Origin: Candidatus Sphingomonas phytovorans
Lineage (GTDB): Bacteria > Pseudomonadota > Alphaproteobacteria > Sphingomonadales > Sphingomonadaceae
DNA: 64,000 nt
Direction of reading: 5' to 3'
Assembly (NCBI GenBank): GCA_029202385.1
Contig: CP119314.1
Coordinates: 374,501-438,500, forward strand
Shown: positions 1 to 64,000 of the stretch, in pieces
How positions within the stretch are numbered: position 1 is the stretch's first letter
Layout of the letters: each line of letters opens with the position of its first letter
Notes under the pieces: model-generated
What the model was told of the DNA's origin: nothing
Databases searched by the model: none
What the model saw: the letters and a program-made list of their open reading frames with translations, nothing else
Made by a program: the position numbers and the translations under genes

Positions 1-518
1 TCATCGGCCATATCCTCGAATGCGTGCAGCGCGCCGGGGTCGAGCCCAACCGGGTGCAGATCGAGATCACTGAAACGGCGATCTTCGATGATGCCGATCG
101 CGCGGCGGAGACGCTCTATCGCCTGCGCCAGATGGGCTTCCGCATCGCGCTCGACGATTTCGGCACCGGCTATTCGAGCCTCTACAACATCCGCAAGTTC
201 GCGCTCGATTGCCTGAAGATCGACCGCAGCTTCATCGACGGCATGGGCCGCGAGCGCGAGAGCGCCGCGATCGTCCATTCGATCATCCATCTCGGTCGCG
301 CGCTTGGCCTCGGCGTGATCGCTGAAGGCGTCGAGACCGAAGCTCAGGTCATGGCGCTCCGTGCCGCCGGGGCCTCGCATCTCCAGGGCTATTATTTCTC
401 TCGGCCGGTCGATGCCGATATCGCGCGCGACATGGCGCTGGCGCGCTTCATCCCGGATCCGTCGGGGATCGAGGAGGAATATCTCGAACCTGAACTGGGT
501 AACGGGACTCACGGCTGA
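1..518 (+). CDS. EAL-domain cyclic-di-GMP phosphodiesterase, C-terminal part
   Basis: The frame is open from the window edge (codons in phase with position 3), so this is the 3' end of a longer gene. The visible protein carries the second half of an EAL domain: EITE, then DDFGTGYSSL with the metal-binding aspartates, then KIDRSFI, the EGVET motif and QGYYFSRP near the end. EAL domains hydrolyse c-di-GMP to pGpG at the inner face of the membrane. The EAL signature itself and any GGDEF or sensor part lie outside the window, so whether this is a dual GGDEF-EAL protein cannot be told. Its stop overlaps the start of the next gene (TGATG), implying translational coupling to the histidine kinase. 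Confidence 0.9.
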   Translation, partial: IGHILECVQRAGVEPNRVQIEITETAIFDDADRAAETLYRLRQMGFRIALDDFGTGYSSLYNIRKFALDCLKIDRSFIDGMGRERESAAIVHSIIHLGRALGLGVIAEGVETEAQVMALRAAGASHLQGYYFSRPVDADIARDMALARFIPDPSGIEEEYLEPELGNGTHG

Positions 519-2386
519 TGGCCCATTTCCTCCGCGCCGCTAGCGGCCGGATCGGGGCCCTGCGCAATCCGAAGTCGCTCGGCGCAAAGCTCGTCCTGAT
601 CCTGACCGTGGTGGGGCTGATCGGCTCAGCCGCGATCACCCTGCTGCTCGCCAGCGTCATCGTTCCCAGTTTCAATCAGCTCGAATCCCGCTCGGTCGAG
701 GCGCATGTCGAACGCACCCGCGTCACGCTGCGCGAATATGCGTCGAAGGTCGAAAGCGCGGTGCGCGACTATGGCGACTGGAATTCGAGCTACGACTATA
801 TGGCGCGCCAGACCGCTGCGTTCGAGGAGGAATCCTTCTCGCCCCTCGCGATGGAGAATCTCGGCGTCAACGGCATGGCCTATGTTGCCAATGACGGCCG
901 TATCGTCATTGCCCGCTGGCGCGGTGCTAGGGGCGACGATCCGGCGATGCGCAAGGCGCTGATCGGGCAGATCCGAACCGTCGACTTTCCGAAGATGCTC
1001 GGCGCGCGCAACTCGGCGAGCTTCTTCGTGCGGCTTGGCCGCGTGATCGCGGCGGTCGGCGTCGCGCAGGTCCGCCGCAGCGACGGTAGCGGAACTCCGC
1101 GCGGCTATGTGCTGATGGCGCGGCGGATCACGTCGGAACAGCTTTCCGGCCTGCTCCAGCTCAACGCCCGGCTCGATCTTGCAACTCTTGCCGATGAGGG
1201 ACGAATCACCCCCGATCGGGAAAAAATGCGGATCGCCGTGCCGATCCTCGGCCCCGGTGGCCATGCCGTGGCGAGCGCCGATTTCACCGTGCCGCGCGAC
1301 GTATCGGTACTCGGCCGGCGCATGCTTCTCCTCGCTGTCGCCGGATCGACCCTGTTGCTGCTTGTGGTGCTGCTGATGTTGCGGCGGATGATCACGCGGC
1401 TGGTGCTGCGTCCGCTTCGCCGGGTGGAGAACCATATGCAGGTCGTCCGCTCGTCCGGAGCGCTCGGCCTGCTGCCCGACGAGGCGGCGCGACAGGATGA
1501 GATCGGCTCGCTCGGCCGCAGCTTCAACGCGATGCTCCGCCAGCTGAAGGACCTGCGCGAGCAACTCGAGGTGCAGAGCTTCGCGCTCGGCCGCAGCGAG
1601 AGCGCCGTCGCGGTGATGCACAATGTCCGCAACGCGCTGAATCCGATCAGCACGATCATCAGCCAGGGTATCGTCCAGCCGGCGCCGATGGATCGCGGCA
1701 CGCTCGATCGCGCCGTCGCCGAGCTGGCGAAGGACGATATTCCGAAGGCACGGCGCGATAAGCTCGTCGCGTTTGTCTCGGCCGCGATCGAGGCCGAGGC
1801 GAAGGATCGCGATGAACGCCGCCGTCAGCTCCAGGTCGGCCGGGAGGCCATGAGCCATGTGCTCGAGATCATCGGCGAGCAGCAGCAGGCGGCCAATGGC
1901 CGGCCCGAGCTCGAGCCATGCGACGTGACCGAGATCATTGCCAGGAACGCGACGATCGCTCGCTATTCGGGCGGACTGTCGATCGCGTTCAGCTTCCCCG
2001 CGCGTCCTCATCTCGCCATGGGCAGCCGCGTGATCCTGAGCCAGGTTATCGGCAATCTCTTCGCCAATGCGGCCGAGGCGATCGGTGCGCGGGGGATGGG
2101 CGGCGGCAGCATCGGCGTGACGATCGACGAGGAAAAGGGGCAGACCATCATCGCCATCCGCGATGACGGCGAAGGTTTCGCGATCGATCGCGCACCGACG
2201 CTGTTCCAGCGCGGTTTCTCCACCCGCAAGCACAAGTCGGGCGGCCTTGGCCTCCACTGGTGCGCCAACTCCATGACGGCGATGCAAGGCTCGCTCCGGC
2301 TCGAGAGCGAAGGCGAGGGCAGGGGCGCCGTCGCGGTCCTGACTCTCGCGACGGCGGTTCCCGAGCGGCGGGAACTGGCGGCCTGA
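518..2386 (+). CDS. Membrane sensor histidine kinase with CHASE4-like sensor
   Basis: The 622-residue protein has a first membrane segment at about residues 24-46. A periplasmic sensor follows, resembling CHASE4 (ERTRVTLREYASKVESAV followed by DYGDWNSSYDYM). A second membrane segment lies near 265-290, then a HAMP-like linker, a phospho-acceptor region (VMHNVRNALNPIS, His about 368) and a C-terminal HATPase domain. The HATPase shows an N box (NLFANAAEAI), a G1 motif (DDGEGF) and GGLGLHW. It should autophosphorylate on His in response to an extracytoplasmic signal and pass phosphate to a response regulator. No regulator gene is adjacent. Coupling to the EAL gene suggests a link to c-di-GMP signalling. 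The H-box is not the classical HELR type, so the phosphorelay partner is unknown. Confidence 0.85.
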   Translation: MAHFLRAASGRIGALRNPKSLGAKLVLILTVVGLIGSAAITLLLASVIVPSFNQLESRSVEAHVERTRVTLREYASKVESAVRDYGDWNSSYDYMARQTAAFEEESFSPLAMENLGVNGMAYVANDGRIVIARWRGARGDDPAMRKALIGQIRTVDFPKMLGARNSASFFVRLGRVIAAVGVAQVRRSDGSGTPRGYVLMARRITSEQLSGLLQLNARLDLATLADEGRITPDREKMRIAVPILGPGGHAVASADFTVPRDVSVLGRRMLLLAVAGSTLLLLVVLLMLRRMITRLVLRPLRRVENHMQVVRSSGALGLLPDEAARQDEIGSLGRSFNAMLRQLKDLREQLEVQSFALGRSESAVAVMHNVRNALNPISTIISQGIVQPAPMDRGTLDRAVAELAKDDIPKARRDKLVAFVSAAIEAEAKDRDERRRQLQVGREAMSHVLEIIGEQQQAANGRPELEPCDVTEIIARNATIARYSGGLSIAFSFPARPHLAMGSRVILSQVIGNLFANAAEAIGARGMGGGSIGVTIDEEKGQTIIAIRDDGEGFAIDRAPTLFQRGFSTRKHKSGGLGLHWCANSMTAMQGSLRLESEGEGRGAVAVLTLATAVPERRELAA

Positions 2387-2420
2387 CAGCCGCCAGCCCC
2401 TCTCACGAGCGACGTGCCGC

Positions 2421-3062
2421 TCAGCCGTCGATCAGTCGCCTCAGCTTGGCGAGGGCAGGCGCCTGGCCCTCATGGCCGTCGATGGTGGTGACGAACTCGC
2501 CCTTGCGCCCCATCAGGAACACTGACGCGCTGTGGTCGATGGTATAGTCGCCGCCCGGTTGCGGCACCTTCTCGTAATAGACGTGATAGGCCTTCACGAT
2601 CTGCGCGAGCTGGACGGCATTCCCGCTCAGCCCGATGATCGGCGTCTCGAACAGCGTCAGATAGGTGCCGATATCGGCCGGCTTGTCATGCTCGGGATCG
2701 ACTGAAACGAAGACGATGTCGAACTTGTCGCCGGCGCTGCCCAGTTCCTTGCGCAGTTGCGCCATGCGCGACAGCGTCGTCGGGCAGACATCGGGGCAAC
2801 GGGTGAAGCCGAAGAAGATCGCGAAGGGCCTGCCCCTCAGCGTCTTGTCGGTCACTGGCCTGCCGTTCTGGTCGATCATGGCGAACGGCCCGCCGATGGC
2901 GCTTGCATAGGCCTCGGCATTGCCCGGCTGAGGTTTGGGCTTGTCCAGCAGTGCGAACGCACCAGCGCCGGCCGCCAGGGCGGCCGCGCCCCATAATGCT
3001 ACCCGGACCCTGTTGAGCCGGGCCCGGGGCGCGGCGGGCTCGGTCGGCTCAATGCTGCTCAT
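2421..3062 (-). CDS. SCO1/SenC-family copper chaperone or thiol reductase
   Basis: The 213-residue protein has one N-terminal membrane anchor (about residues 20-40) and a thioredoxin-like SCO domain. The copper-binding CPDVCP motif (Cys89, Cys93) and the distal conserved His in YTIDHSAS are both present. SCO proteins deliver copper to the CuA centre of cytochrome c oxidase, or act as thiol-disulfide reductases, on the periplasmic side. The start overlaps the end of the upstream PCu(A)C gene by 14 bases. It is therefore the last gene of a minus-strand copper operon and converges on the histidine kinase gene. The SCO-PCu(A)C pair is a known partnership in CuA assembly. Confidence 0.93.
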   Translation of the reverse strand: MSSIEPTEPAAPRARLNRVRVALWGAAALAAGAGAFALLDKPKPQPGNAEAYASAIGGPFAMIDQNGRPVTDKTLRGRPFAIFFGFTRCPDVCPTTLSRMAQLRKELGSAGDKFDIVFVSVDPEHDKPADIGTYLTLFETPIIGLSGNAVQLAQIVKAYHVYYEKVPQPGGDYTIDHSASVFLMGRKGEFVTTIDGHEGQAPALAKLRRLIDG

Positions 3063-3531
3063 GATGGCTGCCTCCCGGCCCCTGCGCGGTGACCGGTTCG
3101 ACCTTGAAGGCGATCCTGATCGTGCCCGCGCGCTCGAAGCTGAGTTGGGCCGGGATCATCGCCCCGCGCTTCAGCGGCGCCTTCAGCCCGACGAGCATGA
3201 TGTGAAGGCCACCGGGCGCCATCGCGACCGTGGCACCCGCTGGAATCGCCACGCCGCCGGTCAGGCGACGCATGCGCATGACGCCGCGATCCATCGACAT
3301 GCTGTGGATCTGCACTTCGCGCGCGGCCGGCGATGTGGCTGAAATCAGGCGATCCGGCTGCCTGCCCTTGTTGGTCAGGCTCAGATATCCGCCGCCGACC
3401 GACTGGGACGGGGCTGTTTCGCGGGCCCAGGGATGGCTGATCCTGATCGTGCCGGCGTTGAGGTCGCGGGCGGCGGCGGGGGCGGCCAGGCACGCGAGCG
3501 TGGCCGCCAGGGTAGTTCTTGAATAACGCAT
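3049..3531 (-). CDS. Periplasmic PCu(A)C copper chaperone
   Basis: The start at 3531 is chosen because it gives a signal peptide (MRYSRTTLAATLACLAAPAAA) and a GGAG ribosome site; the frame stays open upstream without homology. The mature domain carries the PCu(A)C copper ligands: HSM, then MRM about ten residues on, then the distal HIM (GGLHIMLVGL). PCu(A)C proteins bind Cu(I) in the periplasm and load the CuA site of cytochrome oxidase. The gene overlaps the SCO gene downstream, indicating coupled translation. The C-terminus ends HHEQH, a short extra His-containing tail that might also bind metal. Confidence 0.92.
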   Translation of the reverse strand: MRYSRTTLAATLACLAAPAAARDLNAGTIRISHPWARETAPSQSVGGGYLSLTNKGRQPDRLISATSPAAREVQIHSMSMDRGVMRMRRLTGGVAIPAGATVAMAPGGLHIMLVGLKAPLKRGAMIPAQLSFERAGTIRIAFKVEPVTAQGPGGSHHEQH

Positions 3532-3658
3532 CGAAGTTGCTCCTGCCGGACATGTCCGGACGAGAAATGGGGCACGCACGCCATCGGATGCGATGGCGGC
3601 GTCGGCTGCATTGCTGCGGGAAGGCCCTCGGTCCCGGGCGTACCGGGCAAGCGAAGGA

Positions 3659-4063
3659 TCAGGCCGTGGCCGGCGGCCCGCGAAGCGGCGGGCGCAGATA
3701 GGATGGCGTGCGGCGGGGGATCGCCAGCGGCACGCGAACGGCAAGGGCGAGGATGAAGAACAGGGCCAGCACCAGCAATACCGGATCGGTTCCGCCCAGT
3801 GTGGGCGCTGACAGTGCTGAGAAGGCGCAGGGGGCTTCGGCCTTGCCGGGGTGGTCGTGCTGCGGTGTCGGAACGCGCTCGACGGATAGCGCCATGACGC
3901 GCTGTTGCGCGCTACCGCCCGAGCAGATCTGGACCATGATCGTCCCGCCCGAAGCCGCGGGCATGAAACCGGCGGGCACCAGCACGCGCATCAGCAGCGC
4001 GGCGGCGACGATCCATGCGGCCAGCAGCGGGTGGCGCGACAAATGAAGGCGTAACCCGGTCAC
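3659..4063 (-). CDS. DUF2946-family small protein
   Basis: A 134-residue protein read from a GTG start. It has an N-terminal hydrophobic helix (LLAAWIVAAALLMRVLVPAGFMP), a Cys/His-containing middle (QICSGG, QHDHPGKAEAPCAFSAL) and a second membrane helix near residues 95-115. The VPAGFMP segment and the paired cysteines are typical of DUF2946 proteins, often found in copper-homeostasis clusters. The biochemical role is not established. Its place between two PCu(A)C genes supports a copper or heme-copper oxidase connection. Start choice is uncertain because no strong ribosome site is visible. Confidence 0.7.
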   Translation of the reverse strand: MTGLRLHLSRHPLLAAWIVAAALLMRVLVPAGFMPAASGGTIMVQICSGGSAQQRVMALSVERVPTPQHDHPGKAEAPCAFSALSAPTLGGTDPVLLVLALFFILALAVRVPLAIPRRTPSYLRPPLRGPPATA

Positions 4064-4160
4064 GCGCTGCGGCTAGCGTCTTGCATCACGTTTGTCGATT
4101 TTGGGAATCGGCCCGCCCAATCGGGGGCAGGGCCTCGCCCTCGCCCTCGTCCTCGCACCG

Positions 4161-4643
4161 TCACGCCCGCTCCATCGCCGTGCCGAAGGGGAGGATTTCT
4201 TCGTAGCAGGCAAGCGCGGGCGCTCCGATCACCGTGGCGCCGCGCCGGATCATGAAGGCGTGCCGCACGATCTCGGCCTGTTGCTCGATGCCGTAGCGAT
4301 ACAGCGGCAGGCCGGGACGGATGGCATAGTCGTAGCGGCAGAAGGGATGCCGTGCGATCGGCAGCATGATGCCCTTCTGGTGCTGCCACACATGAGTCAT
4401 CTCATGGATGAACAGGCCCTGGTCCTCCAGCGATCCTGCCGAGAAATCGTCGCGGTAATGTGTGCCTCTGGGGTGGAAATGGATCGATCCGGTCGGCGCC
4501 ATCACGGTCTCGCGCGGCTGGAAGAACGCCCATTTGCGCCGCTTGATACGCACCGGCGCATAATCGACCGAGTCGCCGAACACGCTTCGCGCCAGGGCGA
4601 TCTCGCCACCGGTCAGGGGGCGACCAGTCGAATCGGTGCTCAA
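4161..4643 (-). CDS. Metallopeptidase-like protein with HExxH motif (vgr-related type)
   Basis: The 160-residue protein contains IHEMTHVWQHQ, an HExxH zinc motif, in a short soluble protein without signal peptide. Similar sphingomonad proteins are annotated as vgr-related, with DUF4157-like zinc-protease character. It starts with TTG at 4643, in a TTGA overlap with the stop of the upstream PCu(A)C lipoprotein gene, so translation is coupled. The function is unknown: the motif suggests zinc-dependent hydrolysis, but no substrate can be read from the sequence. Its position inside the copper operon may reflect shared expression rather than shared function. Confidence 0.65.
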   Translation of the reverse strand: MSTDSTGRPLTGGEIALARSVFGDSVDYAPVRIKRRKWAFFQPRETVMAPTGSIHFHPRGTHYRDDFSAGSLEDQGLFIHEMTHVWQHQKGIMLPIARHPFCRYDYAIRPGLPLYRYGIEQQAEIVRHAFMIRRGATVIGAPALACYEEILPFGTAMERA

Positions 4644-5080
4644 CTTCCCGGCGCTGCGTCGCCCGCACCGACTGCTGTCGCCTTGTAGGTGATGCGCTGG
4701 CCGTCAGCGAAGGTGAAGAGCAGCGGCACCGGGGCGCCGGGTTTGATACCCGGGTTGACGTCGAACAGCATCACATGCTTGCCGCCCGGCGCGAAGACGA
4801 TCTTGTCGCCCGCGGGCACCCGGACCTGTTCGATCGGCTTCATCGACGACATCGATCCAGACTTCATCGATTCGTGCATCTCCGCCCGGATCGAGACATC
4901 GCTCGAAACGCTGATCAGCGTCGCGTCGGCGGGGCCGCCATGCAGCGTGAAATACGCCGCGGCCGGCCCGCGCGGCACCGCAGCCAGCCGTACCCAGGCG
5001 TTGCTGACATGCATTTCCTTCGGGCCGTCGCACCCGGCGAGCGTCAGCATGAGGCAAAGAAGGGCAGGGATACGCATCAT
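4640..5080 (-). CDS. PCu(A)C copper chaperone lipoprotein
   Basis: Starts at tandem ATGs (5080 and 5077) behind GGGAG. The N-terminus [17 protein letters not shown] ends in a lipobox (LAGC), so this is probably a lipoprotein. The domain has the PCu(A)C ligand pattern MHESM, SMSSM and the distal HVM ([10 protein letters not shown]). It is the first gene of the minus-strand copper operon and is transcribed divergently from dnaK. Two PCu(A)C paralogues in one operon, one lipidated and one soluble, may hand copper from a membrane-tethered to a free form; that is inference. Confidence 0.9.
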
Positions 5081-5127
5081 ATTCTCCCGCTTCGGGAATG
5101 TTGTCAGGCCTCTACGGAGTCGAAAAT

Positions 5128-5157
5128 CTTGCGGCAAGCGAAAGCCCCCCTATATCG
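5128..5157 (+). promoter_or_regulatory. Predicted RpoH (heat-shock) promoter of dnaK
   Basis: CTTG at 5128-5131 is followed after exactly 17 bases by CCTATATCG at 5149-5157. This fits the alphaproteobacterial heat-shock consensus CTTG-N17-CYTATNTNNG except for the last G. It lies about 80 bases upstream of the dnaK ATG. dnaK is a classic RpoH target, so the assignment is likely, though it rests on motif match only. Confidence 0.65.
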
Positions 5158-5237
5158 CCAGCAGTAAGTGTCGCGTCGCCCAGTCTGGGGGCGCGGCCGA
5201 GAGGCAATTTTTTAGAAGACGGGGGCCGAAGAGGACC

Positions 5238-7148
<1,911 letters not shown>

Positions 7149-7161
7149 CTTGTTGCGTTCC

Positions 7162-7201
7162 CCCCGTTATTCCTGCGATGCGATCCGCAGGGGTAACGGG
7201 G
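7162..7201 (+). other. Long intergenic hairpin between dnaK and dnaJ
   Basis: A 16-bp stem (7162-7177 with 7186-7201, including two G-T pairs) closes an 8-base loop. It has no T-run, so it is unlikely to be a simple terminator. Its right arm ends at the start of the purine-rich ribosome site of dnaJ. It may set the dnaK:dnaJ ratio by attenuation, RNA processing, or partial masking of the dnaJ ribosome site. Confidence 0.6.
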
Positions 7202-7217
7202 AGGGCGGGGGCCCAAG

Positions 7218-8336
7218 ATGACCACCGAAGTCGATTTCTACGAATTGCTCGAATGTGAGCGCACCGCGAACGATGCGACGCTGAAGGCGTCCTATCGGAA
7301 GCTCGCGATGAAATATCACCCGGACAAGAATGACGGGTGCAAGGACAGCGAATCGCGCTTCAAGGCGATCAGCGAGGCTTATGATTGCCTCAAGGATCCG
7401 CAGAAACGCGCTGCCTATGACCGGTTCGGCCATGCGGCTTTCCGCAACGGCGCGGGTGCAGGCGGCGGCGGTGCGCAGGATTTCGGCGCGTTCAGCGACA
7501 TCTTCGAAAATATCTTCGGCGAATTCATGGGCGGCGGTGGCCGTGCCCCGCGCGGTCAGCGCCGTGGTGCGGATCTTCGCTACGACATGGAGATCACGCT
7601 TGAGGACGCATTCCGCGGCAAGTCGACCGAGATCACGGTCGACGTATCCGCTGCCTGCGATTCGTGCCACGGTACCGGCGCCAATCCCGGCACCAGCGCC
7701 AAGGCGTGCGGCACCTGTGCCGGCCATGGCAAGGTGCGGGCGCAGCAGGGTTTCTTCGTGGTCGAGCGGACCTGCCCCAGTTGCCACGGCGCTGGCCAGG
7801 TCATCTCCGATCCCTGCGGCCATTGCCGGGGCGAGGGCCGCGTCGAAAAGACCAAGACGCTCACGGTCAACATCCCGCCCGGCGTGGACGAGGGCACGCG
7901 CGTTCGCCTGACCGGCGAGGGCGAGGCGGGCGCGCGCGGCGCCCCTCCGGGCGATCTCTATATCTTCCTGCACGTGCTGCGGCATGCGCTGTTCGAGCGT
8001 GAGGGCACGACCCTCTTCGCCCGCGCGCCGATCAGCTTCACCACGGCGTCCCTGGGCGGCGAGATTCGCATCCCCGGTCCCGATGGCGAACGCCACACGA
8101 TCAAGATTCCGGCCGGCACCCAGAGCGGCCGGGAACTGCGCCAGCGTGGTGCTGGCATGCCCGTCCTGCAAGGCCGGGGGCGCGGCGACCTGGTGATCCG
8201 CGTCGAGGTGGAAACCCCGACCAAGCTCACCGCGAAGCAGCGCGATCTGCTCGAACAGTTCCGGGCGACCGAAACCGGTGAAGAATGCCCCCAGACCATG
8301 GGGTTCTTCAAGAAGGTGAAGAGCGCGCTGGGTTGA
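7218..8336 (+). CDS. dnaJ: Co-chaperone DnaJ (Hsp40)
   Basis: The 372-residue protein has an N-terminal J domain with the HPD motif (KYHPDKN), a Gly/Phe-rich linker (residues about 75-115), and four CxxCxGxG-type zinc repeats (CDSCHGTG, CGTCAGHG, CPSCHGAG, CGHCRGEG). Two C-terminal beta-barrel substrate domains follow. It stimulates DnaK ATP hydrolysis and delivers clients. It lies 69 bases downstream of dnaK with a stable hairpin between them, and is followed by a palindromic hairpin. All family residues are present. Confidence 0.98.
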   Translation: MTTEVDFYELLECERTANDATLKASYRKLAMKYHPDKNDGCKDSESRFKAISEAYDCLKDPQKRAAYDRFGHAAFRNGAGAGGGGAQDFGAFSDIFENIFGEFMGGGGRAPRGQRRGADLRYDMEITLEDAFRGKSTEITVDVSAACDSCHGTGANPGTSAKACGTCAGHGKVRAQQGFFVVERTCPSCHGAGQVISDPCGHCRGEGRVEKTKTLTVNIPPGVDEGTRVRLTGEGEAGARGAPPGDLYIFLHVLRHALFEREGTTLFARAPISFTTASLGGEIRIPGPDGERHTIKIPAGTQSGRELRQRGAGMPVLQGRGRGDLVIRVEVETPTKLTAKQRDLLEQFRATETGEECPQTMGFFKKVKSALG

Positions 8337-8341
8337 TCTTT

Positions 8342-8363
8342 CCCCTCCCGCTTGCGGGAGGGG
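8342..8363 (+). terminator. Palindromic hairpin after dnaJ (CCCTCCCG-type intergenic repeat)
   Basis: A perfect 9-bp stem (8342-8350 with 8355-8363) closes a CTTG loop just after the dnaJ stop. There is no T-tract. Related G/C-rich hairpins follow ydbL (16840-16863) and precede recO (51516-51539), so this is probably a genome-wide intergenic palindrome that also ends or stabilises transcripts. Confidence 0.6.
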
Positions 8364-8450
8364 CAGGCGTTGACGTCTGAGAGGCGCGACAAGGCCTCGA
8401 ATCAAATCGCCATCCGGATTTTTCGGAAACAGCCAGGTCCGCCGCCCTGA

Positions 8451-8472
8451 CCGCCCCTTTTGCAAGGGGCGG
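8451..8472 (-). terminator. Hairpin with GNRA-type loop after the 26-residue ORF
   Basis: A 9-bp stem (8451-8459 with 8464-8472) closes a loop that reads GCAA on the minus strand. It lies 13 bases beyond the stop of the small ORF at 8486-8566. It probably ends or protects that transcript; a downstream T-run is missing. Confidence 0.45.
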
Positions 8473-8485
8473 GCGGGCCGATGGC

Positions 8486-8566
8486 TCAGAGGCTTACGAC
8501 CTCGACCACCAGCACCAGGGCCGTGAGTGTCAGCACGCTGCTGACCACGGTTTCCAGGAAAGGCAT
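8486..8566 (-). CDS. 26-residue hydrophobic peptide (predicted small membrane protein)
   Basis: A very short frame starting MPFLETVVSSVLTLT and continuing as one uninterrupted hydrophobic helix rich in Val and Leu, with a single internal Glu. It has an ATG, a GGAG ribosome site 8 bases upstream, and a stable hairpin after the stop. A second hairpin (8581-8598) separates it from the end of purB, so it may sit on a processed purB transcript or have its own promoter. The peptide resembles a single-pass membrane peptide. No family is recognised. A second peptide of the same kind occurs at 11811-11897. Confidence 0.45.
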   Translation of the reverse strand: MPFLETVVSSVLTLTALVLVVEVVSL

Positions 8567-8580
8567 GGTTTGGTCTCCGA

Positions 8581-8598
8581 TGCCGGAAAAGTCCGGCA
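8581..8598 (-). terminator. Short hairpin between purB and the small ORF
   Basis: A 7-bp perfect stem (8581-8587 with 8592-8598) with a 4-base loop lies about 75 bases after the purB stop and just ahead of the ribosome site of the 26-residue ORF. It may end purB transcription or be an RNA processing site. Confidence 0.35.
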
Positions 8599-8671
8599 CG
8601 GGTCAGGTGGGAATAGTTGCGCCGGCGCGCAATATTATTACGCGCCTTCGCAGTTGCAGCAAATGCAATCG

Positions 8672-9979
8672 TTACGCGTCGATGCCGAACACCCGCGCGA
8701 AGATCGTGTCGACATGCTTCAGATGATAGCCAAGGTCGAACTTGTCCTCGATTTCCTCGGGCGACAGGGCCGCGGTCACCTCGGGATCGGCCTTGAGCAG
8801 TTCGAGCAGCGACAGTTCGCCGTCCGATTCCCACACCTTCATCGCGTTGCGCTGGACGAGCCGGTACGCATCCTCCCGGCTCACGCCGGCCTGGGTCAGC
8901 GCCAGCAGCACGCGCTGCGAATGGACGAGGCCACCCATCTTGTTCAGGTTCTTCTCCATTCGCGCCGGATAGACGAGCAGCTTGTCCATCACCCCGGTCA
9001 GCCGGGCGAGCGCGAAGTCGAGCGTGATCGTCGCGTCAGGCCCGATATAGCGCTCGACCGACGAATGGCTGATGTCGCGTTCGTGCCACAGTGCCACATT
9101 CTCCAGTGCAGGCGTCACATAACCTCGTACCATGCGGGCGAGGCCGGTCAGATTCTCGGTCAGCACCGGGTTGCGCTTGTGCGGCATCGCTGAGGAGCCC
9201 TTCTGCCCCGGCGAGAAATATTCTTCCGCCTCTAGCACCTCGGTGCGCTGCAGATGACGGATTTCGGTAGCGAGGCGCTCGATCGAGCTGGCGATCACAC
9301 CCAGCGTCGCGAAGAACATCGCATGGCGGTCACGCGGGATTACCTGGGTCGAGACCGGCTCGACACTCAGGCCTAGCTTCTCGGCGACATGCGCTTCCAC
9401 GAACGGGTCGATATTGGCGAAGGTGCCGACCGCGCCGGAGATCGCGCAGGTCGCGACGTCTGCCCGCGCCGCTACCAGCCGCGCGCGGTTGCGGTCGAAC
9501 TCGGCATAGGCCTGGGCGAGCTTGAGGCCGAAGGTCACCGGCTCGGCATGGATACCGTGGCTGCGGCCGATCGTCGGGGTCAGCTTGTGTTCGACCGCGC
9601 GGCGTTTCAGCACGGCGAGCAGCGCGTCGATATCGGCGATCAGGATGTCGCTGGCCCGGGCGAGTTGCACCGCCAGGCAGGTATCGAGCACGTCCGACGA
9701 GGTCATGCCCTGGTGCATGAAGCGCGCCTCGGGGCCGACATGCTCGGCGACATTGGTCAGGAACGCGATCACGTCATGCTTGGTCTCGCGCTCGATCTCG
9801 TCGATCCGGTCGACCTCGAAGGCGCCTTTTTCCCAGATCGCCTTGGCGGCTTCCTTGGGCACCACGCCCAGTTCTGCGAGCGCATCGGTGGCGTGCGCCT
9901 CGATCTCGAACCAGATGCGGAAACGGGCTTCGGGCGTCCAGATGGCGACCATGTCGGGGCGTGAGTAGCGTGGCACCAT
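8672..9979 (-). CDS. purB: Adenylosuccinate lyase
   Basis: The 435-residue protein belongs to the fumarase/aspartase superfamily and carries the signature loop GSSAMPHKRNP with its catalytic Ser. It also has TSSDVLDT and the early PRYSRPDMVAIW typical of PurB. It catalyses two purine-synthesis steps, SAICAR to AICAR and adenylosuccinate to AMP, releasing fumarate. An AGGA ribosome site precedes the ATG. It is transcribed divergently from the EF-hand gene and appears monocistronic, apart from a possible 26-residue ORF downstream. Confidence 0.97.
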   Translation of the reverse strand: MVPRYSRPDMVAIWTPEARFRIWFEIEAHATDALAELGVVPKEAAKAIWEKGAFEVDRIDEIERETKHDVIAFLTNVAEHVGPEARFMHQGMTSSDVLDTCLAVQLARASDILIADIDALLAVLKRRAVEHKLTPTIGRSHGIHAEPVTFGLKLAQAYAEFDRNRARLVAARADVATCAISGAVGTFANIDPFVEAHVAEKLGLSVEPVSTQVIPRDRHAMFFATLGVIASSIERLATEIRHLQRTEVLEAEEYFSPGQKGSSAMPHKRNPVLTENLTGLARMVRGYVTPALENVALWHERDISHSSVERYIGPDATITLDFALARLTGVMDKLLVYPARMEKNLNKMGGLVHSQRVLLALTQAGVSREDAYRLVQRNAMKVWESDGELSLLELLKADPEVTAALSPEEIEDKFDLGYHLKHVDTIFARVFGIDA

Positions 9980-10010
9980 TGCAACGGTTCCTGAAATTCC
10001 GGTTTCTGTT

Positions 10011-10039
10011 CATCGCGAATCCTGAACGGACTCGCGATG
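10011..10039 (-). promoter_or_regulatory. Inverted repeat in the purB leader
   Basis: Perfect 8-base arms CATCGCGA (10011-10018) and TCGCGATG (10032-10039) are separated by 13 bases, about 30 bases upstream of the purB start. It could be an operator or a leader hairpin. No regulator can be assigned. Confidence 0.35.
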
Positions 10040-10185
10040 AGGCGCGCGTTAGCAGGGACGGGGTGAAGCTTCAAATCGAGAAAAAATGAACCATCTCGAT
10101 GGACGAGGGGTTATACTATCAAGTGTTGATTGGTGATGGAATCAGTCATTCACGAATTCTTGAAGTAAAATCAACGGAGAGAATC

Positions 10186-10728
10186 ATGCTTAAATATATT
10201 CTTCTTGCAAGCGCCGTGACGATTTCGTTTCCTGTTCTTGCTCAGGATAAGCCCGCCGAGACTCAGGCTGCGCCCGTTACGCAAGCGGCGCCCGCGCAGA
10301 CTGCTTCGCCGGTCGATCAGGCGATGAGTTCGGTGACCCCCGCGGTCGATCAGGCCGCGCCACAGGAGGCCCAGGCTGCTCAGGCTCAGACTGCCCAGGC
10401 CCAGACTACGCCGCAGCCGGCACCGGCCGATCCGGCGGCGGCTCCTGCCCAAACCGCCGCGGCGCAGTCGGTGACCAAGGCGGATCAGATTGCGCAGGTG
10501 GTGAGCACGGAGTTCCCGAGCTACGACAAGGACTCGAACGGCTCGTTGAACGAGGCTGAGTTCAGCGCCTGGATGGTTGCCCTGAAGACGGCGAGCGATC
10601 CGACTACCAAGGCGGACAGCGCCGCTACCAAGGCTTGGGTCGACCAGGCGTTCGCCAGCGCTGACACCGACAAGAACAAGGCCTTGTCGAAGACCGAGTT
10701 GACCGGGTTCCTGACCAAGGGCTCGTAA
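10186..10728 (+). CDS. Secreted EF-hand calcium-binding protein
   Basis: The start at 10186 follows GGAGAG and gives a signal peptide (MLKYILLASAVTISFPVLAQ). A long low-complexity linker rich in Ala, Gln and Pro (about residues 21-110) leads to two EF-hand loops: DKDSNGSLNEAEF and DTDKNKALSKTEL, with ligand-type residues at positions 1, 3, 5 and 12. It is probably an exported periplasmic Ca2+-binding protein whose partner is unknown. Upstream ATGs in frame lack a ribosome site. A strong hairpin terminator follows at 10762-10791. Confidence 0.85.
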   Translation: MLKYILLASAVTISFPVLAQDKPAETQAAPVTQAAPAQTASPVDQAMSSVTPAVDQAAPQEAQAAQAQTAQAQTTPQPAPADPAAAPAQTAAAQSVTKADQIAQVVSTEFPSYDKDSNGSLNEAEFSAWMVALKTASDPTTKADSAATKAWVDQAFASADTDKNKALSKTELTGFLTKGS

Positions 10729-10761
10729 ACAATCTCGACGGGACACCCGGTCCCTCCGGGG

Positions 10762-10798
10762 CGGCCGCCGGACTTTTGGGTCCGGCGGCCGTTTGGCG
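10762..10798 (+). terminator. Intrinsic terminator of the EF-hand gene
   Basis: An 11-bp perfect stem (10762-10772 with 10781-10791) with an 8-base loop is followed by a short T-rich stretch, about 35 bases after the stop codon. Confidence 0.75.
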
Positions 10799-10818
10799 TT
10801 CAGATCAGTCCCGGTTTG

Positions 10819-11046
10819 CATCAAGCCCAGCGCACGCTTGTTGGCTTCCATGATGTTGAGCGTCACCTTGATATCGGCGCGGCTGGGGGAGGGGGCGTCG
10901 TTGGGATGATTATGAACCAAGATGGTCGCCGCCGATCCAAGGTCCATCGCCGGTTGGATCACCTCGTGGACATGCATCGCAGCTTCGTCAATCTATCCCT
11001 CGCTCATCAGCTTGTTGGGGATCAGCATGTTTTTTGTGTGAAGATA
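10819..11046 (-). pseudogene. Remnant of the radC 3' end (displaced copy)
   Basis: Read on the minus strand this repeats the C-terminal half of the intact RadC at 12261-12950: LHTKNMLIPNKLMSEG, then a stop, then IDEAAMHVHEVIQPAMDLGS and ILVHNHPNDAPSPSRAD. The JAMM-type motif HNHPSGDPSPSRAD has become HNHPNDAPSPSRAD. A 60-base in-frame deletion has removed the 20 residues corresponding to MGIAVHDHIIMGTSGHSSLR, and the normal stop is lost. It cannot be functional. Same orientation as intact radC, with accessory genes between the two copies. Confidence 0.88.
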
Positions 11047-11158
11047 AAAATGGGAATATAAAAAGAGATATATTTGAAAATACGTGCTTTTAACCGCATT
11101 CTGAACGAATCGTTTCGCTGTGCTATCGGGGGGTGAGTGCCTGTAGCCGGAGCGACTG

Positions 11159-11629
11159 ATGGCTTTGATGATCGAGCTTTTTCCGGAACATCTGCAAGCG
11201 ATTGGAACGATCGCTGTAAGATGGTCATCCGTTGATCGAGTGATGCATGACATTTTGCTGCTGGATTTTGCGATGTCCGAAGATGCGCAAATACTCAGAG
11301 CGTGCAACGCCGGTGTAAGTCGACTGGAACTGTTCAAAAGTCGCGTGGAAAAGACGAATATTGTCGAAAGATCCAATCTGGTGGCTGCTGCCGTGCGATT
11401 GGTGGAGTTGGCGAAGGAGCGTAATTTAATTGTTCACGGCCAATATGGGGTTATTGTCGGTGACGATGGAGCGTTGGCCGCATCGTGGAGCGATATTGGA
11501 TTGAAGAAGGGCGGTAAGGATTTTTCAGAAGGCGGGCTTGTCACAACAGAGCATTTGTTAGGTCACGCCGATGACGTGAAAGCGGCGAGCGAACCACTTC
11601 GAGCCTATCGCTACAGGGCTCCCACCTGA
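11159..11629 (+). CDS. HEPN-like hypothetical protein (accessory)
   Basis: The 156-residue protein has a GGAG ribosome site and a helical composition. The segment KERNLIVHG (Arg88, His93) matches the R-x4-H motif of HEPN-type RNases, common in toxin and defence proteins; the assignment rests on this motif alone. The gene is visibly less GC-rich than its neighbours and lies between a decayed and an intact copy of radC, which suggests recent acquisition. No antitoxin or nucleotidyltransferase partner is adjacent. It could also be a non-catalytic HEPN-fold protein. Confidence 0.6.
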   Translation: MALMIELFPEHLQAIGTIAVRWSSVDRVMHDILLLDFAMSEDAQILRACNAGVSRLELFKSRVEKTNIVERSNLVAAAVRLVELAKERNLIVHGQYGVIVGDDGALAASWSDIGLKKGGKDFSEGGLVTTEHLLGHADDVKAASEPLRAYRYRAPT

Positions 11630-11781
11630 CGGGCGAACAGCAAGCTAGTGCCTGATTTGAACATGACCACGTCACCTTGATATCACCTTGAGATCGAACA
11701 GGTGGGGCATTTCGTTCTCTTATCGGAACAAGAAAGCTGCTCACATCATGACAGTCCAGAGGTCGCGAGCGGCTCGAAGCA

Positions 11782-11801
11782 GCCGGGGATTTCTCCCCGG
11801 C
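11782..11801 (-). terminator. GAAA-loop hairpin after the 28-residue ORF
   Basis: An 8-bp perfect stem (11782-11789 with 11794-11801) closes a loop reading GAAA on the minus strand, 9 bases beyond the small ORF stop. Only a weak T-rich stretch follows. Confidence 0.5.
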
Positions 11802-11810
11802 CACCTATTG

Positions 11811-11897
11811 TCAGAGGTGCTTAGACAGGATCAGGATCACGGCCAGCACGATAGCCGTAAGATCCAGCTTTATTGCGATATTGAGTTTTGGCTTCAC
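11811..11897 (-). CDS. 28-residue hydrophobic peptide (predicted small membrane protein)
   Basis: The frame starts with GTG, preceded by GGGAG at 7-base spacing, and ends in TGA with a stable GNRA-loop hairpin after it. The peptide begins MKPKLNIAIKLDLTAIV and ends SKHL. It has a basic N-terminus, one transmembrane-like Val/Ile/Leu helix and a basic tail, the layout of small inner-membrane peptides and of some type I toxins. It sits in the accessory segment between the radC remnant and intact radC. No antisense RNA gene could be identified. Function unknown. Confidence 0.5.
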   Translation of the reverse strand: MKPKLNIAIKLDLTAIVLAVILILSKHL

Positions 11898-12260
11898 GGC
11901 CAATCTCCCAACAATCGCGGGCCCGCTATTGCTTCTATGCCGCGTCCGGCAGTTGCTTTGCCCTCTATGGGCGATTTCTGGGGTGCCCCTCTGCGGGGCT
12001 GGTCCTATGCCTCTGTCCCGAGGCGTGGACGACTGGGCGCGAATTGCTGGGTCACAAAGACTGCCTCGGCTGCCGTAATTCGTCGATACGCCCCGTCCGA
12101 GGTGAAGTCAATCGTCACCTGTTCCGTATTTGTTTCAGGGCATTGCGCGCGAATTACGTCGCCGAGGCCCTTTGACCTCGGGTTTGCTCCCATGATGTCC
12201 AGGCATCAAAGGAGGCGGCTGGTTCGGATCAATCGCTCCGGCCGGTCATCGGCTTCGCTG
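11898..12260. other. Stretch without a convincing gene inside the radC island
   Basis: A minus-strand frame at 12005-12193 (62 codons, containing EQVTIDFTSDGAYRRITAAE) looks protein-like but has no ribosome site, so it may be a gene fragment. Long plus-strand frames here are antisense to radC. Nothing else is supported. Confidence 0.4.
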
Positions 12261-12950
12261 CTAAATCAAGCCAAGCGCGCGCAGGCTCGAATGGCCGCTG
12301 GTGCCCATGATGATGTGATCGTGCACCGCGATGCCCATGCGCTTGCCGGCTTCGGTGATGTTGCGCGTCACCTCGATATCGGCGCGGCTGGGCGAGGGAT
12401 CGCCGCTGGGATGATTATGGACCAGGATGATCGCCGCCGATCCCAGGTCCATCGCCCGCCGGATCACCTCACGGACATATACCGCCGCTTCGTCGATCGA
12501 CCCCTCGCTCATCAGCTCGTCGCGGATCAGCATGTTCTTCGTGTTGAGGTGGAGCACGCGGACGCGCTCGTTGACGTGATGCGCCATGTCGGCGCGGAGA
12601 TAGTCGAGCAGCGCCTGCCAGTTGGACAGCACCGGGCGCTCGGCGACTTCGGCGCGCACCAGCCTCAGGGCCGTCGCGTGGGCGATCTTGATTGCCGCGA
12701 TCGATGTCTCGCCCATGCCTTTGATGCGTGCGAGCGCTTCCGGTTCGGCGGTCAGCAACCCGCCGATCCCGCCGAACTCGGCCAGCAGGGCTTTCGCGAG
12801 CGGTTTTGTGTCTCGACGGGGAATCGCCAAAGCGAGCAGATATTCGATCAGCTCATGATCGAGCAGCGCATCCGATCCGCCCTCGTTGAGCCGCTTGCGC
12901 AGGCGGGCTCGGTGGCCGCTATTGTCTGGTTCGGGAACGCTCATCGCCAT
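12261..12950 (-). CDS. radC: RadC-family JAMM-domain protein
   Basis: About 229 residues from the chosen ATG at 12950 (MAMSVPEP); an in-frame TTG at 12983 is an alternative start, and neither has a strong ribosome site. The N-terminal helix-hairpin-helix region (LLDHELIEYLLALAIPRRDTKPLAKALL) is followed by the MPN/JAMM domain with LVHNHPSGDPSPSRAD and the later HDHIIMG. Despite the name, RadC's role in DNA repair is not established; many copies are associated with mobile DNA. Its 3' half is duplicated as a decayed copy at 10819-11046. Confidence 0.9.
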   Translation of the reverse strand: MAMSVPEPDNSGHRARLRKRLNEGGSDALLDHELIEYLLALAIPRRDTKPLAKALLAEFGGIGGLLTAEPEALARIKGMGETSIAAIKIAHATALRLVRAEVAERPVLSNWQALLDYLRADMAHHVNERVRVLHLNTKNMLIRDELMSEGSIDEAAVYVREVIRRAMDLGSAAIILVHNHPSGDPSPSRADIEVTRNITEAGKRMGIAVHDHIIMGTSGHSSLRALGLI

Positions 12951-13055
12951 TGGAGGATTAGTGCGGGGGGTGGCGACGCGCAATTGCGCGTGCTTGCTGG
13001 TGCCCTATGATCGAAACGCGCGTGCCTTGTGCCGCAACCGGGAGTGGCGAGCGGC

Positions 13056-16000
13056 GTGAGTCTGGACGAATCGGTTGAAGACAGGCCCCGCTGGCAGCGC
13101 ACCCGTCGGGTCGCGCTTGTCGTCGCGCTCGTGCTGCTGGGCGGACTGATCGCATTGTGGACTCAGCGCAAGCCGATCGCCGCCAGCTATATCGACAAGG
13201 CGCTCACTGGCTACGGCGTACCCGCGCGCTACCGTATCGCCGATCTCGGCTTTGACCGTCAGCGGCTCACCGATGTGATGATCGGCGATCAGGCTCATCC
13301 CGATCTCGTCGCGGACTGGATCGAACTGCGCACCAGCATCGGCCTGTCCGGTGCGGCCGTCACCGCGGTCCGTGCCGGTCATGTCAGGATGAATGCCCGA
13401 CTGGTCGGCGGTAAAGTGTCGCTCGGTGCGCTCGACAAGTTCATGCCCGCCTCCTCGGGGAAGGGGAAACCGTTCGCGCTGCCCGCACTCGATGTCGATA
13501 TGGAGGATGTGCGAGTCAGGTTCGTCGCCCCGCAGGGTGTGGTTGGGCTCAAGCTGAGCGGACGGGGGAGGCTCGACAACGGCTTTACCGGCCAGGTCGC
13601 GGCGATCGCGGAGCGGCTCGATCTGGGGGGCTGCGTCAGCGGCCCGGCGACCGCCGTGCTGGCGGTGCGAATCGCAGGCGCGGGGCCATCGTTGCGCGGG
13701 CCAGTCCATGCCGCCGCGCTTGACTGCGCTGGCGCGAAGGTGACCGATGCCGGGGCTGATGTCGCGGTAACGCTCGATCAGGCGCTTGATGGATGGCGCG
13801 GCACCGCGAAGCTTGCCCTGGCGAAGGTTCGGCATCCCGTCGCCGAGATTCATGCTCTTGGCGGTACGATCGATTTTGCCGGCAGGGCCGATGGCACGGC
13901 CGGCAAGCTTGACCTGAAATCGGGCGTCGCGGCGGTTCGCGGCGTTGCCGCCGACGCGACGACGATTGCCGGGGCATATCGCTTTGGGAAGGGGGGCATC
14001 GGGTTCGACGGCAAGATCGGCGCACGTCACGCCCTGATGGGCCGGCTGATGCGCGCCCGGCTCGCCTCCTATCGGGGCATGGGCGACGGCACGCCGGTCG
14101 CCCCGCTTTTCCGCAAAGCAGTCGATGCCTCGGTCGCCGCGGCGCAGTCTGCCGATCTCGAGGCGACGATCGCCGTCTCGCTGAACGGTGGCCATGGCGA
14201 GGCGAAAGTTTCGCGGCTGCAACTCGCCACGGCATCCGGTGCCTGGGCCACGATCGGGGAGGGGGCCGGCATCGGCTATGCCTGGCCGGCCGGGGGCATT
14301 CGATTCGACGGTTCGGTCGATATCGGCGGCGGCAACCTGCCCGGCGCGACGGTCAGGATCATGCAGGCGCGCGCGGGCGGGCCGGTGACCGGCACCGCGA
14401 CTGTCCAGCCTTATGCCGCCGGCAATGCGCGCCTGTTGCTTACGCCGGTCAGCTTCGCGGCCACGCCCGGCGGGGCCACCCGGCTCTCGACGCGCATCAC
14501 GCTGTCGGGGCCGCTTGGCGACGGCCGTGTCGACAATCTCGTCATGCCGGTGACGGGCCTGTGGGACGGCCACGACCGGCTCCAGATCAACCGCACCTGC
14601 GCGCCGCTGTCGATCGGCGCGCTCGCCGTGTCGAGCTTCAGGCTGCGCCCGGCGGCCGTCACGCTTTGCCCGGTCGACGGCGCGATGTTCCGCCTTGATG
14701 GAGGGCGAGCAGGCGGCGGCGTGCAATCCGGCGCGCTGACCCTGTCGGGAGCGATCGGCAAATCGCCGCTGGCGCTGTCCTCGGCCAATCTGATGCTGCG
14801 GCTTCGTGACTCTCATATCGACCTGCATGACGTCGATCTCCGCATCGGTGAGTCGGATCGGGTCACCCAGCTTGCCTTCGGGCGGATCGAGGGCGGTTTT
14901 TCGGGCGGTGCCATGGCCGGGACGATCGAGGCCGGCTCGGGCCGGATCGCGAATGTGCCGCTGCTGATGTCGGAGGCGGTCGGGCCCTGGACCTTCGCCA
15001 AAGGCGCGCTCGATCTCAGTGGCGGCTCCCTCCGCGTCGCCGATGCAGCCGCTTCGCCACGCTTCAACGGCCTTGCCGCCCGCGATGTCGCGCTCCGGCT
15101 CGCGGACAACCGAATTACCGTCACCGGCCGGCTGGTGACGCCGGTCAAGGGCGTTTTGATCAGCGGCGTCGCGATCGAGCATGATCTGTCGACCGGCGGT
15201 GGCCATGCCGACCTGACCGTGCCCGGCATTGCCTTTGGCGAGGCGCTTCAGCCCGATCAGATCACGCCGCTGACCTTTGGCGTGATCGCCAATGTCGTCG
15301 GAACCGTGTCGGGGGAGGGGCATATCCGCTGGAATGCTGATGGCGTGACCAGTGATGGCGTGTTCCGCACGCCCGGCACTGATCTCGCGGCCGCGTTCGG
15401 CCCGGTGACCGGCATAGCGGGGGAAATCCGCTTCACCGACCTGCTCAATCTTGAAACCGGGCCCGGCCAGATCGCGACGATCAAGACGATCAATCCCGGC
15501 ATCGCGGTCAATGATGGCACGATCCGCTATCGGTTGCTCGCCGGAACGCGGGTTCAGGTCGAGGACGGGCGGTGGCCCTTTGCCGGCGGGGCGCTGGTGC
15601 TGGAGCCGACCATGCTCGACTTCGGGCAGAAGATCGCGCGCCGCATGACCTTCACCGTGACCAGCATGGACGCGGGCCAGTTCCTCCAGCAGTTCGACTT
15701 CAAGAATCTCAACGCCACCGGCATCTTCGACGGCACCTTGCCGATGGTGTTCGACGAGCAGGGCGGCCGGATCGAAAATGGGCGGCTGACCGTGCGCGTC
15801 GGCGGCGGCACGCTCGCTTATGTCGGCGAGATCAGCCAGAAGGATGTCGGCATGTGGGGCAATCTCGCCTTCCAGGCGCTGAAATCGCTGCGCTACCGCT
15901 ATCTGGAACTGGTGATGAACGGCCCGCTGGCGGGTGAGATGGTCACCGAGGTGCGCTTCGCCGGGATCGGCCAGGGCGAGGGAGCGAAGCGCAACTTCGT

Positions 16001-16223
16001 CATCGACCGGCTGCAGAAGCTGCCTTTCATCTTCAACGTCCGGATCAAGGCGCCCTTCCGCGGGCTGATCGATTCGGCCGCGTCCTTCTATGATCCGAGG
16101 CGCCTCATCCAGCGCAATCTGCCCGCCCTGCTCGAGGAGCAGCGCAAGCGCGCCGCGCCGCCGGCCACCACTCCGCCGCCCATCAAGCCCATTCAGCCTG
16201 CCGAAAGCGAGAAACTGCCATGA
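13056..16223 (+). CDS. ydbH: YdbH-family AsmA-like intermembrane phospholipid transport protein
   Basis: A very large protein (about 1055 residues) with one N-terminal membrane anchor (RRVALVVALVLLGGLIALW) and a long beta-rich periplasmic body. It ends in the YdbH C-terminal region (LPFIFNVRIKAPFRGLIDSA). I place the start at GTG 13056 behind GGGAG; GTG 13029 in the same frame is possible. In E. coli, YdbH works with YhdP and TamB as bridge proteins carrying phospholipids to the outer membrane, and with the lipoprotein YnbE. The stop overlaps the next frame, and ynbE- and ydbL-like genes follow, which supports the assignment strongly. Confidence 0.85.
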   Translation: MSLDESVEDRPRWQRTRRVALVVALVLLGGLIALWTQRKPIAASYIDKALTGYGVPARYRIADLGFDRQRLTDVMIGDQAHPDLVADWIELRTSIGLSGAAVTAVRAGHVRMNARLVGGKVSLGALDKFMPASSGKGKPFALPALDVDMEDVRVRFVAPQGVVGLKLSGRGRLDNGFTGQVAAIAERLDLGGCVSGPATAVLAVRIAGAGPSLRGPVHAAALDCAGAKVTDAGADVAVTLDQALDGWRGTAKLALAKVRHPVAEIHALGGTIDFAGRADGTAGKLDLKSGVAAVRGVAADATTIAGAYRFGKGGIGFDGKIGARHALMGRLMRARLASYRGMGDGTPVAPLFRKAVDASVAAAQSADLEATIAVSLNGGHGEAKVSRLQLATASGAWATIGEGAGIGYAWPAGGIRFDGSVDIGGGNLPGATVRIMQARAGGPVTGTATVQPYAAGNARLLLTPVSFAATPGGATRLSTRITLSGPLGDGRVDNLVMPVTGLWDGHDRLQINRTCAPLSIGALAVSSFRLRPAAVTLCPVDGAMFRLDGGRAGGGVQSGALTLSGAIGKSPLALSSANLMLRLRDSHIDLHDVDLRIGESDRVTQLAFGRIEGGFSGGAMAGTIEAGSGRIANVPLLMSEAVGPWTFAKGALDLSGGSLRVADAAASPRFNGLAARDVALRLADNRITVTGRLVTPVKGVLISGVAIEHDLSTGGGHADLTVPGIAFGEALQPDQITPLTFGVIANVVGTVSGEGHIRWNADGVTSDGVFRTPGTDLAAAFGPVTGIAGEIRFTDLLNLETGPGQIATIKTINPGIAVNDGTIRYRLLAGTRVQVEDGRWPFAGGALVLEPTMLDFGQKIARRMTFTVTSMDAGQFLQQFDFKNLNATGIFDGTLPMVFDEQGGRIENGRLTVRVGGGTLAYVGEISQKDVGMWGNLAFQALKSLRYRYLELVMNGPLAGEMVTEVRFAGIGQGEGAKRNFVIDRLQKLPFIFNVRIKAPFRGLIDSAASFYDPRRLIQRNLPALLEEQRKRAAPPATTPPPIKPIQPAESEKLP

Positions 16224-16270
16224 CCGAAACAGGATTGACGAAACGAAAGTGGAGACCGACGAGGTACGGG

Positions 16271-16453
16271 ATGAAGAGAATGCTATCGATCGTCGCCCTG
16301 GGCGCCAGCACCGCGACAAGCGGCTGCATCAACGTGACCGCTCCGGACAAGCCGATCGAGATCAATCTCAACATCAACGTGACGCAGGAAGTGGTCTATC
16401 GGCTCGATGGCGAGGCGAAGACGTTGATCCAGCAGAATCCGGGTATTTTCTGA
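16271..16453 (+). CDS. ynbE: YnbE-like small lipoprotein
   Basis: A 60-residue protein from the ATG at 16271 with GAGG six bases upstream; a frame-internal ATG at 16220 overlapping the ydbH stop is less likely because it adds a non-signal extension. The N-terminus MKRMLSIVALGASTATSGC ends in a lipobox-like SGC, though Thr at -3 is unusual. The mature part KPIEINLNINVTQEVVYRL matches the YnbE pattern. In E. coli YnbE pairs with YdbH to form an outer-membrane-anchored bridge. Its stop overlaps the ydbL start (TGATG). Confidence 0.8.
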   Translation: MKRMLSIVALGASTATSGCINVTAPDKPIEINLNINVTQEVVYRLDGEAKTLIQQNPGIF

Positions 16454-16833
16454 TGAAGAAGATGATGAAACTCACCACGATCGCAGCGGCTCTCGGGATC
16501 GCGGGCCTTGCCACGGCCGCCTATGCGCAGCGCGACCCTGCCTATCAGGCCGCGCGTTCCGGCGGCCAGGTCGGCGAGCAGCCCGACGGTTATCTTGGCA
16601 TCGTCGGCGGCGGCACGGCTGAACTGCGCGCGCTGGTCAACAACATCAACATCCAGCGCAAGGCGAAATACACCCAGAGCGCGGCCGCGGGGGCCACGGT
16701 CGAGCAGATGGCGTTCGTCAGCGGCTGCAACCTGATCCTGCAGACATCGCCTGGCGAGAAGTACAAGACGCCCTCGGGCAACTGGGCGACCCGCGGCGCC
16801 GGACCGCCGGAGCGTGATTCCCGCTGCGTGTGA
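16453..16833 (+). CDS. ydbL: YdbL-family periplasmic protein (DUF1318)
   Basis: A 126-residue protein with a signal peptide (MKKMMKLTTIAAALGIAGLA, cleavage after AYAQ). The DUF1318 domain contains GYLGIVGGGTAELRALVNNIN and RKAKYTQSAA. Cysteines near the C-terminus (SGCNLI, DSRCV) could form a disulfide. In E. coli, YdbL modulates the YdbH-YnbE assembly. It overlaps the ynbE stop by one base and is the last gene of the operon, followed by a hairpin. Confidence 0.85.
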   Translation: MKKMMKLTTIAAALGIAGLATAAYAQRDPAYQAARSGGQVGEQPDGYLGIVGGGTAELRALVNNINIQRKAKYTQSAAAGATVEQMAFVSGCNLILQTSPGEKYKTPSGNWATRGAGPPERDSRCV

Positions 16834-16839
16834 CGTCTT

Positions 16840-16863
16840 CCCTCTCCCGTGCGCGGGAGAGGG
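16840..16863 (+). terminator. Palindromic hairpin after ydbL
   Basis: A perfect 10-bp stem (16840-16849 with 16854-16863) closes a TGCG loop right after the ydbL stop. It is the same style of G/C-rich palindrome as after dnaJ and lacks a T-run. Confidence 0.6.
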
Positions 16864-16929
16864 GCCACACCGGCCGCGCGTCCGATAAAGGCGGCGTCGA
16901 CGGGGCTGCCTGTGACTGTGTCACCAAGG

Positions 16930-16958
16930 TTGACTCAGGCCGACCCCTTTCCTAAACG
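16930..16958 (+). promoter_or_regulatory. Candidate sigma-70 promoter of the F0 ATP synthase operon
   Basis: TTGACT (16930-16935), a 17-base spacer and TAAACG (16953-16958) lie about 85 bases upstream of the atpI start. The -35 element is good and the -10 element is weak. This is motif evidence only. Confidence 0.4.
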
Positions 16959-17041
16959 GGCGCCGCAACGGGGGCCTGCCCCATGTTTATCCGTCGCCGT
17001 GCGCAAGCCCGGCGGCGTTTTCTTATCAGGATGCTTTCGCG

Positions 17042-17332
17042 TTGGCCGACGACCGCCAGAACGATGACCTTGAAAGCCGCATCGCGAAGGCGCGTGCGGT
17101 GGAAGAGGCGCGTACTGCCGGGAATAACGCTGCGAAGCCTGCCAGGGGCTATGGTCAGGGATCGCGCGTGCTCGCGGAGATGATCGGCGTTCCGGCGGGC
17201 GGCGCGCTGCTCGGCTGGGCGCTTGATTCCTGGCTGGGCACCGGCCACTGGCTGCTGCTCATCTTCCTCGTGCTCGCCATCGTCGCGGCGGGCCGCAATA
17301 TCTACAAGATCTCGAAGGAGCGCGCGGAATGA
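17042..17332 (+). CDS. atpI: AtpI-like ATP synthase accessory protein
   Basis: A 96-residue protein from a TTG start with AGGA upstream. A charged N-terminus is followed by two membrane helices (EMIGVPAGGALLGWALDSWL and WLLLIFLVLAIVAAGRNIY). AtpI proteins sit at the head of atp operons and assist c-ring assembly and possibly Mg2+ uptake. Position directly before atpB supports the call. Confidence 0.87.
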   Translation: MADDRQNDDLESRIAKARAVEEARTAGNNAAKPARGYGQGSRVLAEMIGVPAGGALLGWALDSWLGTGHWLLLIFLVLAIVAAGRNIYKISKERAE

Positions 17333-17371
17333 CCGTCGCTTCCGACAGCAACGCACAAGGGTAAGGCGATC

Positions 17372-18151
17372 GTGGCCGGTAAAATAGACCCGATGGAACA
17401 GTTCATGGTCGAGCCTGTGCTCGGCCGTCATATCGACCTGTTCGGATACGATATTTCCTTCACGAACTCGGCGCTGTTCATGGTCGTCGTGTTCGCGCTG
17501 CTGTTCCTGTTCATGTGGGGCGGCATGAAGCGCCAGCTGGTGCCCGGCCGGTGGCAGGTCGCCGCTGAATCGGTCGTCGGTTTCATCGACAACATGATGC
17601 AGGTGAACATCGGGCCTGAAGGCAAGAAGTTCGCGCCCTATATCTTCTCGATCTTCATGTTCATCCTGTTCGCGAACCTGGTCGGCGTGCTGCCGCTGGC
17701 GATCGTCCCGGGCCTCCACACTTTCGCCGTGACCAGCCACATCACCGTCACCGCGGTGCTGGCGTTCCTGTCGTTCGGCATCGTGCTCGCGGTCGGCTTC
17801 TGGCGCCATGGCCTGCACTTCTTCTCGCTGTTCGTGCCGCACGGCGCGCCCGGCTGGCTGATGCCCGTCATCATCCCGGTCGAGTTCGTGTCGTTCATGG
17901 TCCGCCCGTTCAGCCTCGGCCTGCGACTGTTCGTCGCGATGACGGCCGGCCACATCCTGCTCGAAGTGTTCGGCAGCTTCGTGGTGCAGGGCCTGAACGC
18001 CGGCGGCGGCCTCGGCATCGTCGTCAGCATCCTCAGCTTCGTCATGATCGTCGGCGTCAGCGCGCTTGAGCTGCTGGTGTGCGCGATCCAGGCTTATGTG
18101 TTCGCGCTGCTGACCTCGCTTTACCTCAACGACGCGGTGCACCTGCACTAA
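17372..18151 (+). CDS. atpB: F0F1 ATP synthase subunit a
   Basis: A 259-residue polytopic protein from a GTG start behind AAGG. It contains the essential Arg in FSLGLRLFVAMTAGH, the conserved helix facing the c-ring, and the GP/VEFVSFMVRP region upstream of it. It forms the proton half-channels of F0 in the inner membrane. It stands between atpI and atpE in the usual alphaproteobacterial F0 order. Length and motifs are normal. Confidence 0.98.
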   Translation: MAGKIDPMEQFMVEPVLGRHIDLFGYDISFTNSALFMVVVFALLFLFMWGGMKRQLVPGRWQVAAESVVGFIDNMMQVNIGPEGKKFAPYIFSIFMFILFANLVGVLPLAIVPGLHTFAVTSHITVTAVLAFLSFGIVLAVGFWRHGLHFFSLFVPHGAPGWLMPVIIPVEFVSFMVRPFSLGLRLFVAMTAGHILLEVFGSFVVQGLNAGGGLGIVVSILSFVMIVGVSALELLVCAIQAYVFALLTSLYLNDAVHLH

Positions 18152-18199
18152 GTCACCCGCATTTCGTCCCTTAATTATCGTATCCCTAAGGAGCTTATC

Positions 18200-18430
18200 A
18201 TGACTGATCTTGGTGCAATGTACATCGGTGCCGGCCTCGCGGCGATCGGCGTTGGCCTGGCCGCGCTCGGCGTGGGCAACGTGTTCGGCTCGTTCCTCGA
18301 AGGCGCGCTGCGCAATCCGGGCGCGGCAGACGGCCAGCAGGGCCGCCTGTTCATCGGCTTCGCGGCATCCGAGCTGCTCGGCCTGATCGCGTTCGTCGTC
18401 GCGATCCTCATCCTCTTCGTCGTCAAGTAA
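18200..18430 (+). CDS. atpE: F0F1 ATP synthase subunit c
   Basis: A 76-residue hairpin of two membrane helices joined by the polar loop RNPGA. The proton-carrying carboxylate is Glu58 (FAASELLGLIAFVVAIL). It forms the rotating c-ring. An AAGGAG ribosome site precedes the ATG. Gly-rich helix 1 (GAGLAAIGVGLAALGVG) is typical. Confidence 0.98.
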   Translation: MTDLGAMYIGAGLAAIGVGLAALGVGNVFGSFLEGALRNPGAADGQQGRLFIGFAASELLGLIAFVVAILILFVVK

Positions 18431-18446
18431 GCGAAGAGCGACCTCA

Positions 18447-18941
18447 ATGCCGCAGCTATCCCAAATCGGAGAGATCTACGCGTCGCAGCTATTCTGGCTC
18501 GCGATCGTATTCGCCCTGATCTATTTCGGGATCGGCAAGGCGATGGTCCCGAAGATCGAGCGGACGATCGATGATCGTAACGCGAAGATCGGCGGAGACC
18601 TCGCCGCGGCTGAGGCCGCGGATGCCGCCGCCCGCGCGTCGGAGCTTGAGTATCAGACCGGGCTCGACTCGGCCCGGTCCCAGGCTCTGCGCTCGGTGAC
18701 GGAGGCAAAGGCCAAGGCTTCGGCCACGGCCGAGACCAGGGTGAAGACGGGCGACGCGGCCATGGCCGAGGAACTCGTCAGCGCCACGGCCCGGATCGGC
18801 ACCGCCAAGACCACGGCCATGGCCGAGATCGAGACGGCGACCGTCGATGCGGTGCAGGATATCGTCGCCAAGCTTTCGGGCGTGGCGGTCGATCGCGCTG
18901 CGATCGAACAGCAAGTGAAGGCGGAACTGGCGCATGGCTGA
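18447..18941 (+). CDS. atpF2: F0F1 ATP synthase subunit b'
   Basis: A 164-residue protein with one N-terminal membrane helix (LFWLAIVFALIYFGIGKAMVPKIE) and a long Ala/Glu-rich coiled coil. Two diverged b-type subunits (b' and b) forming a heterodimeric stalk are normal in alphaproteobacteria. It starts 16 bases after atpE and overlaps atpF by 8 bases. Confidence 0.93.
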   Translation: MPQLSQIGEIYASQLFWLAIVFALIYFGIGKAMVPKIERTIDDRNAKIGGDLAAAEAADAAARASELEYQTGLDSARSQALRSVTEAKAKASATAETRVKTGDAAMAEELVSATARIGTAKTTAMAEIETATVDAVQDIVAKLSGVAVDRAAIEQQVKAELAHG

Positions 18942-19488
18942 CGCGCATCACGAGAGTCTCACGATGGCCACAGGCACGACCGAGTTGCATCACGAGCCCA
19001 CGGCGCTGGGCATCAGCGCGCCCGGTTTCGTCGCGCTGTCGATGCTGGTCGTCATCGGCCTGATCATCTGGAAGAAAGTACCGGCGATGATCGCCGGCAT
19101 GCTGGACGGGCGGATCGCCACGATCCGCACCCAGCTCGAGGAGGCGTCGCGCCTCCGTGCCGAGGCCGAGGCGCAGCTCGCCGAGGCGAAGAAGCGCAAT
19201 GCGGCGAGCGCCGGTGACGCCGCCGCGATCATCGCCCATGCCGAGGCTGAGGCGAAGCAGCTGATCGCCAAGGCCGAAAGCGATTCAGCCGACCTTGTCA
19301 CCCGCCGCCGCAAGATGGCCGAGGACAAGATCGCCGCCGCCGAGCGCGCCGCGATCGCCGAGGTCCGCGCCACGGCGGCCGACGCCGCCACCCGTGCGGC
19401 CGCCGCGATCATCGCCGAAAGGCATGATGCAAAGGCTGACAAGCCCCTGGTCGATCAGACCATCGCAGGTCTCGGGCGCCTGAACTAA
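18934..19488 (+). CDS. atpF: F0F1 ATP synthase subunit b
   Basis: A 184-residue protein with a His-containing N-terminal extension, one membrane helix (GFVALSMLVVIGLIIWKKVPAMI) and a long coiled coil of Ala, Glu and Arg. It is the second peripheral-stalk subunit holding F1 to subunit a. It overlaps the b' gene by 8 bases and ends the F0 operon; the F1 genes are elsewhere, as usual in this class. Confidence 0.95.
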   Translation: MADAHHESLTMATGTTELHHEPTALGISAPGFVALSMLVVIGLIIWKKVPAMIAGMLDGRIATIRTQLEEASRLRAEAEAQLAEAKKRNAASAGDAAAIIAHAEAEAKQLIAKAESDSADLVTRRRKMAEDKIAAAERAAIAEVRATAADAATRAAAAIIAERHDAKADKPLVDQTIAGLGRLN

Positions 19489-19594
19489 TCCTGCCTTCGG
19501 GCAGCTCTCCTGTCGTTTCACGGTGTCTCGATCCGGGCTACATCCGGGCCGGGGCACCGAGTCGCGTGCCTCCCCCTCCTGGAGAGAGAATCCC

Positions 19595-19927
19595 ATGAAG
19601 CTTGCCGCCCTTTCCGTTGCCCTGTTCGCCATGACGGCCACGCCCGCGCTGGCCCAGACTGCCCCCGCGGCCCCGGCCGCCGCGCCAGCGGCAACGGCCG
19701 ATGCCACGCCCGCGGGAAAGCTCACGCTCGATACCCCGATCGAGACGATCGCCGCCGATCCTGCCGGCAAGGCGGCGCTCGACGCGAATTTCCCCGGCAT
19801 CACCGGTCACCCGGCGTACGATCAGTTCAAGGGCCTGTCGCTCGCCGCTGTCCAGCCCCTGTCGAACGGCGCGATCACCGATGCGCAGATGGCCAAGATG
19901 AAGGCCGATCTCGCCGCGCTGAAATAA
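19595..19927 (+). CDS. Small secreted hypothetical protein
   Basis: A 110-residue protein. The ATG at 19595 follows GGAGAGAG and opens a clear signal peptide (MKLAALSVALFAMTATPALA, then Q). An Ala/Pro-rich segment follows, then a compact C-terminal part with LDTPIETIAADPAGKAALDANFPGI-type sequence and a Lys-rich end. The family is not named with confidence; similar short sphingomonad exported proteins exist. It follows the atp operon on the same strand, but the 106-base gap suggests its own promoter. Confidence 0.75.
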   Translation: MKLAALSVALFAMTATPALAQTAPAAPAAAPAATADATPAGKLTLDTPIETIAADPAGKAALDANFPGITGHPAYDQFKGLSLAAVQPLSNGAITDAQMAKMKADLAALK

Positions 19928-19939
19928 GCCGACGCCGAA

Positions 19940-20659
19940 TCAGTACCGGATCATCACCCGCCGTGCGATGGCGGGTGAGACATTATAGACGGCGTTGAGC
20001 AGGGCGGTCATGCCGACATTCGCCTGTTTACGCCCCGCCTGCATCGCCGCCACGATCTGCCGCCCGCATTCGGGCGCCGGCATCTTGCTGTGGGGATTGG
20101 CCTCGGTCATCCGGGTCTCGACCACCGGCGGCAGCGCCTCCAGCACATGCACCCGGGTCCCGGCAAGCTGCGCGCGCAGCGCCATGGTGAAGCTCCTGAG
20201 ACCGGCCTTGGTGCCGCAATAGACCGGCCCCTTCGCGCTGGGCGCGATCGCCAGTCCTGAGGTGACGTTGACGATCATCGCCTCGGGCCGGGCGCGCAAT
20301 CCGTCGAGCAGGCCAGCGATCAGCCGGATCGGCGCATTGACGTTGAGATAGATGCAGCGGTCGATCTCGGCGAGGTCGAACGGCGCGTTCACGTCGAAGG
20401 TCGCCCCCATGCCCGCATTGTTGACCAGGATGTCGATCGGCCGGCCCGCCAGTGTCGCGACCAGCGTATCGCATCCCGCGGCGTTCGAAAGGTCGCCGGT
20501 GATCGTATCGAAGCCCTCGGCGAGTGCCGCCGCCAGCCGCCCCGGATCGCGTCCGACGACGATCACTCCGGCGCCCGCCGCCTTCAGGTGCCGCGCGATC
20601 TCCAGGCCGATCCCGTCGCTGCCGCCAGTCACCACTGCCGTCTTGCCATCGATCCGCAT
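19940..20659 (-). CDS. Short-chain dehydrogenase/reductase (DltE-like)
   Basis: A 239-residue Rossmann protein with the cofactor motif TGGSDGIG, the NNAG motif (LVNNAGMG), the catalytic Ser in NVTSG and YCGTK for Tyr and Lys. An ideal AGGAGG ribosome site sets the start. SDRs of this subgroup are NAD(P)-dependent oxidoreductases with unassigned substrates; R in VVGRD after beta-2 suggests NADP(H). It is convergent with the secreted-protein gene and divergent from uvrC. Confidence 0.9.
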   Translation of the reverse strand: MRIDGKTAVVTGGSDGIGLEIARHLKAAGAGVIVVGRDPGRLAAALAEGFDTITGDLSNAAGCDTLVATLAGRPIDILVNNAGMGATFDVNAPFDLAEIDRCIYLNVNAPIRLIAGLLDGLRARPEAMIVNVTSGLAIAPSAKGPVYCGTKAGLRSFTMALRAQLAGTRVHVLEALPPVVETRMTEANPHSKMPAPECGRQIVAAMQAGRKQANVGMTALLNAVYNVSPAIARRVMIRY

Positions 20660-20730
20660 ATCCGCCTCCTTTGCCCCGATCGGGATATAGCCGTTGTTGC
20701 GGGCGCGCCGGAGTCCTAACTGGAGGGACG

Positions 20731-22666
20731 ATGTCCACGCCCAATGCCCCCGATCGCTTCAACGAGGAGAAAGGCCACCTTCGCTCGTCCGCGGCAGCCG
20801 ATGCGCCCGATCTGGAGGCGGGCGTCGCGGCGATCCGCAACGTGCTGCAGACCCTGCCCGCGCAAGCCCGGGCGTCTATCGCATGCAGGATGCGCGCGGC
20901 GACGTGCTCTATGTCGGCAAGGCGCGCGCGCTGAAGAACCGCGTCACCAACTATACCCAGGTCGAGCGGCTGCCGCGGCGGCTGCAGCGCATGGTCGCGC
21001 AGACCCGCTCGATGACCATCGTCACCACCAATAACGAGGCGGAGGCGCTGCTGCTCGAGGCGCAGCTGATCAAGCGCTATCGCCCCGCCTACAATGTGCT
21101 GCTGCGCGACGACAAATCGCTTCCCGTTCATCCTGCTGCGCGCCGATCATGATTTCCCGCGCATCCAGAAGCATCGCGGCGCGCGCCGCGCCAAGGGCAA
21201 TTATTACGGCCCCTTCGCCAGCGCGGGCTCGGTCAACACCACGCTCAACGCGCTGCAGAAACTGTTCCTGCTGCGGAGTTGCACCGACAGCTTCTTCAAG
21301 ACGCGCGACCGGCCCTGCCTGCTCTACCAGATCAAGCGCTGCTCGGCGCCCTGCGTCGGCCGCGTGTCGACAGCGGGCTATGGCGAGCTGGTCGCTGACG
21401 CGAAGGCTTCCTCGCCGGCAAGTCGACCACGTGCAGACCAAGCTCGGCAGGCCAGATGCCGGCAGGCGGCGGAGGCGATGGACTTCGAGCTGGCCGCGAT
21501 GCTGCGCGACCGGCTGAAGGCGCTGACCTTCATCCAGGGCAGCCAGGCGATCAACGCCGAAGGGGTAGGGGACGCCGACATCTTCGCGCTGCGCCAACAA
21601 GAATGGCGTGATCGGCATCCAGGCCTTCTTCATCCGCGGCGGCCAGAACTGGGGCCACCGCAGCTTCTTCCCCGCCCACACCAGCGACGTGCCCGAGGAC
21701 GAGGTGCTGCCGAGCTTCCTCACCCAATTCTATGAGGAGGTGCCGCCCGCCGCGCACCATCTGCGTCGATCGCGAGCTTGCCGGAGGCCGAACTGCTGGC
21801 AGGAGGCGTTCGCCGAGCGGGCCGGGGCGAAGGTCGCCATCTCCGTCCCCCAGCGCGGCACCCGCCGCCGCCTGCTCGATCAGGCGCAGCGCAATGCCGA
21901 GGAAGCGCTCGACCGCCGCCTCGCCGAAAGCACCACCCAGGCGAAGCTGCTGCGCGAGGTCGCCGACCTGTTCGAACTGGCCGAGCCGCCCGAGCGGATC
22001 GAGATCTACGACAACAGCCATATCCAGGGCACCAACGCCCTCGGCGCGATGGTCGTCGCCGGGCCGGAGGGATTCCGCAAGGGCCAGTATCGCAAGTTCA
22101 ACATCAGGGACGCGAAGACCATCCCGGGCGACGATTTCGGCATGATGCGCGAGGTGTTCAGCCGCCGCTTCGCCCGCGCCCAGGCCGAGGACCCCGATCG
22201 CGATGGCGGCGAACTGGCCAGATCTGGTGCTGATCGACGGCGGTCGCGGCCAGCTCAACGCGGCGCAAGGCCGTGCTGGAGGAACTCGGGATCGAGGACT
22301 GTCTGCCTGGTCGGCGTCGCCAAGGGCCCGCATCACGGGCGCGACGGGCGCGAAGTGTTCCACCTGATGGACGGCCGCGAAGTCATGCTGCCGGTCAACG
22401 CGCCGGTGCTGTTCTACCTCCAGCGCCTGCGCGACGAAGTCCACCGCTTCGCCATCGGCGCCCACCGCGCAAAGCGCGCCAAGGCGATCGGCGCCAGCCC
22501 GCTTGACGAGGTCCCGGGCATCGGCCCGGCGCGGAAGAAGGCGCTGCTGATGCACTTCGGTACCGGGCGAGCGGTGCGTAATGCGAGCCTGGAGGACCTG
22601 CAGAAAGCGCCGGGGGTTTCGGCGACCGTGGCGCGGCAGGTCTATGATTTTTATCATGGGCGGTAG
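20731..22666 (+). pseudogene. uvrC: uvrC interrupted by about 13 single-base indels
   Basis: A GGAGG ribosome site and ATG start a UvrC whose protein is spread over all three frames. Starting from [15 protein letters not shown], the GIY-YIG nuclease ([19 protein letters not shown]), the UVR domain (AAEAMDFELAAMLRDRLKAL), the endonuclease core (EIYDNSHIQGTNALGAMV) and the helix-hairpin-helix end (VPGIGPARKKALL) are all recognisable. Indels fall near 20867, 21120, 21407, 21428, 21452, 21459, 21594, 21751, 21778, 21801, 22214, 22266 and 22300 (10 insertions, 3 deletions). Between them the sequence still reads as conserved UvrC. Either a cluster of sequence errors or a young pseudogene; if real, nucleotide excision repair would be lost. 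Confidence 0.9.
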
Positions 22667-22893
22667 GGAGCGGTTTCGCGCTTATCCGGCGATTATCCAA
22701 AGATGCTGGATTGTGAGGCTGAATTTGGCCGCTAGCTGCGGCGCGGCTTTGCGTCCTGGTTTCAACCGTTGGAAGCGTTGCGCTGATGGCTCGAAAGCAG
22801 CGGTTCCTCTAAGCCGTCGCCCAAGAGATGTCCGCAATCTTGCGGCTTTTATCTGTTCCCCTATCGTGCCTTAGGAACCGGCTGGAGGTATCG

Positions 22894-23604
22894 GTGGACG
22901 CTAAGCCAGGAACGATCGCCCGCAGCTCGGCCTACCTTCGAACGAACGGCCGTCAAATTCTCGTCGAGGCCCTGGTCAATTTCGTTCTGCCGTTTGCGAT
23001 CTACAACTATGCGGAAGCGCCTTTGGGTGAAGTGCGTGCGTTGCTCGCCTCATCTGTTCCGCCAATCTTGTGGAGCCTGGTAGAGTTCACGCGCCACCGG
23101 CGGGTCGATGCACTCTCCGTGCTGGTGGTAGGCGGTATCGCTTTGTCCCTGCTGGCTATGCTTGGCGGCGGCGGAGTTCGCTTCCTTCAATTGCGGGAGA
23201 AACTCGTCACGGGCGTGATCGGTTTGGCGTTCCTCGGCTCTGCGCTGATCGGCAAGCCGCTAATTTACGAATTGGCGCGCGCGAGTATGCGGCGCAAATC
23301 CGAAGATGAGGCGCTGCAATTTGAGGCGCTTCAGGTCCATGCCGGCTTTCGTCGGACGATGATGATCATGACGTTGGTATGGGGGCTGGGCTTGCTTGCC
23401 GACGTCGCAATATCGATTGCGCTGGTGTTCCTGCTGAGCATTCGGGCATATCTGATCGTCAATCCGATCATCGGCTATGGCACGATGGGGGCGCTCAGCC
23501 TTTGGACGTTCTTATACGGTCAGCGGGCAAAGCGCCGGGGTGAAGCGCGACGAGCAGCGGCCGCGCTCGCGGCTGACCCGATATCTCAGCCTTCGACGCT
23601 TTAA
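22894..23604 (+). CDS. VC0807-family integral membrane protein
   Basis: About 236 residues from GTG 22894, chosen for the GGAGG five bases upstream; the frame is open further up. Six or so hydrophobic segments include EALVNFVLPFAIYNYAE, PPILWSLVEFTRHRRVDALSVLVVGGIALS and VTGVIGLAFLGSALIGKPLIYELAR. These match the VC0807 family of unknown function. The Arg- and Ala-rich C-terminus is cytosolic. It follows the damaged uvrC but has its own ribosome site. Confidence 0.8.
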   Translation: MDAKPGTIARSSAYLRTNGRQILVEALVNFVLPFAIYNYAEAPLGEVRALLASSVPPILWSLVEFTRHRRVDALSVLVVGGIALSLLAMLGGGGVRFLQLREKLVTGVIGLAFLGSALIGKPLIYELARASMRRKSEDEALQFEALQVHAGFRRTMMIMTLVWGLGLLADVAISIALVFLLSIRAYLIVNPIIGYGTMGALSLWTFLYGQRAKRRGEARRAAAALAADPISQPSTL

Positions 23605-23718
23605 CAACCTGGCCGCGTCGGCTACGCGCCCCGGTACTGCCGTTCAATGAACCAGCGGAGTTTCCCGAAAGAGGTCATCCCTTCAGCGGTAGTGAACGAC
23701 CGCTGAGCGCGTCGCCAG

Positions 23719-24984
23719 CTACTCGACACCGAGCACGCTGGTTGCGCTGAGTGTCGGGGCCAGAATGGCGATATCGTAGCCTAAGGCCAGTTCACGCCAT
23801 TCCGGCGGTGCGGACGCAAGGCCCTCGCTCCTGAGCGTTCGGAGATCCACCAGCATCCACGATCCTGGCGCGGCGCCAGCCGGCTGCGCGAGGGTGACAT
23901 CCTTGCGCCAGTCCGGGTCTTCGCTTTTCATGTCGAAGGAGCGCACGGTGGCGGGCCGCCCGACGCCGGCATAGCTGGCCTCCGAACCCCTCGCCCCCAG
24001 CACCATGATGTGCAGAGCCGAGACGCCTTCGCCTTCGGCACGCTCGGCCACATAGGCGCCGAGGTCGCGCTGACTGAGCGGATTGATCGACTTGTAGGCA
24101 TGTATGGCGCCGAACTTCATCAGGACCCTCGCGCCGGGATTTGCGGCGAGATGGGTGGCGAGCGTGCGCTTCATCAGCCGCGCGCGGCGTCCCTTGGGAT
24201 CACCCTTGCGCGCCTGCCACGCCTGATAGATGGCGCGGCTCTCCTCCAGCAGGCCGAACAGATAGCGGACGCGTTCCCCGCCATCCCGCATGACCGCGGC
24301 GGCGGCCCGGTCAAGATCGTCCTGAGTGGCCGAGAGCAGGAAAAGGTCGCCGGGCGATCCCGATGCGAGCGCAGCGACAGTCGCTTTCCGATCCTTCTCC
24401 GCCAGATCGGCCAGGGCGGCACGGGCGAGGGGGCCTGGCCTGGAGGCCAGCATTTCCTGAAGCAGAGGGCCGCTGGATCCGAGGAACTCCTGGTCTAGTC
24501 CCCATAACCGGAAATCCGGCCCGGCGGCGGCGGCGCAATCGCCTGCCATCCGGACTTCATCCCGTCCGTTGAAGAAGGCGATACCGTTCGGATGCGCGCG
24601 CAAGAATTTGTCGATCCGGGCTTCGCGGTCTTCCGATCGCATGGCGGCATCGACAATGCGGGCGGCTTCCGGGCCGGTCTCGACTGCCATAGCGGTCAGG
24701 CCGGCGGGCGCCATCAGGCGGCAGATCTGGGTGGTGAACGCCGGGATCTCGCGGGTCATGTGGCTCTCGCCGATCAGGACATAGCGGCTTGCGGCGAGGG
24801 CCTCGGACAGGATGACCGCGCCTGCGCCTGAGAAGCCGTCCGGATTGACGTTCAAAGGCGCAATCACCCGGGCAAGGCGGGAAGGGAAGGGCACGGACGT
24901 CGCCTCCTGGGCGGCTGCGCCGGTCGCAAAAGCGCCGAGGCTGGCCAGAATGACGACCGACAGGCCCCGATGAATTTTCCGCAA
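23719..24984 (-). CDS. Secreted protein with GESH motif (erythromycin esterase/ChaN-like fold)
   Basis: About 421 residues. The start is set at TTG 24984, which has GGAGG five bases upstream and yields a signal peptide (MRKIHRGLSVVILASLGAFA, cut after AAAQ). The frame extends to 25044 without a better start. The domain begins YVLIGESHMTREIPAF and has a later MAVETGPEA and a downstream KFGAIHAYKS. GESH with distal Glu and His residues is seen in the EreA/ChaN/TIKI-like superfamily of metal-dependent hydrolases. Activity and substrate cannot be assigned. No operon partner. Confidence 0.65.
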   Translation of the reverse strand: MRKIHRGLSVVILASLGAFATGAAAQEATSVPFPSRLARVIAPLNVNPDGFSGAGAVILSEALAASRYVLIGESHMTREIPAFTTQICRLMAPAGLTAMAVETGPEAARIVDAAMRSEDREARIDKFLRAHPNGIAFFNGRDEVRMAGDCAAAAGPDFRLWGLDQEFLGSSGPLLQEMLASRPGPLARAALADLAEKDRKATVAALASGSPGDLFLLSATQDDLDRAAAAVMRDGGERVRYLFGLLEESRAIYQAWQARKGDPKGRRARLMKRTLATHLAANPGARVLMKFGAIHAYKSINPLSQRDLGAYVAERAEGEGVSALHIMVLGARGSEASYAGVGRPATVRSFDMKSEDPDWRKDVTLAQPAGAAPGSWMLVDLRTLRSEGLASAPPEWRELALGYDIAILAPTLSATSVLGVE

Positions 24985-25514
24985 GCGCCCCTCCGAACAT
25001 GATTCGATGGGGCGTCGTCTAGCGAGGCCCGGCGGGATAGCCAATGAACCCCTATCTATACCCCGGACGGTATCGGCATGACCCGGTGGTGTTTCCGCCA
25101 GGCCAACCCGCTCCTTGAAGCGAGGGGCAATCCCGTCTCTTACTTAAATAGCGCATTGAAATTGCGACGGCAGTACATTTGACGGCAGTACATTTAATGC
25201 TTGGCCAATGCCATCGGCCCTCCTATCGGCGAATGCACTGTCGCCGTTATTCCCGGGGGCGAGCGGCTCGCCGATGGTCCTGTCCCAGAATACGAGCGTC
25301 TCGCGCTGGTTGGTGATCCCGATCGCGGCGATCCTGGGTAATCAATAGCGGTGACAGTGCACTTAATTAATCGGCGCAACGCCGCCGTTCGCTTGGACTA
25401 ATGGATTGAATTCACTGTCGCCGTTATTCCCGTTATTCGACGATGTTCCCCGGGATCAGCGAACTTTGGAAATGAATAAAAGTAATCTAAGCGCGACCGC
25501 AGATGTGCGGCTAA
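24985..25514. other. Repeat-rich intergenic stretch
   Basis: No gene supported. It holds a perfect 15-base tandem (25166-25180 and 25181-25195), two exact copies of CACTGTCGCCGTTATTCC (25236-25253 and 25413-25430) and an inverted partner containing GCGGTGACAGTGC (25349-25361). The first copy and the inverted partner form an imperfect inverted repeat spanning about 25235-25361. A diverged copy of the same motif lies next to the pgmB remnant at 41433-41448. Confidence 0.6.
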
Positions 25515-26321
25515 ATGGAGGGTATGTTGTCTATTCCACTGATCGTTCTGGCCGCAGCACTTCCCTCCCGGCCCATTTATCATCCCTTCCTGCCCGTCAC
25601 CCCCGCGCCGATCACCATCACGCCGGAAAATGTCGACCTCGACGGAGCAGGGCGTCTGGAGTTCAAGCCTTATCCGACAGCCTTTCACGCCAATCCCCCT
25701 ATAGGCGGCGACGGCATCACTATCGCGGTCCGGTTGTGGGTCGATCCAAATGGTCAGCCAGTGTCCTGCGATGTCGGGCAATCAAGCATGCCTGAGGTCG
25801 CGCAGACTGGCTGCTCGCAACTGTTGAAGACCGCGAAATTTCATCTGATTTCCGGTTTCGCTTTGCCGTTTCGGCGAGGATTCGTGGATGTCCAGTTCAG
25901 TTTTTTCAAAAGCCAGTCGAATGGGCGGAATGGCGAGGTCATGTACGCATTCTCACAGCCGGGTTATATCAACACCGAAATTCATTATCCTGCTGACGAT
26001 ACGCCTGCTGACCAGGTGCTCGCCGATGCCGATGGTCGTTTCACGTTTATTGGCGGCATCACCGACATGGATTTTCCATCTATCGCGATCCGATATGGTA
26101 TGGAAAGCCGTAGCCTGTCTCTTCTGGGGATTGATCGTGAAGGCAAAGTTCGCAGTTGCCGTCCGGTCGGCACTTCGTCCGCTGCAAACACAGCTTTCCT
26201 GGACAATTATACCTGCCAAGTGCTTTTGAAGCGCGGCCATTTCGAGTTTAACCCTTCTGCGCTGAGCTACAGCGGACTGCATTATCGAACTCAAGTTTTG
26301 TCGTGGAAGATGCCGCAATAG
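25515..26321 (+). CDS. Hypothetical exported protein with two TonB-C-like halves
   Basis: Up to 268 residues; starts at 25515, 25524 or TTG 25527 are possible, the last best spaced from GGAGG. A short hydrophobic N-terminus (MLSIPLIVLAAALPS) may be a signal sequence. Two halves share the pattern G-x-V-x-S-C, then a Cys about 16-20 residues on, then a short helix and F-x-x-N/S: GQPVSCDVG with TGCSQLLKTAKFH, and GKVRSCRPVG with YTCQVLLKRGHFEF. This resembles tandem TonB C-terminal-like domains. Base composition is lower in GC than the core genes, so it may be acquired. Function unknown. Confidence 0.65.
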   Translation: MEGMLSIPLIVLAAALPSRPIYHPFLPVTPAPITITPENVDLDGAGRLEFKPYPTAFHANPPIGGDGITIAVRLWVDPNGQPVSCDVGQSSMPEVAQTGCSQLLKTAKFHLISGFALPFRRGFVDVQFSFFKSQSNGRNGEVMYAFSQPGYINTEIHYPADDTPADQVLADADGRFTFIGGITDMDFPSIAIRYGMESRSLSLLGIDREGKVRSCRPVGTSSAANTAFLDNYTCQVLLKRGHFEFNPSALSYSGLHYRTQVLSWKMPQ

Positions 26322-26351
26322 GGCAGGCGTTGTTCGAGGGTTTCAGGGACA

Positions 26352-26568
26352 CAATACTAAACTACCACCCCAACCCACCTCAAGTAATCACCCCACTCCG
26401 CCGGATCGGGTTCTCCCGCTCCAGCGCAATCCGCTTCGCAATCTCCCGGTTCAGGTCCGTCGGATGCTCCGCAAAGGCCCGCGGCGTCATCCCCGTGAAA
26501 TGCTTGATCTCCCGCGTCACATGCGACTGGTCGTAGAATCCCTCTTCCAGCATCTCGTTGAGTTCGGG
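26352..26568 (-). pseudogene. AraC-type regulator 3' end, copy 1 (displaced remnant)
   Basis: The minus strand encodes only the last part of an AraC-family DNA-binding domain (GFYDQSHVTREIKHFTGMTPRAFAEHP, ending GVIT and stop at 26380). The second HTH of AraC is present; everything upstream is missing. The 217-base block 26352-26568 is a diverged direct duplicate of 28350-28569. No start with a ribosome site exists. It is a gene-end fragment, not an expressed regulator. Confidence 0.8.
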
Positions 26569-26605
26569 CATTCCAGTCACACTCCACTCAATTACCAAAC
26601 GCATC

Positions 26606-26683
26606 GGCGCACGGGTGGATTCAGTGGAGTGTCACCGGAACTCCGGCGCACGGGTGGATTCAGTGGAGTGTCACCGGAACTCC
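26606..26683. repeat. Perfect 39-bp tandem duplication
   Basis: Units 26606-26644 and 26645-26683 are identical. Each ends in GTGTCACCGGAACTCC, loosely like the CACTGTCGCCGTTATTCC motif at 25236 and 25413. It lies beside the broken end of AraC copy 1, i.e. at the edge of the PI-PLC segment. Confidence 0.85.
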
Positions 26684-26750
26684 AGCGAAATCTTCCCCAT
26701 GAGGGCAGGCTCGACCAGGGCAGGGCGGAGCGGAAGCCCGGGCGCCGCGT

Positions 26751-28133
26751 TTAATCGCGGGCGCGCTGCTCCGTCACCTGGATCGCGGTCTCGACCATGC
26801 AATTGTCGACGAAGTCGTTGAGGAACACGAGCAAGTGATCGGGCGACAGTCGCTTGGCAGCGTGTTCGCGCAGCCAGGGATTGGTCGCGGCATCCATTAC
26901 TGCCTTGGTCGCCAGCAGGGGCGAGGAGGCGTCGCTCGTCGTGACGACCGAGGCCGCGACGACCGCACCGATCTTGGTCGCCGTCGCCTGCATCTGCATC
27001 ACGACATGGTTGGCATTCGCCGGCATGTCGCGCTTCATGCCTTCAAAGGCTTTGATGATGGGGGCCGGCCTCAACGTGGCATAGGCCCCGCTCCAGCTGT
27101 TGTAGAAGCCCGACCCGTTGTCGATCGGGTTCGTGAAGATCAGGCGGGTATTGTCGCGTATCAGCGCATCGTAGCTCCTGTCGAGATCGGTGGACATGCC
27201 GATGTCGATCCGCCAGGGCAGCTTGACCTTGGCGATCGCGGTAGTGAGCGCCTCCCGCGCGAAAAAGTCGTTGGGCCTCATCGCGTCGGCTGCGAAGCCC
27301 TGGGTGTTGGGGTTGACCACCACGATCTCGCCGGGATTGGCCTCGAGCCAGCGCAGCACGTCCACCAGGAAATCCACATAGGGATAGCCGGGGACAAGGC
27401 CGTGCTGGTGATAGAGCGTGTTCCCGAAGAAAGGGCGGATCGCGGGATGCATCCAGCCGGGACGAAAATCGAAATAGCGGGTACCGATGTCCAGCTGCGT
27501 GCGGATATCGTCCTTCTGCGTCATCGCGAGATTGGCGATGGCGCGCGGCCCGAGCAGGGCGGCGGCCACGCCCATATGCGCGCCGAGCGCGATGACGAAC
27601 GCGGGGTTGTGCAGTATCTTCCGTACCGCGCGCATGTCGAACATGCCGGCATCATGGGAACCGGGCAGCGCGAATCGGGCGAAGGGCCCGCGCGCGACGT
27701 GCGGATTGCGCTTCGCGAGATCGCCCATCCAGCGCCGCTGATCGCGCGTCGCATAGACGTAAAGCTGATGTTGGTTGGTCATCCCCGAGACCTTGCCCGA
27801 TCCCGCGTCGTAGAGGCCCCAGCAGACGGTCGGATTACCGATCCGCGGCGGCGTCTTGAACATGGTGTGCATCGTGCCGGTCTTGAGGTTGCCGTCGAGC
27901 GAGCTGATGTTCTGCCACTGCCTGATCATCTCCTTGCCGCGATCGGTCGTGACCCATTCCAGCCTGCCGGTGTAGTTGACCGGATCCGGAATGTTGCCCG
28001 ACTGGACCTGGAAGTTGTTGCGCTTGAAATTGGCCTCGGGGCCGTGTGAGCGCGGAATCTTCGGCACGCCGAGGTCGGTGCGGAGATCTTCCGAATCCGA
28101 ATAAAGATAATAATCGATTCCCTTCGCGACCAT
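26751..28133 (-). CDS. PI-PLC-like phosphodiesterase (TIM barrel)
   Basis: About 460 residues from the ATG at 28133 (MVAKGIDYYLYSDSED), which has AAAGGA upstream; a GTG at 28169 is less likely. The central part matches the PI-PLC X-domain pattern: FALPGSHDAGMFD with the first catalytic His, then LDIGTRYFDFRPGW, TLYHQHG with the second His, and IVVVNPNTQG. It should cleave a phosphodiester such as phosphatidylinositol or a related lipid. No signal peptide is seen, so location is uncertain. It stands alone between two duplicated AraC gene ends, suggesting horizontal acquisition. Confidence 0.75.
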   Translation of the reverse strand: MVAKGIDYYLYSDSEDLRTDLGVPKIPRSHGPEANFKRNNFQVQSGNIPDPVNYTGRLEWVTTDRGKEMIRQWQNISSLDGNLKTGTMHTMFKTPPRIGNPTVCWGLYDAGSGKVSGMTNQHQLYVYATRDQRRWMGDLAKRNPHVARGPFARFALPGSHDAGMFDMRAVRKILHNPAFVIALGAHMGVAAALLGPRAIANLAMTQKDDIRTQLDIGTRYFDFRPGWMHPAIRPFFGNTLYHQHGLVPGYPYVDFLVDVLRWLEANPGEIVVVNPNTQGFAADAMRPNDFFAREALTTAIAKVKLPWRIDIGMSTDLDRSYDALIRDNTRLIFTNPIDNGSGFYNSWSGAYATLRPAPIIKAFEGMKRDMPANANHVVMQMQATATKIGAVVAASVVTTSDASSPLLATKAVMDAATNPWLREHAAKRLSPDHLLVFLNDFVDNCMVETAIQVTEQRARD

Positions 28134-28349
28134 GATCTTTTCCTTTCGCCGATAAAGATCGTTTCGCACACGAAACCTGAATCTGGAAGTCGATTAAACA
28201 GTTATCGAAGAATTATTCTAGAAAGCGAAACAACCATCGTGACTACGGCCGGGTTGACGACCATTTTGGTTAGTTCGAGCCGTTCATTGGCCGTAACTCG
28301 AGGCGATCTGAAGTTCCGTTGTGCATGCCGGTAGGGTGTTCCGGGGGCG

Positions 28350-28735
28350 CAATACTAAACCATCAGCAGCACCACTTACCTCACGTAATCGCACCACTGC
28401 GCCTGATCGGATTTTCCCGCTCCAACGCAATCCGCTTCGCAATCTTCCGGTTCAGCCCCGTGGGATGCTCGGCAAAGGCACGCAGCGTCATCCCCGTGAA
28501 ATGCTTGATTTCCCACGTCACATGCGACTCGTCGTAGAAACCCTCTTCCAGCATCTCGTTGAGCTCGGGGTCGCGATGCATCATCGCCACCGCCGCGCGC
28601 AGCGCCCGGTATTTGCGGGCCAGCACCTTGGGCGGCGACCCGAAATAGCGTTTGCAGTTGCGCTGCACCTGCCGCAGCGACAGGCCGGTCAGCGCAATCA
28701 GGTCGTTGATGTCGGGCGCGACGGCACAGCCTGGT
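28350..28735 (-). pseudogene. AraC-type regulator 3' end, copy 2 (longer fragment)
   Basis: On the minus strand this keeps more of the AraC DNA-binding domain: DINDLIALTGLSLRQVQRNC, then YFGSPPKVLARKYRAL and GFYDESHVTWEIKHFTGM, ending at a stop near 28381. The N-terminal effector domain is missing and the 5' side stops near 28735, where the exported-protein gene follows, so this too is a fragment. 28350-28569 duplicates 26352-26568. Both copies have the same orientation and bracket the PI-PLC gene. Confidence 0.8.
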
Positions 28736-28751
28736 CAATCACCGTCCTGGC

Positions 28752-29558
28752 TCAAGAACACCACAGTTCCATTTTGCGCAGCTGCGGTTTTGCGCACGCA
28801 CCCGGCGGCAGGGGAAGCGGCCGGCCGGGGCGCCACAGGCCGAGCCGTTGCTGGATGGCGGGCATCTCGGAATCGATCACGCGCAGCGGGTTGCCATCCT
28901 CGTACCGCGTCGCGCTACGATAGCGCAGCACAGGACGATATGTGGCGGCCGACCCCGCGCGGTTGACCGTGATCCAGTATCCAAACGGGGCATTCCCGGT
29001 CGGTTCGGCCGAAATGATCGCGCCGCGCAGTGGCCCGCTGGCCATGTAGCGGATTTCCTGGTTGTTATTGTGCCCGGTGAGGTGCCGATAGGCGTCGATG
29101 AAGCGATCACTGGCGCGATCATATTTCAGTACGCGCGTAACGTTGAGGCTGTCGCCGTCACCGCTGGGGAGGCTGGCGATCTGCAGGAGCACGAACGGTC
29201 GCCCGCCTTCCCACGGGTACACAACCTCCATCTTGTTGAGATAGTGCGGGTCAGAATACAGATTCACCTCGCCATTGATCGACAATGCATGCCGGAAGTC
29301 GGGGCGGCATGTCTTGCCGTCGTCCTTGGTCAGGCACAGCTTGATCTCGCCTGGCAGCATGTCGCGCGGATCGCTTATCTCGATGTTTACGTCGCGGCCT
29401 TGTGTGGCGACGAAACGCCAGGGCGTCCGCGTCGCGAATGATTTCGCCAGGTTGATCGAGGCGATAACCTTGTCGGGCGTCGGCGTGTCGGCGGCAGCGG
29501 CACTGGCGGCCAGAGTGATGGCGACGGCGAAGGTGGGGAGGGCGTAGCGAACAGGCAT
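28752..29558 (-). CDS. Secreted hypothetical protein
   Basis: About 268 residues from ATG 29558 (MPVRYALPTFAVAITLAASA, cut after AAA-D); GTG 29564 is an alternative start. The mature part is mostly beta-like with KLCLTKDDGKTCRPDF holding two cysteines, HLTGHNNNQEIRYMASG, and a C-terminal AKPQLRKMELWCS. No family is recognised. Its signal peptide and compact size suggest a periplasmic or secreted role. It lies next to the AraC fragment and has no operon partner. Confidence 0.75.
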   Translation of the reverse strand: MPVRYALPTFAVAITLAASAAAADTPTPDKVIASINLAKSFATRTPWRFVATQGRDVNIEISDPRDMLPGEIKLCLTKDDGKTCRPDFRHALSINGEVNLYSDPHYLNKMEVVYPWEGGRPFVLLQIASLPSGDGDSLNVTRVLKYDRASDRFIDAYRHLTGHNNNQEIRYMASGPLRGAIISAEPTGNAPFGYWITVNRAGSAATYRPVLRYRSATRYEDGNPLRVIDSEMPAIQQRLGLWRPGRPLPLPPGACAKPQLRKMELWCS

Positions 29559-29949
29559 CGTCACCCCAGGGTGATGTTGGCCGCTCCCTCATAGCCGGAC
29601 TTGAGGCAGGTCGCGAGAGGATCGACATATTGCCGGAAAGAAAACGACTGCTTTCAGGATCGGCATACTCACCGCCATATGACCGCCATTGGGGGCAAAG
29701 CCGCACGACAGCCAGCGGCCAGCACCGGCCATTCTGGGGATGCGTACCGCGGGTCAGCCGCCGACAGGCTTTCCGTTCGCCCGGGCAAGAGCGCTGGTCA
29801 CCGCCACGCTCCACTTCGGCTCATCGCACCCCGCGCCCGAACCACCCGCTCTGCACAGGGCCGTCCCGGTTCCGTTCATCTGCGGGAAAGCTTTACCTGA
29901 ACACCCAGGGCCCATGGGGCGGGGGCTGTGTTTAGAGGAGGTAGCCTCA
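29559..29949. other. Intergenic region upstream of the OmpA-family gene
   Basis: The open frames here are shadows with no ribosome site; the upstream extension of the OmpA frame lacks homology. It should hold divergent promoters for the flanking exported-protein genes, but no clear -35/-10 pair was seen. Confidence 0.4.
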
Positions 29950-30828
29950 ATGCGTATCATTTCGAAAAAGCCGGATGTTCGCGTCCTGGTCGCCATGCTG
30001 GCCGTGTCCGCATCGGGCGGCGCGTTCGCGCAGGAGCAGGGCGCGCCTAATCCCGATGTCATCGTGCAAGGGCCCGCCCCGGTGGCGATGACCGAAGGGC
30101 CCGAGGTCAAGGGTATCATCGCCGCGCGCCATGGCGACACGATGAAGGTCAGGACCGCCGACGGCACGATCACGACCATCGCCGTCAACGATGCGACCCG
30201 GATCAGGGCCGGCGGCGGGCTGTTCGGCGGCAACCAGAAGCTCGCCGCGGATTCGCTGCTCAACGGGCTGCCGGTCACCGTCAGGACGCTGCAGGCGCAG
30301 GATGGTCAACCGGGCGGTGAGCTGGTGGCGAGTCAGATCAGCCTGCGCAGGAATGATCTGAAGACTGCGACCATGATCCGCAACGGAACCGACCAGCGCT
30401 TCGATGAGCAGACTGCTGCGACCGAGGCGCTGCGCGGCCGCATGGGCGATATCGACAAGTATAATATCAAGGGCACGACGAACGTTCACTTCGATGTCGG
30501 CCGGTCGGATCTCTCGGCTCAGGACAAGGCCCAGCTCTGCTCCACCGCAAGCTCCGCCGAGCACACCGAAAACGCCCTGATGCTGGTGGTCGGTTATACC
30601 GATTCGACCGGCGGGGACGATCTCAACCAGGAACTGAGCGAGAAGCGCGCCAATCGGGTCATCAACTATCTGCAACAGGCGTGTGGCTGGAAACCCTATC
30701 GCATGCTGACCCCGACGGGCATGGCCAAGGCGGACCCGCTGGCAAGCAACGACACGCCGCAAGGCAAGGCGCAGAATCGCCGCGTCGCGGTGAATATCCT
30801 GGTCAGCAAGAGCGTCGACGGCTTGTGA
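29950..30828 (+). CDS. OmpA-family outer membrane protein
   Basis: 292 residues from ATG 29950, set by AGAGGAGG. A signal peptide (MRIISKKPDVRVLVAMLAVS, cut after AFAQ) is followed by a DUF5666-like beta domain (VKGIIAARHGDTMKVRTADG) and a C-terminal OmpA peptidoglycan-binding domain (VHFDVGRSDLS, VVGYTDSTGGDDLNQELSEKRA, NRRVAVNI). The OmpA domain likely tethers the outer membrane or a periplasmic protein to the cell wall. A G/C hairpin follows. Alone in its transcript. Confidence 0.88.
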   Translation: MRIISKKPDVRVLVAMLAVSASGGAFAQEQGAPNPDVIVQGPAPVAMTEGPEVKGIIAARHGDTMKVRTADGTITTIAVNDATRIRAGGGLFGGNQKLAADSLLNGLPVTVRTLQAQDGQPGGELVASQISLRRNDLKTATMIRNGTDQRFDEQTAATEALRGRMGDIDKYNIKGTTNVHFDVGRSDLSAQDKAQLCSTASSAEHTENALMLVVGYTDSTGGDDLNQELSEKRANRVINYLQQACGWKPYRMLTPTGMAKADPLASNDTPQGKAQNRRVAVNILVSKSVDGL

Positions 30829-30833
30829 GGTGA

Positions 30834-30855
30834 GGGGGCGGGCTTGCCCGCCCCC
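30834..30855 (+). terminator. G/C hairpin after the OmpA-family gene
   Basis: A 9-10 bp perfect stem (30834-30843 with 30846-30855) directly follows the stop. There is no T-run. Likely transcript end or stabilising hairpin. Confidence 0.55.
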
Positions 30856-30959
30856 TAACGGTTGAAACGGGACGGCGCGTCCCGCACGGCCTCGCTCTTC
30901 TTCCTCCCGCCGCGTCACCGTCCGCCGCTTTGCGTGATCGCGTCCGTCCCCTTCCTATC

Positions 30960-31125
30960 CGGCACCGGTTCCAGCCCGGCCGTTCCACGCGCTGTCGCCT
31001 GGGCGGTTCCGGCACTTGTACGGCATCTGCCGGTCGCGCCGCTGCCGGGCTTCGGCTTGCCCGGCCATGTCGATCCATCGGCCCTGCGCGATTCCGTTGC
31101 CCTTCGGCACACCCTCCACAGGCTC
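30960..31125 (-). pseudogene. Decayed fragment of a DUF5681 gene
   Basis: On the minus strand GIAQGRWIDMAGQAEARQRR aligns with RIAQRKWIEMVEQAESQQKR of the intact DUF5681 protein at 45805-46374. After a frameshift, VPEPPRRQRVERPGW aligns with TLELPTRKFVDRPGW. The order and spacing match a 41-residue block of the intact protein. No start or stop is in the right place. It lies just upstream of the MFS gene and its operator, so an element with this gene once sat here. Confidence 0.65.
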
Positions 31126-31126
31126 T

Positions 31127-31140
31127 TGAAATCGATTTCT
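31127..31140 (+). promoter_or_regulatory. Predicted LacI-family operator upstream of the MFS gene
   Basis: TGAAATCGATTTCT contains a perfect 12-base palindrome. It is 67 bases before the MFS start and matches the sites at 35250-35263 and 36484-36497. Probably bound by the LacI regulator encoded at 35330. Confidence 0.65.
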
Positions 31141-31206
31141 TGCAGTGGGGCGGATTCGCTCTAAACATCATCCGGGGTCCGGAACGGATCGGGAGGAGAG
31201 GACGTC

Positions 31207-32460
31207 ATGGGGGTACGGGCACGCGCGACGATCGCATTGATCCTGACCTATGCGGTGCTCGGTCTGCTGATGAACAGCGTCGGCGTCGTGATCCTGCAAT
31301 CGATCCGCCATTACGCCATCACCAAGACTCACGCCTCCTCGCTTGAGGCTTGCAAGGATCTCTCGGTGGTCGCCGCTTCCTTCCTGCTGGCGACGCGCCT
31401 GCCGGCCTTCGGGTTCCGCCGCGCGCTGATCGCGGTGATGCTGATCGTCGGCGCCGGTGCGCTGCTGATGTCGGTCGCCAACGCCTTCTGGGCGACTCAG
31501 CTTTTCTTCGTGCTGACCGGCGTCTGCTTCGGCAGCGGGAAGGTGGCGACCTATGCGTCGATCGGCCTGTTGCGGCCCGATCGTGCCGGGCATGCGAGCC
31601 TCACCGGCCTGGTCGAGGGTGTGTTCATGGTCGGTGTGCTGATCGGGGTCTGGATGTTCTCCTGGTTCATCGGGGCGGATTCGACCGGGACTGACTGGCT
31701 GCGCGTCTATTGGGTCATCGCCGCGATTTGCGCCCTCACCGCGGGGCTATGGGCGATCACCCCGCTCGACGAGAGCAGGGCCGCGCCGGAAAGCGTCGCG
31801 GCACAGGCTCCGGGCTGGCGTCAGATGCTGCGGCTTCTCCTGCTGCCCACCGCGATCGCCTTCCTCGTCTCGATCTTCCTCTATGTCCTGATCGAACAGA
31901 GCATCGGCACCTGGCTGCCCACCTTCAACAACGAGATCCTTCACCTCCCGCCCGAGATGAGCGTCCAGGCGTCGAGCATCTTCGTCGCATCGCTGGCGAT
32001 CGGGCGGCTCGGCGCCAGCGCGCTGCTGCGGCGGGTCGCGTGGCTTCCGCTGATGCTCGGCTGCATCCTCTGCATCGCCGGGCTGGTGTTGGTCACCCTG
32101 CCGACGACTCAGGGCCTCACCTTGCGCCCCGATGTCGGCTGGTTCGACGCGCCGGTCGCCGCCTATGTCTTCCCGCTGATCGGTGTCTTCATGGCGCCGA
32201 TCTATCCGACGCTCTGCTCGGTGATGCTCACCTCGCTCCCGCAGGAACGGCATGCGGCGATGGTCGGGCTGATGGTGATCTTCTCGGCGCTGGGCGGCAC
32301 GATCGGGTCGTTCCTCACCGGCATGATCTTCCAGCATCTGTCGGGCCAGAACGCCTTCTACATGACCTTGCTGCCGCTAGCCCTGATCGCGCTGGCGCTG
32401 GTCCGGTTCAACCGGATGATCGATCGCGGAGAAGGCGCGGCGAAAGCTTTTACGATCTAG
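31207..32460 (+). CDS. MFS sugar transporter
   Basis: 417 residues with about 12 membrane helices, two halves and a central loop near residues 185-205. No signal peptide. It resembles sugar-specific MFS porters (FucP-like). Its place in the GH65 locus and the shared operator suggest it moves the disaccharide, or its glucose product, across the inner membrane. It is separated from the rest of the locus by a repeat and a convergent TonB receptor gene. Substrate is inferred from context only. Confidence 0.85.
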   Translation: MGVRARATIALILTYAVLGLLMNSVGVVILQSIRHYAITKTHASSLEACKDLSVVAASFLLATRLPAFGFRRALIAVMLIVGAGALLMSVANAFWATQLFFVLTGVCFGSGKVATYASIGLLRPDRAGHASLTGLVEGVFMVGVLIGVWMFSWFIGADSTGTDWLRVYWVIAAICALTAGLWAITPLDESRAAPESVAAQAPGWRQMLRLLLLPTAIAFLVSIFLYVLIEQSIGTWLPTFNNEILHLPPEMSVQASSIFVASLAIGRLGASALLRRVAWLPLMLGCILCIAGLVLVTLPTTQGLTLRPDVGWFDAPVAAYVFPLIGVFMAPIYPTLCSVMLTSLPQERHAAMVGLMVIFSALGGTIGSFLTGMIFQHLSGQNAFYMTLLPLALIALALVRFNRMIDRGEGAAKAFTI

Positions 32461-32522
32461 GCATGTGGCCCACCGTTCTACGGGACCAAATCCGATCCTC
32501 GGCGTGCGACGGTAGCCATTGG

Positions 32523-32650
32523 TTTCACGCGAAGGCGCGAAGACACGAAGAGATAGTGTCCGGAGGCCTCTCACCGAGCACTGCCCTCCGTCGATACCGG
32601 TGGTGCGCTTGTCCAGGTGCCTCTTTGCGTCTTCGCGCCTTCGCGTGAAA
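32523..32650. repeat. Large inverted repeat with 30-base arms
   Basis: Arms 32523-32552 and 32621-32650 pair in 28 of 30 positions, separated by 68 bases. The left arm begins TTTCACGCGAAGGCGCGAAG. It looks like a dispersed REP-like intergenic element of sphingomonads, lying between the convergent MFS and TonB receptor genes. Confidence 0.8.
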
Positions 32651-32709
32651 CTGCTCTTCTTCCCGCTATTGGCAACGCCCGAATGTCGCCTGGCTGATAG
32701 GGCACGCAC

Positions 32710-32743
32710 AAAAAATCACGCGGGACGATGTGTCCCGCGTGAT
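32710..32743 (-). terminator. Intrinsic terminator of the TonB-dependent receptor gene
   Basis: Read on the minus strand, a 12-bp perfect stem (32732-32743 with 32715-32726) with a 5-base loop is followed by six T. It is a textbook rho-independent terminator 27 bases after the receptor stop. Confidence 0.9.
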
Positions 32744-32769
32744 CGATGGTGCAGCAATGGTGGTTGGTG

Positions 32770-35190
32770 TCAGAAGCCGTAGCCGACCGAGAACCTGAAG
32801 GACCGGCCCAGGATCGGGCGCGCCAGGATCACGCCGGCGCCCTGCGATCCGATGATGCGCGGATTGCCCTCGGTAAGGCCGATCTGGTTGGTCAGATTGT
32901 CGGCGGTCACCTGAAGCTTCAGATGGTCGGCGATGCCCACGGAGATGCCGGCATCCAGCTTGTAGAAATGGGGCAGGAGCTGCTGGTTCTCGGGGTCGGA
33001 GAAGCGGTCGCCGATATAGCTGAGCGTGGAGAAGATCGCGACCTTGGCGCTGCCGAAGTCATATTCGTACGACGGCGTCAGGCGCCATTGCCATTTCGGC
33101 TGGCGCTGCACCTGCAGGCCGCTCACGTCGATCGAGGTGAAGAAGTCGCGATATTTGGCGTCGAGATAGGTTGCGCTCGCCGCCAGGCTCAGGCCGGTGA
33201 CCGGCCGGACTTCGCCCTCGAACTCGACGCCCGTCGTCCGCGCGCCGCCGACCGAGACGACCGGCACGCCGTTGATGATCCTGCTGACGCCCAGGCCCTT
33301 GAAATCATTGTGGAACAGGGTCGCATAGGCGCTGACCAGCCCGGTGGAGACCTTCAGGCCGCCTTCATAGCTGTCGATCCTCGGCGCGATCCGGTTCCCA
33401 TCGCGCAGATTGTCGAAGAAGGGGAAGCTGTTGCCCCGGCTGTAGCGGACGAACACGCCGATCTTCCTGGAGAAATCATAATTCGCACCGGCCGTGTAGG
33501 AGAATTTGGAGCCGCCATAATTCAGGTTGGAGAAGGTGCCGTTCAGCACCGCGGTATTGTTGTTGTACAGCGTCGCCGGATTATTGTCGGTGTCCACGCC
33601 GAAGGTATTGTTCTCCAGCCGGCCGGTCACCTCGTGGCGCTGCCAGCGGATGCCGCCGTCGAGGCGCAGCTGCGGCGTGATCTGCAGTTCGTCGACCACA
33701 TAGCCGGCATAGTCCTTGCCGTCATAATGGGCGTTGACGTTGAAGGTCGAACCCTGGACGAATCCGGCCCGCGTCGCCTGGCGTCCGTCGCCGAGCGTCA
33801 GGTTGAGGCGGCGCCCATGCTCCTCCGCCGTCAGCAACTGCCCATTGCCCAGGTTCCAGCGATCGTTCGACGAATAGGCAGCGAAATAGCCGCCGACGGT
33901 GAGGGTGTTGATCCCGCTCTTGAACTCGAGCGACAGGTCGTTGACGAAGGATTCGATATCCTTGCGCACCTCCCAGATGCCGGCCTGGATCACCTGCGTG
34001 CTGCCGGGCACCGCGCCGCCGCCGTTGACATAGGTCAGCGATCCGATCGTGGCGGCCGGCCCGCCCGGGACCGAATAGCTCGCGGCAAAGGCGGCGGCGC
34101 TCATCGGCGCGCCGCTCGGGACCAGCCCGACCGTGTCGGCGCTGCCCTTCATGTAGCTGGCGCGCTCGCGAATCTTCAGCCCTTCGGCCAGCCGGTAATC
34201 GAAGTTCAGGCCGCCATTGAAGATCCTGGCGCCGCGCCCGTCGGCCAGGTCGACGGTGCGGCCGGTGTTGATCGTCGAATAGCGCGTCTCCTTTCCGGCC
34301 AGCGCGCCGGTCTGCGCGTCGAAACCGGGAAAGTCGCTGATCTTCGTGCCGTTCTGAGTCACCGGGATCGGCAGCAGCCACTGGCCATGGTCGTTGAGAT
34401 AGCGGCCATAGACGAGCAGCGATCCCTCGCCGAAATCATGGCGGATATTGGCGGTGATCTGCCCGCCCTTCTCGGCGCGGAACTGCGGGTCGCGGATGCC
34501 GTTCGACTGGGCGTAATAGCCGCCGATCATCGCGGTGGTATGCTCGCCGATCGGGCCTGAGACCCAGGCGTCGCCGCGCACTTCGCCGAAATCGGTGGCG
34601 CTGATCTTGGCCGATCCCTTCAGCGTGCTGCCGCCCTCGCGCTGCACGAAATTCACCGTCAGCCCGGGCTGGCCCGAGGAGAACAGCGCGCCCGTGCCGC
34701 CGCGCACCGCCTCGACCCGGGCGATCGTGTCGTCGATGCGGAACAGCTGGGTGTTCTCGAGGAAAGACAAAGTGGGCGGCGGGAAGATCGGGACGCCGGA
34801 GGATTGGAGCGTCACGAATTCCGCGTCGCCGCCCGAGGGGAAGCCGCGTACGAAGATGTTGGCGCCGTTCTGGCCGCCCGAGCTTTCGGCGCTGACGCCG
34901 GGGACCGCGTGGAGCAGGTCGGCGGTGCTCGATGGCGCGAGCCGGGTGATCGCGTCGGCATTGATCGAGGTCACCGCGAACGAGGCGTCCTGCCGGCGCG
35001 TGCCCGCGCCCGCGGTGCCGACCACGATGATGTCGTTGCCGATATCGGTCGTGTCGGCTGCTGCCTGAGGATCCGGGGCCTGGGGATCTGCCGGGGCGGC
35101 GGTCTGCGCATGGGCCGGCGCGCCGCAGGCGATCGCCAGCGCCAAGGGTGCCACGCCACGCAACAGGACATGATGGATACGAAGTGCCAT
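32770..35190 (-). CDS. TonB-dependent outer membrane receptor (saccharide locus)
   Basis: 806 residues from ATG 35190 (MALRIHHVLLRGVAPLALAI, signal peptide cut after AHAQ). A TonB-box-like segment (DIIVVGTAG) and the plug domain (LLHAVPGVSAESSGGQNGANIFVRGF) are followed by a 22-strand-type barrel ending in SFRFSVGYGF with the terminal Phe. It imports a substrate too large or scarce for porins using TonB energy. With the GH65 phosphorylase, LacI and MFS genes, a glucosyl disaccharide or oligosaccharide is the likely ligand. Confidence 0.93.
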   Translation of the reverse strand: MALRIHHVLLRGVAPLALAIACGAPAHAQTAAPADPQAPDPQAAADTTDIGNDIIVVGTAGAGTRRQDASFAVTSINADAITRLAPSSTADLLHAVPGVSAESSGGQNGANIFVRGFPSGGDAEFVTLQSSGVPIFPPPTLSFLENTQLFRIDDTIARVEAVRGGTGALFSSGQPGLTVNFVQREGGSTLKGSAKISATDFGEVRGDAWVSGPIGEHTTAMIGGYYAQSNGIRDPQFRAEKGGQITANIRHDFGEGSLLVYGRYLNDHGQWLLPIPVTQNGTKISDFPGFDAQTGALAGKETRYSTINTGRTVDLADGRGARIFNGGLNFDYRLAEGLKIRERASYMKGSADTVGLVPSGAPMSAAAFAASYSVPGGPAATIGSLTYVNGGGAVPGSTQVIQAGIWEVRKDIESFVNDLSLEFKSGINTLTVGGYFAAYSSNDRWNLGNGQLLTAEEHGRRLNLTLGDGRQATRAGFVQGSTFNVNAHYDGKDYAGYVVDELQITPQLRLDGGIRWQRHEVTGRLENNTFGVDTDNNPATLYNNNTAVLNGTFSNLNYGGSKFSYTAGANYDFSRKIGVFVRYSRGNSFPFFDNLRDGNRIAPRIDSYEGGLKVSTGLVSAYATLFHNDFKGLGVSRIINGVPVVSVGGARTTGVEFEGEVRPVTGLSLAASATYLDAKYRDFFTSIDVSGLQVQRQPKWQWRLTPSYEYDFGSAKVAIFSTLSYIGDRFSDPENQQLLPHFYKLDAGISVGIADHLKLQVTADNLTNQIGLTEGNPRIIGSQGAGVILARPILGRSFRFSVGYGF

Positions 35191-35249
35191 TTCATCTTCC
35201 CCTTCCGGGCGCATCTGGTGGCGCCTTGTTCCGGGCTTGTAACGGATCA

Positions 35250-35263
35250 TGAAATGCATTTCA
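35250..35263. promoter_or_regulatory. Predicted LacI-family operator between the TonB receptor and lacI-type genes
   Basis: TGAAATGCATTTCA is a perfect 14-base palindrome placed about 60 bases before both divergent starts (35190 and 35330). It shares TGAAAT..AT.TC with the sites before the MFS and GH65 genes. It likely gives repression of the receptor and autoregulation. Confidence 0.75.
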
Positions 35264-35329
35264 AGAATGATCTGACGTTATCGCCGGCCCGGCTTGCCCC
35301 CACCGAGTTGCCTGCCCTAGGGTGATGCC

Positions 35330-36373
35330 ATGGCCAATGGAGCGAAGCGGAAGAATGACGGCGGGCAGGGCGCCGGTGCCGCGTTGACGATGAGCGACAT
35401 CGCGCGCCTCGCGAACGTTTCCAAGCCGACCGTGTCGCGCGTGCTGAACGGCAGCCCGCTGGTCACCGCCGAGACCCGCGATCGCGTGCTCGAGGTGGCC
35501 CGTGCCAACGGCTATGCGGTCAACCGCAACGCGCAGAAACTGCGTCAGTCGCGGGCCAACACGGTCACCGTCGTGCTCGATTTCGGCTCGCACCGCGCCG
35601 GCTCGATCGCCGATCCGTTCATCTTCGAGCTTCTCGCCGGCGTGTCGGAGGCCTTGTCGATCCGCGACCAGGATCTGCTGCTGTCGCCCCCCGGGCTGAG
35701 CGACGCCCGGTCCTTCCAGGACTTGTACCGCGCCCGCGCGACGGACGGCTTCATCGTCCTCGGCCAGGGCACGCGCCACGCGCTGCTGACAACGCTCGCC
35801 AGGGGTGGCCTGCCGCTGGTGGTGTGGGGCGCGGTCGATCCGGGCGGCCCCTATTGCGCGGTCGGCAGCGACAATCTCACCGGCGGGCGGCTGGCCGGCG
35901 AGCGTTTCCTGTCGCGCGGCGCGAAGCGCTGGCTCTTCGTCGGCAATATCGAGCATGCCGAGATCGATCTTCGCTTCCAGGGCCTCCGCCAGGCCGCCAG
36001 GGACAGCGGCCAGGATATCAGGATCGACCGGCTGCCGATCGAATCCATGGCCTATTCGCACACCTTCCAGGGCGCCCAGAACTATATCCGCGACCATGAG
36101 GCGCCCGACGCCGTCTTCGCCTTTTCCGATACCGCGGCGATGGCGGTGATCGGTGCGTTCCGCGCCGCCGGCCACCGCACGCCGGAGGATTATGCGCTGG
36201 TCGGCTACAACAATATCCCGCCCGCCGCGCATTTCACCCCGGCGATCACCACGATCGAGCAGGAGACGGGGATCGCGGGCGCCATCCTGGTCGAAAAGCT
36301 GATGCAGATGATCGACGGCACGCGGCCGAAATCGGTGATGCTGCCCACCCGCCTGATCGAGCGCGAGACCTAG
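35330..36373 (+). CDS. LacI-family transcriptional regulator
   Basis: 347 residues. The helix-turn-helix and hinge are at about residues 20-75 (TMSDIARLANVSKPTVSRVL). A periplasmic-binding-protein-like effector domain follows, with TDGFIVLGQG, CAVGSDNLTGGRLAGE and PDAVFAFSDTAAMAV. It probably represses the saccharide genes until the sugar, or a product, binds. It is divergent from the TonB receptor and upstream of the GH65 gene. Three matching palindromes in the locus fit its role. Confidence 0.93.
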   Translation: MANGAKRKNDGGQGAGAALTMSDIARLANVSKPTVSRVLNGSPLVTAETRDRVLEVARANGYAVNRNAQKLRQSRANTVTVVLDFGSHRAGSIADPFIFELLAGVSEALSIRDQDLLLSPPGLSDARSFQDLYRARATDGFIVLGQGTRHALLTTLARGGLPLVVWGAVDPGGPYCAVGSDNLTGGRLAGERFLSRGAKRWLFVGNIEHAEIDLRFQGLRQAARDSGQDIRIDRLPIESMAYSHTFQGAQNYIRDHEAPDAVFAFSDTAAMAVIGAFRAAGHRTPEDYALVGYNNIPPAAHFTPAITTIEQETGIAGAILVEKLMQMIDGTRPKSVMLPTRLIERET

Positions 36374-36483
36374 AAGCGGCGCTGCCGGCGCGATTCAGCC
36401 CGGGTGGAGGGGAGGGCGGTGACACGCGGCGCTGCCCCTCGGGATGTTTTTCCCCACGATTCCCCGATCCGGAAACCCATTGA

Positions 36484-36497
36484 TGAAATCGATATCA
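36484..36497 (+). promoter_or_regulatory. Predicted LacI-family operator upstream of the GH65 gene
   Basis: TGAAATCGATATCA is one mismatch from a perfect palindrome and matches the operators at 31127-31140 and 35250-35263. It sits 59 bases before the GH65 start. Confidence 0.6.
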
Positions 36498-36555
36498 TCG
36501 CGCATAGGAAGCGCGAACAACGTCGATTTCGGACAAGAACGGGCAGAGGACAGGC

Positions 36556-38826
36556 ATGGATTCGAAGGTGGAGCGGCCGGCTGGGGAGAGCGGTTCGCCT
36601 GTTCAGGTCGGCGACGGAGGCTGGGTGCTGACCAGCTTCGGGTCGAACCCCGATCACGAATCATGGGCCGAAACGATCTTCGCCCTGGCCAATGGCGCGA
36701 TTGGGGTGCGCGGCTCGATCGACGAGTGTGGCGGCGGCGACGGATCGACCTTTCTCGCGGCCGCCTATGAGGTCAGCCCGATCGCCTATCACGAGCGGTT
36801 CCGCGGCTTTGCCGAGACCACCGATACCCGGGTTCCCGTCGCCGAGGCGATGCTGGTGCGTATCGCGATCGACGGTGCCCTTGTCGATTTTGCGCGCGCC
36901 ACGGCCGAGCGGACCTGCCGCCGGATCGATCTCCGCTCCGGCGTGCTGACCCGGGAGACCCGCTGGCTGCTGGCCGACGGCCGGCGGCTGGACGTGGCGG
37001 CCGAACGGATTGTCCCGCTTGACGGCACCACCGGCTATGCCCGGCGGATCCGCGCCGCGCCGGTCGATTTCACCGCGCTGGTCACGCTCGCCCCCCATGT
37101 CGCGCCCGCGCCCCAGGCGGCCGGCCAGGCCGACGATCCGCGCCTCGGCGTGAATCTCCACGCGCACGGCTTCATGCCCTTTGGCGAGCAGGCGCCCGAC
37201 CTCGTCGTCGAGAAGCTTCGCGGCAGCGGCATCGTGGTCGGCGCTGCGCAGGTCACGCGCGACGCGGGCAATGCCGACGGCGCAGCCCTGGTCGACATCT
37301 TCACCGGCTACGCGGTCCAGCCCGATGCAGACGACGCCGGGGCGATCGCGACCGCCGCACGCGCCACCGCCGCCGCTCTGGCGGCGATCGGCTTCGATTC
37401 GCTCGTCGCCCGGCAACATGCGCTGCTCGATGCCTTCTGGCGCAACGCAGTGATCGAGATCGACGGCGACGACGCGGCCATGGCGGCGCTGCGCCTCAAT
37501 CTCTTCCACCTCTTCCAGTCGGCCGGCCGCGACGGCCACAGCAGCGCCGCCGCCAAGGGCCTGACCGGCCAGGGCTATGAGGGTCATTATTTCTGGGATA
37601 CCGAGGCATTCATGCTCCCGGTGCTGGCGGTGACCGCGCCGGAGATCGCGCGCGCGATGCTCGCCTATCGCTACCAGACGCTCGACGCGGCGATCGCCAA
37701 TGCCCGCGCGCTCAACCATGATCGCGGCGCGCTCTATGCGTGGCGCACCATCGCCGGGCGCGAATGCTCGGCGCATTATCCGAGCGGGTCGGCCGAATAT
37801 CACATCAACGCCGCGGTCGCCTATGCGATCGGCTGCTACGACAAGGCGACCGGCGACACTGGTTTCCTGGTGGAAATGGGCGCCGAGATGCTGGTCCAGA
37901 CCGCGCGCCTGTGGATCGATCTCGGTACGCACGAGGCGCGGACCGGCGAATTCTGCATCCGCGGCGTCACCGGCCCCGACGAATACACCGCCCTGATCGA
38001 CAATAACTGGTACACCAACCGCATGGCCCAGGCGCATCTCCGCCTCGCGGTGGAGGTGGTCGCCCGGGTCGCTGAAGCCGCGCCGGAAAGCTGGTCGGCA
38101 ACGGCCACGCGTATCGGTTTCGATTCCGCCGAGACGATCGCCTGGACCAGAGCCGCCGATGCGATGCGCCTGCCTTATGACGAAGATCTTCAAATCGACG
38201 CACAGGACGACAGCTTCCTGAAGAAACCGCGCTGGGATCTTGCCGGCACCCCGGCCGACAAATTCCCGCTCCTGCTCCATTATCACCCGATGACGCTGTA
38301 CCGGCATCAGGTCGCCAAGCAGGCGGATCTCGTGCTCGGCCTCGTCCTCGGCGGCGACGGCATCGATGTGGAGCGCAAGCGGCGCGCCTATGATCATTAT
38401 GATTCGGTCACGGCGCATGATTCGACCCTTTCGGCCTGCAGCTTCAGCGTGCTGGCCAGCGAGGTCGGCCGCTCGGTTGATGCCTGGCGGCATTTCCGCA
38501 GCACCAGCTTCGTCGATATCGAGGACCTGCACCGCAATACCGATCACGGCGTCCACATGGCCGCGATGGCGGGAAGCTGGATGGCCTATGTCTGGGGTTT
38601 CGGCGGCTTCCGCCTGCGCGGCCCACTGCCAAGCTTCGCCCCCGTGCTGCCGGAGGCATGGCGCGGCTACGGCTTCGGCATGCTGTGGCGCGGCAGCAGG
38701 CTCCGCGTCGATGTCGATGCGGCGGGCGTGACCTATCGCAACCTCGACGGCCCGCCGCTCGCCTTCGCGCACCGCGACGCCCCGCTCGTCCTCGCGCCCG
38801 GCGAATCCCGGCATTTCGCCGCATGA
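36556..38826 (+). CDS. Family GH65 glycoside phosphorylase (maltose/trehalose/kojibiose type)
   Basis: 756 residues. The GH65 N-terminal beta-sandwich is followed by the (alpha/alpha)6 barrel with GYEGHYFWDTEAFMLPVL, then RTIAGRECSAHYPSGSAEYHI and VTGPDEYT, in which Glu476 is the general acid. A small C-terminal beta domain ends the protein. These enzymes split an alpha-glucosyl disaccharide with phosphate, giving beta-glucose-1-phosphate and glucose. The stop overlaps the beta-phosphoglucomutase start (ATGA), the next step. Which disaccharide it prefers cannot be read from sequence. Confidence 0.93.
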   Translation: MDSKVERPAGESGSPVQVGDGGWVLTSFGSNPDHESWAETIFALANGAIGVRGSIDECGGGDGSTFLAAAYEVSPIAYHERFRGFAETTDTRVPVAEAMLVRIAIDGALVDFARATAERTCRRIDLRSGVLTRETRWLLADGRRLDVAAERIVPLDGTTGYARRIRAAPVDFTALVTLAPHVAPAPQAAGQADDPRLGVNLHAHGFMPFGEQAPDLVVEKLRGSGIVVGAAQVTRDAGNADGAALVDIFTGYAVQPDADDAGAIATAARATAAALAAIGFDSLVARQHALLDAFWRNAVIEIDGDDAAMAALRLNLFHLFQSAGRDGHSSAAAKGLTGQGYEGHYFWDTEAFMLPVLAVTAPEIARAMLAYRYQTLDAAIANARALNHDRGALYAWRTIAGRECSAHYPSGSAEYHINAAVAYAIGCYDKATGDTGFLVEMGAEMLVQTARLWIDLGTHEARTGEFCIRGVTGPDEYTALIDNNWYTNRMAQAHLRLAVEVVARVAEAAPESWSATATRIGFDSAETIAWTRAADAMRLPYDEDLQIDAQDDSFLKKPRWDLAGTPADKFPLLLHYHPMTLYRHQVAKQADLVLGLVLGGDGIDVERKRRAYDHYDSVTAHDSTLSACSFSVLASEVGRSVDAWRHFRSTSFVDIEDLHRNTDHGVHMAAMAGSWMAYVWGFGGFRLRGPLPSFAPVLPEAWRGYGFGMLWRGSRLRVDVDAAGVTYRNLDGPPLAFAHRDAPLVLAPGESRHFAA

Positions 38827-39479
38827 GCGTCTTTCCCCGCCCGCTCGGCGCGATCCTGTTCGATCTGGACGGCGTGCTGACCGACACGGCCGAGGCCCAT
38901 TATCGCGCGTGGAAGGCACTGGCCGACAGCATCGGCGTGCCGTTCGATCACGCGGCGAACGAACGGCTGAAGGGCGTCGACCGGATGGGCTCGCTCGATC
39001 TCATCATCGGCGACCGGCCCGGCTTCGATGCCGCCCGCCGCGCTGAACTCGCCGCCCTGAAGAACGGCTGGTATCTTGAGGAGATCGCCCATTTCACGCC
39101 GGAGGAGCTGTTCCCGGGCGCACGCGCCGTCCTGGAGGAAGCGCGGGCGGCCGGGCTGAAGCTCGCCCTTGCCTCGGCCAGCCGCAACGCGCCGCTGCTG
39201 CTCGATCGTCTGGGGATCGCCGGCTTCTTCGATGCCGTGGCTGATCCGGCGAAGGTGGCCGCGGGCAAGCCCGCACCCGACATCTTCCTCGCGGCCGCCG
39301 CCGCGACCGGCACCGCTCCGGCGCTGTGCCTCGGTGTCGAGGACGCGGCTGCCGGAGTCGCGGCGATCCGGGCGGCGGGCATGGCATCGCTCGGCATCGG
39401 ATCGCCGGCGATCCTGCCGGCCGATCGGGTGATCCCGACGATCGGTGACTTTCGGCTGGGCGATTATCTCGCCGGCTGA
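38823..39479 (+). CDS. pgmB: Beta-phosphoglucomutase
   Basis: 218 residues, HAD superfamily. DLDGVLTD holds the nucleophile Asp14 and acid/base Asp16. ASASRN is motif II, AGKPAPDIF holds the motif III Lys and GVEDAAAG is motif IV. It converts beta-glucose-1-phosphate from the GH65 enzyme to glucose-6-phosphate. The start is in an ATGA overlap with GH65; longer upstream frames lie inside that gene. The last 81 bases recur as a diverged copy at 41450-41530. Confidence 0.95.
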   Translation: MSVFPRPLGAILFDLDGVLTDTAEAHYRAWKALADSIGVPFDHAANERLKGVDRMGSLDLIIGDRPGFDAARRAELAALKNGWYLEEIAHFTPEELFPGARAVLEEARAAGLKLALASASRNAPLLLDRLGIAGFFDAVADPAKVAAGKPAPDIFLAAAAATGTAPALCLGVEDAAAGVAAIRAAGMASLGIGSPAILPADRVIPTIGDFRLGDYLAG

Positions 39480-39826
39480 GGCGCCTCATTGCTGCCGTTT
39501 TCGGTGAAAATCTTTCAAACCCCGATTGTCGCCTGCGAGCCGCCTTGGCGTCGCGTCGGATAGATTGCGGCGACGGCTGAAATGGGCCGACAGTCGACAG
39601 GCGGCATTCGATAAAACTATCCGGCGAACGGCGTGGGAATTAGTCAGCGGCTAGTCCAGAACGAAAATTAGTTCTATTTCTTGGCTGGATGGTTTGTGAC
39701 GCGTTCGAGCACGTTGACGAGGCATGGGCAAGGATCGACTTCGGCAAACGCATGTTGCACATACTATTTCCTAGAGTCGACGATATAAGTGTCGGTGCTA
39801 GGCGCGCGCGTCGAAGGGGGTGGAAA
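39480..39826. other. AT-richer gap before the beta-helix gene
   Basis: No gene is supported. It begins directly at the pgmB end, which fits the left edge of an inserted segment. An ATG at 39750 in frame with the next gene has no signal peptide context. No clear promoter found. Confidence 0.4.
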
Positions 39827-41329
39827 TTGATTATATCTAGGACGATATTTGTTGCAGTTTTATCGATATGCTTCGCAACCGCTGCATCTGCGCAAACAGT
39901 GCCGGGCGTCATCAACCTTGCAGATCCACCGTACAATGTAACCTGCAACTACAGTGCCGACATATCAAGTGCCGTCAACGCGGCGATTTCTGCTGTAAAT
40001 AGTTCAGGATACGCGCGCGCAACACTGCTACTGCCTGGCGGCCTCTGTCTTGTCACTGCGGGGATCAATATCAATGCCGGAACTTTCACCCTTAAGGGTG
40101 CCGGTAAGGATGTCACCACCCTCGTTCACAGTGGTACGACCGGCAATACGATTACGGTGCAGGGATCGGCCTTCGATATAATTCTTCAAGACTTCTCCAT
40201 CGCACAGCAAATGGGCGACACGCCGACGGCAGGCTACGGGGTGGAGGAGACCCAGGCGACTAACGTTAGTCTGCGCAATATGCGCATCCAGGGGGTGTAT
40301 GTGGGCGCCGCGGCCGTCAACACCGGTGTCTCGGGCGTCATGACGATTGAGAGCGTCGATTTCGGGAACACCGTCCTCGATGCTGTCTACGCTAACGGCG
40401 TCTCGCAGCTTTTCATGTCTGAGGTTACATCCTACCAGAGCGCCCAGCAGACCAACGGGGGCGCGTGCATCCACCTGAACGCCGCCGCTGCATATATTCA
40501 AAACACTACCTGTGGTCAGAGCACCTATGGGCTCCTAATCAACCCGACGTTTGGCAACAGCGTCGTCGATGTATTTGCCACAAACCTAGAGCTAGATCTT
40601 TCGCAGCAGGATGGGGTAAAGATCGACGGCACGAACGGCAGTGTCTACAATATTAAGCTGACGAATGTGCGCTCCGGCTTCAGTTCGGGCAACGGGTTCA
40701 ATTTCATCGGCACGGGCGTTTCTCACGTCAGCCTGATCGGCTGTTCGGCGGAAAGTAGCACCCTGGTTGGTATCAACGTCCAGTATTTAGCTGATAGCGT
40801 AATTTCAGGTTGCCTCGTCGAGGGTAATTCATACACCGTAAGAGGCGGTTTCAACGGTATCAATTTGATCAACGGGTCCGGCCTCGTCGTCGCCAACAAC
40901 AGATCGGGGCCTTATCCCGGTAAGACCAACAACCAAGGCTACGGCCTGGCCATCCAGAACACCTTCACAGGTGGCCCGTTGACCGTAAGTCACAATATTC
41001 TGACGGAGAACGTTATCGGACCAATTTTCTACGGAAATCCGGCGAACAAGGCTATATTGGTTGAGGAGAACTCAACCGAGTTGGGCTTGACTGCGCGGGT
41101 GATGTGGCCGGCTCTCGGCACGTCACCATGGAGCTACACCGCTGGTCCGACGCCAACCACACTGATTCTTGTCAATTACGTTTGCAGCGCGCTCCAGATC
41201 AATGGAACTGGAAACAACATCTTCCCCCTGAGCAACTCAGGCTCGCTGGCGATCCCATTGCTGGCCTATCAGTCGCTCACGGGGACCTGCACGACCATGC
41301 CGTCCAACGTGACAGCGATCATCCAGTAG
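39827..41329 (+). CDS. Secreted right-handed beta-helix protein
   Basis: About 500 residues from TTG 39827, chosen because AAGGGGG precedes it and a signal peptide results (MIISRTIFVAVLSICFATAA, cut at SAQ). The body has many repeating strands of the pectate-lyase-like fold: GNTITVQGSAFDIILQDFSI, VSLRNMRIQGVYVGA, LVGINVQYLADSVISG, VVANNRSGPYPG. Such proteins are often polysaccharide lyases, tailspike-like or adhesive; no catalytic set is recognised. Base composition is lower in GC than neighbours, and a pgmB 3'-end copy lies beyond it, so it is likely inserted DNA. Confidence 0.75.
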   Translation: MIISRTIFVAVLSICFATAASAQTVPGVINLADPPYNVTCNYSADISSAVNAAISAVNSSGYARATLLLPGGLCLVTAGININAGTFTLKGAGKDVTTLVHSGTTGNTITVQGSAFDIILQDFSIAQQMGDTPTAGYGVEETQATNVSLRNMRIQGVYVGAAAVNTGVSGVMTIESVDFGNTVLDAVYANGVSQLFMSEVTSYQSAQQTNGGACIHLNAAAAYIQNTTCGQSTYGLLINPTFGNSVVDVFATNLELDLSQQDGVKIDGTNGSVYNIKLTNVRSGFSSGNGFNFIGTGVSHVSLIGCSAESSTLVGINVQYLADSVISGCLVEGNSYTVRGGFNGINLINGSGLVVANNRSGPYPGKTNNQGYGLAIQNTFTGGPLTVSHNILTENVIGPIFYGNPANKAILVEENSTELGLTARVMWPALGTSPWSYTAGPTPTTLILVNYVCSALQINGTGNNIFPLSNSGSLAIPLLAYQSLTGTCTTMPSNVTAIIQ

Positions 41330-41378
41330 GGCAGCCAGAGGCTGCTCATGACCACCACGACTGGAACTAGGGTGACCG

Positions 41379-41440
41379 GTGACAGTTTACTAAACAATGT
41401 GTCTGCAGGCACGGGGTGGAGGTAATTGGTAAACTGTCGC
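41379..41440. repeat. Inverted repeat beside the pgmB remnant
   Basis: GTGACAGTTTAC (41379-41390) pairs with GTAAACTGTCGC (41429-41440) in 11 of 12 positions. The right arm runs into ACTGTCGCTGTTATCC, related to the CACTGTCGCCGTTATTCC copies near 25.2-25.4 kb, and ends one base before the pgmB remnant. Confidence 0.6.
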
Positions 41441-41449
41441 TGTTATCCT

Positions 41450-41530
41450 GGATCGTCGGCGATCTTGCTGGCCGATTGCGTGATCCCGACGATCGCCGAT
41501 TTCCGGGTGGGCGATTATCTGGCGGGCTGA
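41450..41530 (+). pseudogene. Displaced 3'-end remnant of pgmB
   Basis: 81 bases align without gaps to the last 81 bases of pgmB (39399-39479), with 12 mismatches. It reads GSSAILLADCVIPTIADFRV then GDYLAG and a stop, against GSPAILPADRVIPTIGDFRL in the intact protein. Nothing upstream could express it. It marks the far side of the beta-helix segment. Confidence 0.88.
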
Positions 41531-41930
41531 GATCCTGCTCCGGTATTGGTAGGGCTTTCGCGAGGGCAGGTGGCACAGGTTCGACATGAAGACCCGGATC
41601 GGGATTCGGAGGAATGATCCGATCAAATGGCGGGTTATGACGGCAGGTGCCGGTCAGCGTGCCGTTGCCGGAGGTGATACGGAGCCGTTGGGTAAGCTGC
41701 CGCTATCGCTGTAATTGATCCGTGCACCGTGTTCGGCGAAGGCCGTTGTGGCACGCCACCGGAGCAGGTAGGGCGACTGAATGAAGTCCGCTCCCTGTAC
41801 CATCTGACCGCTTCCCGCGCTTGAGAGCGTGAGGAACAGCGAGGCACGCCACCCCTGGCCGCGCCTGTAGATGTTGCATGGCTATAACAGCCGCCGGCGC
41901 ACTGCGCCGGTTTGTCATCGGACAGATTTC
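41531..41930. other. Gap between the pgmB remnant and catB
   Basis: No supported gene. A minus-strand frame around 41641-41850 reads protein-like (QGADFIQSPYLLRWRATTAF) but has no start or ribosome site and may be another gene fragment. Confidence 0.4.
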
Positions 41931-42557
41931 ATGACCAATTATTTCGAAAGCCCCTTCAAGGGGATCACGCTCGACAAGCAAGTCACGCACCCCAACATCC
42001 AGGTGGGACGGTTCAGCTATTATTCGGGCTATTATCACGGCCACAGCTTCGATGATTGTGCCCGTTTCCTCCTGCCCGATGAGGGAGCAGACAAGCTGAT
42101 CATCGGCAGCTTCTGCTCCATTGGGTCGGGCGCCGCCTTCATCATGGCGGGGAATCAGGGGCACCGAAACGACTGGATCAGCACTTTCCCCTTTTTCTGG
42201 ATGCCGGAGGTGGCTGCATTCGAAGGCGCGCTGAACGGCTACCGACCCGCGGGCGACACCGTTATCGGCAACGACGTCTGGATCGGTTCGGAAGCGATCG
42301 TGATGCCGGGGATCACCGTCGGGGATGGCGCTGTCATCGGAACGCGATCAGTGGTCACGCGCGACGTAGCGCCCTACACGATCGTTGGCGGCAATCCGGC
42401 GAAGGCGATCCGACAACGGTTCGACGCTGACACGGTCGCGCACCTTCTCGAACTGCGCTGGTGGGATTGGCCGGACGGCCCATTGCGCGAAGCCATGCCG
42501 ATCCTCTGCAGCGGCGACATCAAGCGCCTCCACCAATTGCGGCCTCGACAGCAATAG
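41931..42557 (+). CDS. catB: Type B (xenobiotic) acetyltransferase, CatB-like
   Basis: 208 residues, the usual length of type B chloramphenicol acetyltransferases. It has the left-handed beta-helix family pattern: [11 protein letters not shown] start, [40 protein letters not shown], the active-site His in NQGHR, then [19 protein letters not shown] and [10 protein letters not shown]. These enzymes transfer acetyl from acetyl-CoA to chloramphenicol or similar hydroxyl compounds in the cytoplasm. The resistance spectrum cannot be inferred. It lies in an accessory region and ends at a clear terminator. Confidence 0.88.
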
Positions 42558-42568
42558 GCTCAGCGGAT

Positions 42569-42600
42569 GGGATGGAACGCTGCACGGCTTCCATCCCTTT
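42569..42600 (+). terminator. Terminator of catB
   Basis: A 9-bp perfect stem (42569-42577 with 42589-42597) with an 11-base loop is followed by TTTAT, just after the catB stop. Confidence 0.7.
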
Positions 42601-42601
42601 A

Positions 42602-42943
42602 TACTACCGGCCGTTGTTGGGCCGGTGGGGGATTGGCAGCTTCCAGATGATGGAAACAGGGAAGCTACCATTCCGGACTGGGCGGCGTGCCCGACCGCTT
42701 CCGACAGAAGCGCCCGTTTGAACCGCGCTGAGCGAACGAGCCGCCTCACGCCCTAGTAGCCTTCGGCAGCTCGATGGGGCCAGGGAATTGGCGGGAATGG
42801 TCGATGACGCGACGAGCGCCACGCTGATCGTCTGACGCGTCAGGCCGCTGAGATGTCAGCGGCGGACCTCCCCGATGAAAGTCCGCTTTTCGTTCGTGGC
42901 GCGAGCGAGGCCAAGCTCCCGGGCGTTGAGCCCGCAAATTGCG
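42602..42943. other. Gap between catB terminator and the SIR2-NTPase gene
   Basis: Several short frames exist on both strands, none with a ribosome site or recognisable sequence. I see no gene or regulatory site here. Confidence 0.4.
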
Positions 42944-45355
42944 TTAGGTGCTGCTGACGAGCATGGCGACGGACTTGTCGATGCTGCGCTTCAAGGCCTC
43001 CGTCCCCTGACGGGCCTTCATCGTCGGCGGGAGATCGCGGAGGTGGGCGCTGACAGACGCGAGGAAGAACGCCATCCTGACTTTGTAGGCTCCGTGCATT
43101 TCAGATGCGCGGGTCGCGAAGAAGGCGTTGGCATAGGATAGGGCTCTAAGCACGTCCCCGCGATTGCGATCTTTGGTGACCATGGAGGCGCAGCTCTCCA
43201 GGGCCCGGTCCAAACCCTCGAATTCGTGCGTGCCGAACTGTTCCCGCTCGTCGGCGCCCAGCCGAAAGAGGACCTCCAGAGCTTTAGTGTCGATATGGTA
43301 GGGTTCAAATTCTGAGTTAACGCGCTCGTAGGCTGCGTTGATAAGGGTCCATGCCGCCCGGAACTGCCCTCGCGCGGAATTGGCAATGGCCACCTGGAGC
43401 CAAAACAGCGGCTCCGATTCCACCAGTCGGTTGTGGCGTAGCCTTTCATAGCCAGCGAGTATCGCGTCGATCGCGCTGGGATCGGCTCCGCAAAGTCGAT
43501 AAAGGGCACCGAAGTTGAGACACTTCGCGAACACGGCGTCGAACCTGGTCTTGTCACTCCGGATCGGCGCGATCGCGGCGATGATTTGCTCAACCACGCG
43601 CATGAGTTCGTCGGGTTCGCAGAAATTCGAGAGGACGAATTCTGAGAATAGGCCGGACTCGACGCTTTCGGATAGGTCGTTCCGGCTCTTAAATTCGCCC
43701 CAAAGCTCCTGATATTTCGCAAGTTCCGGCTGCGGATCGTAAGAGAGGACGCGAAACGCAATGAAATCGCTCTGCGCGCTCTCTCCAATACTTCGGAAGA
43801 TCATGAGAACGATGAGGGCATTGTAGGCTCGGTGATTGGCTTTGATCGCGCTCACCAGCGCCTCGACACGATCGGTGAGAATCTTGCTGTTTCTAAACTT
43901 GTCGAGAATAATCTCTCGAATCTCCAATAGGCGCCCGAATGTCGCGTCAGTGTTCTGAGAGACGACGCCGGCTCGGCGGGACCAATCCTGAAACTTGTTA
44001 AACTCCGGCTTGGTTATTTTGTTGAGATCGAGCGTGGCTAAGCGATCTCCAAAAACGCGACCGATCTCATACATCCTGTAGTCGAGCGTCCCCGTTCGGA
44101 TCGTCAACACAAACAAAGTGTTGGCCAATTCCCTTCGAAGTGCCGGTACAACCTCACGGGCGACTGTGTAGTCATCGATCACAATCACAGATTTTTGCAT
44201 CTTGTCGATAAATCGCGCCTCGTCCAATATACTTAGCGCCTCGTTTCTTAATATGAAGCAGTTCCATCCCTCCGACTGAAGCTTGGAGCACAGTGTCTCC
44301 AAAAACATCGTCTTGCCGTTCCCGAGGTAGGAATGGGCAAGGACTGAGTTTCCTGAACGGAGAACATCCTCCGCTTCGTAGATCAGCTTGCTTCGGAAGA
44401 TAAGATACTGGCCGTCACCACTGTCTCTATAGAATCGGTTTCTGTTGAATTTGCCGAAAGCAAGAAGATTCTGAACTTCGCCATAGGTAGTAGGCGAATA
44501 CGCCTGCTTGTCACGCACAGGGTTAAAGAGATCGAAGGCAAGAAGCCGATTGGGATCGACAGTCGCGCTGCCGCGCCCCATAGCGCCCTTGATGAAGCTA
44601 GAGAGTCCCTCGGTCCCGCTCCAAGATACCTTACCGTATTGGCCAAGGACCTCATTTTGGATCTCGTCATGCTCTCCTCCAACAAAGAAAAAGGTCTTGT
44701 CGGATATATCGGTCGTTTTCGTTATAATATCCCGAATGTGATCGTCGTATCCAAGGGAGTATCCGACAAAAACGACATTTCGACATTGGGCGAGATTGCG
44801 GTTGAACTCTGTCAACCACTCTGGGCGCTCACTATGCAGATTTGCATATGATTTCAACGCATAGATTATCTCCGTATGCGCATTTGATTTCGTAACGCGT
44901 CCGATATAGCCGTGCAGGTGAATGATGGACGTGGGCTTGATCTTGTTTGGCAGCGGGTCGGTGAACGAGTAGATGTCCGGCGATCCGTTCGGGCCCGACA
45001 GAATTTGCTCGATGCAATTGTCAAAGTTGGTGGTGAATATCCGATACCATGGATGATTAACGACCCCGATCTGCTGGTCATCGACTACGTCGACGGTGAG
45101 ATTTTCAGATAGGAACTGATCTACGTCGAATTCAGGCCTTCTGTTCGCGATCTCGGCCAGGGTCTTGCCGTCGTACTTGCCGGGTTGCAGGCCGAGCGCC
45201 TCCGCAAGGCGGCCGTCGAGTTGGCTTCCGAGCGGCAGGCGCTTGCCGTTAATCGCCGTTGCGAGGCTCGAGAAGCCAGACCCGACGAAAAGGACCGTTT
45301 CTTCGAACCGAAAATCGTCCGGCAGCGAAAGCTGAAGTGAATTGGTTTCCGACAT
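42944..45355 (-). CDS. SIR2-domain plus P-loop NTPase protein (putative anti-phage defence)
   Basis: 803 residues. Residues about 20-270 form a SIR2-like NAD-binding domain: FVGSGFSS (25-29), TTNFD with Asn110, HLHG with His148, and VGYSLGYDDHI (198-207). Asn and His needed for NAD hydrolysis in defence SIR2 proteins are kept. Residues about 300-520 are a P-loop NTPase: GNGKT (345-349) and Walker B VIVIDDY. The C-terminal 280 residues are helical, TPR-like (LFWLQVAIANSARGQFRAAW). The layout resembles SIR2-STAND defence proteins such as Avs5, which sense a phage protein and deplete NAD+. It stands alone and is lower in GC than core genes. The family match needs a search; SIR2 and NTPase domains are clear. 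Confidence 0.8.
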   Translation of the reverse strand: MSETNSLQLSLPDDFRFEETVLFVGSGFSSLATAINGKRLPLGSQLDGRLAEALGLQPGKYDGKTLAEIANRRPEFDVDQFLSENLTVDVVDDQQIGVVNHPWYRIFTTNFDNCIEQILSGPNGSPDIYSFTDPLPNKIKPTSIIHLHGYIGRVTKSNAHTEIIYALKSYANLHSERPEWLTEFNRNLAQCRNVVFVGYSLGYDDHIRDIITKTTDISDKTFFFVGGEHDEIQNEVLGQYGKVSWSGTEGLSSFIKGAMGRGSATVDPNRLLAFDLFNPVRDKQAYSPTTYGEVQNLLAFGKFNRNRFYRDSGDGQYLIFRSKLIYEAEDVLRSGNSVLAHSYLGNGKTMFLETLCSKLQSEGWNCFILRNEALSILDEARFIDKMQKSVIVIDDYTVAREVVPALRRELANTLFVLTIRTGTLDYRMYEIGRVFGDRLATLDLNKITKPEFNKFQDWSRRAGVVSQNTDATFGRLLEIREIILDKFRNSKILTDRVEALVSAIKANHRAYNALIVLMIFRSIGESAQSDFIAFRVLSYDPQPELAKYQELWGEFKSRNDLSESVESGLFSEFVLSNFCEPDELMRVVEQIIAAIAPIRSDKTRFDAVFAKCLNFGALYRLCGADPSAIDAILAGYERLRHNRLVESEPLFWLQVAIANSARGQFRAAWTLINAAYERVNSEFEPYHIDTKALEVLFRLGADEREQFGTHEFEGLDRALESCASMVTKDRNRGDVLRALSYANAFFATRASEMHGAYKVRMAFFLASVSAHLRDLPPTMKARQGTEALKRSIDKSVAMLVSST

Positions 45356-45804
45356 CCCAGGCCTTTTTCAAGCGATTGCGCTTTTCTTATGGCCATTGCC
45401 GCATGGGCGCTAGCGCGATTCCGGCAGTCAACGGTCACCCTGACGGCCACGGTGATCAGGAGGGACTGCACCGTCTTGCAGCGGACGAATTAAGTCGCTC
45501 GCTGAACAAAGAAGCGCGTTTCGTGTAGCGGTCCGCTCGCGCCGAAAGCCGACCTTCGCCGTCAGCCTTGTGAAGGACAGCTTCGTCCCAAAGTCGGTCG
45601 TTCGAGATCATGTTTCGGTCGGCGAACGCCAGCTGTTAAGACCACGCGAAATCAGGTCGAACGGCGACAAAGGCACGCAAAGCCGAACAGCAGGCATCAA
45701 GGCGCTGTCCCGATGCTCTGCTACCTGCTGAAAATGGGGCGGCACGGCCCTTCGCGCCGACCCGGAATCGAAACGGGTGCGCCGAAGCCCGATCACTCAA
45801 CGAA
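45356..45804. other. Gap between the SIR2-NTPase and DUF5681 genes
   Basis: No gene supported. It should hold the promoter of the SIR2 gene (a TTGACT near 45424-45429 on the minus strand lacks a clear -10 partner). A tRNA-like T-arm around 45755-45775 on the minus strand has a mismatched closing pair and no complete tRNA body. Confidence 0.35.
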
Positions 45805-46374
45805 TCACTCCTCCTCCTCCGCCCGCCGTATAACCGTCCGCCCGATATTCGGATCGTACACGATCTCGTCCGACCATTTCATGTCCGGCGCCTTGCCCCA
45901 GCCGGGCCGGTCCACGAACTTGCGCGTCGGCAGTTCCAGCGTGTTGTACAGCACCTGCTGGTCGCGCTTCTGCTGGGACTCGGCTTGCTCGACCATCTCG
46001 ATCCATTTGCGCTGCGCGATCCTGCTGCCCTTCAGCGCGCGCTCCATCATCGCGCGGAACACCGCCCGGTTGGCGGCGATCTCCACTTCCTCCTCGCCGT
46101 CCCGCACGGTGATCGTCCGATACGCTTCCTCCAGGATCATCATGCGCGTCGGCTGGTCCGATCCGATCAGGCGATCGCCCGGCTTGCCCGTGCCGCCGCG
46201 CAGCTTCGGTCTGCCTCGGGGATTGCCCGATCGCCCTTTGGCGAAGCGCCGGCCCACCGGTGGCTTGCCTTTCCCGACCTCATAGGCGGCCGGCTCGGCG
46301 CCGGTGGCCTCCGTCACATCCCCATCCGCCGCCTTCTCCGTCCCGTCGCTCGATTCAACCCGCCGTTCAGCCAT
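45805..46374 (-). CDS. DUF5681-family protein (mobile-DNA associated)
   Basis: About 189 residues from ATG 46374. The DUF5681 signature YEVGKGKPPVGRRFAKGRSG followed by NPRGRPK is at residues about 30-60: a basic, flexible, nucleic-acid-binding-like segment. A helical middle and an acidic end (RRAEEEE) follow. The family has no known function and is common in phage and accessory DNA of alphaproteobacteria. A decayed copy lies at 30960-31125. The leader (46506-46596) holds an inverted repeat. Confidence 0.8.
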   Translation of the reverse strand: MAERRVESSDGTEKAADGDVTEATGAEPAAYEVGKGKPPVGRRFAKGRSGNPRGRPKLRGGTGKPGDRLIGSDQPTRMMILEEAYRTITVRDGEEEVEIAANRAVFRAMMERALKGSRIAQRKWIEMVEQAESQQKRDQQVLYNTLELPTRKFVDRPGWGKAPDMKWSDEIVYDPNIGRTVIRRAEEEE

Positions 46375-46505
46375 GTCACGCACTCGCTATGGATTATCCC
46401 GTCCCTTCAAGACCCGATTCCGGCGAACAGTTGAATCAAGCGGGGGCGATTCCGGCGCTGATTTGCCGCGCGCAGCGGAACATTTCGCCGGATATCGACC
46501 CGGTT

Positions 46506-46596
46506 TTCCGCTGTTATGGCGTAACAGGGAAAGCGGGCATCTTGTCCTTGAAATCACGGGCTTATTCCGCGGCGGAAATCCAACATAACAGCGGAA
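46506..46596. repeat. Inverted repeat in the gap upstream of DUF5681 and the DUF3857 gene
   Basis: Perfect 13-base arms TTCCGCTGTTATG (46506-46518) and CATAACAGCGGAA (46584-46596) enclose 65 bases in a 389-base stretch (46375-46763) without a gene. It lies between two divergent genes and could be an operator pair or the edge of an element. Confidence 0.6.
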
Positions 46597-46763
46597 GAAA
46601 AAACAAAGTCGGAAAATCCGCCGGCACGCGCCCCGGCGATCCGCCGCGTCCCCGGGTGGATTACCCGCCATTTCCGCATCGTTCGCGTACCAAAAATCCT
46701 CTGCGCGCCTGCTTGTCGCCCCGGCGCGCCGCGCTAGAGTCGCGCAGGACAAGGGGTAACATC

Positions 46764-49559
46764 ATGTATCGGCCAATTTTCTTCGCCTCGCTGCTCGCGG
46801 CCGGCTCTGTCGCTCATGCCGGGGACAAGCCGCTGTACGCGCCGGTGCCGGATTGGGTGAAGCCAGCGCCGCCGATCGACCCCGCCACGGTCAGGGACGA
46901 TTCACCCGTCTTCCTGATCCTCGACAACCAGCAGCGTCTGAAGGACGGCGAGGTCACCGGCTATATGGAAACGGCCGCCCGCGTCGGCTCGACTCAGCTC
47001 CTCGACACGCTCGGCACGGTCAAGCTCCCCTGGTCGCCCGACAAGGGGGACCTGATCATCCACCGCGCGGAGATCATCCGCGGCACTGAGCATATCGATC
47101 TGCTCGCCACCGGGGATCGTTTCTCGGTGCTGCGCCGTGAGGAACAGCTCGAACAGCGCATGCTCAACGGCACGCTCACCGCGACCATGGCGGTCGAGGG
47201 GCTTCGCGTCGGCGACGTGCTGCACCTGAGCTATTCAGTCACGGAGAAGGACCCGACGCTGAAGGGCAATGTGCAGGCCTTTGCGGCGCTTCCCGCCGAG
47301 CCCTTCCGCGTCCAGTTCGCCCGGACCAGGCTGGTCTGGCCGCAAGACGTCGATATCCACTGGAAGGCCAATACCGGTGCCGTCCAGCCGCAGGTGACGA
47401 CCGGCGGCGGCTATCGCGAGCTGGTCATCGCGTTGCCGCTGCCCAAGCCGGCCGAGATGCCCGCCGATGCCCCGGCGCGCTTCCGCCGCCCGCCGATGCT
47501 CGAGGCGACCAGCTTCGGCGGCTGGAACGCGATCTCGCAGGTGATGGCGCCGCTCTACGCGACTGATGGGCTGATCGCGCCGGGCAGCCCGCTCGCCGCC
47601 GAGGTCGCGCGGATCAAGGCCGCCGAGACTGATCCGCTGAAGCGGGCCGAGCTGGCGCTCGAACTGGTGCAGCAAAAGATACGCTATCTGTTCAAGGGCA
47701 TGGATAACGGCAATTACGTGCCGCAGACGCCGGCCCAGACCTGGAACCTGCGCTACGGCGATTGCAAGGCGAAGACGCTGCTGCTGCTCGCGCTGCTCCA
47801 CGAACTGGGGATCGAGGCCGAGCCGGTGCTCGCGAGCAGCCAGCTTGGCGATCTGCTGCAGGATCGGCTTCCGACCCCCGGCGCCTTCGACCATGTCTTC
47901 GTCCGTGCGACCGTCGCGGGGGAGAGCCTGTGGCTCGACGGCACTGACGGCGGCGCGCGGCTGGCCGATATCCATGATGCGCCGCCCTTCCGGTTCGTCC
48001 TCCCGGTGCGGGTGGCGGGCGCCGGGCTGTTGCCGGTGCCGATGCGTCCGGACGCCCGGCCTGAACTGCGCGCCGAGATCGATCTTGACGAGACGGCGGG
48101 GGTGGATTTCCCCGCGCCGTTCAGGATTGCGATCACGGTACGCGGGTCGCTCGCCGAGCTGTTCCGCGCGGGGTCGATCCAGGCCAGCAAGGAACAGCTT
48201 GCCGAGATGGCCACCAAGCTCATCACTCCCTATCTCGACGCGCCGACGGTCATGACGCGCAGCATCAGCTTCGACGATGTCGCCGGCACCGCGACGCTCA
48301 ACGCGGCGGGCGTGTCCTATCCCGACTGGAACAAGGAGAATGAGCGCTATCGTTCGACGCTCGATCGCGCGGTCGCCCGGCTGAAATTCCAGCCGGATCG
48401 CACCCGGCCGGCATGGCGCGACATCCCGGTCGCGACGGATGATCCGCACCATTTCGTGATCCATGCCAGGATACGCCTGCCTGACGGCGGCACCGGCTTC
48501 ACGCTTGAGGGCAACCAGACATTGTCGGCCGATCTGGCCGGCACCAAGGTGGAACGCACCACGAGCCTGGCCGATGGCGTGATCACCACCGAGGACCGCG
48601 TCCTGTCGACCGGCGGCGAAATCGCCGCCGCCGATATCGCCGCCGAGCGACAGCGGCTCGATCAGGCACGGCAGCATCTGCTGCGCGTGGTGGCCCCCGC
48701 GACCTATCCCGCGCCCTGGCAGGTCGTGGAGGCGGGCAAGAAGGCGAAACGGTTCGATGCGATCCTGGCGCAGTACAGGCAGGGGATCGCCGATCAGCCG
48801 GGCAAGGCGGAGCCCTATACCAACCGCGCCTGGTTCCTTGAACGGATCTATGAACGCGGCCAGGCGATCGAGGACCTGACCCGCGCCATCGCGATCGATC
48901 CGGGCGTTGACACCTATCTGACTCGCGCGCGGCTTTATGAGGAAATGGGCGACAAGGCGAAGGCGCTGGCGGATGTGGCTGCCGCCCGCAAGGTCGATCC
49001 GGCTTCGGGCGCCGCGATCAACCAGTTCGCGTCGCTCCTCGCCGACAATGGTGAGAAGGATCGCGCGCTGACCCTGCTCGATCAGCGGATCGACGAGGGC
49101 GGCAAGGACAAGCCCGGTTTCATCGCGGCAAAGGCGGAGATCCTGGGGGAGAGCGGCGACAAGGACGGGGCGATCGCGACGATCGACGCCGCCATCGCGG
49201 CGACGCCGGGCAGCCCCATGCTGCTCAACGCGCGCTGCTGGATGAAGGGCACGCTCAACGTGATGCTCGATACGGCGCTCAAGGATTGCACCAAGGCGAT
49301 CGAGCTGAGCGATGCGCCCCAGTCGATCCTCGACAGCCGGGCGATGGTCTATTTCCGCATGAATCGCTTCGATGACGCGCTGGCCGATCTGAATGCCGCG
49401 CTCGATCTCGATCCGGGCCTGCCCGCCAGCATGTTCATGCGCGGCGTGGTGCGCAAGCGGATGGGCGATGCCAGGGCGGGCGAGGGGGATATCGCCGCGG
49501 CGCGGATGATGACGCCGCAGATCGATCGCACCTACGCGAAATACGGTATTGCGCCCTGA
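46764..49559 (+). CDS. DUF3857/transglutaminase-like protein with C-terminal TPRs
   Basis: 931 residues from ATG 46764, set by AAGGGG and a signal peptide (MYRPIFFASLLAAGSVAHAG); the frame is open about 500 bases upstream but overlaps DUF5681. DUF3857 occupies about residues 60-240. The transglutaminase-like domain follows with Cys334 (RYGDCKAK), His377 (FDHVF) and Asp392 (WLDGTD), so the triad is complete. From about residue 670 several TPR repeats are visible (PYTNRAWFLERIYERGQAIE; VDTYLTRARLYEEMGDKAKA). It is probably periplasmic. The catalytic role and partner are not known. Confidence 0.88.
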   Translation: MYRPIFFASLLAAGSVAHAGDKPLYAPVPDWVKPAPPIDPATVRDDSPVFLILDNQQRLKDGEVTGYMETAARVGSTQLLDTLGTVKLPWSPDKGDLIIHRAEIIRGTEHIDLLATGDRFSVLRREEQLEQRMLNGTLTATMAVEGLRVGDVLHLSYSVTEKDPTLKGNVQAFAALPAEPFRVQFARTRLVWPQDVDIHWKANTGAVQPQVTTGGGYRELVIALPLPKPAEMPADAPARFRRPPMLEATSFGGWNAISQVMAPLYATDGLIAPGSPLAAEVARIKAAETDPLKRAELALELVQQKIRYLFKGMDNGNYVPQTPAQTWNLRYGDCKAKTLLLLALLHELGIEAEPVLASSQLGDLLQDRLPTPGAFDHVFVRATVAGESLWLDGTDGGARLADIHDAPPFRFVLPVRVAGAGLLPVPMRPDARPELRAEIDLDETAGVDFPAPFRIAITVRGSLAELFRAGSIQASKEQLAEMATKLITPYLDAPTVMTRSISFDDVAGTATLNAAGVSYPDWNKENERYRSTLDRAVARLKFQPDRTRPAWRDIPVATDDPHHFVIHARIRLPDGGTGFTLEGNQTLSADLAGTKVERTTSLADGVITTEDRVLSTGGEIAAADIAAERQRLDQARQHLLRVVAPATYPAPWQVVEAGKKAKRFDAILAQYRQGIADQPGKAEPYTNRAWFLERIYERGQAIEDLTRAIAIDPGVDTYLTRARLYEEMGDKAKALADVAAARKVDPASGAAINQFASLLADNGEKDRALTLLDQRIDEGGKDKPGFIAAKAEILGESGDKDGAIATIDAAIAATPGSPMLLNARCWMKGTLNVMLDTALKDCTKAIELSDAPQSILDSRAMVYFRMNRFDDALADLNAALDLDPGLPASMFMRGVVRKRMGDARAGEGDIAAARMMTPQIDRTYAKYGIAP

Positions 49560-49642
49560 TTTTCGTAAAATCGTGTTTCTACTTTGTAAACGGCCCCCGT
49601 GTTGGGAGAATTTTCACCAGCGACCACTAATTCTCACCAGCG

Positions 49643-50599
49643 ATGCCTACGCCCGTCTTCCTTACCGTCGATACCGAGCTGATGTGGCGCCACCATATCG
49701 ACGGGCTCGACCGCGCGGCGATCTATGATCGCTCGATGGAGCCCGCCGGGGTCGGCGTCAGCTACCAGCTCGGGATGCTCGCCCGGCACGGGCTCAAGGC
49801 GTGCTTCTTCGTCGATCCGATGCCGGCGCTGATCTTCGGGCTGGAGCCGACCCGGCGCGTGGTGGAGACGATCCTCGATGCCGGCCAGGAGGTGCAGCTT
49901 CACCTCCATCCGCACTGGACCGGCGCGAAGCTCGGCGATGGCGGGACCAGCTTCGGCCGGTTCGAGATGGTCGATTATTCGCGGAGCGAGCAATATGACC
50001 TCATCGTCGGCGCCACCGAATTGCTCGTCGCGGCCGGCGCGCCTGACCCGATCGCGTTCCGCGCCGGCAGCTACGGCGCGAACGACGATACGCTGCGCGC
50101 GCTCGCCTCGCTCGGCTTCCTGTACGACAGCAGCCACAACGGCGCGGAGCATCCCTGGCCAAGCGCGATCGGCTTGCCGCCGGGCCATATCTCGCCGGTC
50201 GAGCGCCACGGGCTGATCGAGGTGCCGGTGACGCTGATCGAGGATCGCCCCGGGGCGTTGCGCAACTTCCAGATCTGCGCCCTGTCGGCGGGAGAGCAGC
50301 GCGCCGCGCTCGAGCACGCCACGATGGAGGATCATGCGGCGGTGACGATCGTCAGCCATGGCTTCGAGCTCGCCAATCGTTCGGGCACGCGGGCCAACGC
50401 AGTCCATGTCCGCCGCTTCGAGGCGCTGTGCGCGCTGCTGGCTGAGTGGAGCGATCTCCTGCCCACCGCCCATTTCGCTGATCGTCCCGCCTTGCGCCTC
50501 GGCCGCAACGACGCCGCGCTGGGCCCCAACTCGCTCCGCACCCGCTGGCGCCAGGCCGAGCAGCTCTGGTCGAACATGGTCGAGGAGCGCGCCGCATGA
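49643..50599 (+). CDS. NodB-like polysaccharide deacetylase-family protein
   Basis: 318 residues. FLTVDTELMW carries the catalytic Asp and metal Asp-type residues of the NodB fold, HLHPHW is the H-x-x-H metal motif, and FRAGSYGAN is motif 3. No signal peptide, so it may act in the cytoplasm on a lipid-linked or precursor sugar. The stop overlaps the next gene (ATGA), and the pair probably modifies an exopolysaccharide or glycolipid together. Substrate unknown. Confidence 0.8.
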   Translation: MPTPVFLTVDTELMWRHHIDGLDRAAIYDRSMEPAGVGVSYQLGMLARHGLKACFFVDPMPALIFGLEPTRRVVETILDAGQEVQLHLHPHWTGAKLGDGGTSFGRFEMVDYSRSEQYDLIVGATELLVAAGAPDPIAFRAGSYGANDDTLRALASLGFLYDSSHNGAEHPWPSAIGLPPGHISPVERHGLIEVPVTLIEDRPGALRNFQICALSAGEQRAALEHATMEDHAAVTIVSHGFELANRSGTRANAVHVRRFEALCALLAEWSDLLPTAHFADRPALRLGRNDAALGPNSLRTRWRQAEQLWSNMVEERAA

Positions 50600-51510
50600 A
50601 CGCCGTGCCGATGCCGCTTCGTTTCCAGGTCGGCGCGCGCACGCTCGCCTCGATCCAGCGCCAGCTGGTCCGCGTGCCGCTGACGCTGGACGAGGCGCTG
50701 GGCGGCGGGCTGCCCGTGCTGCCGCCGCTCGACCGCAGCGCGCATGGCTATCAGATCACCTCGCTGCCGGAGGACCGTCGCGACGCCATGGCCCTTGCCG
50801 GCGGCGGCATGATCGCCTTTGTCAGGCAGCGCTACACGCGGCGCTATGCCGATCTGACCATCGGCTTCGACGCGTGGCTCGACGCCATGTCGTCCAACGC
50901 GCGTTCCGGCCTGAAGCGCAAGGCGAAGAAGGTCGCGGCCGTCTCGGGCGGCAAGCTCGATATCCGCCGCTTCCGCACGCCGGAGGAGATGGCGGCGTTC
51001 CACGACATCGCGCGGCGCATCTCGATACGCACCTATCAGGAAAAGCTGCTCGGCGACGGTCTGCCTGATGATTCGGCCTTCCTGCACTCGATGTATCAGC
51101 TCGCGGCGGCGGATTCGGTGCGCGGCTGGCTGCTGTACATCGCCGGGGAACCCGCGGCTTATCTCTATTGCTCGATCGGCAGCGGTGTCGTCCGCTACGA
51201 TCATGTCGGCCATGATCCGGCCTTTTCCGATCTTTCCCCCGGCGGGGTCCTCCAGATGGAGGCGATGCGCGATCTTTTCGGGGAGATAGGGCTGACCCGC
51301 TTCGACTTCACCGAAGGGGACGGCCAGCACAAGCGCCAGTTCTCGACCGGCGGCGTCGAGTGCCTCGACATGCTCCTTCTCCGGGCGAGCCTCGCGAATC
51401 GGCTGACGACCATGGCGCTGGGCACGTTCGACCGGACCGCGGCGTTCGGCAAGGATGCCGTCGCGAGGCTGGGGTTGCAGAAAATCGCGAAGAAGATCCG
51501 GCGCGCCTGA
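50596..51510 (+). CDS. GNAT-fold acyltransferase (BioF2-like / Acetyltransf_6)
   Basis: 304 residues. The central GNAT-like domain includes LDAMSSNARSGLKRKAKKV, GWLLYIAGEPAAYLYCSIGSG and the C-terminal TRFDFTEGDGQHKRQF typical of the CelD/BcsL and FemAB-like family. These enzymes transfer acyl or aminoacyl groups in polysaccharide or cell-wall synthesis. Start overlaps the deacetylase stop by four bases, so the two are translated together: one removes and one may add an acyl group, which is inference. Confidence 0.78.
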   Translation: MNAVPMPLRFQVGARTLASIQRQLVRVPLTLDEALGGGLPVLPPLDRSAHGYQITSLPEDRRDAMALAGGGMIAFVRQRYTRRYADLTIGFDAWLDAMSSNARSGLKRKAKKVAAVSGGKLDIRRFRTPEEMAAFHDIARRISIRTYQEKLLGDGLPDDSAFLHSMYQLAAADSVRGWLLYIAGEPAAYLYCSIGSGVVRYDHVGHDPAFSDLSPGGVLQMEAMRDLFGEIGLTRFDFTEGDGQHKRQFSTGGVECLDMLLLRASLANRLTTMALGTFDRTAAFGKDAVARLGLQKIAKKIRRA

Positions 51511-51515
51511 TTTCA

Positions 51516-51539
51516 CCCTCTCCCCCTTCGGGAAGAGGG
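51516..51539 (+). terminator. Hairpin between the acyltransferase and recO
   Basis: CCCTCTCCC (51516-51524) pairs with GGGAAGAGGG (51530-51539) apart from one bulged A. It is the third example of this G/C-rich palindrome family and probably separates the two transcription units. Confidence 0.5.
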
Positions 51540-51555
51540 CGACTACACCCCGGGC

Positions 51556-52182
51556 ATGCATCTTCGCGCCGAAGCCCTGGTCCTCGCGATCCGCCAGCAT
51601 GGCGAACACGGTGCGATCGTGCGGGCGCTCACCGCCGACCACGGCCTGCAGCCCGGCTACGTCCGCGGCGGCCGGTCCCGCCACATCCGCCCGATCCTGC
51701 AACCGGCGAATCTCGTGCTAGGCGAATGGCGCTCCCGCACCGAGGACCAGCTCGCCGGCCTCACCGTCGAGCTCGTTCACAGCCGTGCCCCGCTCTTTGC
51801 CGAGCCGCTGCCCGCCGCCGCGCTCGAATGGGTGACCGCGCTGACCGCAACCGCCTTGCCCGAGGCACAGCCCTATCCGCGCCTCCACGCCGCGCTCGAT
51901 GGCGTGATCGGCGCGATCGAGGCGGCGCCCGCAGCGCGTGGCTGGGCGGTGGCGCTTGCCCGTTACGAACTGCTGCTGCTCGCCGAGCTTGGCTACGGGC
52001 TGGAGCCGGATCGCCTGCCTGATATCCTGCGCACCGGCGGGGAGGCCGACTGGGCGGATATCCTGGCCGCGCTCCGCCTCACCGGCCAGGCACTGGAGAG
52101 CGATATCCTCACCGATCGCCGTGCGGAAACGCTCGCCGCGCGAGGGCGGCTGATCGACCGCCTCAAAAGGGCAGTTGCGTGA
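51556..52182 (+). CDS. recO: DNA repair protein RecO, short form
   Basis: 208 residues. The N-terminal OB-fold ([41 protein letters not shown]) and the C-terminal helical region ([20 protein letters not shown], then LIDRLKRAV) match RecO. RecO anneals DNA and loads RecA with RecR. After ELGYGLE the protein goes straight to [12 protein letters not shown]; the usual stretch with C-x-VTG and YVSP-GRAV is absent, an apparent in-frame loss of about 30 residues. Whether the protein is functional is uncertain. Confidence 0.85.
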
Positions 52183-52294
52183 TCCTCGGCTGGGCGGCAA
52201 AGGCGGCCCACTCCGTTCGCCCCGCGCCTGGGGTGTCCTTCCCGCTGTCGAAGAAGAGCGGAGCTTCGACTGGCCCAGCCCGAATGGATTCCTC

Positions 52295-53341
52295 TTGCCC
52301 CTGATTGCAATCCTGCCCGGAGACGGCATCGGCCCCGAAGTCACCGCGGAGGCGCGGCGCGTGCTCGAGGCGCTCGATCTCGGCCTGTCCTTTGAGGAAG
52401 GCCTGGTTGGCGGAGCAGCCTATCACGCCACTGGTCATCCGTTGCCGCCCGAGACGCTGGATCTCGCGAAGCGCGCTGATGCGATCCTGTTCGGATCGGT
52501 TGGCGATCCGTCCTGCGACAATCTCGAACGCGGCCTGCGCCCCGAACAGGCAATCCTCGGCCTGCGCAAGGAACTGACGCTGTTCGCCAATCTGCGCCCC
52601 GCCAAGCTTTTCCCCGGCCTGGAGGACGCGTCCTCGTTGCGCCCCGAGATCGCGCGGAGGATCGACCTGCTGATCATCCGCGAGCTCAACGGCGACGTCT
52701 ATTTCGGCGAAAAGGCCATACGCACCACGTCTGCGGGTCTGCGCGAAGGCTATGACATGATGAGCTATGACGAGAGCGAGGTCTCCCGCATCGCCCATTC
52801 CGGCTTCCAGGCGGCCCAGCGGCGTAGCGGGAAGCTCTGCTCGATCGACAAGGCCAATGTGCTCGAAACGTCGCAACTCTGGCGCGACGTGGTGATCGAG
52901 ACGGCGAAGCACTATCCTGACGTCGCGCTCAGCCACATGCTGGTGGACAATGCAGCGATGCAACTGGTCCGCGATCCAGGCCAGTTCGATGTGATCGTCA
53001 CCGGCAATCTTTTCGGCGACATCCTTTCCGACCTGGCGAGCATGTGCGTCGGCTCGATCGGGCTGCTGCCGTCTGCGGCGCTCGATGCGGCGGGCAAGGG
53101 CCTGTACGAGCCGATCCATGGCAGCGCGCCCGACATTGCCGGGCAGGGCAAGGCCAATCCGGCGGCCGCGATCCTGTCCGCGGCGATGATGCTGCGCTTC
53201 TCGCTGAACCAGCCGGAGGCCGCCGACCGGATCGAGGCTGCGGTCGCCACGGCGCTGGCGAACGGCGCACGCACCGCCGATCTCGGCGGGTCGCTCTCGA
53301 CCCGCGACATGGCCGATGCGGTGCTGGCGGCGCTTGCATGA
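52295..53341 (+). CDS. leuB: 3-isopropylmalate dehydrogenase
   Basis: 348 residues from TTG 52295 ([20 protein letters not shown]); an upstream frame exists but has no homology. The family signature with metal-binding Asp is [25 protein letters not shown], and [12 protein letters not shown] and [13 protein letters not shown] carry substrate-binding Arg, Tyr and Lys. [14 protein letters not shown] contacts NAD. It oxidises 3-isopropylmalate in leucine synthesis. The stop overlaps the next gene (ATGA). Confidence 0.95.
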
Positions 53342-54441
53342 GCGGACCGTTGCTCGATCTCGCGATCGTCATTCCGACCTTCAACGAGGCGGGCAATGTG
53401 CCGCTGCTGATCGCCAAGCTCGACGCGGCGCTCAAGGGCCGTGTGTGGGAGGCGATCTTCGTCGACGACAACAGTCCGGACGGGACCGCCGCCGTCGCGC
53501 GCCAGATCGCCCGGCTCGACCAGCGCGTCCGGGTGATCCAGCGCATCGGGCGGCGCGGACTGTCCTCTGCCTGCATAGAGGGCATGTGCGCCACCGCCGC
53601 GCCGATCGTCGCGGTGATCGACGGCGATCTCCAGCACGACGAGACGATCCTGCCGACAATGCTCGATCGCCTGCTGGAGGACGAGAATCTCGATCTCGTC
53701 ATCGGCTCGCGCTTCGTCCAGGGCGGCGGCACTGGCGACTGGGATCATGACCGTGTCGTCAAGTCGGCCTTCGCGACCAAGCTGTCGCGCCAGGTGCTGA
53801 AGGCCGACCTGAACGATCCAATGAGTGGCTTCTTCATGATCCGCACTCAGATCGTGCGCGACGCCACGCCGCATCTGTCGGCGATCGGTTTCAAGATCCT
53901 GCTCGACATCATGACGGCCAATCCTCGCCCGCTGAAGTTCGTGGAACTGCCCTATACCTTCCGCCTGCGTACCGAAGGCGAGAGCAAGCTCGATCACGTC
54001 GTCGCGATGGAATATCTCATCGCGATCTACGATCGGATGTTCGGGCGTGTCGTGCCGGTACGTTTCGCCATGTTCGCTGCGATCGGCGCGCTGGGCGCGG
54101 GCGTGCATTTCCTTGTACTGGGGCCGTTGTTCAAGGAACTAGCGTTCGGCTTTCTCGTCTCGACCATCATCGCGACGATCGTGGCGATGACCTTCAACTT
54201 CTTCCTCAACAACGCGCTGACCTACCGTGACGGTCGCCTCAAGGGCGCGAAGCAATTGTTCGAAGGCTGGGTATCATTCTGTGCGGTTTGCGGCGTCGGT
54301 GCGATTGCCAATGTCGGTGTCGCCGCCTTTCTGTACGATGCACGGTCGGACACCTGGGCCTTTTCGGCGCTGGCGGGGATCATGGTCGGAGCGGTCTGGA
54401 ACTACGCTCTGTCGTCGCGATTCACATGGGGGCGTTACTAG
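53338..54441 (+). CDS. GT2 glycosyltransferase with C-terminal GtrA domain
   Basis: 367 residues from ATG 53338, in an ATGA overlap with leuB. The first 230 residues are a GT2 domain of the dolichyl-phosphate mannosyltransferase type: [28 protein letters not shown] and MSGFFMIRT. Four membrane helices of GtrA follow ([38 protein letters not shown]). It likely makes an undecaprenyl-phosphate sugar and may flip or present it. Coupling to leuB appears to be positional, not metabolic. Confidence 0.9.
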
Positions 54442-54534
54442 GGGCTGGGCCCTTAGCGCGGGCGCGCCTCAGTGTATTGGCATGCACTTTTCTTCGAGTT
54501 GTATTTCACCTGCTGCGCAGGCAAGAGTCGATGA

Positions 54535-55728
54535 ATGCGGGGCGTATCGGCACTTGTCTTCTTGAATGCCGCCCGTGCACGAATTGCTACGAATGGCATT
54601 CGCGGGCTGAGCCTGCGCTCGGTCGCGCAGGATGCGGGAACCTCGCTTGGCTCGCTCAACTACCGGATTGGCGACAAGGGGGCGCTGATCGCTCATCTCG
54701 TCGAGGAAGAGCGCCTGGAGCGTCGGGCAGTGCATGCGACATGGCTGGCGCGAGTGGCTGGGCTCGACCTGGGAGTGCCGGCGGTCCTGGCGGCAATCAT
54801 CACGGCCTATCTCGACCAGACGGCGACGGTGCGGCGCGACGCTGCCCTGACCGGATGCGAACTGCTGCTCGAAGCGGGACTTGATCCGGCGGGCTATCCC
54901 GGCATTGCCAACCTCCTAGAGGAAGAAGAGGATTTCTGGAGCCGGGCGCTGGCCCGCCGACACGAGGCGAGAGCGATGGTGTTCGGCCGGGCGATCGCTT
55001 GTTATTGCCGGGATGAGCTGCCCTTCTCGATCGCGGCGGGACACGACCCCGATTATCGGCTGCTGCGCGCGGCGACGATCGGCCGGCTCGCCGCGGGGCT
55101 CGCGGGGAATGGGGATGGGCTTTCCCTGCATTTCGAAACACTCGTCGCCGCTTGCGGCATCAGTCCGGCAACCGCGCCCTTGCCGGTTGACCTCCCCGCC
55201 GGATCGAAAAAGGCCGAGCTGGCGGGATATATTGCCGATGTCATCGTCGATCAGGGGGCGGCGAGCGTCACCCACCGGCTGGTCGCCGCACAGGCCGGTG
55301 TTCCCAATTCGAGCGTGGCGCATCACTTTCGCACCCGGGACGATCTGCTCGATGCCGGCATGGAGGCACTGATCCTCGAAATGCGGCGCGAATTGAACGG
55401 GGCGGGAGAGCCGGATTCCGCCCGGCGGTACGGCCCGGCCGTCATCCGTACGACTCACTCAATCGCGCTGGCGGCGGCGCGAGATCAAGCGATGATCCCG
55501 TTCGCGCTCGATATGCGTCGGCGCCGCGCCGAGAACGTCCATGGGGCTGTCGGTGAGGCGATCGGTGGCGTGACGGGGCTTGACCGCGCGGCGAGCCAGA
55601 CGGCTGTGCTGATATTGGTCGGGGCCGGGCTAGCCGCGCTGGCGTGCGGCCGCAGCGAGCAGGATGTCGTCACACTCGATCAGCTTGCCGCACTCCGAGC
55701 GGGTTTTGTGGCGTGCGACGGTAGCTGA
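54535..55728 (+). CDS. Transcriptional regulator with two tandem TetR-type HTH units
   Basis: 397 residues, about twice the normal TetR length. First HTH at about residues 12-55 (IATNGIRGLSLRSVAQDAGT, then YRIGDKGALIAHLV). A second at about 228-275 (VIVDQGAASVTHRLVAAQAG, then VAHHFRTRDDLLDAG). Each is followed by its own helical ligand or dimer domain, so it looks like a fusion of two TetR proteins. The 3' end overlaps the convergent MFS gene by 49 bases. It probably controls the neighbouring TonB receptor, phospholipase and MFS operon; no operator was identified. Confidence 0.8.
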   Translation: MRGVSALVFLNAARARIATNGIRGLSLRSVAQDAGTSLGSLNYRIGDKGALIAHLVEEERLERRAVHATWLARVAGLDLGVPAVLAAIITAYLDQTATVRRDAALTGCELLLEAGLDPAGYPGIANLLEEEEDFWSRALARRHEARAMVFGRAIACYCRDELPFSIAAGHDPDYRLLRAATIGRLAAGLAGNGDGLSLHFETLVAACGISPATAPLPVDLPAGSKKAELAGYIADVIVDQGAASVTHRLVAAQAGVPNSSVAHHFRTRDDLLDAGMEALILEMRRELNGAGEPDSARRYGPAVIRTTHSIALAAARDQAMIPFALDMRRRRAENVHGAVGEAIGGVTGLDRAASQTAVLILVGAGLAALACGRSEQDVVTLDQLAALRAGFVACDGS

Positions 55729-57038
55729 GACGCGGGAACCGACGCCCGCGTTGACTGTCCCGCCGCTGGCGCCAATGAACGCGAAGGTCGCCGCCTCGCG
55801 GTTTTCGACAAGGTGATGATCCCGCCGGCAAGCCCGCAGGCAAGGGCGACCAGGAGGCCGAGCGACCAGAATTTGGCCGGATCGGCGTTGACGCTAGCGT
55901 CGCTGGCCCAAAGCCAGCCACCCACCAGGACGGCCGCGAGGCCAAGCGCGACCTTCATGCACATGGTGAACATACCGAATGCGGCGGTGAAGCCGGGTCT
56001 GTCGGCGGGAAGGCGGCGGTCGATCGTTTCGGTCAGCACTGCCCAGCTCAACAAGGCGACGCCGCCGCCGGCTACTCCGAACAGTATCAGCAGGAACACC
56101 ACGCTAAGGCCGGCAGCACCGGCAAGCCAGGGCAGGAGCAACGCCGCTGCGCTGCTTGCGACATACGCCAGGCCCAGTGCCGTACGATTGCCGATCCGCA
56201 GCGCCACCGGCGACCAGATCCAGATCGAGCCGAGCCGCCCCGTCGTTGCGAGGAGAAGGGCCGCGGGGCCGATCCCACGGGCGACGAAATCGAGATGGAG
56301 CAACGCCTTTCCGGTCGCACCCAATCCGGCCAGCCCAAGCATCGTGGCGCCGCAATAGATCCAGAGCGCATGATTGCCGAAGGGGCCTGCTCTTTCGTCG
56401 ATCGACAGCTTGTCGCGGCTTTCGCGGTCGGCCGCGAGCAGGAAGGGCAGGGGTGCCATCAGGACGAGCGCGGCGAGCGCGATCCCGCCGGCAAGCAGAG
56501 CCACCGTGGATCGGGCATTGTCGCTCGGGTTGAGCATGGCGACGCATACCAACCCGATGACGAGGGCTGCGCCAGCCGAACCGATCGCCCGGATCCGTGC
56601 CGCCCGCAGATGCTGTCCGTCCCCCGCGAGCAGGCGGGTGAGGCCGTTATGCGGCACGTCGGCGAGGCTGAAGCCGGTCCTGAACAGCAGGAGCAATCCC
56701 GCCACCCACCAGGCCGAGTGCTGCGCCGCCAGCGGCAGCACCGCGAAACCCAGTGCGCTGGCCAGGATCGCGGGCACCGACAGCAGCGGCATCCGGCGTC
56801 GCAGCCATGCCGACCGGTGCAGGGCTGCCCCGATCAGCCCGTCGCAGAGCGCGTTCCACAGGGCACTGGCGAGGAAGATCGCCCCCGCCAGCGCCGGTGG
56901 CAATGCGAGGAAACGCACCATGATGTAGAGGGTGAGCGCATCTTCGCCGGCCCAGAGCAAGCTCTTGCCGACATGGACGCAGCTATAGCCGAGCAGCATC
57001 GGCAAGCCGCGTGAACCGGGCATAACGGGCAAGGCCAT
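55680..57038 (-). CDS. MFS (GPH-like) transporter
   Basis: 452 residues with about 12 helices; MFRTGFSLADVPHNGLTRLL is typical of the glycoside-pentoside-hexuronide group of MFS porters. A 35-residue polar tail ends the protein. It is the last gene of an operon TonB receptor - phospholipase C - MFS, 62 bases after the phospholipase. Likely imports a product of phospholipid headgroup cleavage, such as inositol or its derivative; inferred from context. Its 3' end overlaps the tandem-TetR gene. Confidence 0.82.
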   Translation of the reverse strand: MALPVMPGSRGLPMLLGYSCVHVGKSLLWAGEDALTLYIMVRFLALPPALAGAIFLASALWNALCDGLIGAALHRSAWLRRRMPLLSVPAILASALGFAVLPLAAQHSAWWVAGLLLLFRTGFSLADVPHNGLTRLLAGDGQHLRAARIRAIGSAGAALVIGLVCVAMLNPSDNARSTVALLAGGIALAALVLMAPLPFLLAADRESRDKLSIDERAGPFGNHALWIYCGATMLGLAGLGATGKALLHLDFVARGIGPAALLLATTGRLGSIWIWSPVALRIGNRTALGLAYVASSAAALLLPWLAGAAGLSVVFLLILFGVAGGGVALLSWAVLTETIDRRLPADRPGFTAAFGMFTMCMKVALGLAAVLVGGWLWASDASVNADPAKFWSLGLLVALACGLAGGIITLSKTARRRPSRSLAPAAGQSTRASVPASQLPSHATKPARSAAS

Positions 57039-57100
57039 GCCTGCGCCGTTATCGCCCGGTGATGACAGCCCGGCGACTCTCCCCGCGATGCGGCCGGTGG

Positions 57101-58312
57101 TTATTTCACCGCCGGCGCCACGCGCGCGACGCTCCCGCCGGGCAAGCGGATGACATAAGGCGTACCATAGGCGTTTCCGGCCTTCTCGAAATCGGTCGAC
57201 ACGACCTGCGCGCCGCTGGCGAAGGTGGCGTTGGCGCGGGTCATGTCGTTGACCTTGGCCTCATAGGTCTCGATGTCCGAGCGCGACCGCACAAGATAGC
57301 CCTTGCGGACCTCGTCGCTGATCTGGGCACCCCGCGCGAGCGCATTGTCGTCGAGGATGAAGGCGGCATAGGGCTGGCCCGGTTGCGAATCGAGAAAGGC
57401 GAGCCGGCCTTTCAGCCCTGGATGCCCGGCCAGATAGTCGGACGCGCCATCATGCCCGGTCGCGGTGATCAGCTGGAAGATGATCTTGCCCCGTGCCTGG
57501 CCCAGCGTCGACCAATGACCCGCCAGCACAGCCTGTTCCAGCGTAGGATAGTTCCCACGCACATCGTCCGGCGTGACCAGGCTGGCGCGGCCGATCACGT
57601 CGAGGATGGTGCGATCGATCTCGTCATAGGTCGCGGCAGTGAAGGGCGGCACCTTGGACGATCCGGGCAGGATCGGCATCGACTGCACCTTGGCCTCGAT
57701 CATCACGAAAATCGGGACATGGCGGGGATGGGCGTCCGACCAGGCCTTGATCTCGGCCAGGCAGCCGCGAAAGGTCGGGCAGTGGCTGCGGAAGTCGATA
57801 TCCGCCATGTGAAGCACCTTGATTCCCGGCGCTTTCATCGGCGCGGGATCGAACGGCAGCAGATCGGTGATGCCCTGTGCGCGGAGCAAGCGATAGGCGG
57901 CGGGATCGGCATAGGCGCCACCATCGGGATCGGCGTTGACGTCGATCTCGAGTCCACGCACGCCGAGGTCGAGCTGCTCGGTCAGGCTCGGATGGCGATA
58001 GCTCAGCGCTTCCGAGAAAGTCACGTCGTTGGGATGCGCGACCTGGAACTCAGCGCGCTTGTCCGCCGGCATCGCGGTCAGCAGCTTGCCCATCGAGGGC
58101 AGTCGCTGATCGAGCAGCGCGAGCACGCGCGGATCGACCCCGGCCGAATAGCTGTTGTGGGTCCCGACCACCTGGATTCGGTTGATCGGGGTCGATTCGG
58201 GTATCTCGCTCGCCTCGGGTTTTTGCTGTCCGGCGGCAGCGGCGGTGAGGGCAATGGTGGCGGTCGCCAGCACGGAGGCGAGGCGTAGGGAACGGCTGAT
58301 CATGGGAAACAT
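57101..58312 (-). CDS. Secreted Ca-dependent phosphoinositide-specific phospholipase C
   Basis: 403 residues. ATG 58312 follows AGGAG and opens a signal peptide (MFPMISRSLRLASVLATATI). The domain has IQVVGTHNSYSAG with a catalytic His, QLDLGVRGLEIDVNADPDGG with acidic Ca ligands, VLHMADIDFRSHCPTF with the second His, and VPIFVMIEAKV. This fits the Ca2+-dependent PI-PLC (PI-PLC-C1) family. It should act in the periplasm or outside. It is 22 bases downstream of the TonB receptor and before an MFS gene, giving a complete uptake and cleavage unit. Confidence 0.87.
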   Translation of the reverse strand: MFPMISRSLRLASVLATATIALTAAAAGQQKPEASEIPESTPINRIQVVGTHNSYSAGVDPRVLALLDQRLPSMGKLLTAMPADKRAEFQVAHPNDVTFSEALSYRHPSLTEQLDLGVRGLEIDVNADPDGGAYADPAAYRLLRAQGITDLLPFDPAPMKAPGIKVLHMADIDFRSHCPTFRGCLAEIKAWSDAHPRHVPIFVMIEAKVQSMPILPGSSKVPPFTAATYDEIDRTILDVIGRASLVTPDDVRGNYPTLEQAVLAGHWSTLGQARGKIIFQLITATGHDGASDYLAGHPGLKGRLAFLDSQPGQPYAAFILDDNALARGAQISDEVRKGYLVRSRSDIETYEAKVNDMTRANATFASGAQVVSTDFEKAGNAYGTPYVIRLPGGSVARVAPAVK

Positions 58313-58334
58313 GCTCTCCTGAAGGCGCTGGCGG

Positions 58335-60665
58335 TCAGAATTTGACGTTGACGAATCCACCCACGGTCCGCCGCGCGGCGGGCGAGGTGTAGTGGAGCAG
58401 CCCGATCGCGCCGTAGATCTGCCAGCCGGTCGAGAAATAGGTGTCGAACAGGTTGCGGGCGTAGACGCCCACTTCGATCCCGTTCTTGTCACTGGCGAAG
58501 CTCAGGCGCGTATTGGCCAGGCCGTAGCCAGGCACGAACGAGTAGGATGGCTGGCCCACCACAGTCCAATAACTGCTGCGATAGGCATAATCGGCGTGGG
58601 CGCGGACACGCAGGTCGGACGAGATCGCCCGGTCGTAATCGGCCGCCGCTGTCGCCGACCATTCGGGCGAGTTGGGCAGTCGCGTGTTCGTGTAGTTGGT
58701 GGTCGCGTTATAGACATAGTCGGTGAAGTGGGCGTCGGTGTAGGTACCTGACGCGCTCAGGGAGAGCGACCGGCTCGGCTTGAGCGCGATTGACGCCTCG
58801 ACGCCCTGGCTGCGCAGGCCGCCAGCATTGCCGATCGCGGTGGCGAGGAGGAAGCCGCCGCCGCCATCCGGCACCTTGGTGAGGATGGTCGCCTGGAAGT
58901 TGGTGAAGTCCGACCGGAAGATGTCGATGTTGAACCGCAGCCGGCGTCCGAACCATTCGGACTTGAGGCCGAATTCCCAGGCCTTCACCGTTTCCGGCAG
59001 ATACGGATCATAATTGTTGCCGACAAAAGCGATCCCGGCTGGTTTGTAGCCGGTCGTGAAGGTGCCGTAGATCAACGCTTCGGGCGCGATCTGGAATTGG
59101 GGCGAGACACGGAACGAGAAATTGTCGCCCTTCACCCGGCCGAACGGATAGACCGGCGCCGCGCTGGTCGCGACGAAATTGGGGGTGAAGCCCGTGATCG
59201 GTGCCGGATCGGTATAGATGTACGACAGGCTCTGCGAGTTATTGTCGTGGGTGTAGCGTCCGCCCAGCGCGATCCGGAACTGTTTCGACAGATTGAGCTG
59301 CACCTGGCCGAACACCGCACCGGTCTCGTTCACTGACTTGAACAGCGAGGTGTTCCCACTCTTCCCGATCGCGCCGGTGAGGGCATAGAGCGTCTTGATC
59401 GGTACGCCGTTGGTGAAAACGGGCGCCCCAAGCGTCGCCCATTGCAGCTGGGTCTGGGTCGCTTCGAGCCGGTTGTAGAAGCCACCGAGCAGATAGGTGA
59501 TCAGCCCACCCTCGGGCGAGGCGAGATGAATCTCCTGGCTAATCTTGTCCGTGTAGAGATGGCCGTAATTATACGGAATATAGGCATATTTATCGATCGG
59601 AGTCAGGTCGGCGGGCGTGTTGTTGTTGTAGAGGGTGGAGCGATAGGCGCTGATCGAGGTGAGGTCGTGGCTGCCGATCTTCGCATGGACCCGCACCGAT
59701 GCGCCCCATTCCTCGGTCTCGATCTCACCGAACTGGCTGTCCGCGGTATCGGCGCTGCGCGGCCCGGGATAGACGCCAAGCGAATTCAGGATCGCAGTGA
59801 CGGCGGCGGGCTGGCCCGACACGGGGGTGCGGACGCTGCTGTCCCAATGATGCGCATAGTCGCCCGACACGGTCACGTCGAAACCATCGCTGGGCTGAAG
59901 GAACAGCCGCGCCCGCCCGCCATATTCATGGGTCGAGCCGACCAGCCGGTTGAGCGTGACGTTGCGGCCGAAGCCGTCCTGGCCCTGATCGAACGCCGAG
60001 ACGCGCAATGCCGCCATCTCGCCCAGCGGCAGGTTGACCGTCGCGTTGATGATCCGGTCGTTATACTGGCCATAGCTTGCGCTGCCGCGGAACGACGTGA
60101 CGCCGAGTTGCGGCTGGGTGGTCGCGACCGAGATCACGCCCGAGGTCGCATTCTTGCCGAACAGCGTGCCCTGCGGGCCCATCAGCATGTCCACGTGGGC
60201 GATATCGACCATGCCGATCAGGCCGTTGGCCCGCTGTCCGTCCATCACCACATCGTCGACCACGACGCTGACCGACTTGGCGTTGGAGAAGTCGAACGAG
60301 GTGGTGCCGACGCCGCGAATCTGGAACGCTGCGCCCTGAGTCGGGTCATATTGCAGGCCCGGGGTCAGATATTGGAGATCGGTCACCGAGGTGTAGCCGG
60401 CGTTGGTGATCGCGTCGCCGGTGATCGTCTGGATCGCGACGGGCACGCGCTGGCTGTTCTCGCTGCGGCGCTGGGCAGTGACGACGATGTCGGGCAGCGC
60501 ATCAGTCTCTTCGGCCGGGGTTGCGGCGGCATCGGCCAGCGCTGGGACGGAAGCGTCCGCCGTGGTTTCCGCGCTCGCAATGCCGGGTGACAGCATCGCG
60601 ACGAGAAACGCGCCCGACGCCGCCGTGCAAAACAATCGTACGGTCGCCCTGGACTCGGTCACCAT
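58335..60665 (-). CDS. TonB-dependent receptor (phospholipase locus)
   Basis: 776 residues. Signal peptide to about residue 32 (FLVAMLSPGIASA), TonB-box-like DIVVTAQRRSENSQRVPVAI, plug with LQYLTPGLQYDPTQGAAFQI, and a barrel ending in GGFVNVKF with C-terminal Phe. It is first in the operon with the phospholipase C and MFS genes and faces away from the PMT gene. The ligand is unknown; a phospho-inositol or glycophospholipid breakdown product fits the context. Confidence 0.93.
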   Translation of the reverse strand: MVTESRATVRLFCTAASGAFLVAMLSPGIASAETTADASVPALADAAATPAEETDALPDIVVTAQRRSENSQRVPVAIQTITGDAITNAGYTSVTDLQYLTPGLQYDPTQGAAFQIRGVGTTSFDFSNAKSVSVVVDDVVMDGQRANGLIGMVDIAHVDMLMGPQGTLFGKNATSGVISVATTQPQLGVTSFRGSASYGQYNDRIINATVNLPLGEMAALRVSAFDQGQDGFGRNVTLNRLVGSTHEYGGRARLFLQPSDGFDVTVSGDYAHHWDSSVRTPVSGQPAAVTAILNSLGVYPGPRSADTADSQFGEIETEEWGASVRVHAKIGSHDLTSISAYRSTLYNNNTPADLTPIDKYAYIPYNYGHLYTDKISQEIHLASPEGGLITYLLGGFYNRLEATQTQLQWATLGAPVFTNGVPIKTLYALTGAIGKSGNTSLFKSVNETGAVFGQVQLNLSKQFRIALGGRYTHDNNSQSLSYIYTDPAPITGFTPNFVATSAAPVYPFGRVKGDNFSFRVSPQFQIAPEALIYGTFTTGYKPAGIAFVGNNYDPYLPETVKAWEFGLKSEWFGRRLRFNIDIFRSDFTNFQATILTKVPDGGGGFLLATAIGNAGGLRSQGVEASIALKPSRSLSLSASGTYTDAHFTDYVYNATTNYTNTRLPNSPEWSATAAADYDRAISSDLRVRAHADYAYRSSYWTVVGQPSYSFVPGYGLANTRLSFASDKNGIEVGVYARNLFDTYFSTGWQIYGAIGLLHYTSPAARRTVGGFVNVKF

Positions 60666-61000
60666 GGAAAATCCCCATCTGCTTCGTTGATGGGGAGGGC
60701 CTCTAGTGACGGGCTGTTACGGAATTAAGTCGAATGTATGGGAATTGGTAAGCAGAGTTTTTGCTTCATAAAAACGATTGTACCGTTATCCGAAGTGCTG
60801 AGTTGGACCGCTGAGACACGCCGGAAAACGATTGCGCGATAGCGATCCTGGCGGTGGCACGTTCGTCTGATGTAGTTGATTCCGCGCGCGGCCGAATACG
60901 GGCTGCATGCCGAAGGGCCTCGCAAAGATGCTGCCGAATCATCGTTGCCCGGAATGATTCCGCGAAAGGATTCAGCTGTCTGGTCGCGGTCCGGCGCGCC
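60666..61000. other. Intergenic region upstream of the TonB receptor operon
   Basis: Holds the promoter for the receptor operon and the end of the PMT gene on the same strand. An imperfect palindrome AAGCAGAGTTTTTGCTT at about 60750-60766 could be an operator, but no consensus supports it. No gene seen. Confidence 0.4.
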
Positions 61001-62290
61001 TCACGGCCAGGTCGGAAACCACATCCAATATCTGAAATTTTGTGGATCGCTCAACGGCATCGCGGAGATGATCGGGTAGAAATAGGCGAACAGGCAAAAG
61101 GCCAGTGCGAGGAATCGCACGTCCCAGCGCGCGTACCTGCCTGTGCCGAAATGATGGAACGCTGCAGCCAGTGGCAGTGCGAGGAAGATGCTCGACAAAT
61201 AGTAATAATAGAAGAAGCCGATCGACTTCGGGATCACGATCCATATCGCATAGGAGGCGATCCACAGCCCCGCGACCGCCAGCATCCGGGCCGATCCGTC
61301 ACGTAGCCAGGCGTAAAGGCACGCCGCTACCGCGATCAGCCCGCCCCAGAGGATCGCGGGGTTGCCCACGAAGAAAATGCCGCGCATCGCGCCATCGACC
61401 GGTTCGTACAGGTACCAGATCGGGCGGATCATCAACGGCCAGGTCGGCCAGTTCGACTGATAGGTATGCGGCGGCAGGACCTGGGTCTGCGATGCGTACA
61501 TCTGCATCTGGAACTTGACGAAGGTGTCCGCCGTCAACGGAAAATGCGCATAGTAGAAGGCTGGCAGGAAGGTCAGGCTGTAGACGGAAACGCTCACCAC
61601 GCCGAGTGCGAGGATGGCCGGTACCACGGGAAGGCCGGGCCAGTAGGTCTGGTTGCCCGGGTTGAGTGCTGCATAGATCGATCGCTTGCGCGCATGCCCG
61701 TCGCGCAGCCTGATCGCGACGAAGGCGACCGCTGCATAGGCGATGTACGGCGCCGCGGCCCATTTTGCCGCAACCCCCAGGCCGAGCAGCACGGCGCCCA
61801 GCAGCCAGCGTCGCCAGGTCTTGCCGGGCGGCGCGCGCATCGCCCAGAGCAGCGCGGCAATGCCCGTGACGACGAACGCGGCCATGAAGCCGTCGAGCAT
61901 GCCGATCCGCGCCTGGATGAATACCGTGATGTTGAGCAAAACGAACAGCGCACCGATCGTCGCGGTCCGCACCCGGCCGAACAGCATCCACAGGATCGCG
62001 AAGATGCCAAGTACCACCGCGGTGGCGGCGAAGGTCGACATGATGCGCCAGCCAAGGCTGTTGTCGCCGAAGATCATCATGCCGAGCGCGATCAGTTCCT
62101 TGCCAAGCAGGGGATGCTCGATGTTCGATGGCCCGCTCAACGTCATCAGCACCCTGGCGGCGGCGACATAGTGCGTCTCGTCGAACACCAGCTTGTGCGG
62201 CGTGGTGAGTCGGAAGCTGAACAGCAATTGGGCGAGAAGGCCGATGATCGCGGCGGCGCGGTACGGGCGGGGCTGCGACTCGGCGGTCAT
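61001..62290 (-). CDS. PMT-family (GT39) dolichyl-phosphate-mannose protein mannosyltransferase
   Basis: About 429 residues from ATG 62290 (MTAESQPRPYRAAAIIG). A multi-spanning membrane protein with the PMT catalytic motif FDETHYV in the first loop, followed by GPSNIEHPLLGK and about ten helices, ending in a Trp/Pro-rich loop (YWMWFPTWP). It transfers mannose from a polyprenyl-phosphate donor to Ser or Thr of exported proteins. The GT2-GtrA protein at 53338 could supply such a lipid-linked sugar. Monocistronic, divergent from metZ. Confidence 0.87.
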   Translation of the reverse strand: MTAESQPRPYRAAAIIGLLAQLLFSFRLTTPHKLVFDETHYVAAARVLMTLSGPSNIEHPLLGKELIALGMMIFGDNSLGWRIMSTFAATAVVLGIFAILWMLFGRVRTATIGALFVLLNITVFIQARIGMLDGFMAAFVVTGIAALLWAMRAPPGKTWRRWLLGAVLLGLGVAAKWAAAPYIAYAAVAFVAIRLRDGHARKRSIYAALNPGNQTYWPGLPVVPAILALGVVSVSVYSLTFLPAFYYAHFPLTADTFVKFQMQMYASQTQVLPPHTYQSNWPTWPLMIRPIWYLYEPVDGAMRGIFFVGNPAILWGGLIAVAACLYAWLRDGSARMLAVAGLWIASYAIWIVIPKSIGFFYYYYLSSIFLALPLAAAFHHFGTGRYARWDVRFLALAFCLFAYFYPIISAMPLSDPQNFRYWMWFPTWP

Positions 62291-62385
62291 CACCCTGCCA
62301 TTCCCACTTCGGCTGCCTCCTTTCAAGAGAAGGGAGGAGAGTCGCCCATTGACGCAGGGCAATGCGTCCCGGCAAAGCGGGCCGC

Positions 62386-63591
62386 ATGAAACGCCGTACC
62401 GGACAAGACCGCTCGATCACCAGCCACTGGCGCCCCGCAACGCAAGCCGTGCGCGGTGGCACCGCGCGCTCCGAATGGGGCGAGACGTCGGAAGCGCTCT
62501 TCCTGACCTCGGGCTATGCCTATGATTGCGCGGGCGACGCTGCAGCGCGCTTCGCGGGCGAGCAGGTCGGGATGACCTATTCCCGCCTGCAGAATCCGAC
62601 GGTGCAGATGCTCGAGGAGCGCATTGCGCTGCTTGAAGGTGCCGAAGCGTGCCGTTCGATGGCGACCGGCATGGCGGCGATGACGGCGGTGCTGCTCTGT
62701 CAGCTCCAGACTGGCGACCATATCGTCGCGGGCCGCGCCGCCTTTGGCTCGTGCCGCTGGCTTACCGATACGCTGCTGCCCAAATTCGGCATCGGCGTGA
62801 CCATCGTCGATGCGCGCGATCCGCAGCAATTCGCTGATGCGATCCGGCCTGAGACGAAGCTGTTCTTCTTTGAAACGCCCGCTAACCCGACGATGGACGT
62901 GGTCGACCTGAAGGCAGTCTGCGACATTGCCCGCAAGAACGGCATCCTCAGCGTCGTCGACAATGCCTTCGCCACGCCCGCGTTGCAGCGGCCGCTGGAG
63001 TTCGGCGCTGACGTGACCGCCTATTCAGCCACCAAGATGATGGACGGGCAGGGCAGGGTGCTTGCCGGTGCCGTGTGCGGAACCGAAGATTTCATCAACA
63101 ACACGCTGTTGCCCTTCACCCGCAACACCGGGCCGACGCTCAGTGCGTTCAACGCCTGGGTGGTGCTCAAGGGCCTGGAGACGCTCGACCTGCGTATCCG
63201 CCGCCAGAGCGAGAACAGCCTGAAGGTCGGCGCCTTCCTTGAGACGCGCGTGCCACGCATCCTCCATCCCGGCTTGCCCAGTCATCCGCAGCACAATCTC
63301 GCCATGACGCAGATGGATGCGTGCGGCCCGATCTTCGCCTTCGAGGTCGAGGACCGGAAGCAGGCGCATGGCCTGCTCGATGCGCTCACCCTGGTGGATA
63401 TCTCGAACAATATCGGCGATTCGCGGTCGCTGATGACTCATCCTGCCTCCACCACCCATTCGGGCGTGGCCGAGGATAAGAGGCTTGAGATGGGCGTCAG
63501 CGAAGGCATGCTTCGCCTCAATGTCGGCCTGGAGGATGCGCAGGACGTGATCGACGATCTCGATGGCGCACTCCGGACGGTAGGGCTGTGA
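62386..63591 (+). CDS. metZ: O-succinylhomoserine sulfhydrylase
   Basis: 401 residues from ATG 62386; ATG 62362 in frame is also possible. A PLP enzyme of the Cys/Met metabolism family: YSRLQNPTVQMLEERIALLE, MATGMAAM, FFETPANPTMDVVDL, VDNAFATP and the PLP Lys217 in AYSATKMMDGQGR. It makes homocysteine from O-succinylhomoserine and sulfide, the direct route of methionine synthesis in this class. The stop overlaps apaG (GTGA). No SAM riboswitch fold was recognised in the 95-base leader. Confidence 0.92.
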   Translation: MKRRTGQDRSITSHWRPATQAVRGGTARSEWGETSEALFLTSGYAYDCAGDAAARFAGEQVGMTYSRLQNPTVQMLEERIALLEGAEACRSMATGMAAMTAVLLCQLQTGDHIVAGRAAFGSCRWLTDTLLPKFGIGVTIVDARDPQQFADAIRPETKLFFFETPANPTMDVVDLKAVCDIARKNGILSVVDNAFATPALQRPLEFGADVTAYSATKMMDGQGRVLAGAVCGTEDFINNTLLPFTRNTGPTLSAFNAWVVLKGLETLDLRIRRQSENSLKVGAFLETRVPRILHPGLPSHPQHNLAMTQMDACGPIFAFEVEDRKQAHGLLDALTLVDISNNIGDSRSLMTHPASTTHSGVAEDKRLEMGVSEGMLRLNVGLEDAQDVIDDLDGALRTVGL

Positions 63592-63986
63592 AGGCGCTTT
63601 TCCCCAATGTGGCGGAAACGCGCGGCGTCATCGTGCGCGTCTCGGTCAGCTACCTTCCCGAACAGTCGGAGCCGGGACGCGGGCGCTGGTTCTGGGCCTA
63701 TCATGTCCGGCTCGAGAATGAGGGGCCGATGGCGGTGCAATTGCTCACCCGTCACTGGATCATCACTGACGGTCGCGGCGCGCGCCACACCGTCGAGGGC
63801 GAGGGCGTCGTCGGCGAACAGCCGCTGATCGCGCCGGGCGGCAGCTTCGACTATGTCTCCGGCTGCCCGCTCGCGACCCCGACGGGCAGCATGAAGGGCA
63901 CCTATCACATGCTCGGCGAGGACGGTTCGGCCTTCGACGTCGATATCCCCAAATTCGCGCTGCTCGCGCCGGCGGTGGGCGCATGA
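63588..63986 (+). CDS. apaG: ApaG-domain protein
   Basis: 132 residues from GTG 63588, overlapping the metZ stop by four bases. The ApaG beta-sandwich includes YLPEQSEPGRGRWFWAYHVR, LLTRHWIITDGRG, GEGVVGEQPLIAPGGSFDYV and GSMKGTYHM. ApaG is linked to Co2+ resistance and Mg2+ efflux phenotypes in enterobacteria; its biochemical role is unclear. The metZ-apaG coupling is common in sphingomonads. The next start overlaps its stop (ATGA). Confidence 0.93.
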   Translation: MKALFPNVAETRGVIVRVSVSYLPEQSEPGRGRWFWAYHVRLENEGPMAVQLLTRHWIITDGRGARHTVEGEGVVGEQPLIAPGGSFDYVSGCPLATPTGSMKGTYHMLGEDGSAFDVDIPKFALLAPAVGA

Positions 63987-64000
63987 AGCGGACGCACCTT
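63983..64000 (+). CDS. Start of a further coupled gene, cut by the window edge
   Basis: ATGAAGCGGACGCACCTT begins in an ATGA overlap with the apaG stop and stays open to the last base (six codons, MKRTHL). The overlap pattern is the same as metZ-apaG, so an operon continues beyond the window. Too short to identify. Confidence 0.5.

Follow-up and report, generated by a model that had tools for sequence, protein, structure and literature searches.

Prophage e14 inserts at icd, where the 3' end of a protein gene is restored and a copy displaced, and CIMEs are elements mobilised in trans. Homology-facilitated illegitimate recombination ties partial duplications to the uptake of partly homologous DNA. 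The cited parts of the literature describe the same tie for transformation-made merodiploids, with duplications of about 100-900 kb (PMC3784515), and insertion with long target duplication, proposed for restriction-modification genes in Helicobacter (Nobusato et al. 2000; PMC3031569, PMC4978471; also referenced in PMC3077401). RAYTs are described there as IS200/IS605-related Y1 transposases lying between two inverted REPs, and REPINs as non-autonomous units (PMC2817692, PMC3116915, PMC3390384); 'cargo', in the cited part of PMC3390384, stands for prophages and islands. A limited search of the RAYT/REPIN literature revealed no gene-carrying REP unit, and the literature found for REPINs in Sphingomonas was, judged by title, unrelated.

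In the window analysed here (the whole stretch of 64,000 nt from Candidatus Sphingomonas phytovorans) the duplications measure 0.1-0.3 kb, unlike those of the merodiploids as cited. We favour, at a probability of about 0.5, two processes rather than one: a homology-led insertion at radC, and a REP/RAYT-linked change at AraC and pgmB.

Repeat pairs in the window

Self-comparison of the window (cut-off E<=1e-3) returned five matches, among which the three direct-repeat pairs of duplicated gene ends put forward in a preliminary description ranked first, second and fourth, far above chance: an AraC pair (26340-26568/28338-28569; 232 columns, 85%, E 9e-71), a radC pair (10835-11039/12340-12544; 205 nt, 84%, E 2e-59) and a pgmB pair (39399-39480/41450-41531; 82 nt, 85%, E 1e-19). 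The third-ranked match, absent from that description, pairs two copies of a DUF5681 3' gene end (30895-31118/45811-46046; 73%), and the fifth is an inverted pair of 31 nt. The earlier observation was largely right, also in placing at radC and pgmB a complete gene on one side and a decayed 3' fragment on the opposite one.

The same-species comparison involved two genomes, the source genome (G000) and G244, and comparison with relatives highlighted positions 22668-45811 as a single variable region of the window. The empty sites anticipated in close relatives were borne out by G244 at radC, and not at the AraC/PI-PLC locus; at pgmB the slot in G244 holds other DNA. Among 21 of the window ORFs in 9-47 kb, those compared with Pfam, none matched a recombinase. 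Targeting of tRNA genes was rejected (0 tRNA genes within the window), as was a known RNA family (0 matches at gathering scores in 9000-47000).

Extra DNA at the radC gene end

The complete radC gene (12261..12944, minus strand; Pfam RadC, E 1.3e-40, and NCBIfam; stop codon at 12261-12263) adjoins approximately 1.43 kb of DNA (10837..12264, edges ambiguous by 17 nt) that is absent from G244, where the site is empty and the target occurs once. The extra DNA begins at the radC stop codon and reaches as far as a decayed copy of the radC 3' end (10819..11045, minus strand; ~290 nt of gene, which has an in-frame stop and, in the alignment, a 60-nt deletion) that continues into the native downstream flank, and whose tail can be aligned otherwise when the flank is left out. 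The flanking direct repeat has a 205-nt core within these ~290 nt of gene. A single radC copy was present in all ten other-species radC stretches examined. The insert, matched in one of 295 genus genomes (its own; E<=1e-6), carries a gene (11159..11629, plus strand) that is HEPN-like by its RNxxxH motif only; the gene had no match in Pfam, PADLOC or NCBIfam, and one other relative in the database (51%).

The complete gene differs from that of G244 at six positions in its last 19 nt, at 3 of 65 just before and at 9 of 300 in nt 300-600, and its C-terminus reads LGLI-stop (LGLM-stop in G244) despite the six differences in the last 19 nt. By codon position the differences from G244 fall 0/0/6, whereas those between the fragment and the complete gene (32 over 201 nt) fall 7/12/13 and come with an in-frame stop, which points to neutral decay of the fragment and speaks against the related-strain donor proposed earlier. 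Since the fragment diverges by 16%, against a third-position divergence of 8.6% between the strains, the copy has decayed too far to be explained simply by fresh DNA that inserted after the strains split: either it arrived already decayed, or an older insertion was later lost in G244. A radC paralogue (G000:C1:3374917) was rejected as its source, being 72% identical to radC where the fragment is 84%. No REP or recombinase was found at the segment; the one REP-matrix match (14.1 bits, within the fragment) is at background level.

Given the same-species empty site, the extra DNA beginning at the stop codon, the restored end and the fragment running into the native flank, the sequences support an insertion whose edge would have restored the gene end; the copies were not found here to be ancient tandem duplications independent of the cargo. 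We envisage that foreign DNA (circular or linear), one edge of which was homologous to the radC 3' end, integrated there, likeliest because the host gene end and the radC 3' fragment on the incoming DNA recombined by a single crossover or paired by homology on one side, which would yield the order complete gene, cargo, second 3' end. This fits an insertion with long target duplication: as in the cited account of such insertions, the insert lies between long direct repeats of the target and its mechanism is not evident from the insert, but no known family, whether of restriction-modification genes or others, was matched by the one insert ORF tested, and one radC copy is decayed.

REP heads at the AraC and pgmB edges

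A RAYT gene whose REP ends match the REPs of the window lies elsewhere in the source genome: it is a Y1_Tnp gene between two inverted REPs that recur elsewhere in this genome. RAYT genes in G000, G244, G101, G106 and at one G049 locus (L221) are flanked by inverted REPs whose heads point outward, and those in G098 and G101 by REPs of a second class; at other RAYT loci such a pair was missing (L211, L100), the repeats were of other kinds (L206, L209, L217) or a REP stood on one side only (L215, L216). As the REP types of the window also flank RAYT genes, both in this genome and in those of relatives, there is a transposase that could act in trans. The preliminary description had seen no integrase or transposase gene and had suggested looking for a recombinase in trans; none was matched among the 21 window ORFs, but this RAYT is encoded elsewhere in the genome. 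The RAYT units here (735-756 bp) and the REPINs resemble the systems described in the cited literature, which differ from the present case in its low REP copy number, its REPs at the edges of duplicated gene ends and its 1338-bp REP-to-REP segment with a gene.

A REP weight matrix trained only on RAYT-flanking REPs gave seven window matches at >=16 bits (one in the reversed control), all in the AraC and pgmB segments, and three across 37 unselected stretches of 20 kb from the same genome, where the control gave two. A REP head is found no more than 3 nt from four of the 16 repeat edges, and of 200000 random placements one reached three edges and none four, with a head list that was made after the edges were seen. 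Both AraC copies share one REP in this edge count. Pattern matches were few (8 in the 5.45 Mb of G000, 7 in G244 and 33 in G049, more decayed copies being uncounted). One REPIN locus of G000 is without a colinear counterpart in G244. The exact 8-base core was discarded as a REP test, as it occurs within 15 nt of ~3% of positions and is missing from degenerate heads.

At the AraC locus, the segment 25344..~26685 is absent from G244 (the left edge falls exactly on, and the right edge within 2-8 nt of, a REP head), and these presence/absence edges coincide with outward-facing REP heads at 25344 (+) and 26681 (-). The 1338 bp between them hold one gene and the short AraC copy, in the order REPIN (25344..25428; REP + 25344-25367, REP - 25405-25428), cargo gene (25515..26321, plus strand; a TonB_C match under the curated cut-off, from a family found mostly in sphingomonads), short AraC 3' copy (26340..26568, minus strand) and a second REPIN with a 39-nt tandem duplication (26569..26681; REP + 26569, REP - ending at 26642 and 26681). 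The short copy abuts the REP head 26569 on its right and begins on its left at a class-2 REP head, as does the long copy (28338..28735, minus strand; 4 mismatches); in the window, class-2 heads (<=4 mismatches) occur only at 26340 and 28338, and they were seen in 2 of 100 sampled stretches. The PI-PLC-like gene (26751..28169, minus strand; a weak match, E 0.0015), formerly regarded as the cargo between the AraC copies, was rejected as gained DNA, for G244 carries it beside a single AraC copy, the long one; the missing segment lies beyond it. Both AraC copies, the longer one included, proved to be 5'-truncated. Longer AraC frames (294-331 residues, stop to stop) exist in G059, G064, G049 and G251, and the short copy, 9.9% divergent from G059 and 10.4% from the long copy, possibly derives from a related intact gene. 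With only two same-species genomes compared, the segment may reflect either a gain or a loss. An alignment scan placed relatives of its cargo gene at four loci (L226-L229): one REP head 205 nt upstream at L226, none at L227, REPINs around another gene at L228 and one weak match at L229.

The complete pgmB-like gene (38823..39480, plus strand; Pfam HAD hydrolase) adjoins a 6-kb segment (39588..45807) with a beta-helix gene (its match under the curated cut-off), a REPIN (41372..41447; REP + 41372-41395, REP - 41424-41447), the pgmB 3' fragment (41450..41531, plus strand; 85% to the complete gene), a CatB-type acetyltransferase and a SIR2-STAND gene; Pfam also identified a GH65 in the window. As this segment is replaced in G244 by different DNA, and not absent, pgmB was rejected as the flank of one simple insertion. 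The inner edge of the fragment is 3 nt from a REP head, and the fragment diverges less from the two alleles of its own species (22% and 20%) than from other-species L035 (34%; 92-94 columns with flank). The right boundary of the variable region is the 3' end of the DUF5681 gene (45805..46383, minus strand; second 3' copy at 30895-31118), a pair whose edges have no REP head. Because REP heads edge AraC and pgmB, and not radC or DUF5681, the common mechanism advanced earlier is unsupported.

The survey count of other gene-end duplications left out tandem arrays, inverted pairs, pairs with gaps under 500 nt or under 75% identity, and those inside paralogous duplications (L139, L161 among them). 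In G049 a comparable duplication involves the 5' end of an AraC gene (L082), both copies ending on the REP type found beside G049 RAYTs; a 3' end is thus no requirement. By matrix, no REP occurred within 200 nt at L166, L168, L173, L174 and L142 (L166 has a bare 8-base core only, at 6 nt), and the nearest one to L114 was 53 nt away.

Competing explanations and meaning

A single non-coded route, in which donor DNA would be added at conserved gene ends by homology-anchored illegitimate recombination, accommodates the layout of complete gene, cargo and 3' fragment at radC, pgmB and DUF5681, the edges close to stop codons and the copies ~15% different, but leaves aside the REP heads at AraC and pgmB, the PI-PLC outside the event, the 5'-end case in G049 and the neutral decay at radC; we regard it as unlikely. 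It is similarly unlikely that a trans-mobilised (CIME/e14-like) element integrated site-specifically where radC ends (3'), the far fragment being the element's own gene-end copy. Such an element would resemble the locus in that it inserts at the 3' end of a protein gene, restores this end and displaces a copy, and would explain the changes concentrated in the last 19 nt, the restored C-terminus and a fragment carried in already decayed. Unlike e14 or a CIME, however, the radC locus showed no integrase and no demonstrated att core or mobilisation: no core with inverted arms was identified, the insert DNA was matched in its own genome alone among the 295, and no second radC copy was found in the four relatives with extra DNA beside radC (L068-L071). 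Compared for an identical attL/attR core, the segment ends overlap imperfectly by 17 nt.

The REPs near the fragments could have been inserted later, with deletion of the DNA next to them. REPINs may have entered older, unrelated partial duplications (hot-spot debris) and adjacent deletions trimmed the copies back to the REP, a scenario that we hold to be improbable, albeit less so than the previous two. The single variable region and the REPINs abutting truncated fragments at pgmB and the short AraC copy agree with it, while two observations argue against it: both AraC copies have the class-2 REP as their outer edge, and what G244 lacks at AraC is a segment that runs between REP heads. Under the favoured two-process reading, Y1-transposase action at REP heads, or the repair of the resulting breaks, would have moved or copied DNA beside REPs at AraC and pgmB. 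The wider proposal, that sphingomonad RAYTs act in trans at REP heads beyond REPINs, copying or excising one-gene segments and the gene end beside them (a mobilisation that is REP-headed and in part one-ended) and leaving duplicated gene ends here and in G049, is speculative and rather doubtful, and RAYT units with cargo are hypothetical.

The radC locus represents a clean insertion with long target duplication, with a same-species empty site, outside restriction-modification genes. Of most interest is the possibility of a RAYT/REP unit that carries a gene together with a gene end: should the edges be defined by REP heads, then RAYT/REP systems, usually regarded as spreading tiny repeats only, would also shuttle single genes and give rise to partial gene duplications.

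Direct repeats of gene ends and their base rate

By comparing the window with itself we obtained five matches at E <= 1e-3, among which the three direct-repeat pairs of the preliminary description (radC, AraC and pgmB) were recovered at ranks 1, 2 and 4. Rank 3 was an unlisted pair, a fourth duplication that involves the 3' end of a DUF5681 gene (30895-31118 and 45811-46046, 73% identity). It is present in the same-species genome G244 too (74%), 14.7 kb containing a GH65-type sugar cluster lie between its copies, and the copy edge at 45811 is also the point where conservation with G059 (a relative) resumes.

The base rate was assessed in self-compared 20-kb stretches (40 from the source genome G000, of which L104, L114 and L120 were picked for short repeats, REPs; 20 each from G244, G049 and G063), by counting direct pairs of 60-600 nt with at least 75% identity and a gap of 0.5-12 kb, paralogous duplications left out. 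In these sampled stretches such pairs numbered two in 800 kb of G000 (L114, and L120 with 60 nt and a gap of 509), one in G244 (L142, which matches inverted as well), four in G049 (L166, L168, L173, L174) and none in the 20 stretches of G063; seven other stretches from relatives added one pair (L082 of G049). Three pairs within the 64-kb window represent a local excess for G000. In L166 (15937-18281), 109 nt from the 3' part of a presumably dehydrogenase-like gene recur (95%) beyond a one-gene insert, which we take to carry an asparagine-synthase-type gene and a small upstream peptide.

The radC locus

Window blocks align to G244, labelled as the same species, with mean identities of 93-96% in 300-nt bins, and the empty site expected in a close relative was seen there, as window positions 10836 and 12265 adjoin at its radC. 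The complete radC tracks G244 closely (9 differences of 300 in nt 300-600; 3 of 65 just before the last 19 nt) except in the last 19 nt, where 6 differ (C-terminus LGLI in the window, LGLM in G244), and the far fragment continues into the flank found directly after radC in G244. Between fragment and complete gene, 32 of 201 positions differ (7/12/13 by codon position), and the fragment has an in-frame stop, whereas the complete gene differs from G244 at 0/0/6; this is neutral decay. Judging by the third-position divergence between the strains (8.6%; 510/5965 sites, 7 genes), the fragment either predates their split or had already decayed on arrival. The decay (10835-11039) is strand-skewed: read on the sense strand of radC, G>A changes number 14 and C>T changes 4.

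A single radC copy was present in each of 10 stretches from other species. In four of these, L068-L071 (G024, G018, G004 and G022), the purB-radC gap holds, from coordinates, more DNA (about 0.6 to 4 kb) than in other relatives, and no second radC copy was found in them despite this extra DNA, which marks the 3' side of radC as a recurrent insertion place. The insert DNA was matched at E <= 1e-6 in 1 of 295 genus genomes (its own); a candidate tiny hydrophobic peptide was read in it by eye (11820-11905, minus strand), near which Rfam gave no match. The locus fits an insertion with a long target duplication.

REP heads at the AraC and pgmB edges

The PI-PLC gene had been described as cargo between the AraC copies; this was not borne out, since G244 carries both PI-PLC and the long AraC copy, and the piece missing from it (25344-26689) contains one gene (19 database matches, itself included) plus the short copy. 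Both copies are truncated (the long frame exists in four relatives), and the divergence of the short one is 10.4% against the long copy, 11.0% against that of G244 and 9.9% against the gene of G059. The missing segment starts exactly at REP head 25344 and extends to head 26681, 2-8 nt from where G244 resumes. Its outer REPs are each part of a separate REPIN (REP pair), and the two REPINs are of different REP variants, so that the segment resembles REPIN - gene - gene end - REPIN. Both AraC copies have a class-2 head as outer edge (26340, 2 mismatches; 28338, 4; the copy in G244, 5), on its inner side the short copy adjoins head 26569, and the pgmB fragment starts 3 nt past head 41447. Of the 16 edges considered in the 9-47 kb interval, 4 lay within 3 nt of a head; among 200000 permuted placements three were reached once and four never, with a head list compiled after the fact.

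What the window and G244 share here extends through pgmB and for about 107 nt past its end, after which 6.2 kb (window) stand against 6.6 kb of different DNA (G244); the pgmB fragment is nearer to the pgmB alleles of this species than to the pgmB of another. The stretch 22668-45811 is a single large variable region, G059 having only about 3.6 kb and an AraC gene between the same flanks. It includes a defence-like SIR2-like and STAND-type NTPase protein (42944-45355; other DNA fills that slot in G244) and a protein that passes the NCBIfam cut-off as a type B chloramphenicol acetyltransferase (41871-42557).

With up to 2 mismatches, the edge motif GGTGACAGTNNACTNAATT has 8 copies in G000 and 4 in G244 (controls 0 and 1). 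Half of the G000 copies (4/8) lie in the AraC and pgmB segments, and two others flank, heads outward, a Y1_Tnp gene at 3.524 Mb (likewise in G244), whose product is a transposase that could act in trans. PF01797 was matched at E <= 0.001 in 13 of 121 genus genomes. Same-class inverted head-out pairs flank such REP-associated Y1 transposase genes (RAYTs) in G101, G106 and L221 of G049; the loci L215 and L216 have a REP on one side, L206, L209 and L217 have other inverted repeats instead, and no convincing flanking inverted repeats were found at L211 and L100. REPs of a second class, ATTTCGGGGACACAATACTAAA, occur as inverted pairs in G098 and lie beside RAYTs on both sides in that genome and in G101. 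A weight matrix trained solely on RAYT-flanking REPs (threshold >= 16 bits) gave 7 hits in the window (reversed control 1), all within the AraC and pgmB segments, 3 in 37 unselected G000 stretches (control 2), and 4, 11 and 6 in stretches of G244, G049 and G063 (controls 0, 1 and 1).

REP-linked rearrangement as a proposed explanation

A single gene-end mechanism for all three loci, as initially put forward, is not supported: REP heads lie at the AraC and pgmB edges, and the matrix scan gave only a background-level match at radC (and no REP at DUF5681). For AraC and pgmB, REP/RAYT activity within the variable region, or break repair linked to REPs, is a better explanation than a universal gene-end mechanism and may have shaped both loci. 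In L082 of G049 (8062-12322), about 3.7 kb is flanked by a duplicated AraC 5' end (262 nt, 95%), and each copy stops at a REP of the kind that accompanies the RAYTs of G049. In L228 (a Caulobacteraceae MAG; 42-987), a single gene, which we assume to be acetyltransferase-like, has a REPIN on each side, the two being direct copies (107 nt, 81%).

The anatomy of RAYT units and the mobility of REPINs are already known (PMC2817692, PMC3116915), and PMC2817692 reports RAYTs that meet its criteria in gammaproteobacteria only. Beyond these known features, it is the gene-carrying REP-to-REP segment that we single out as worth following.
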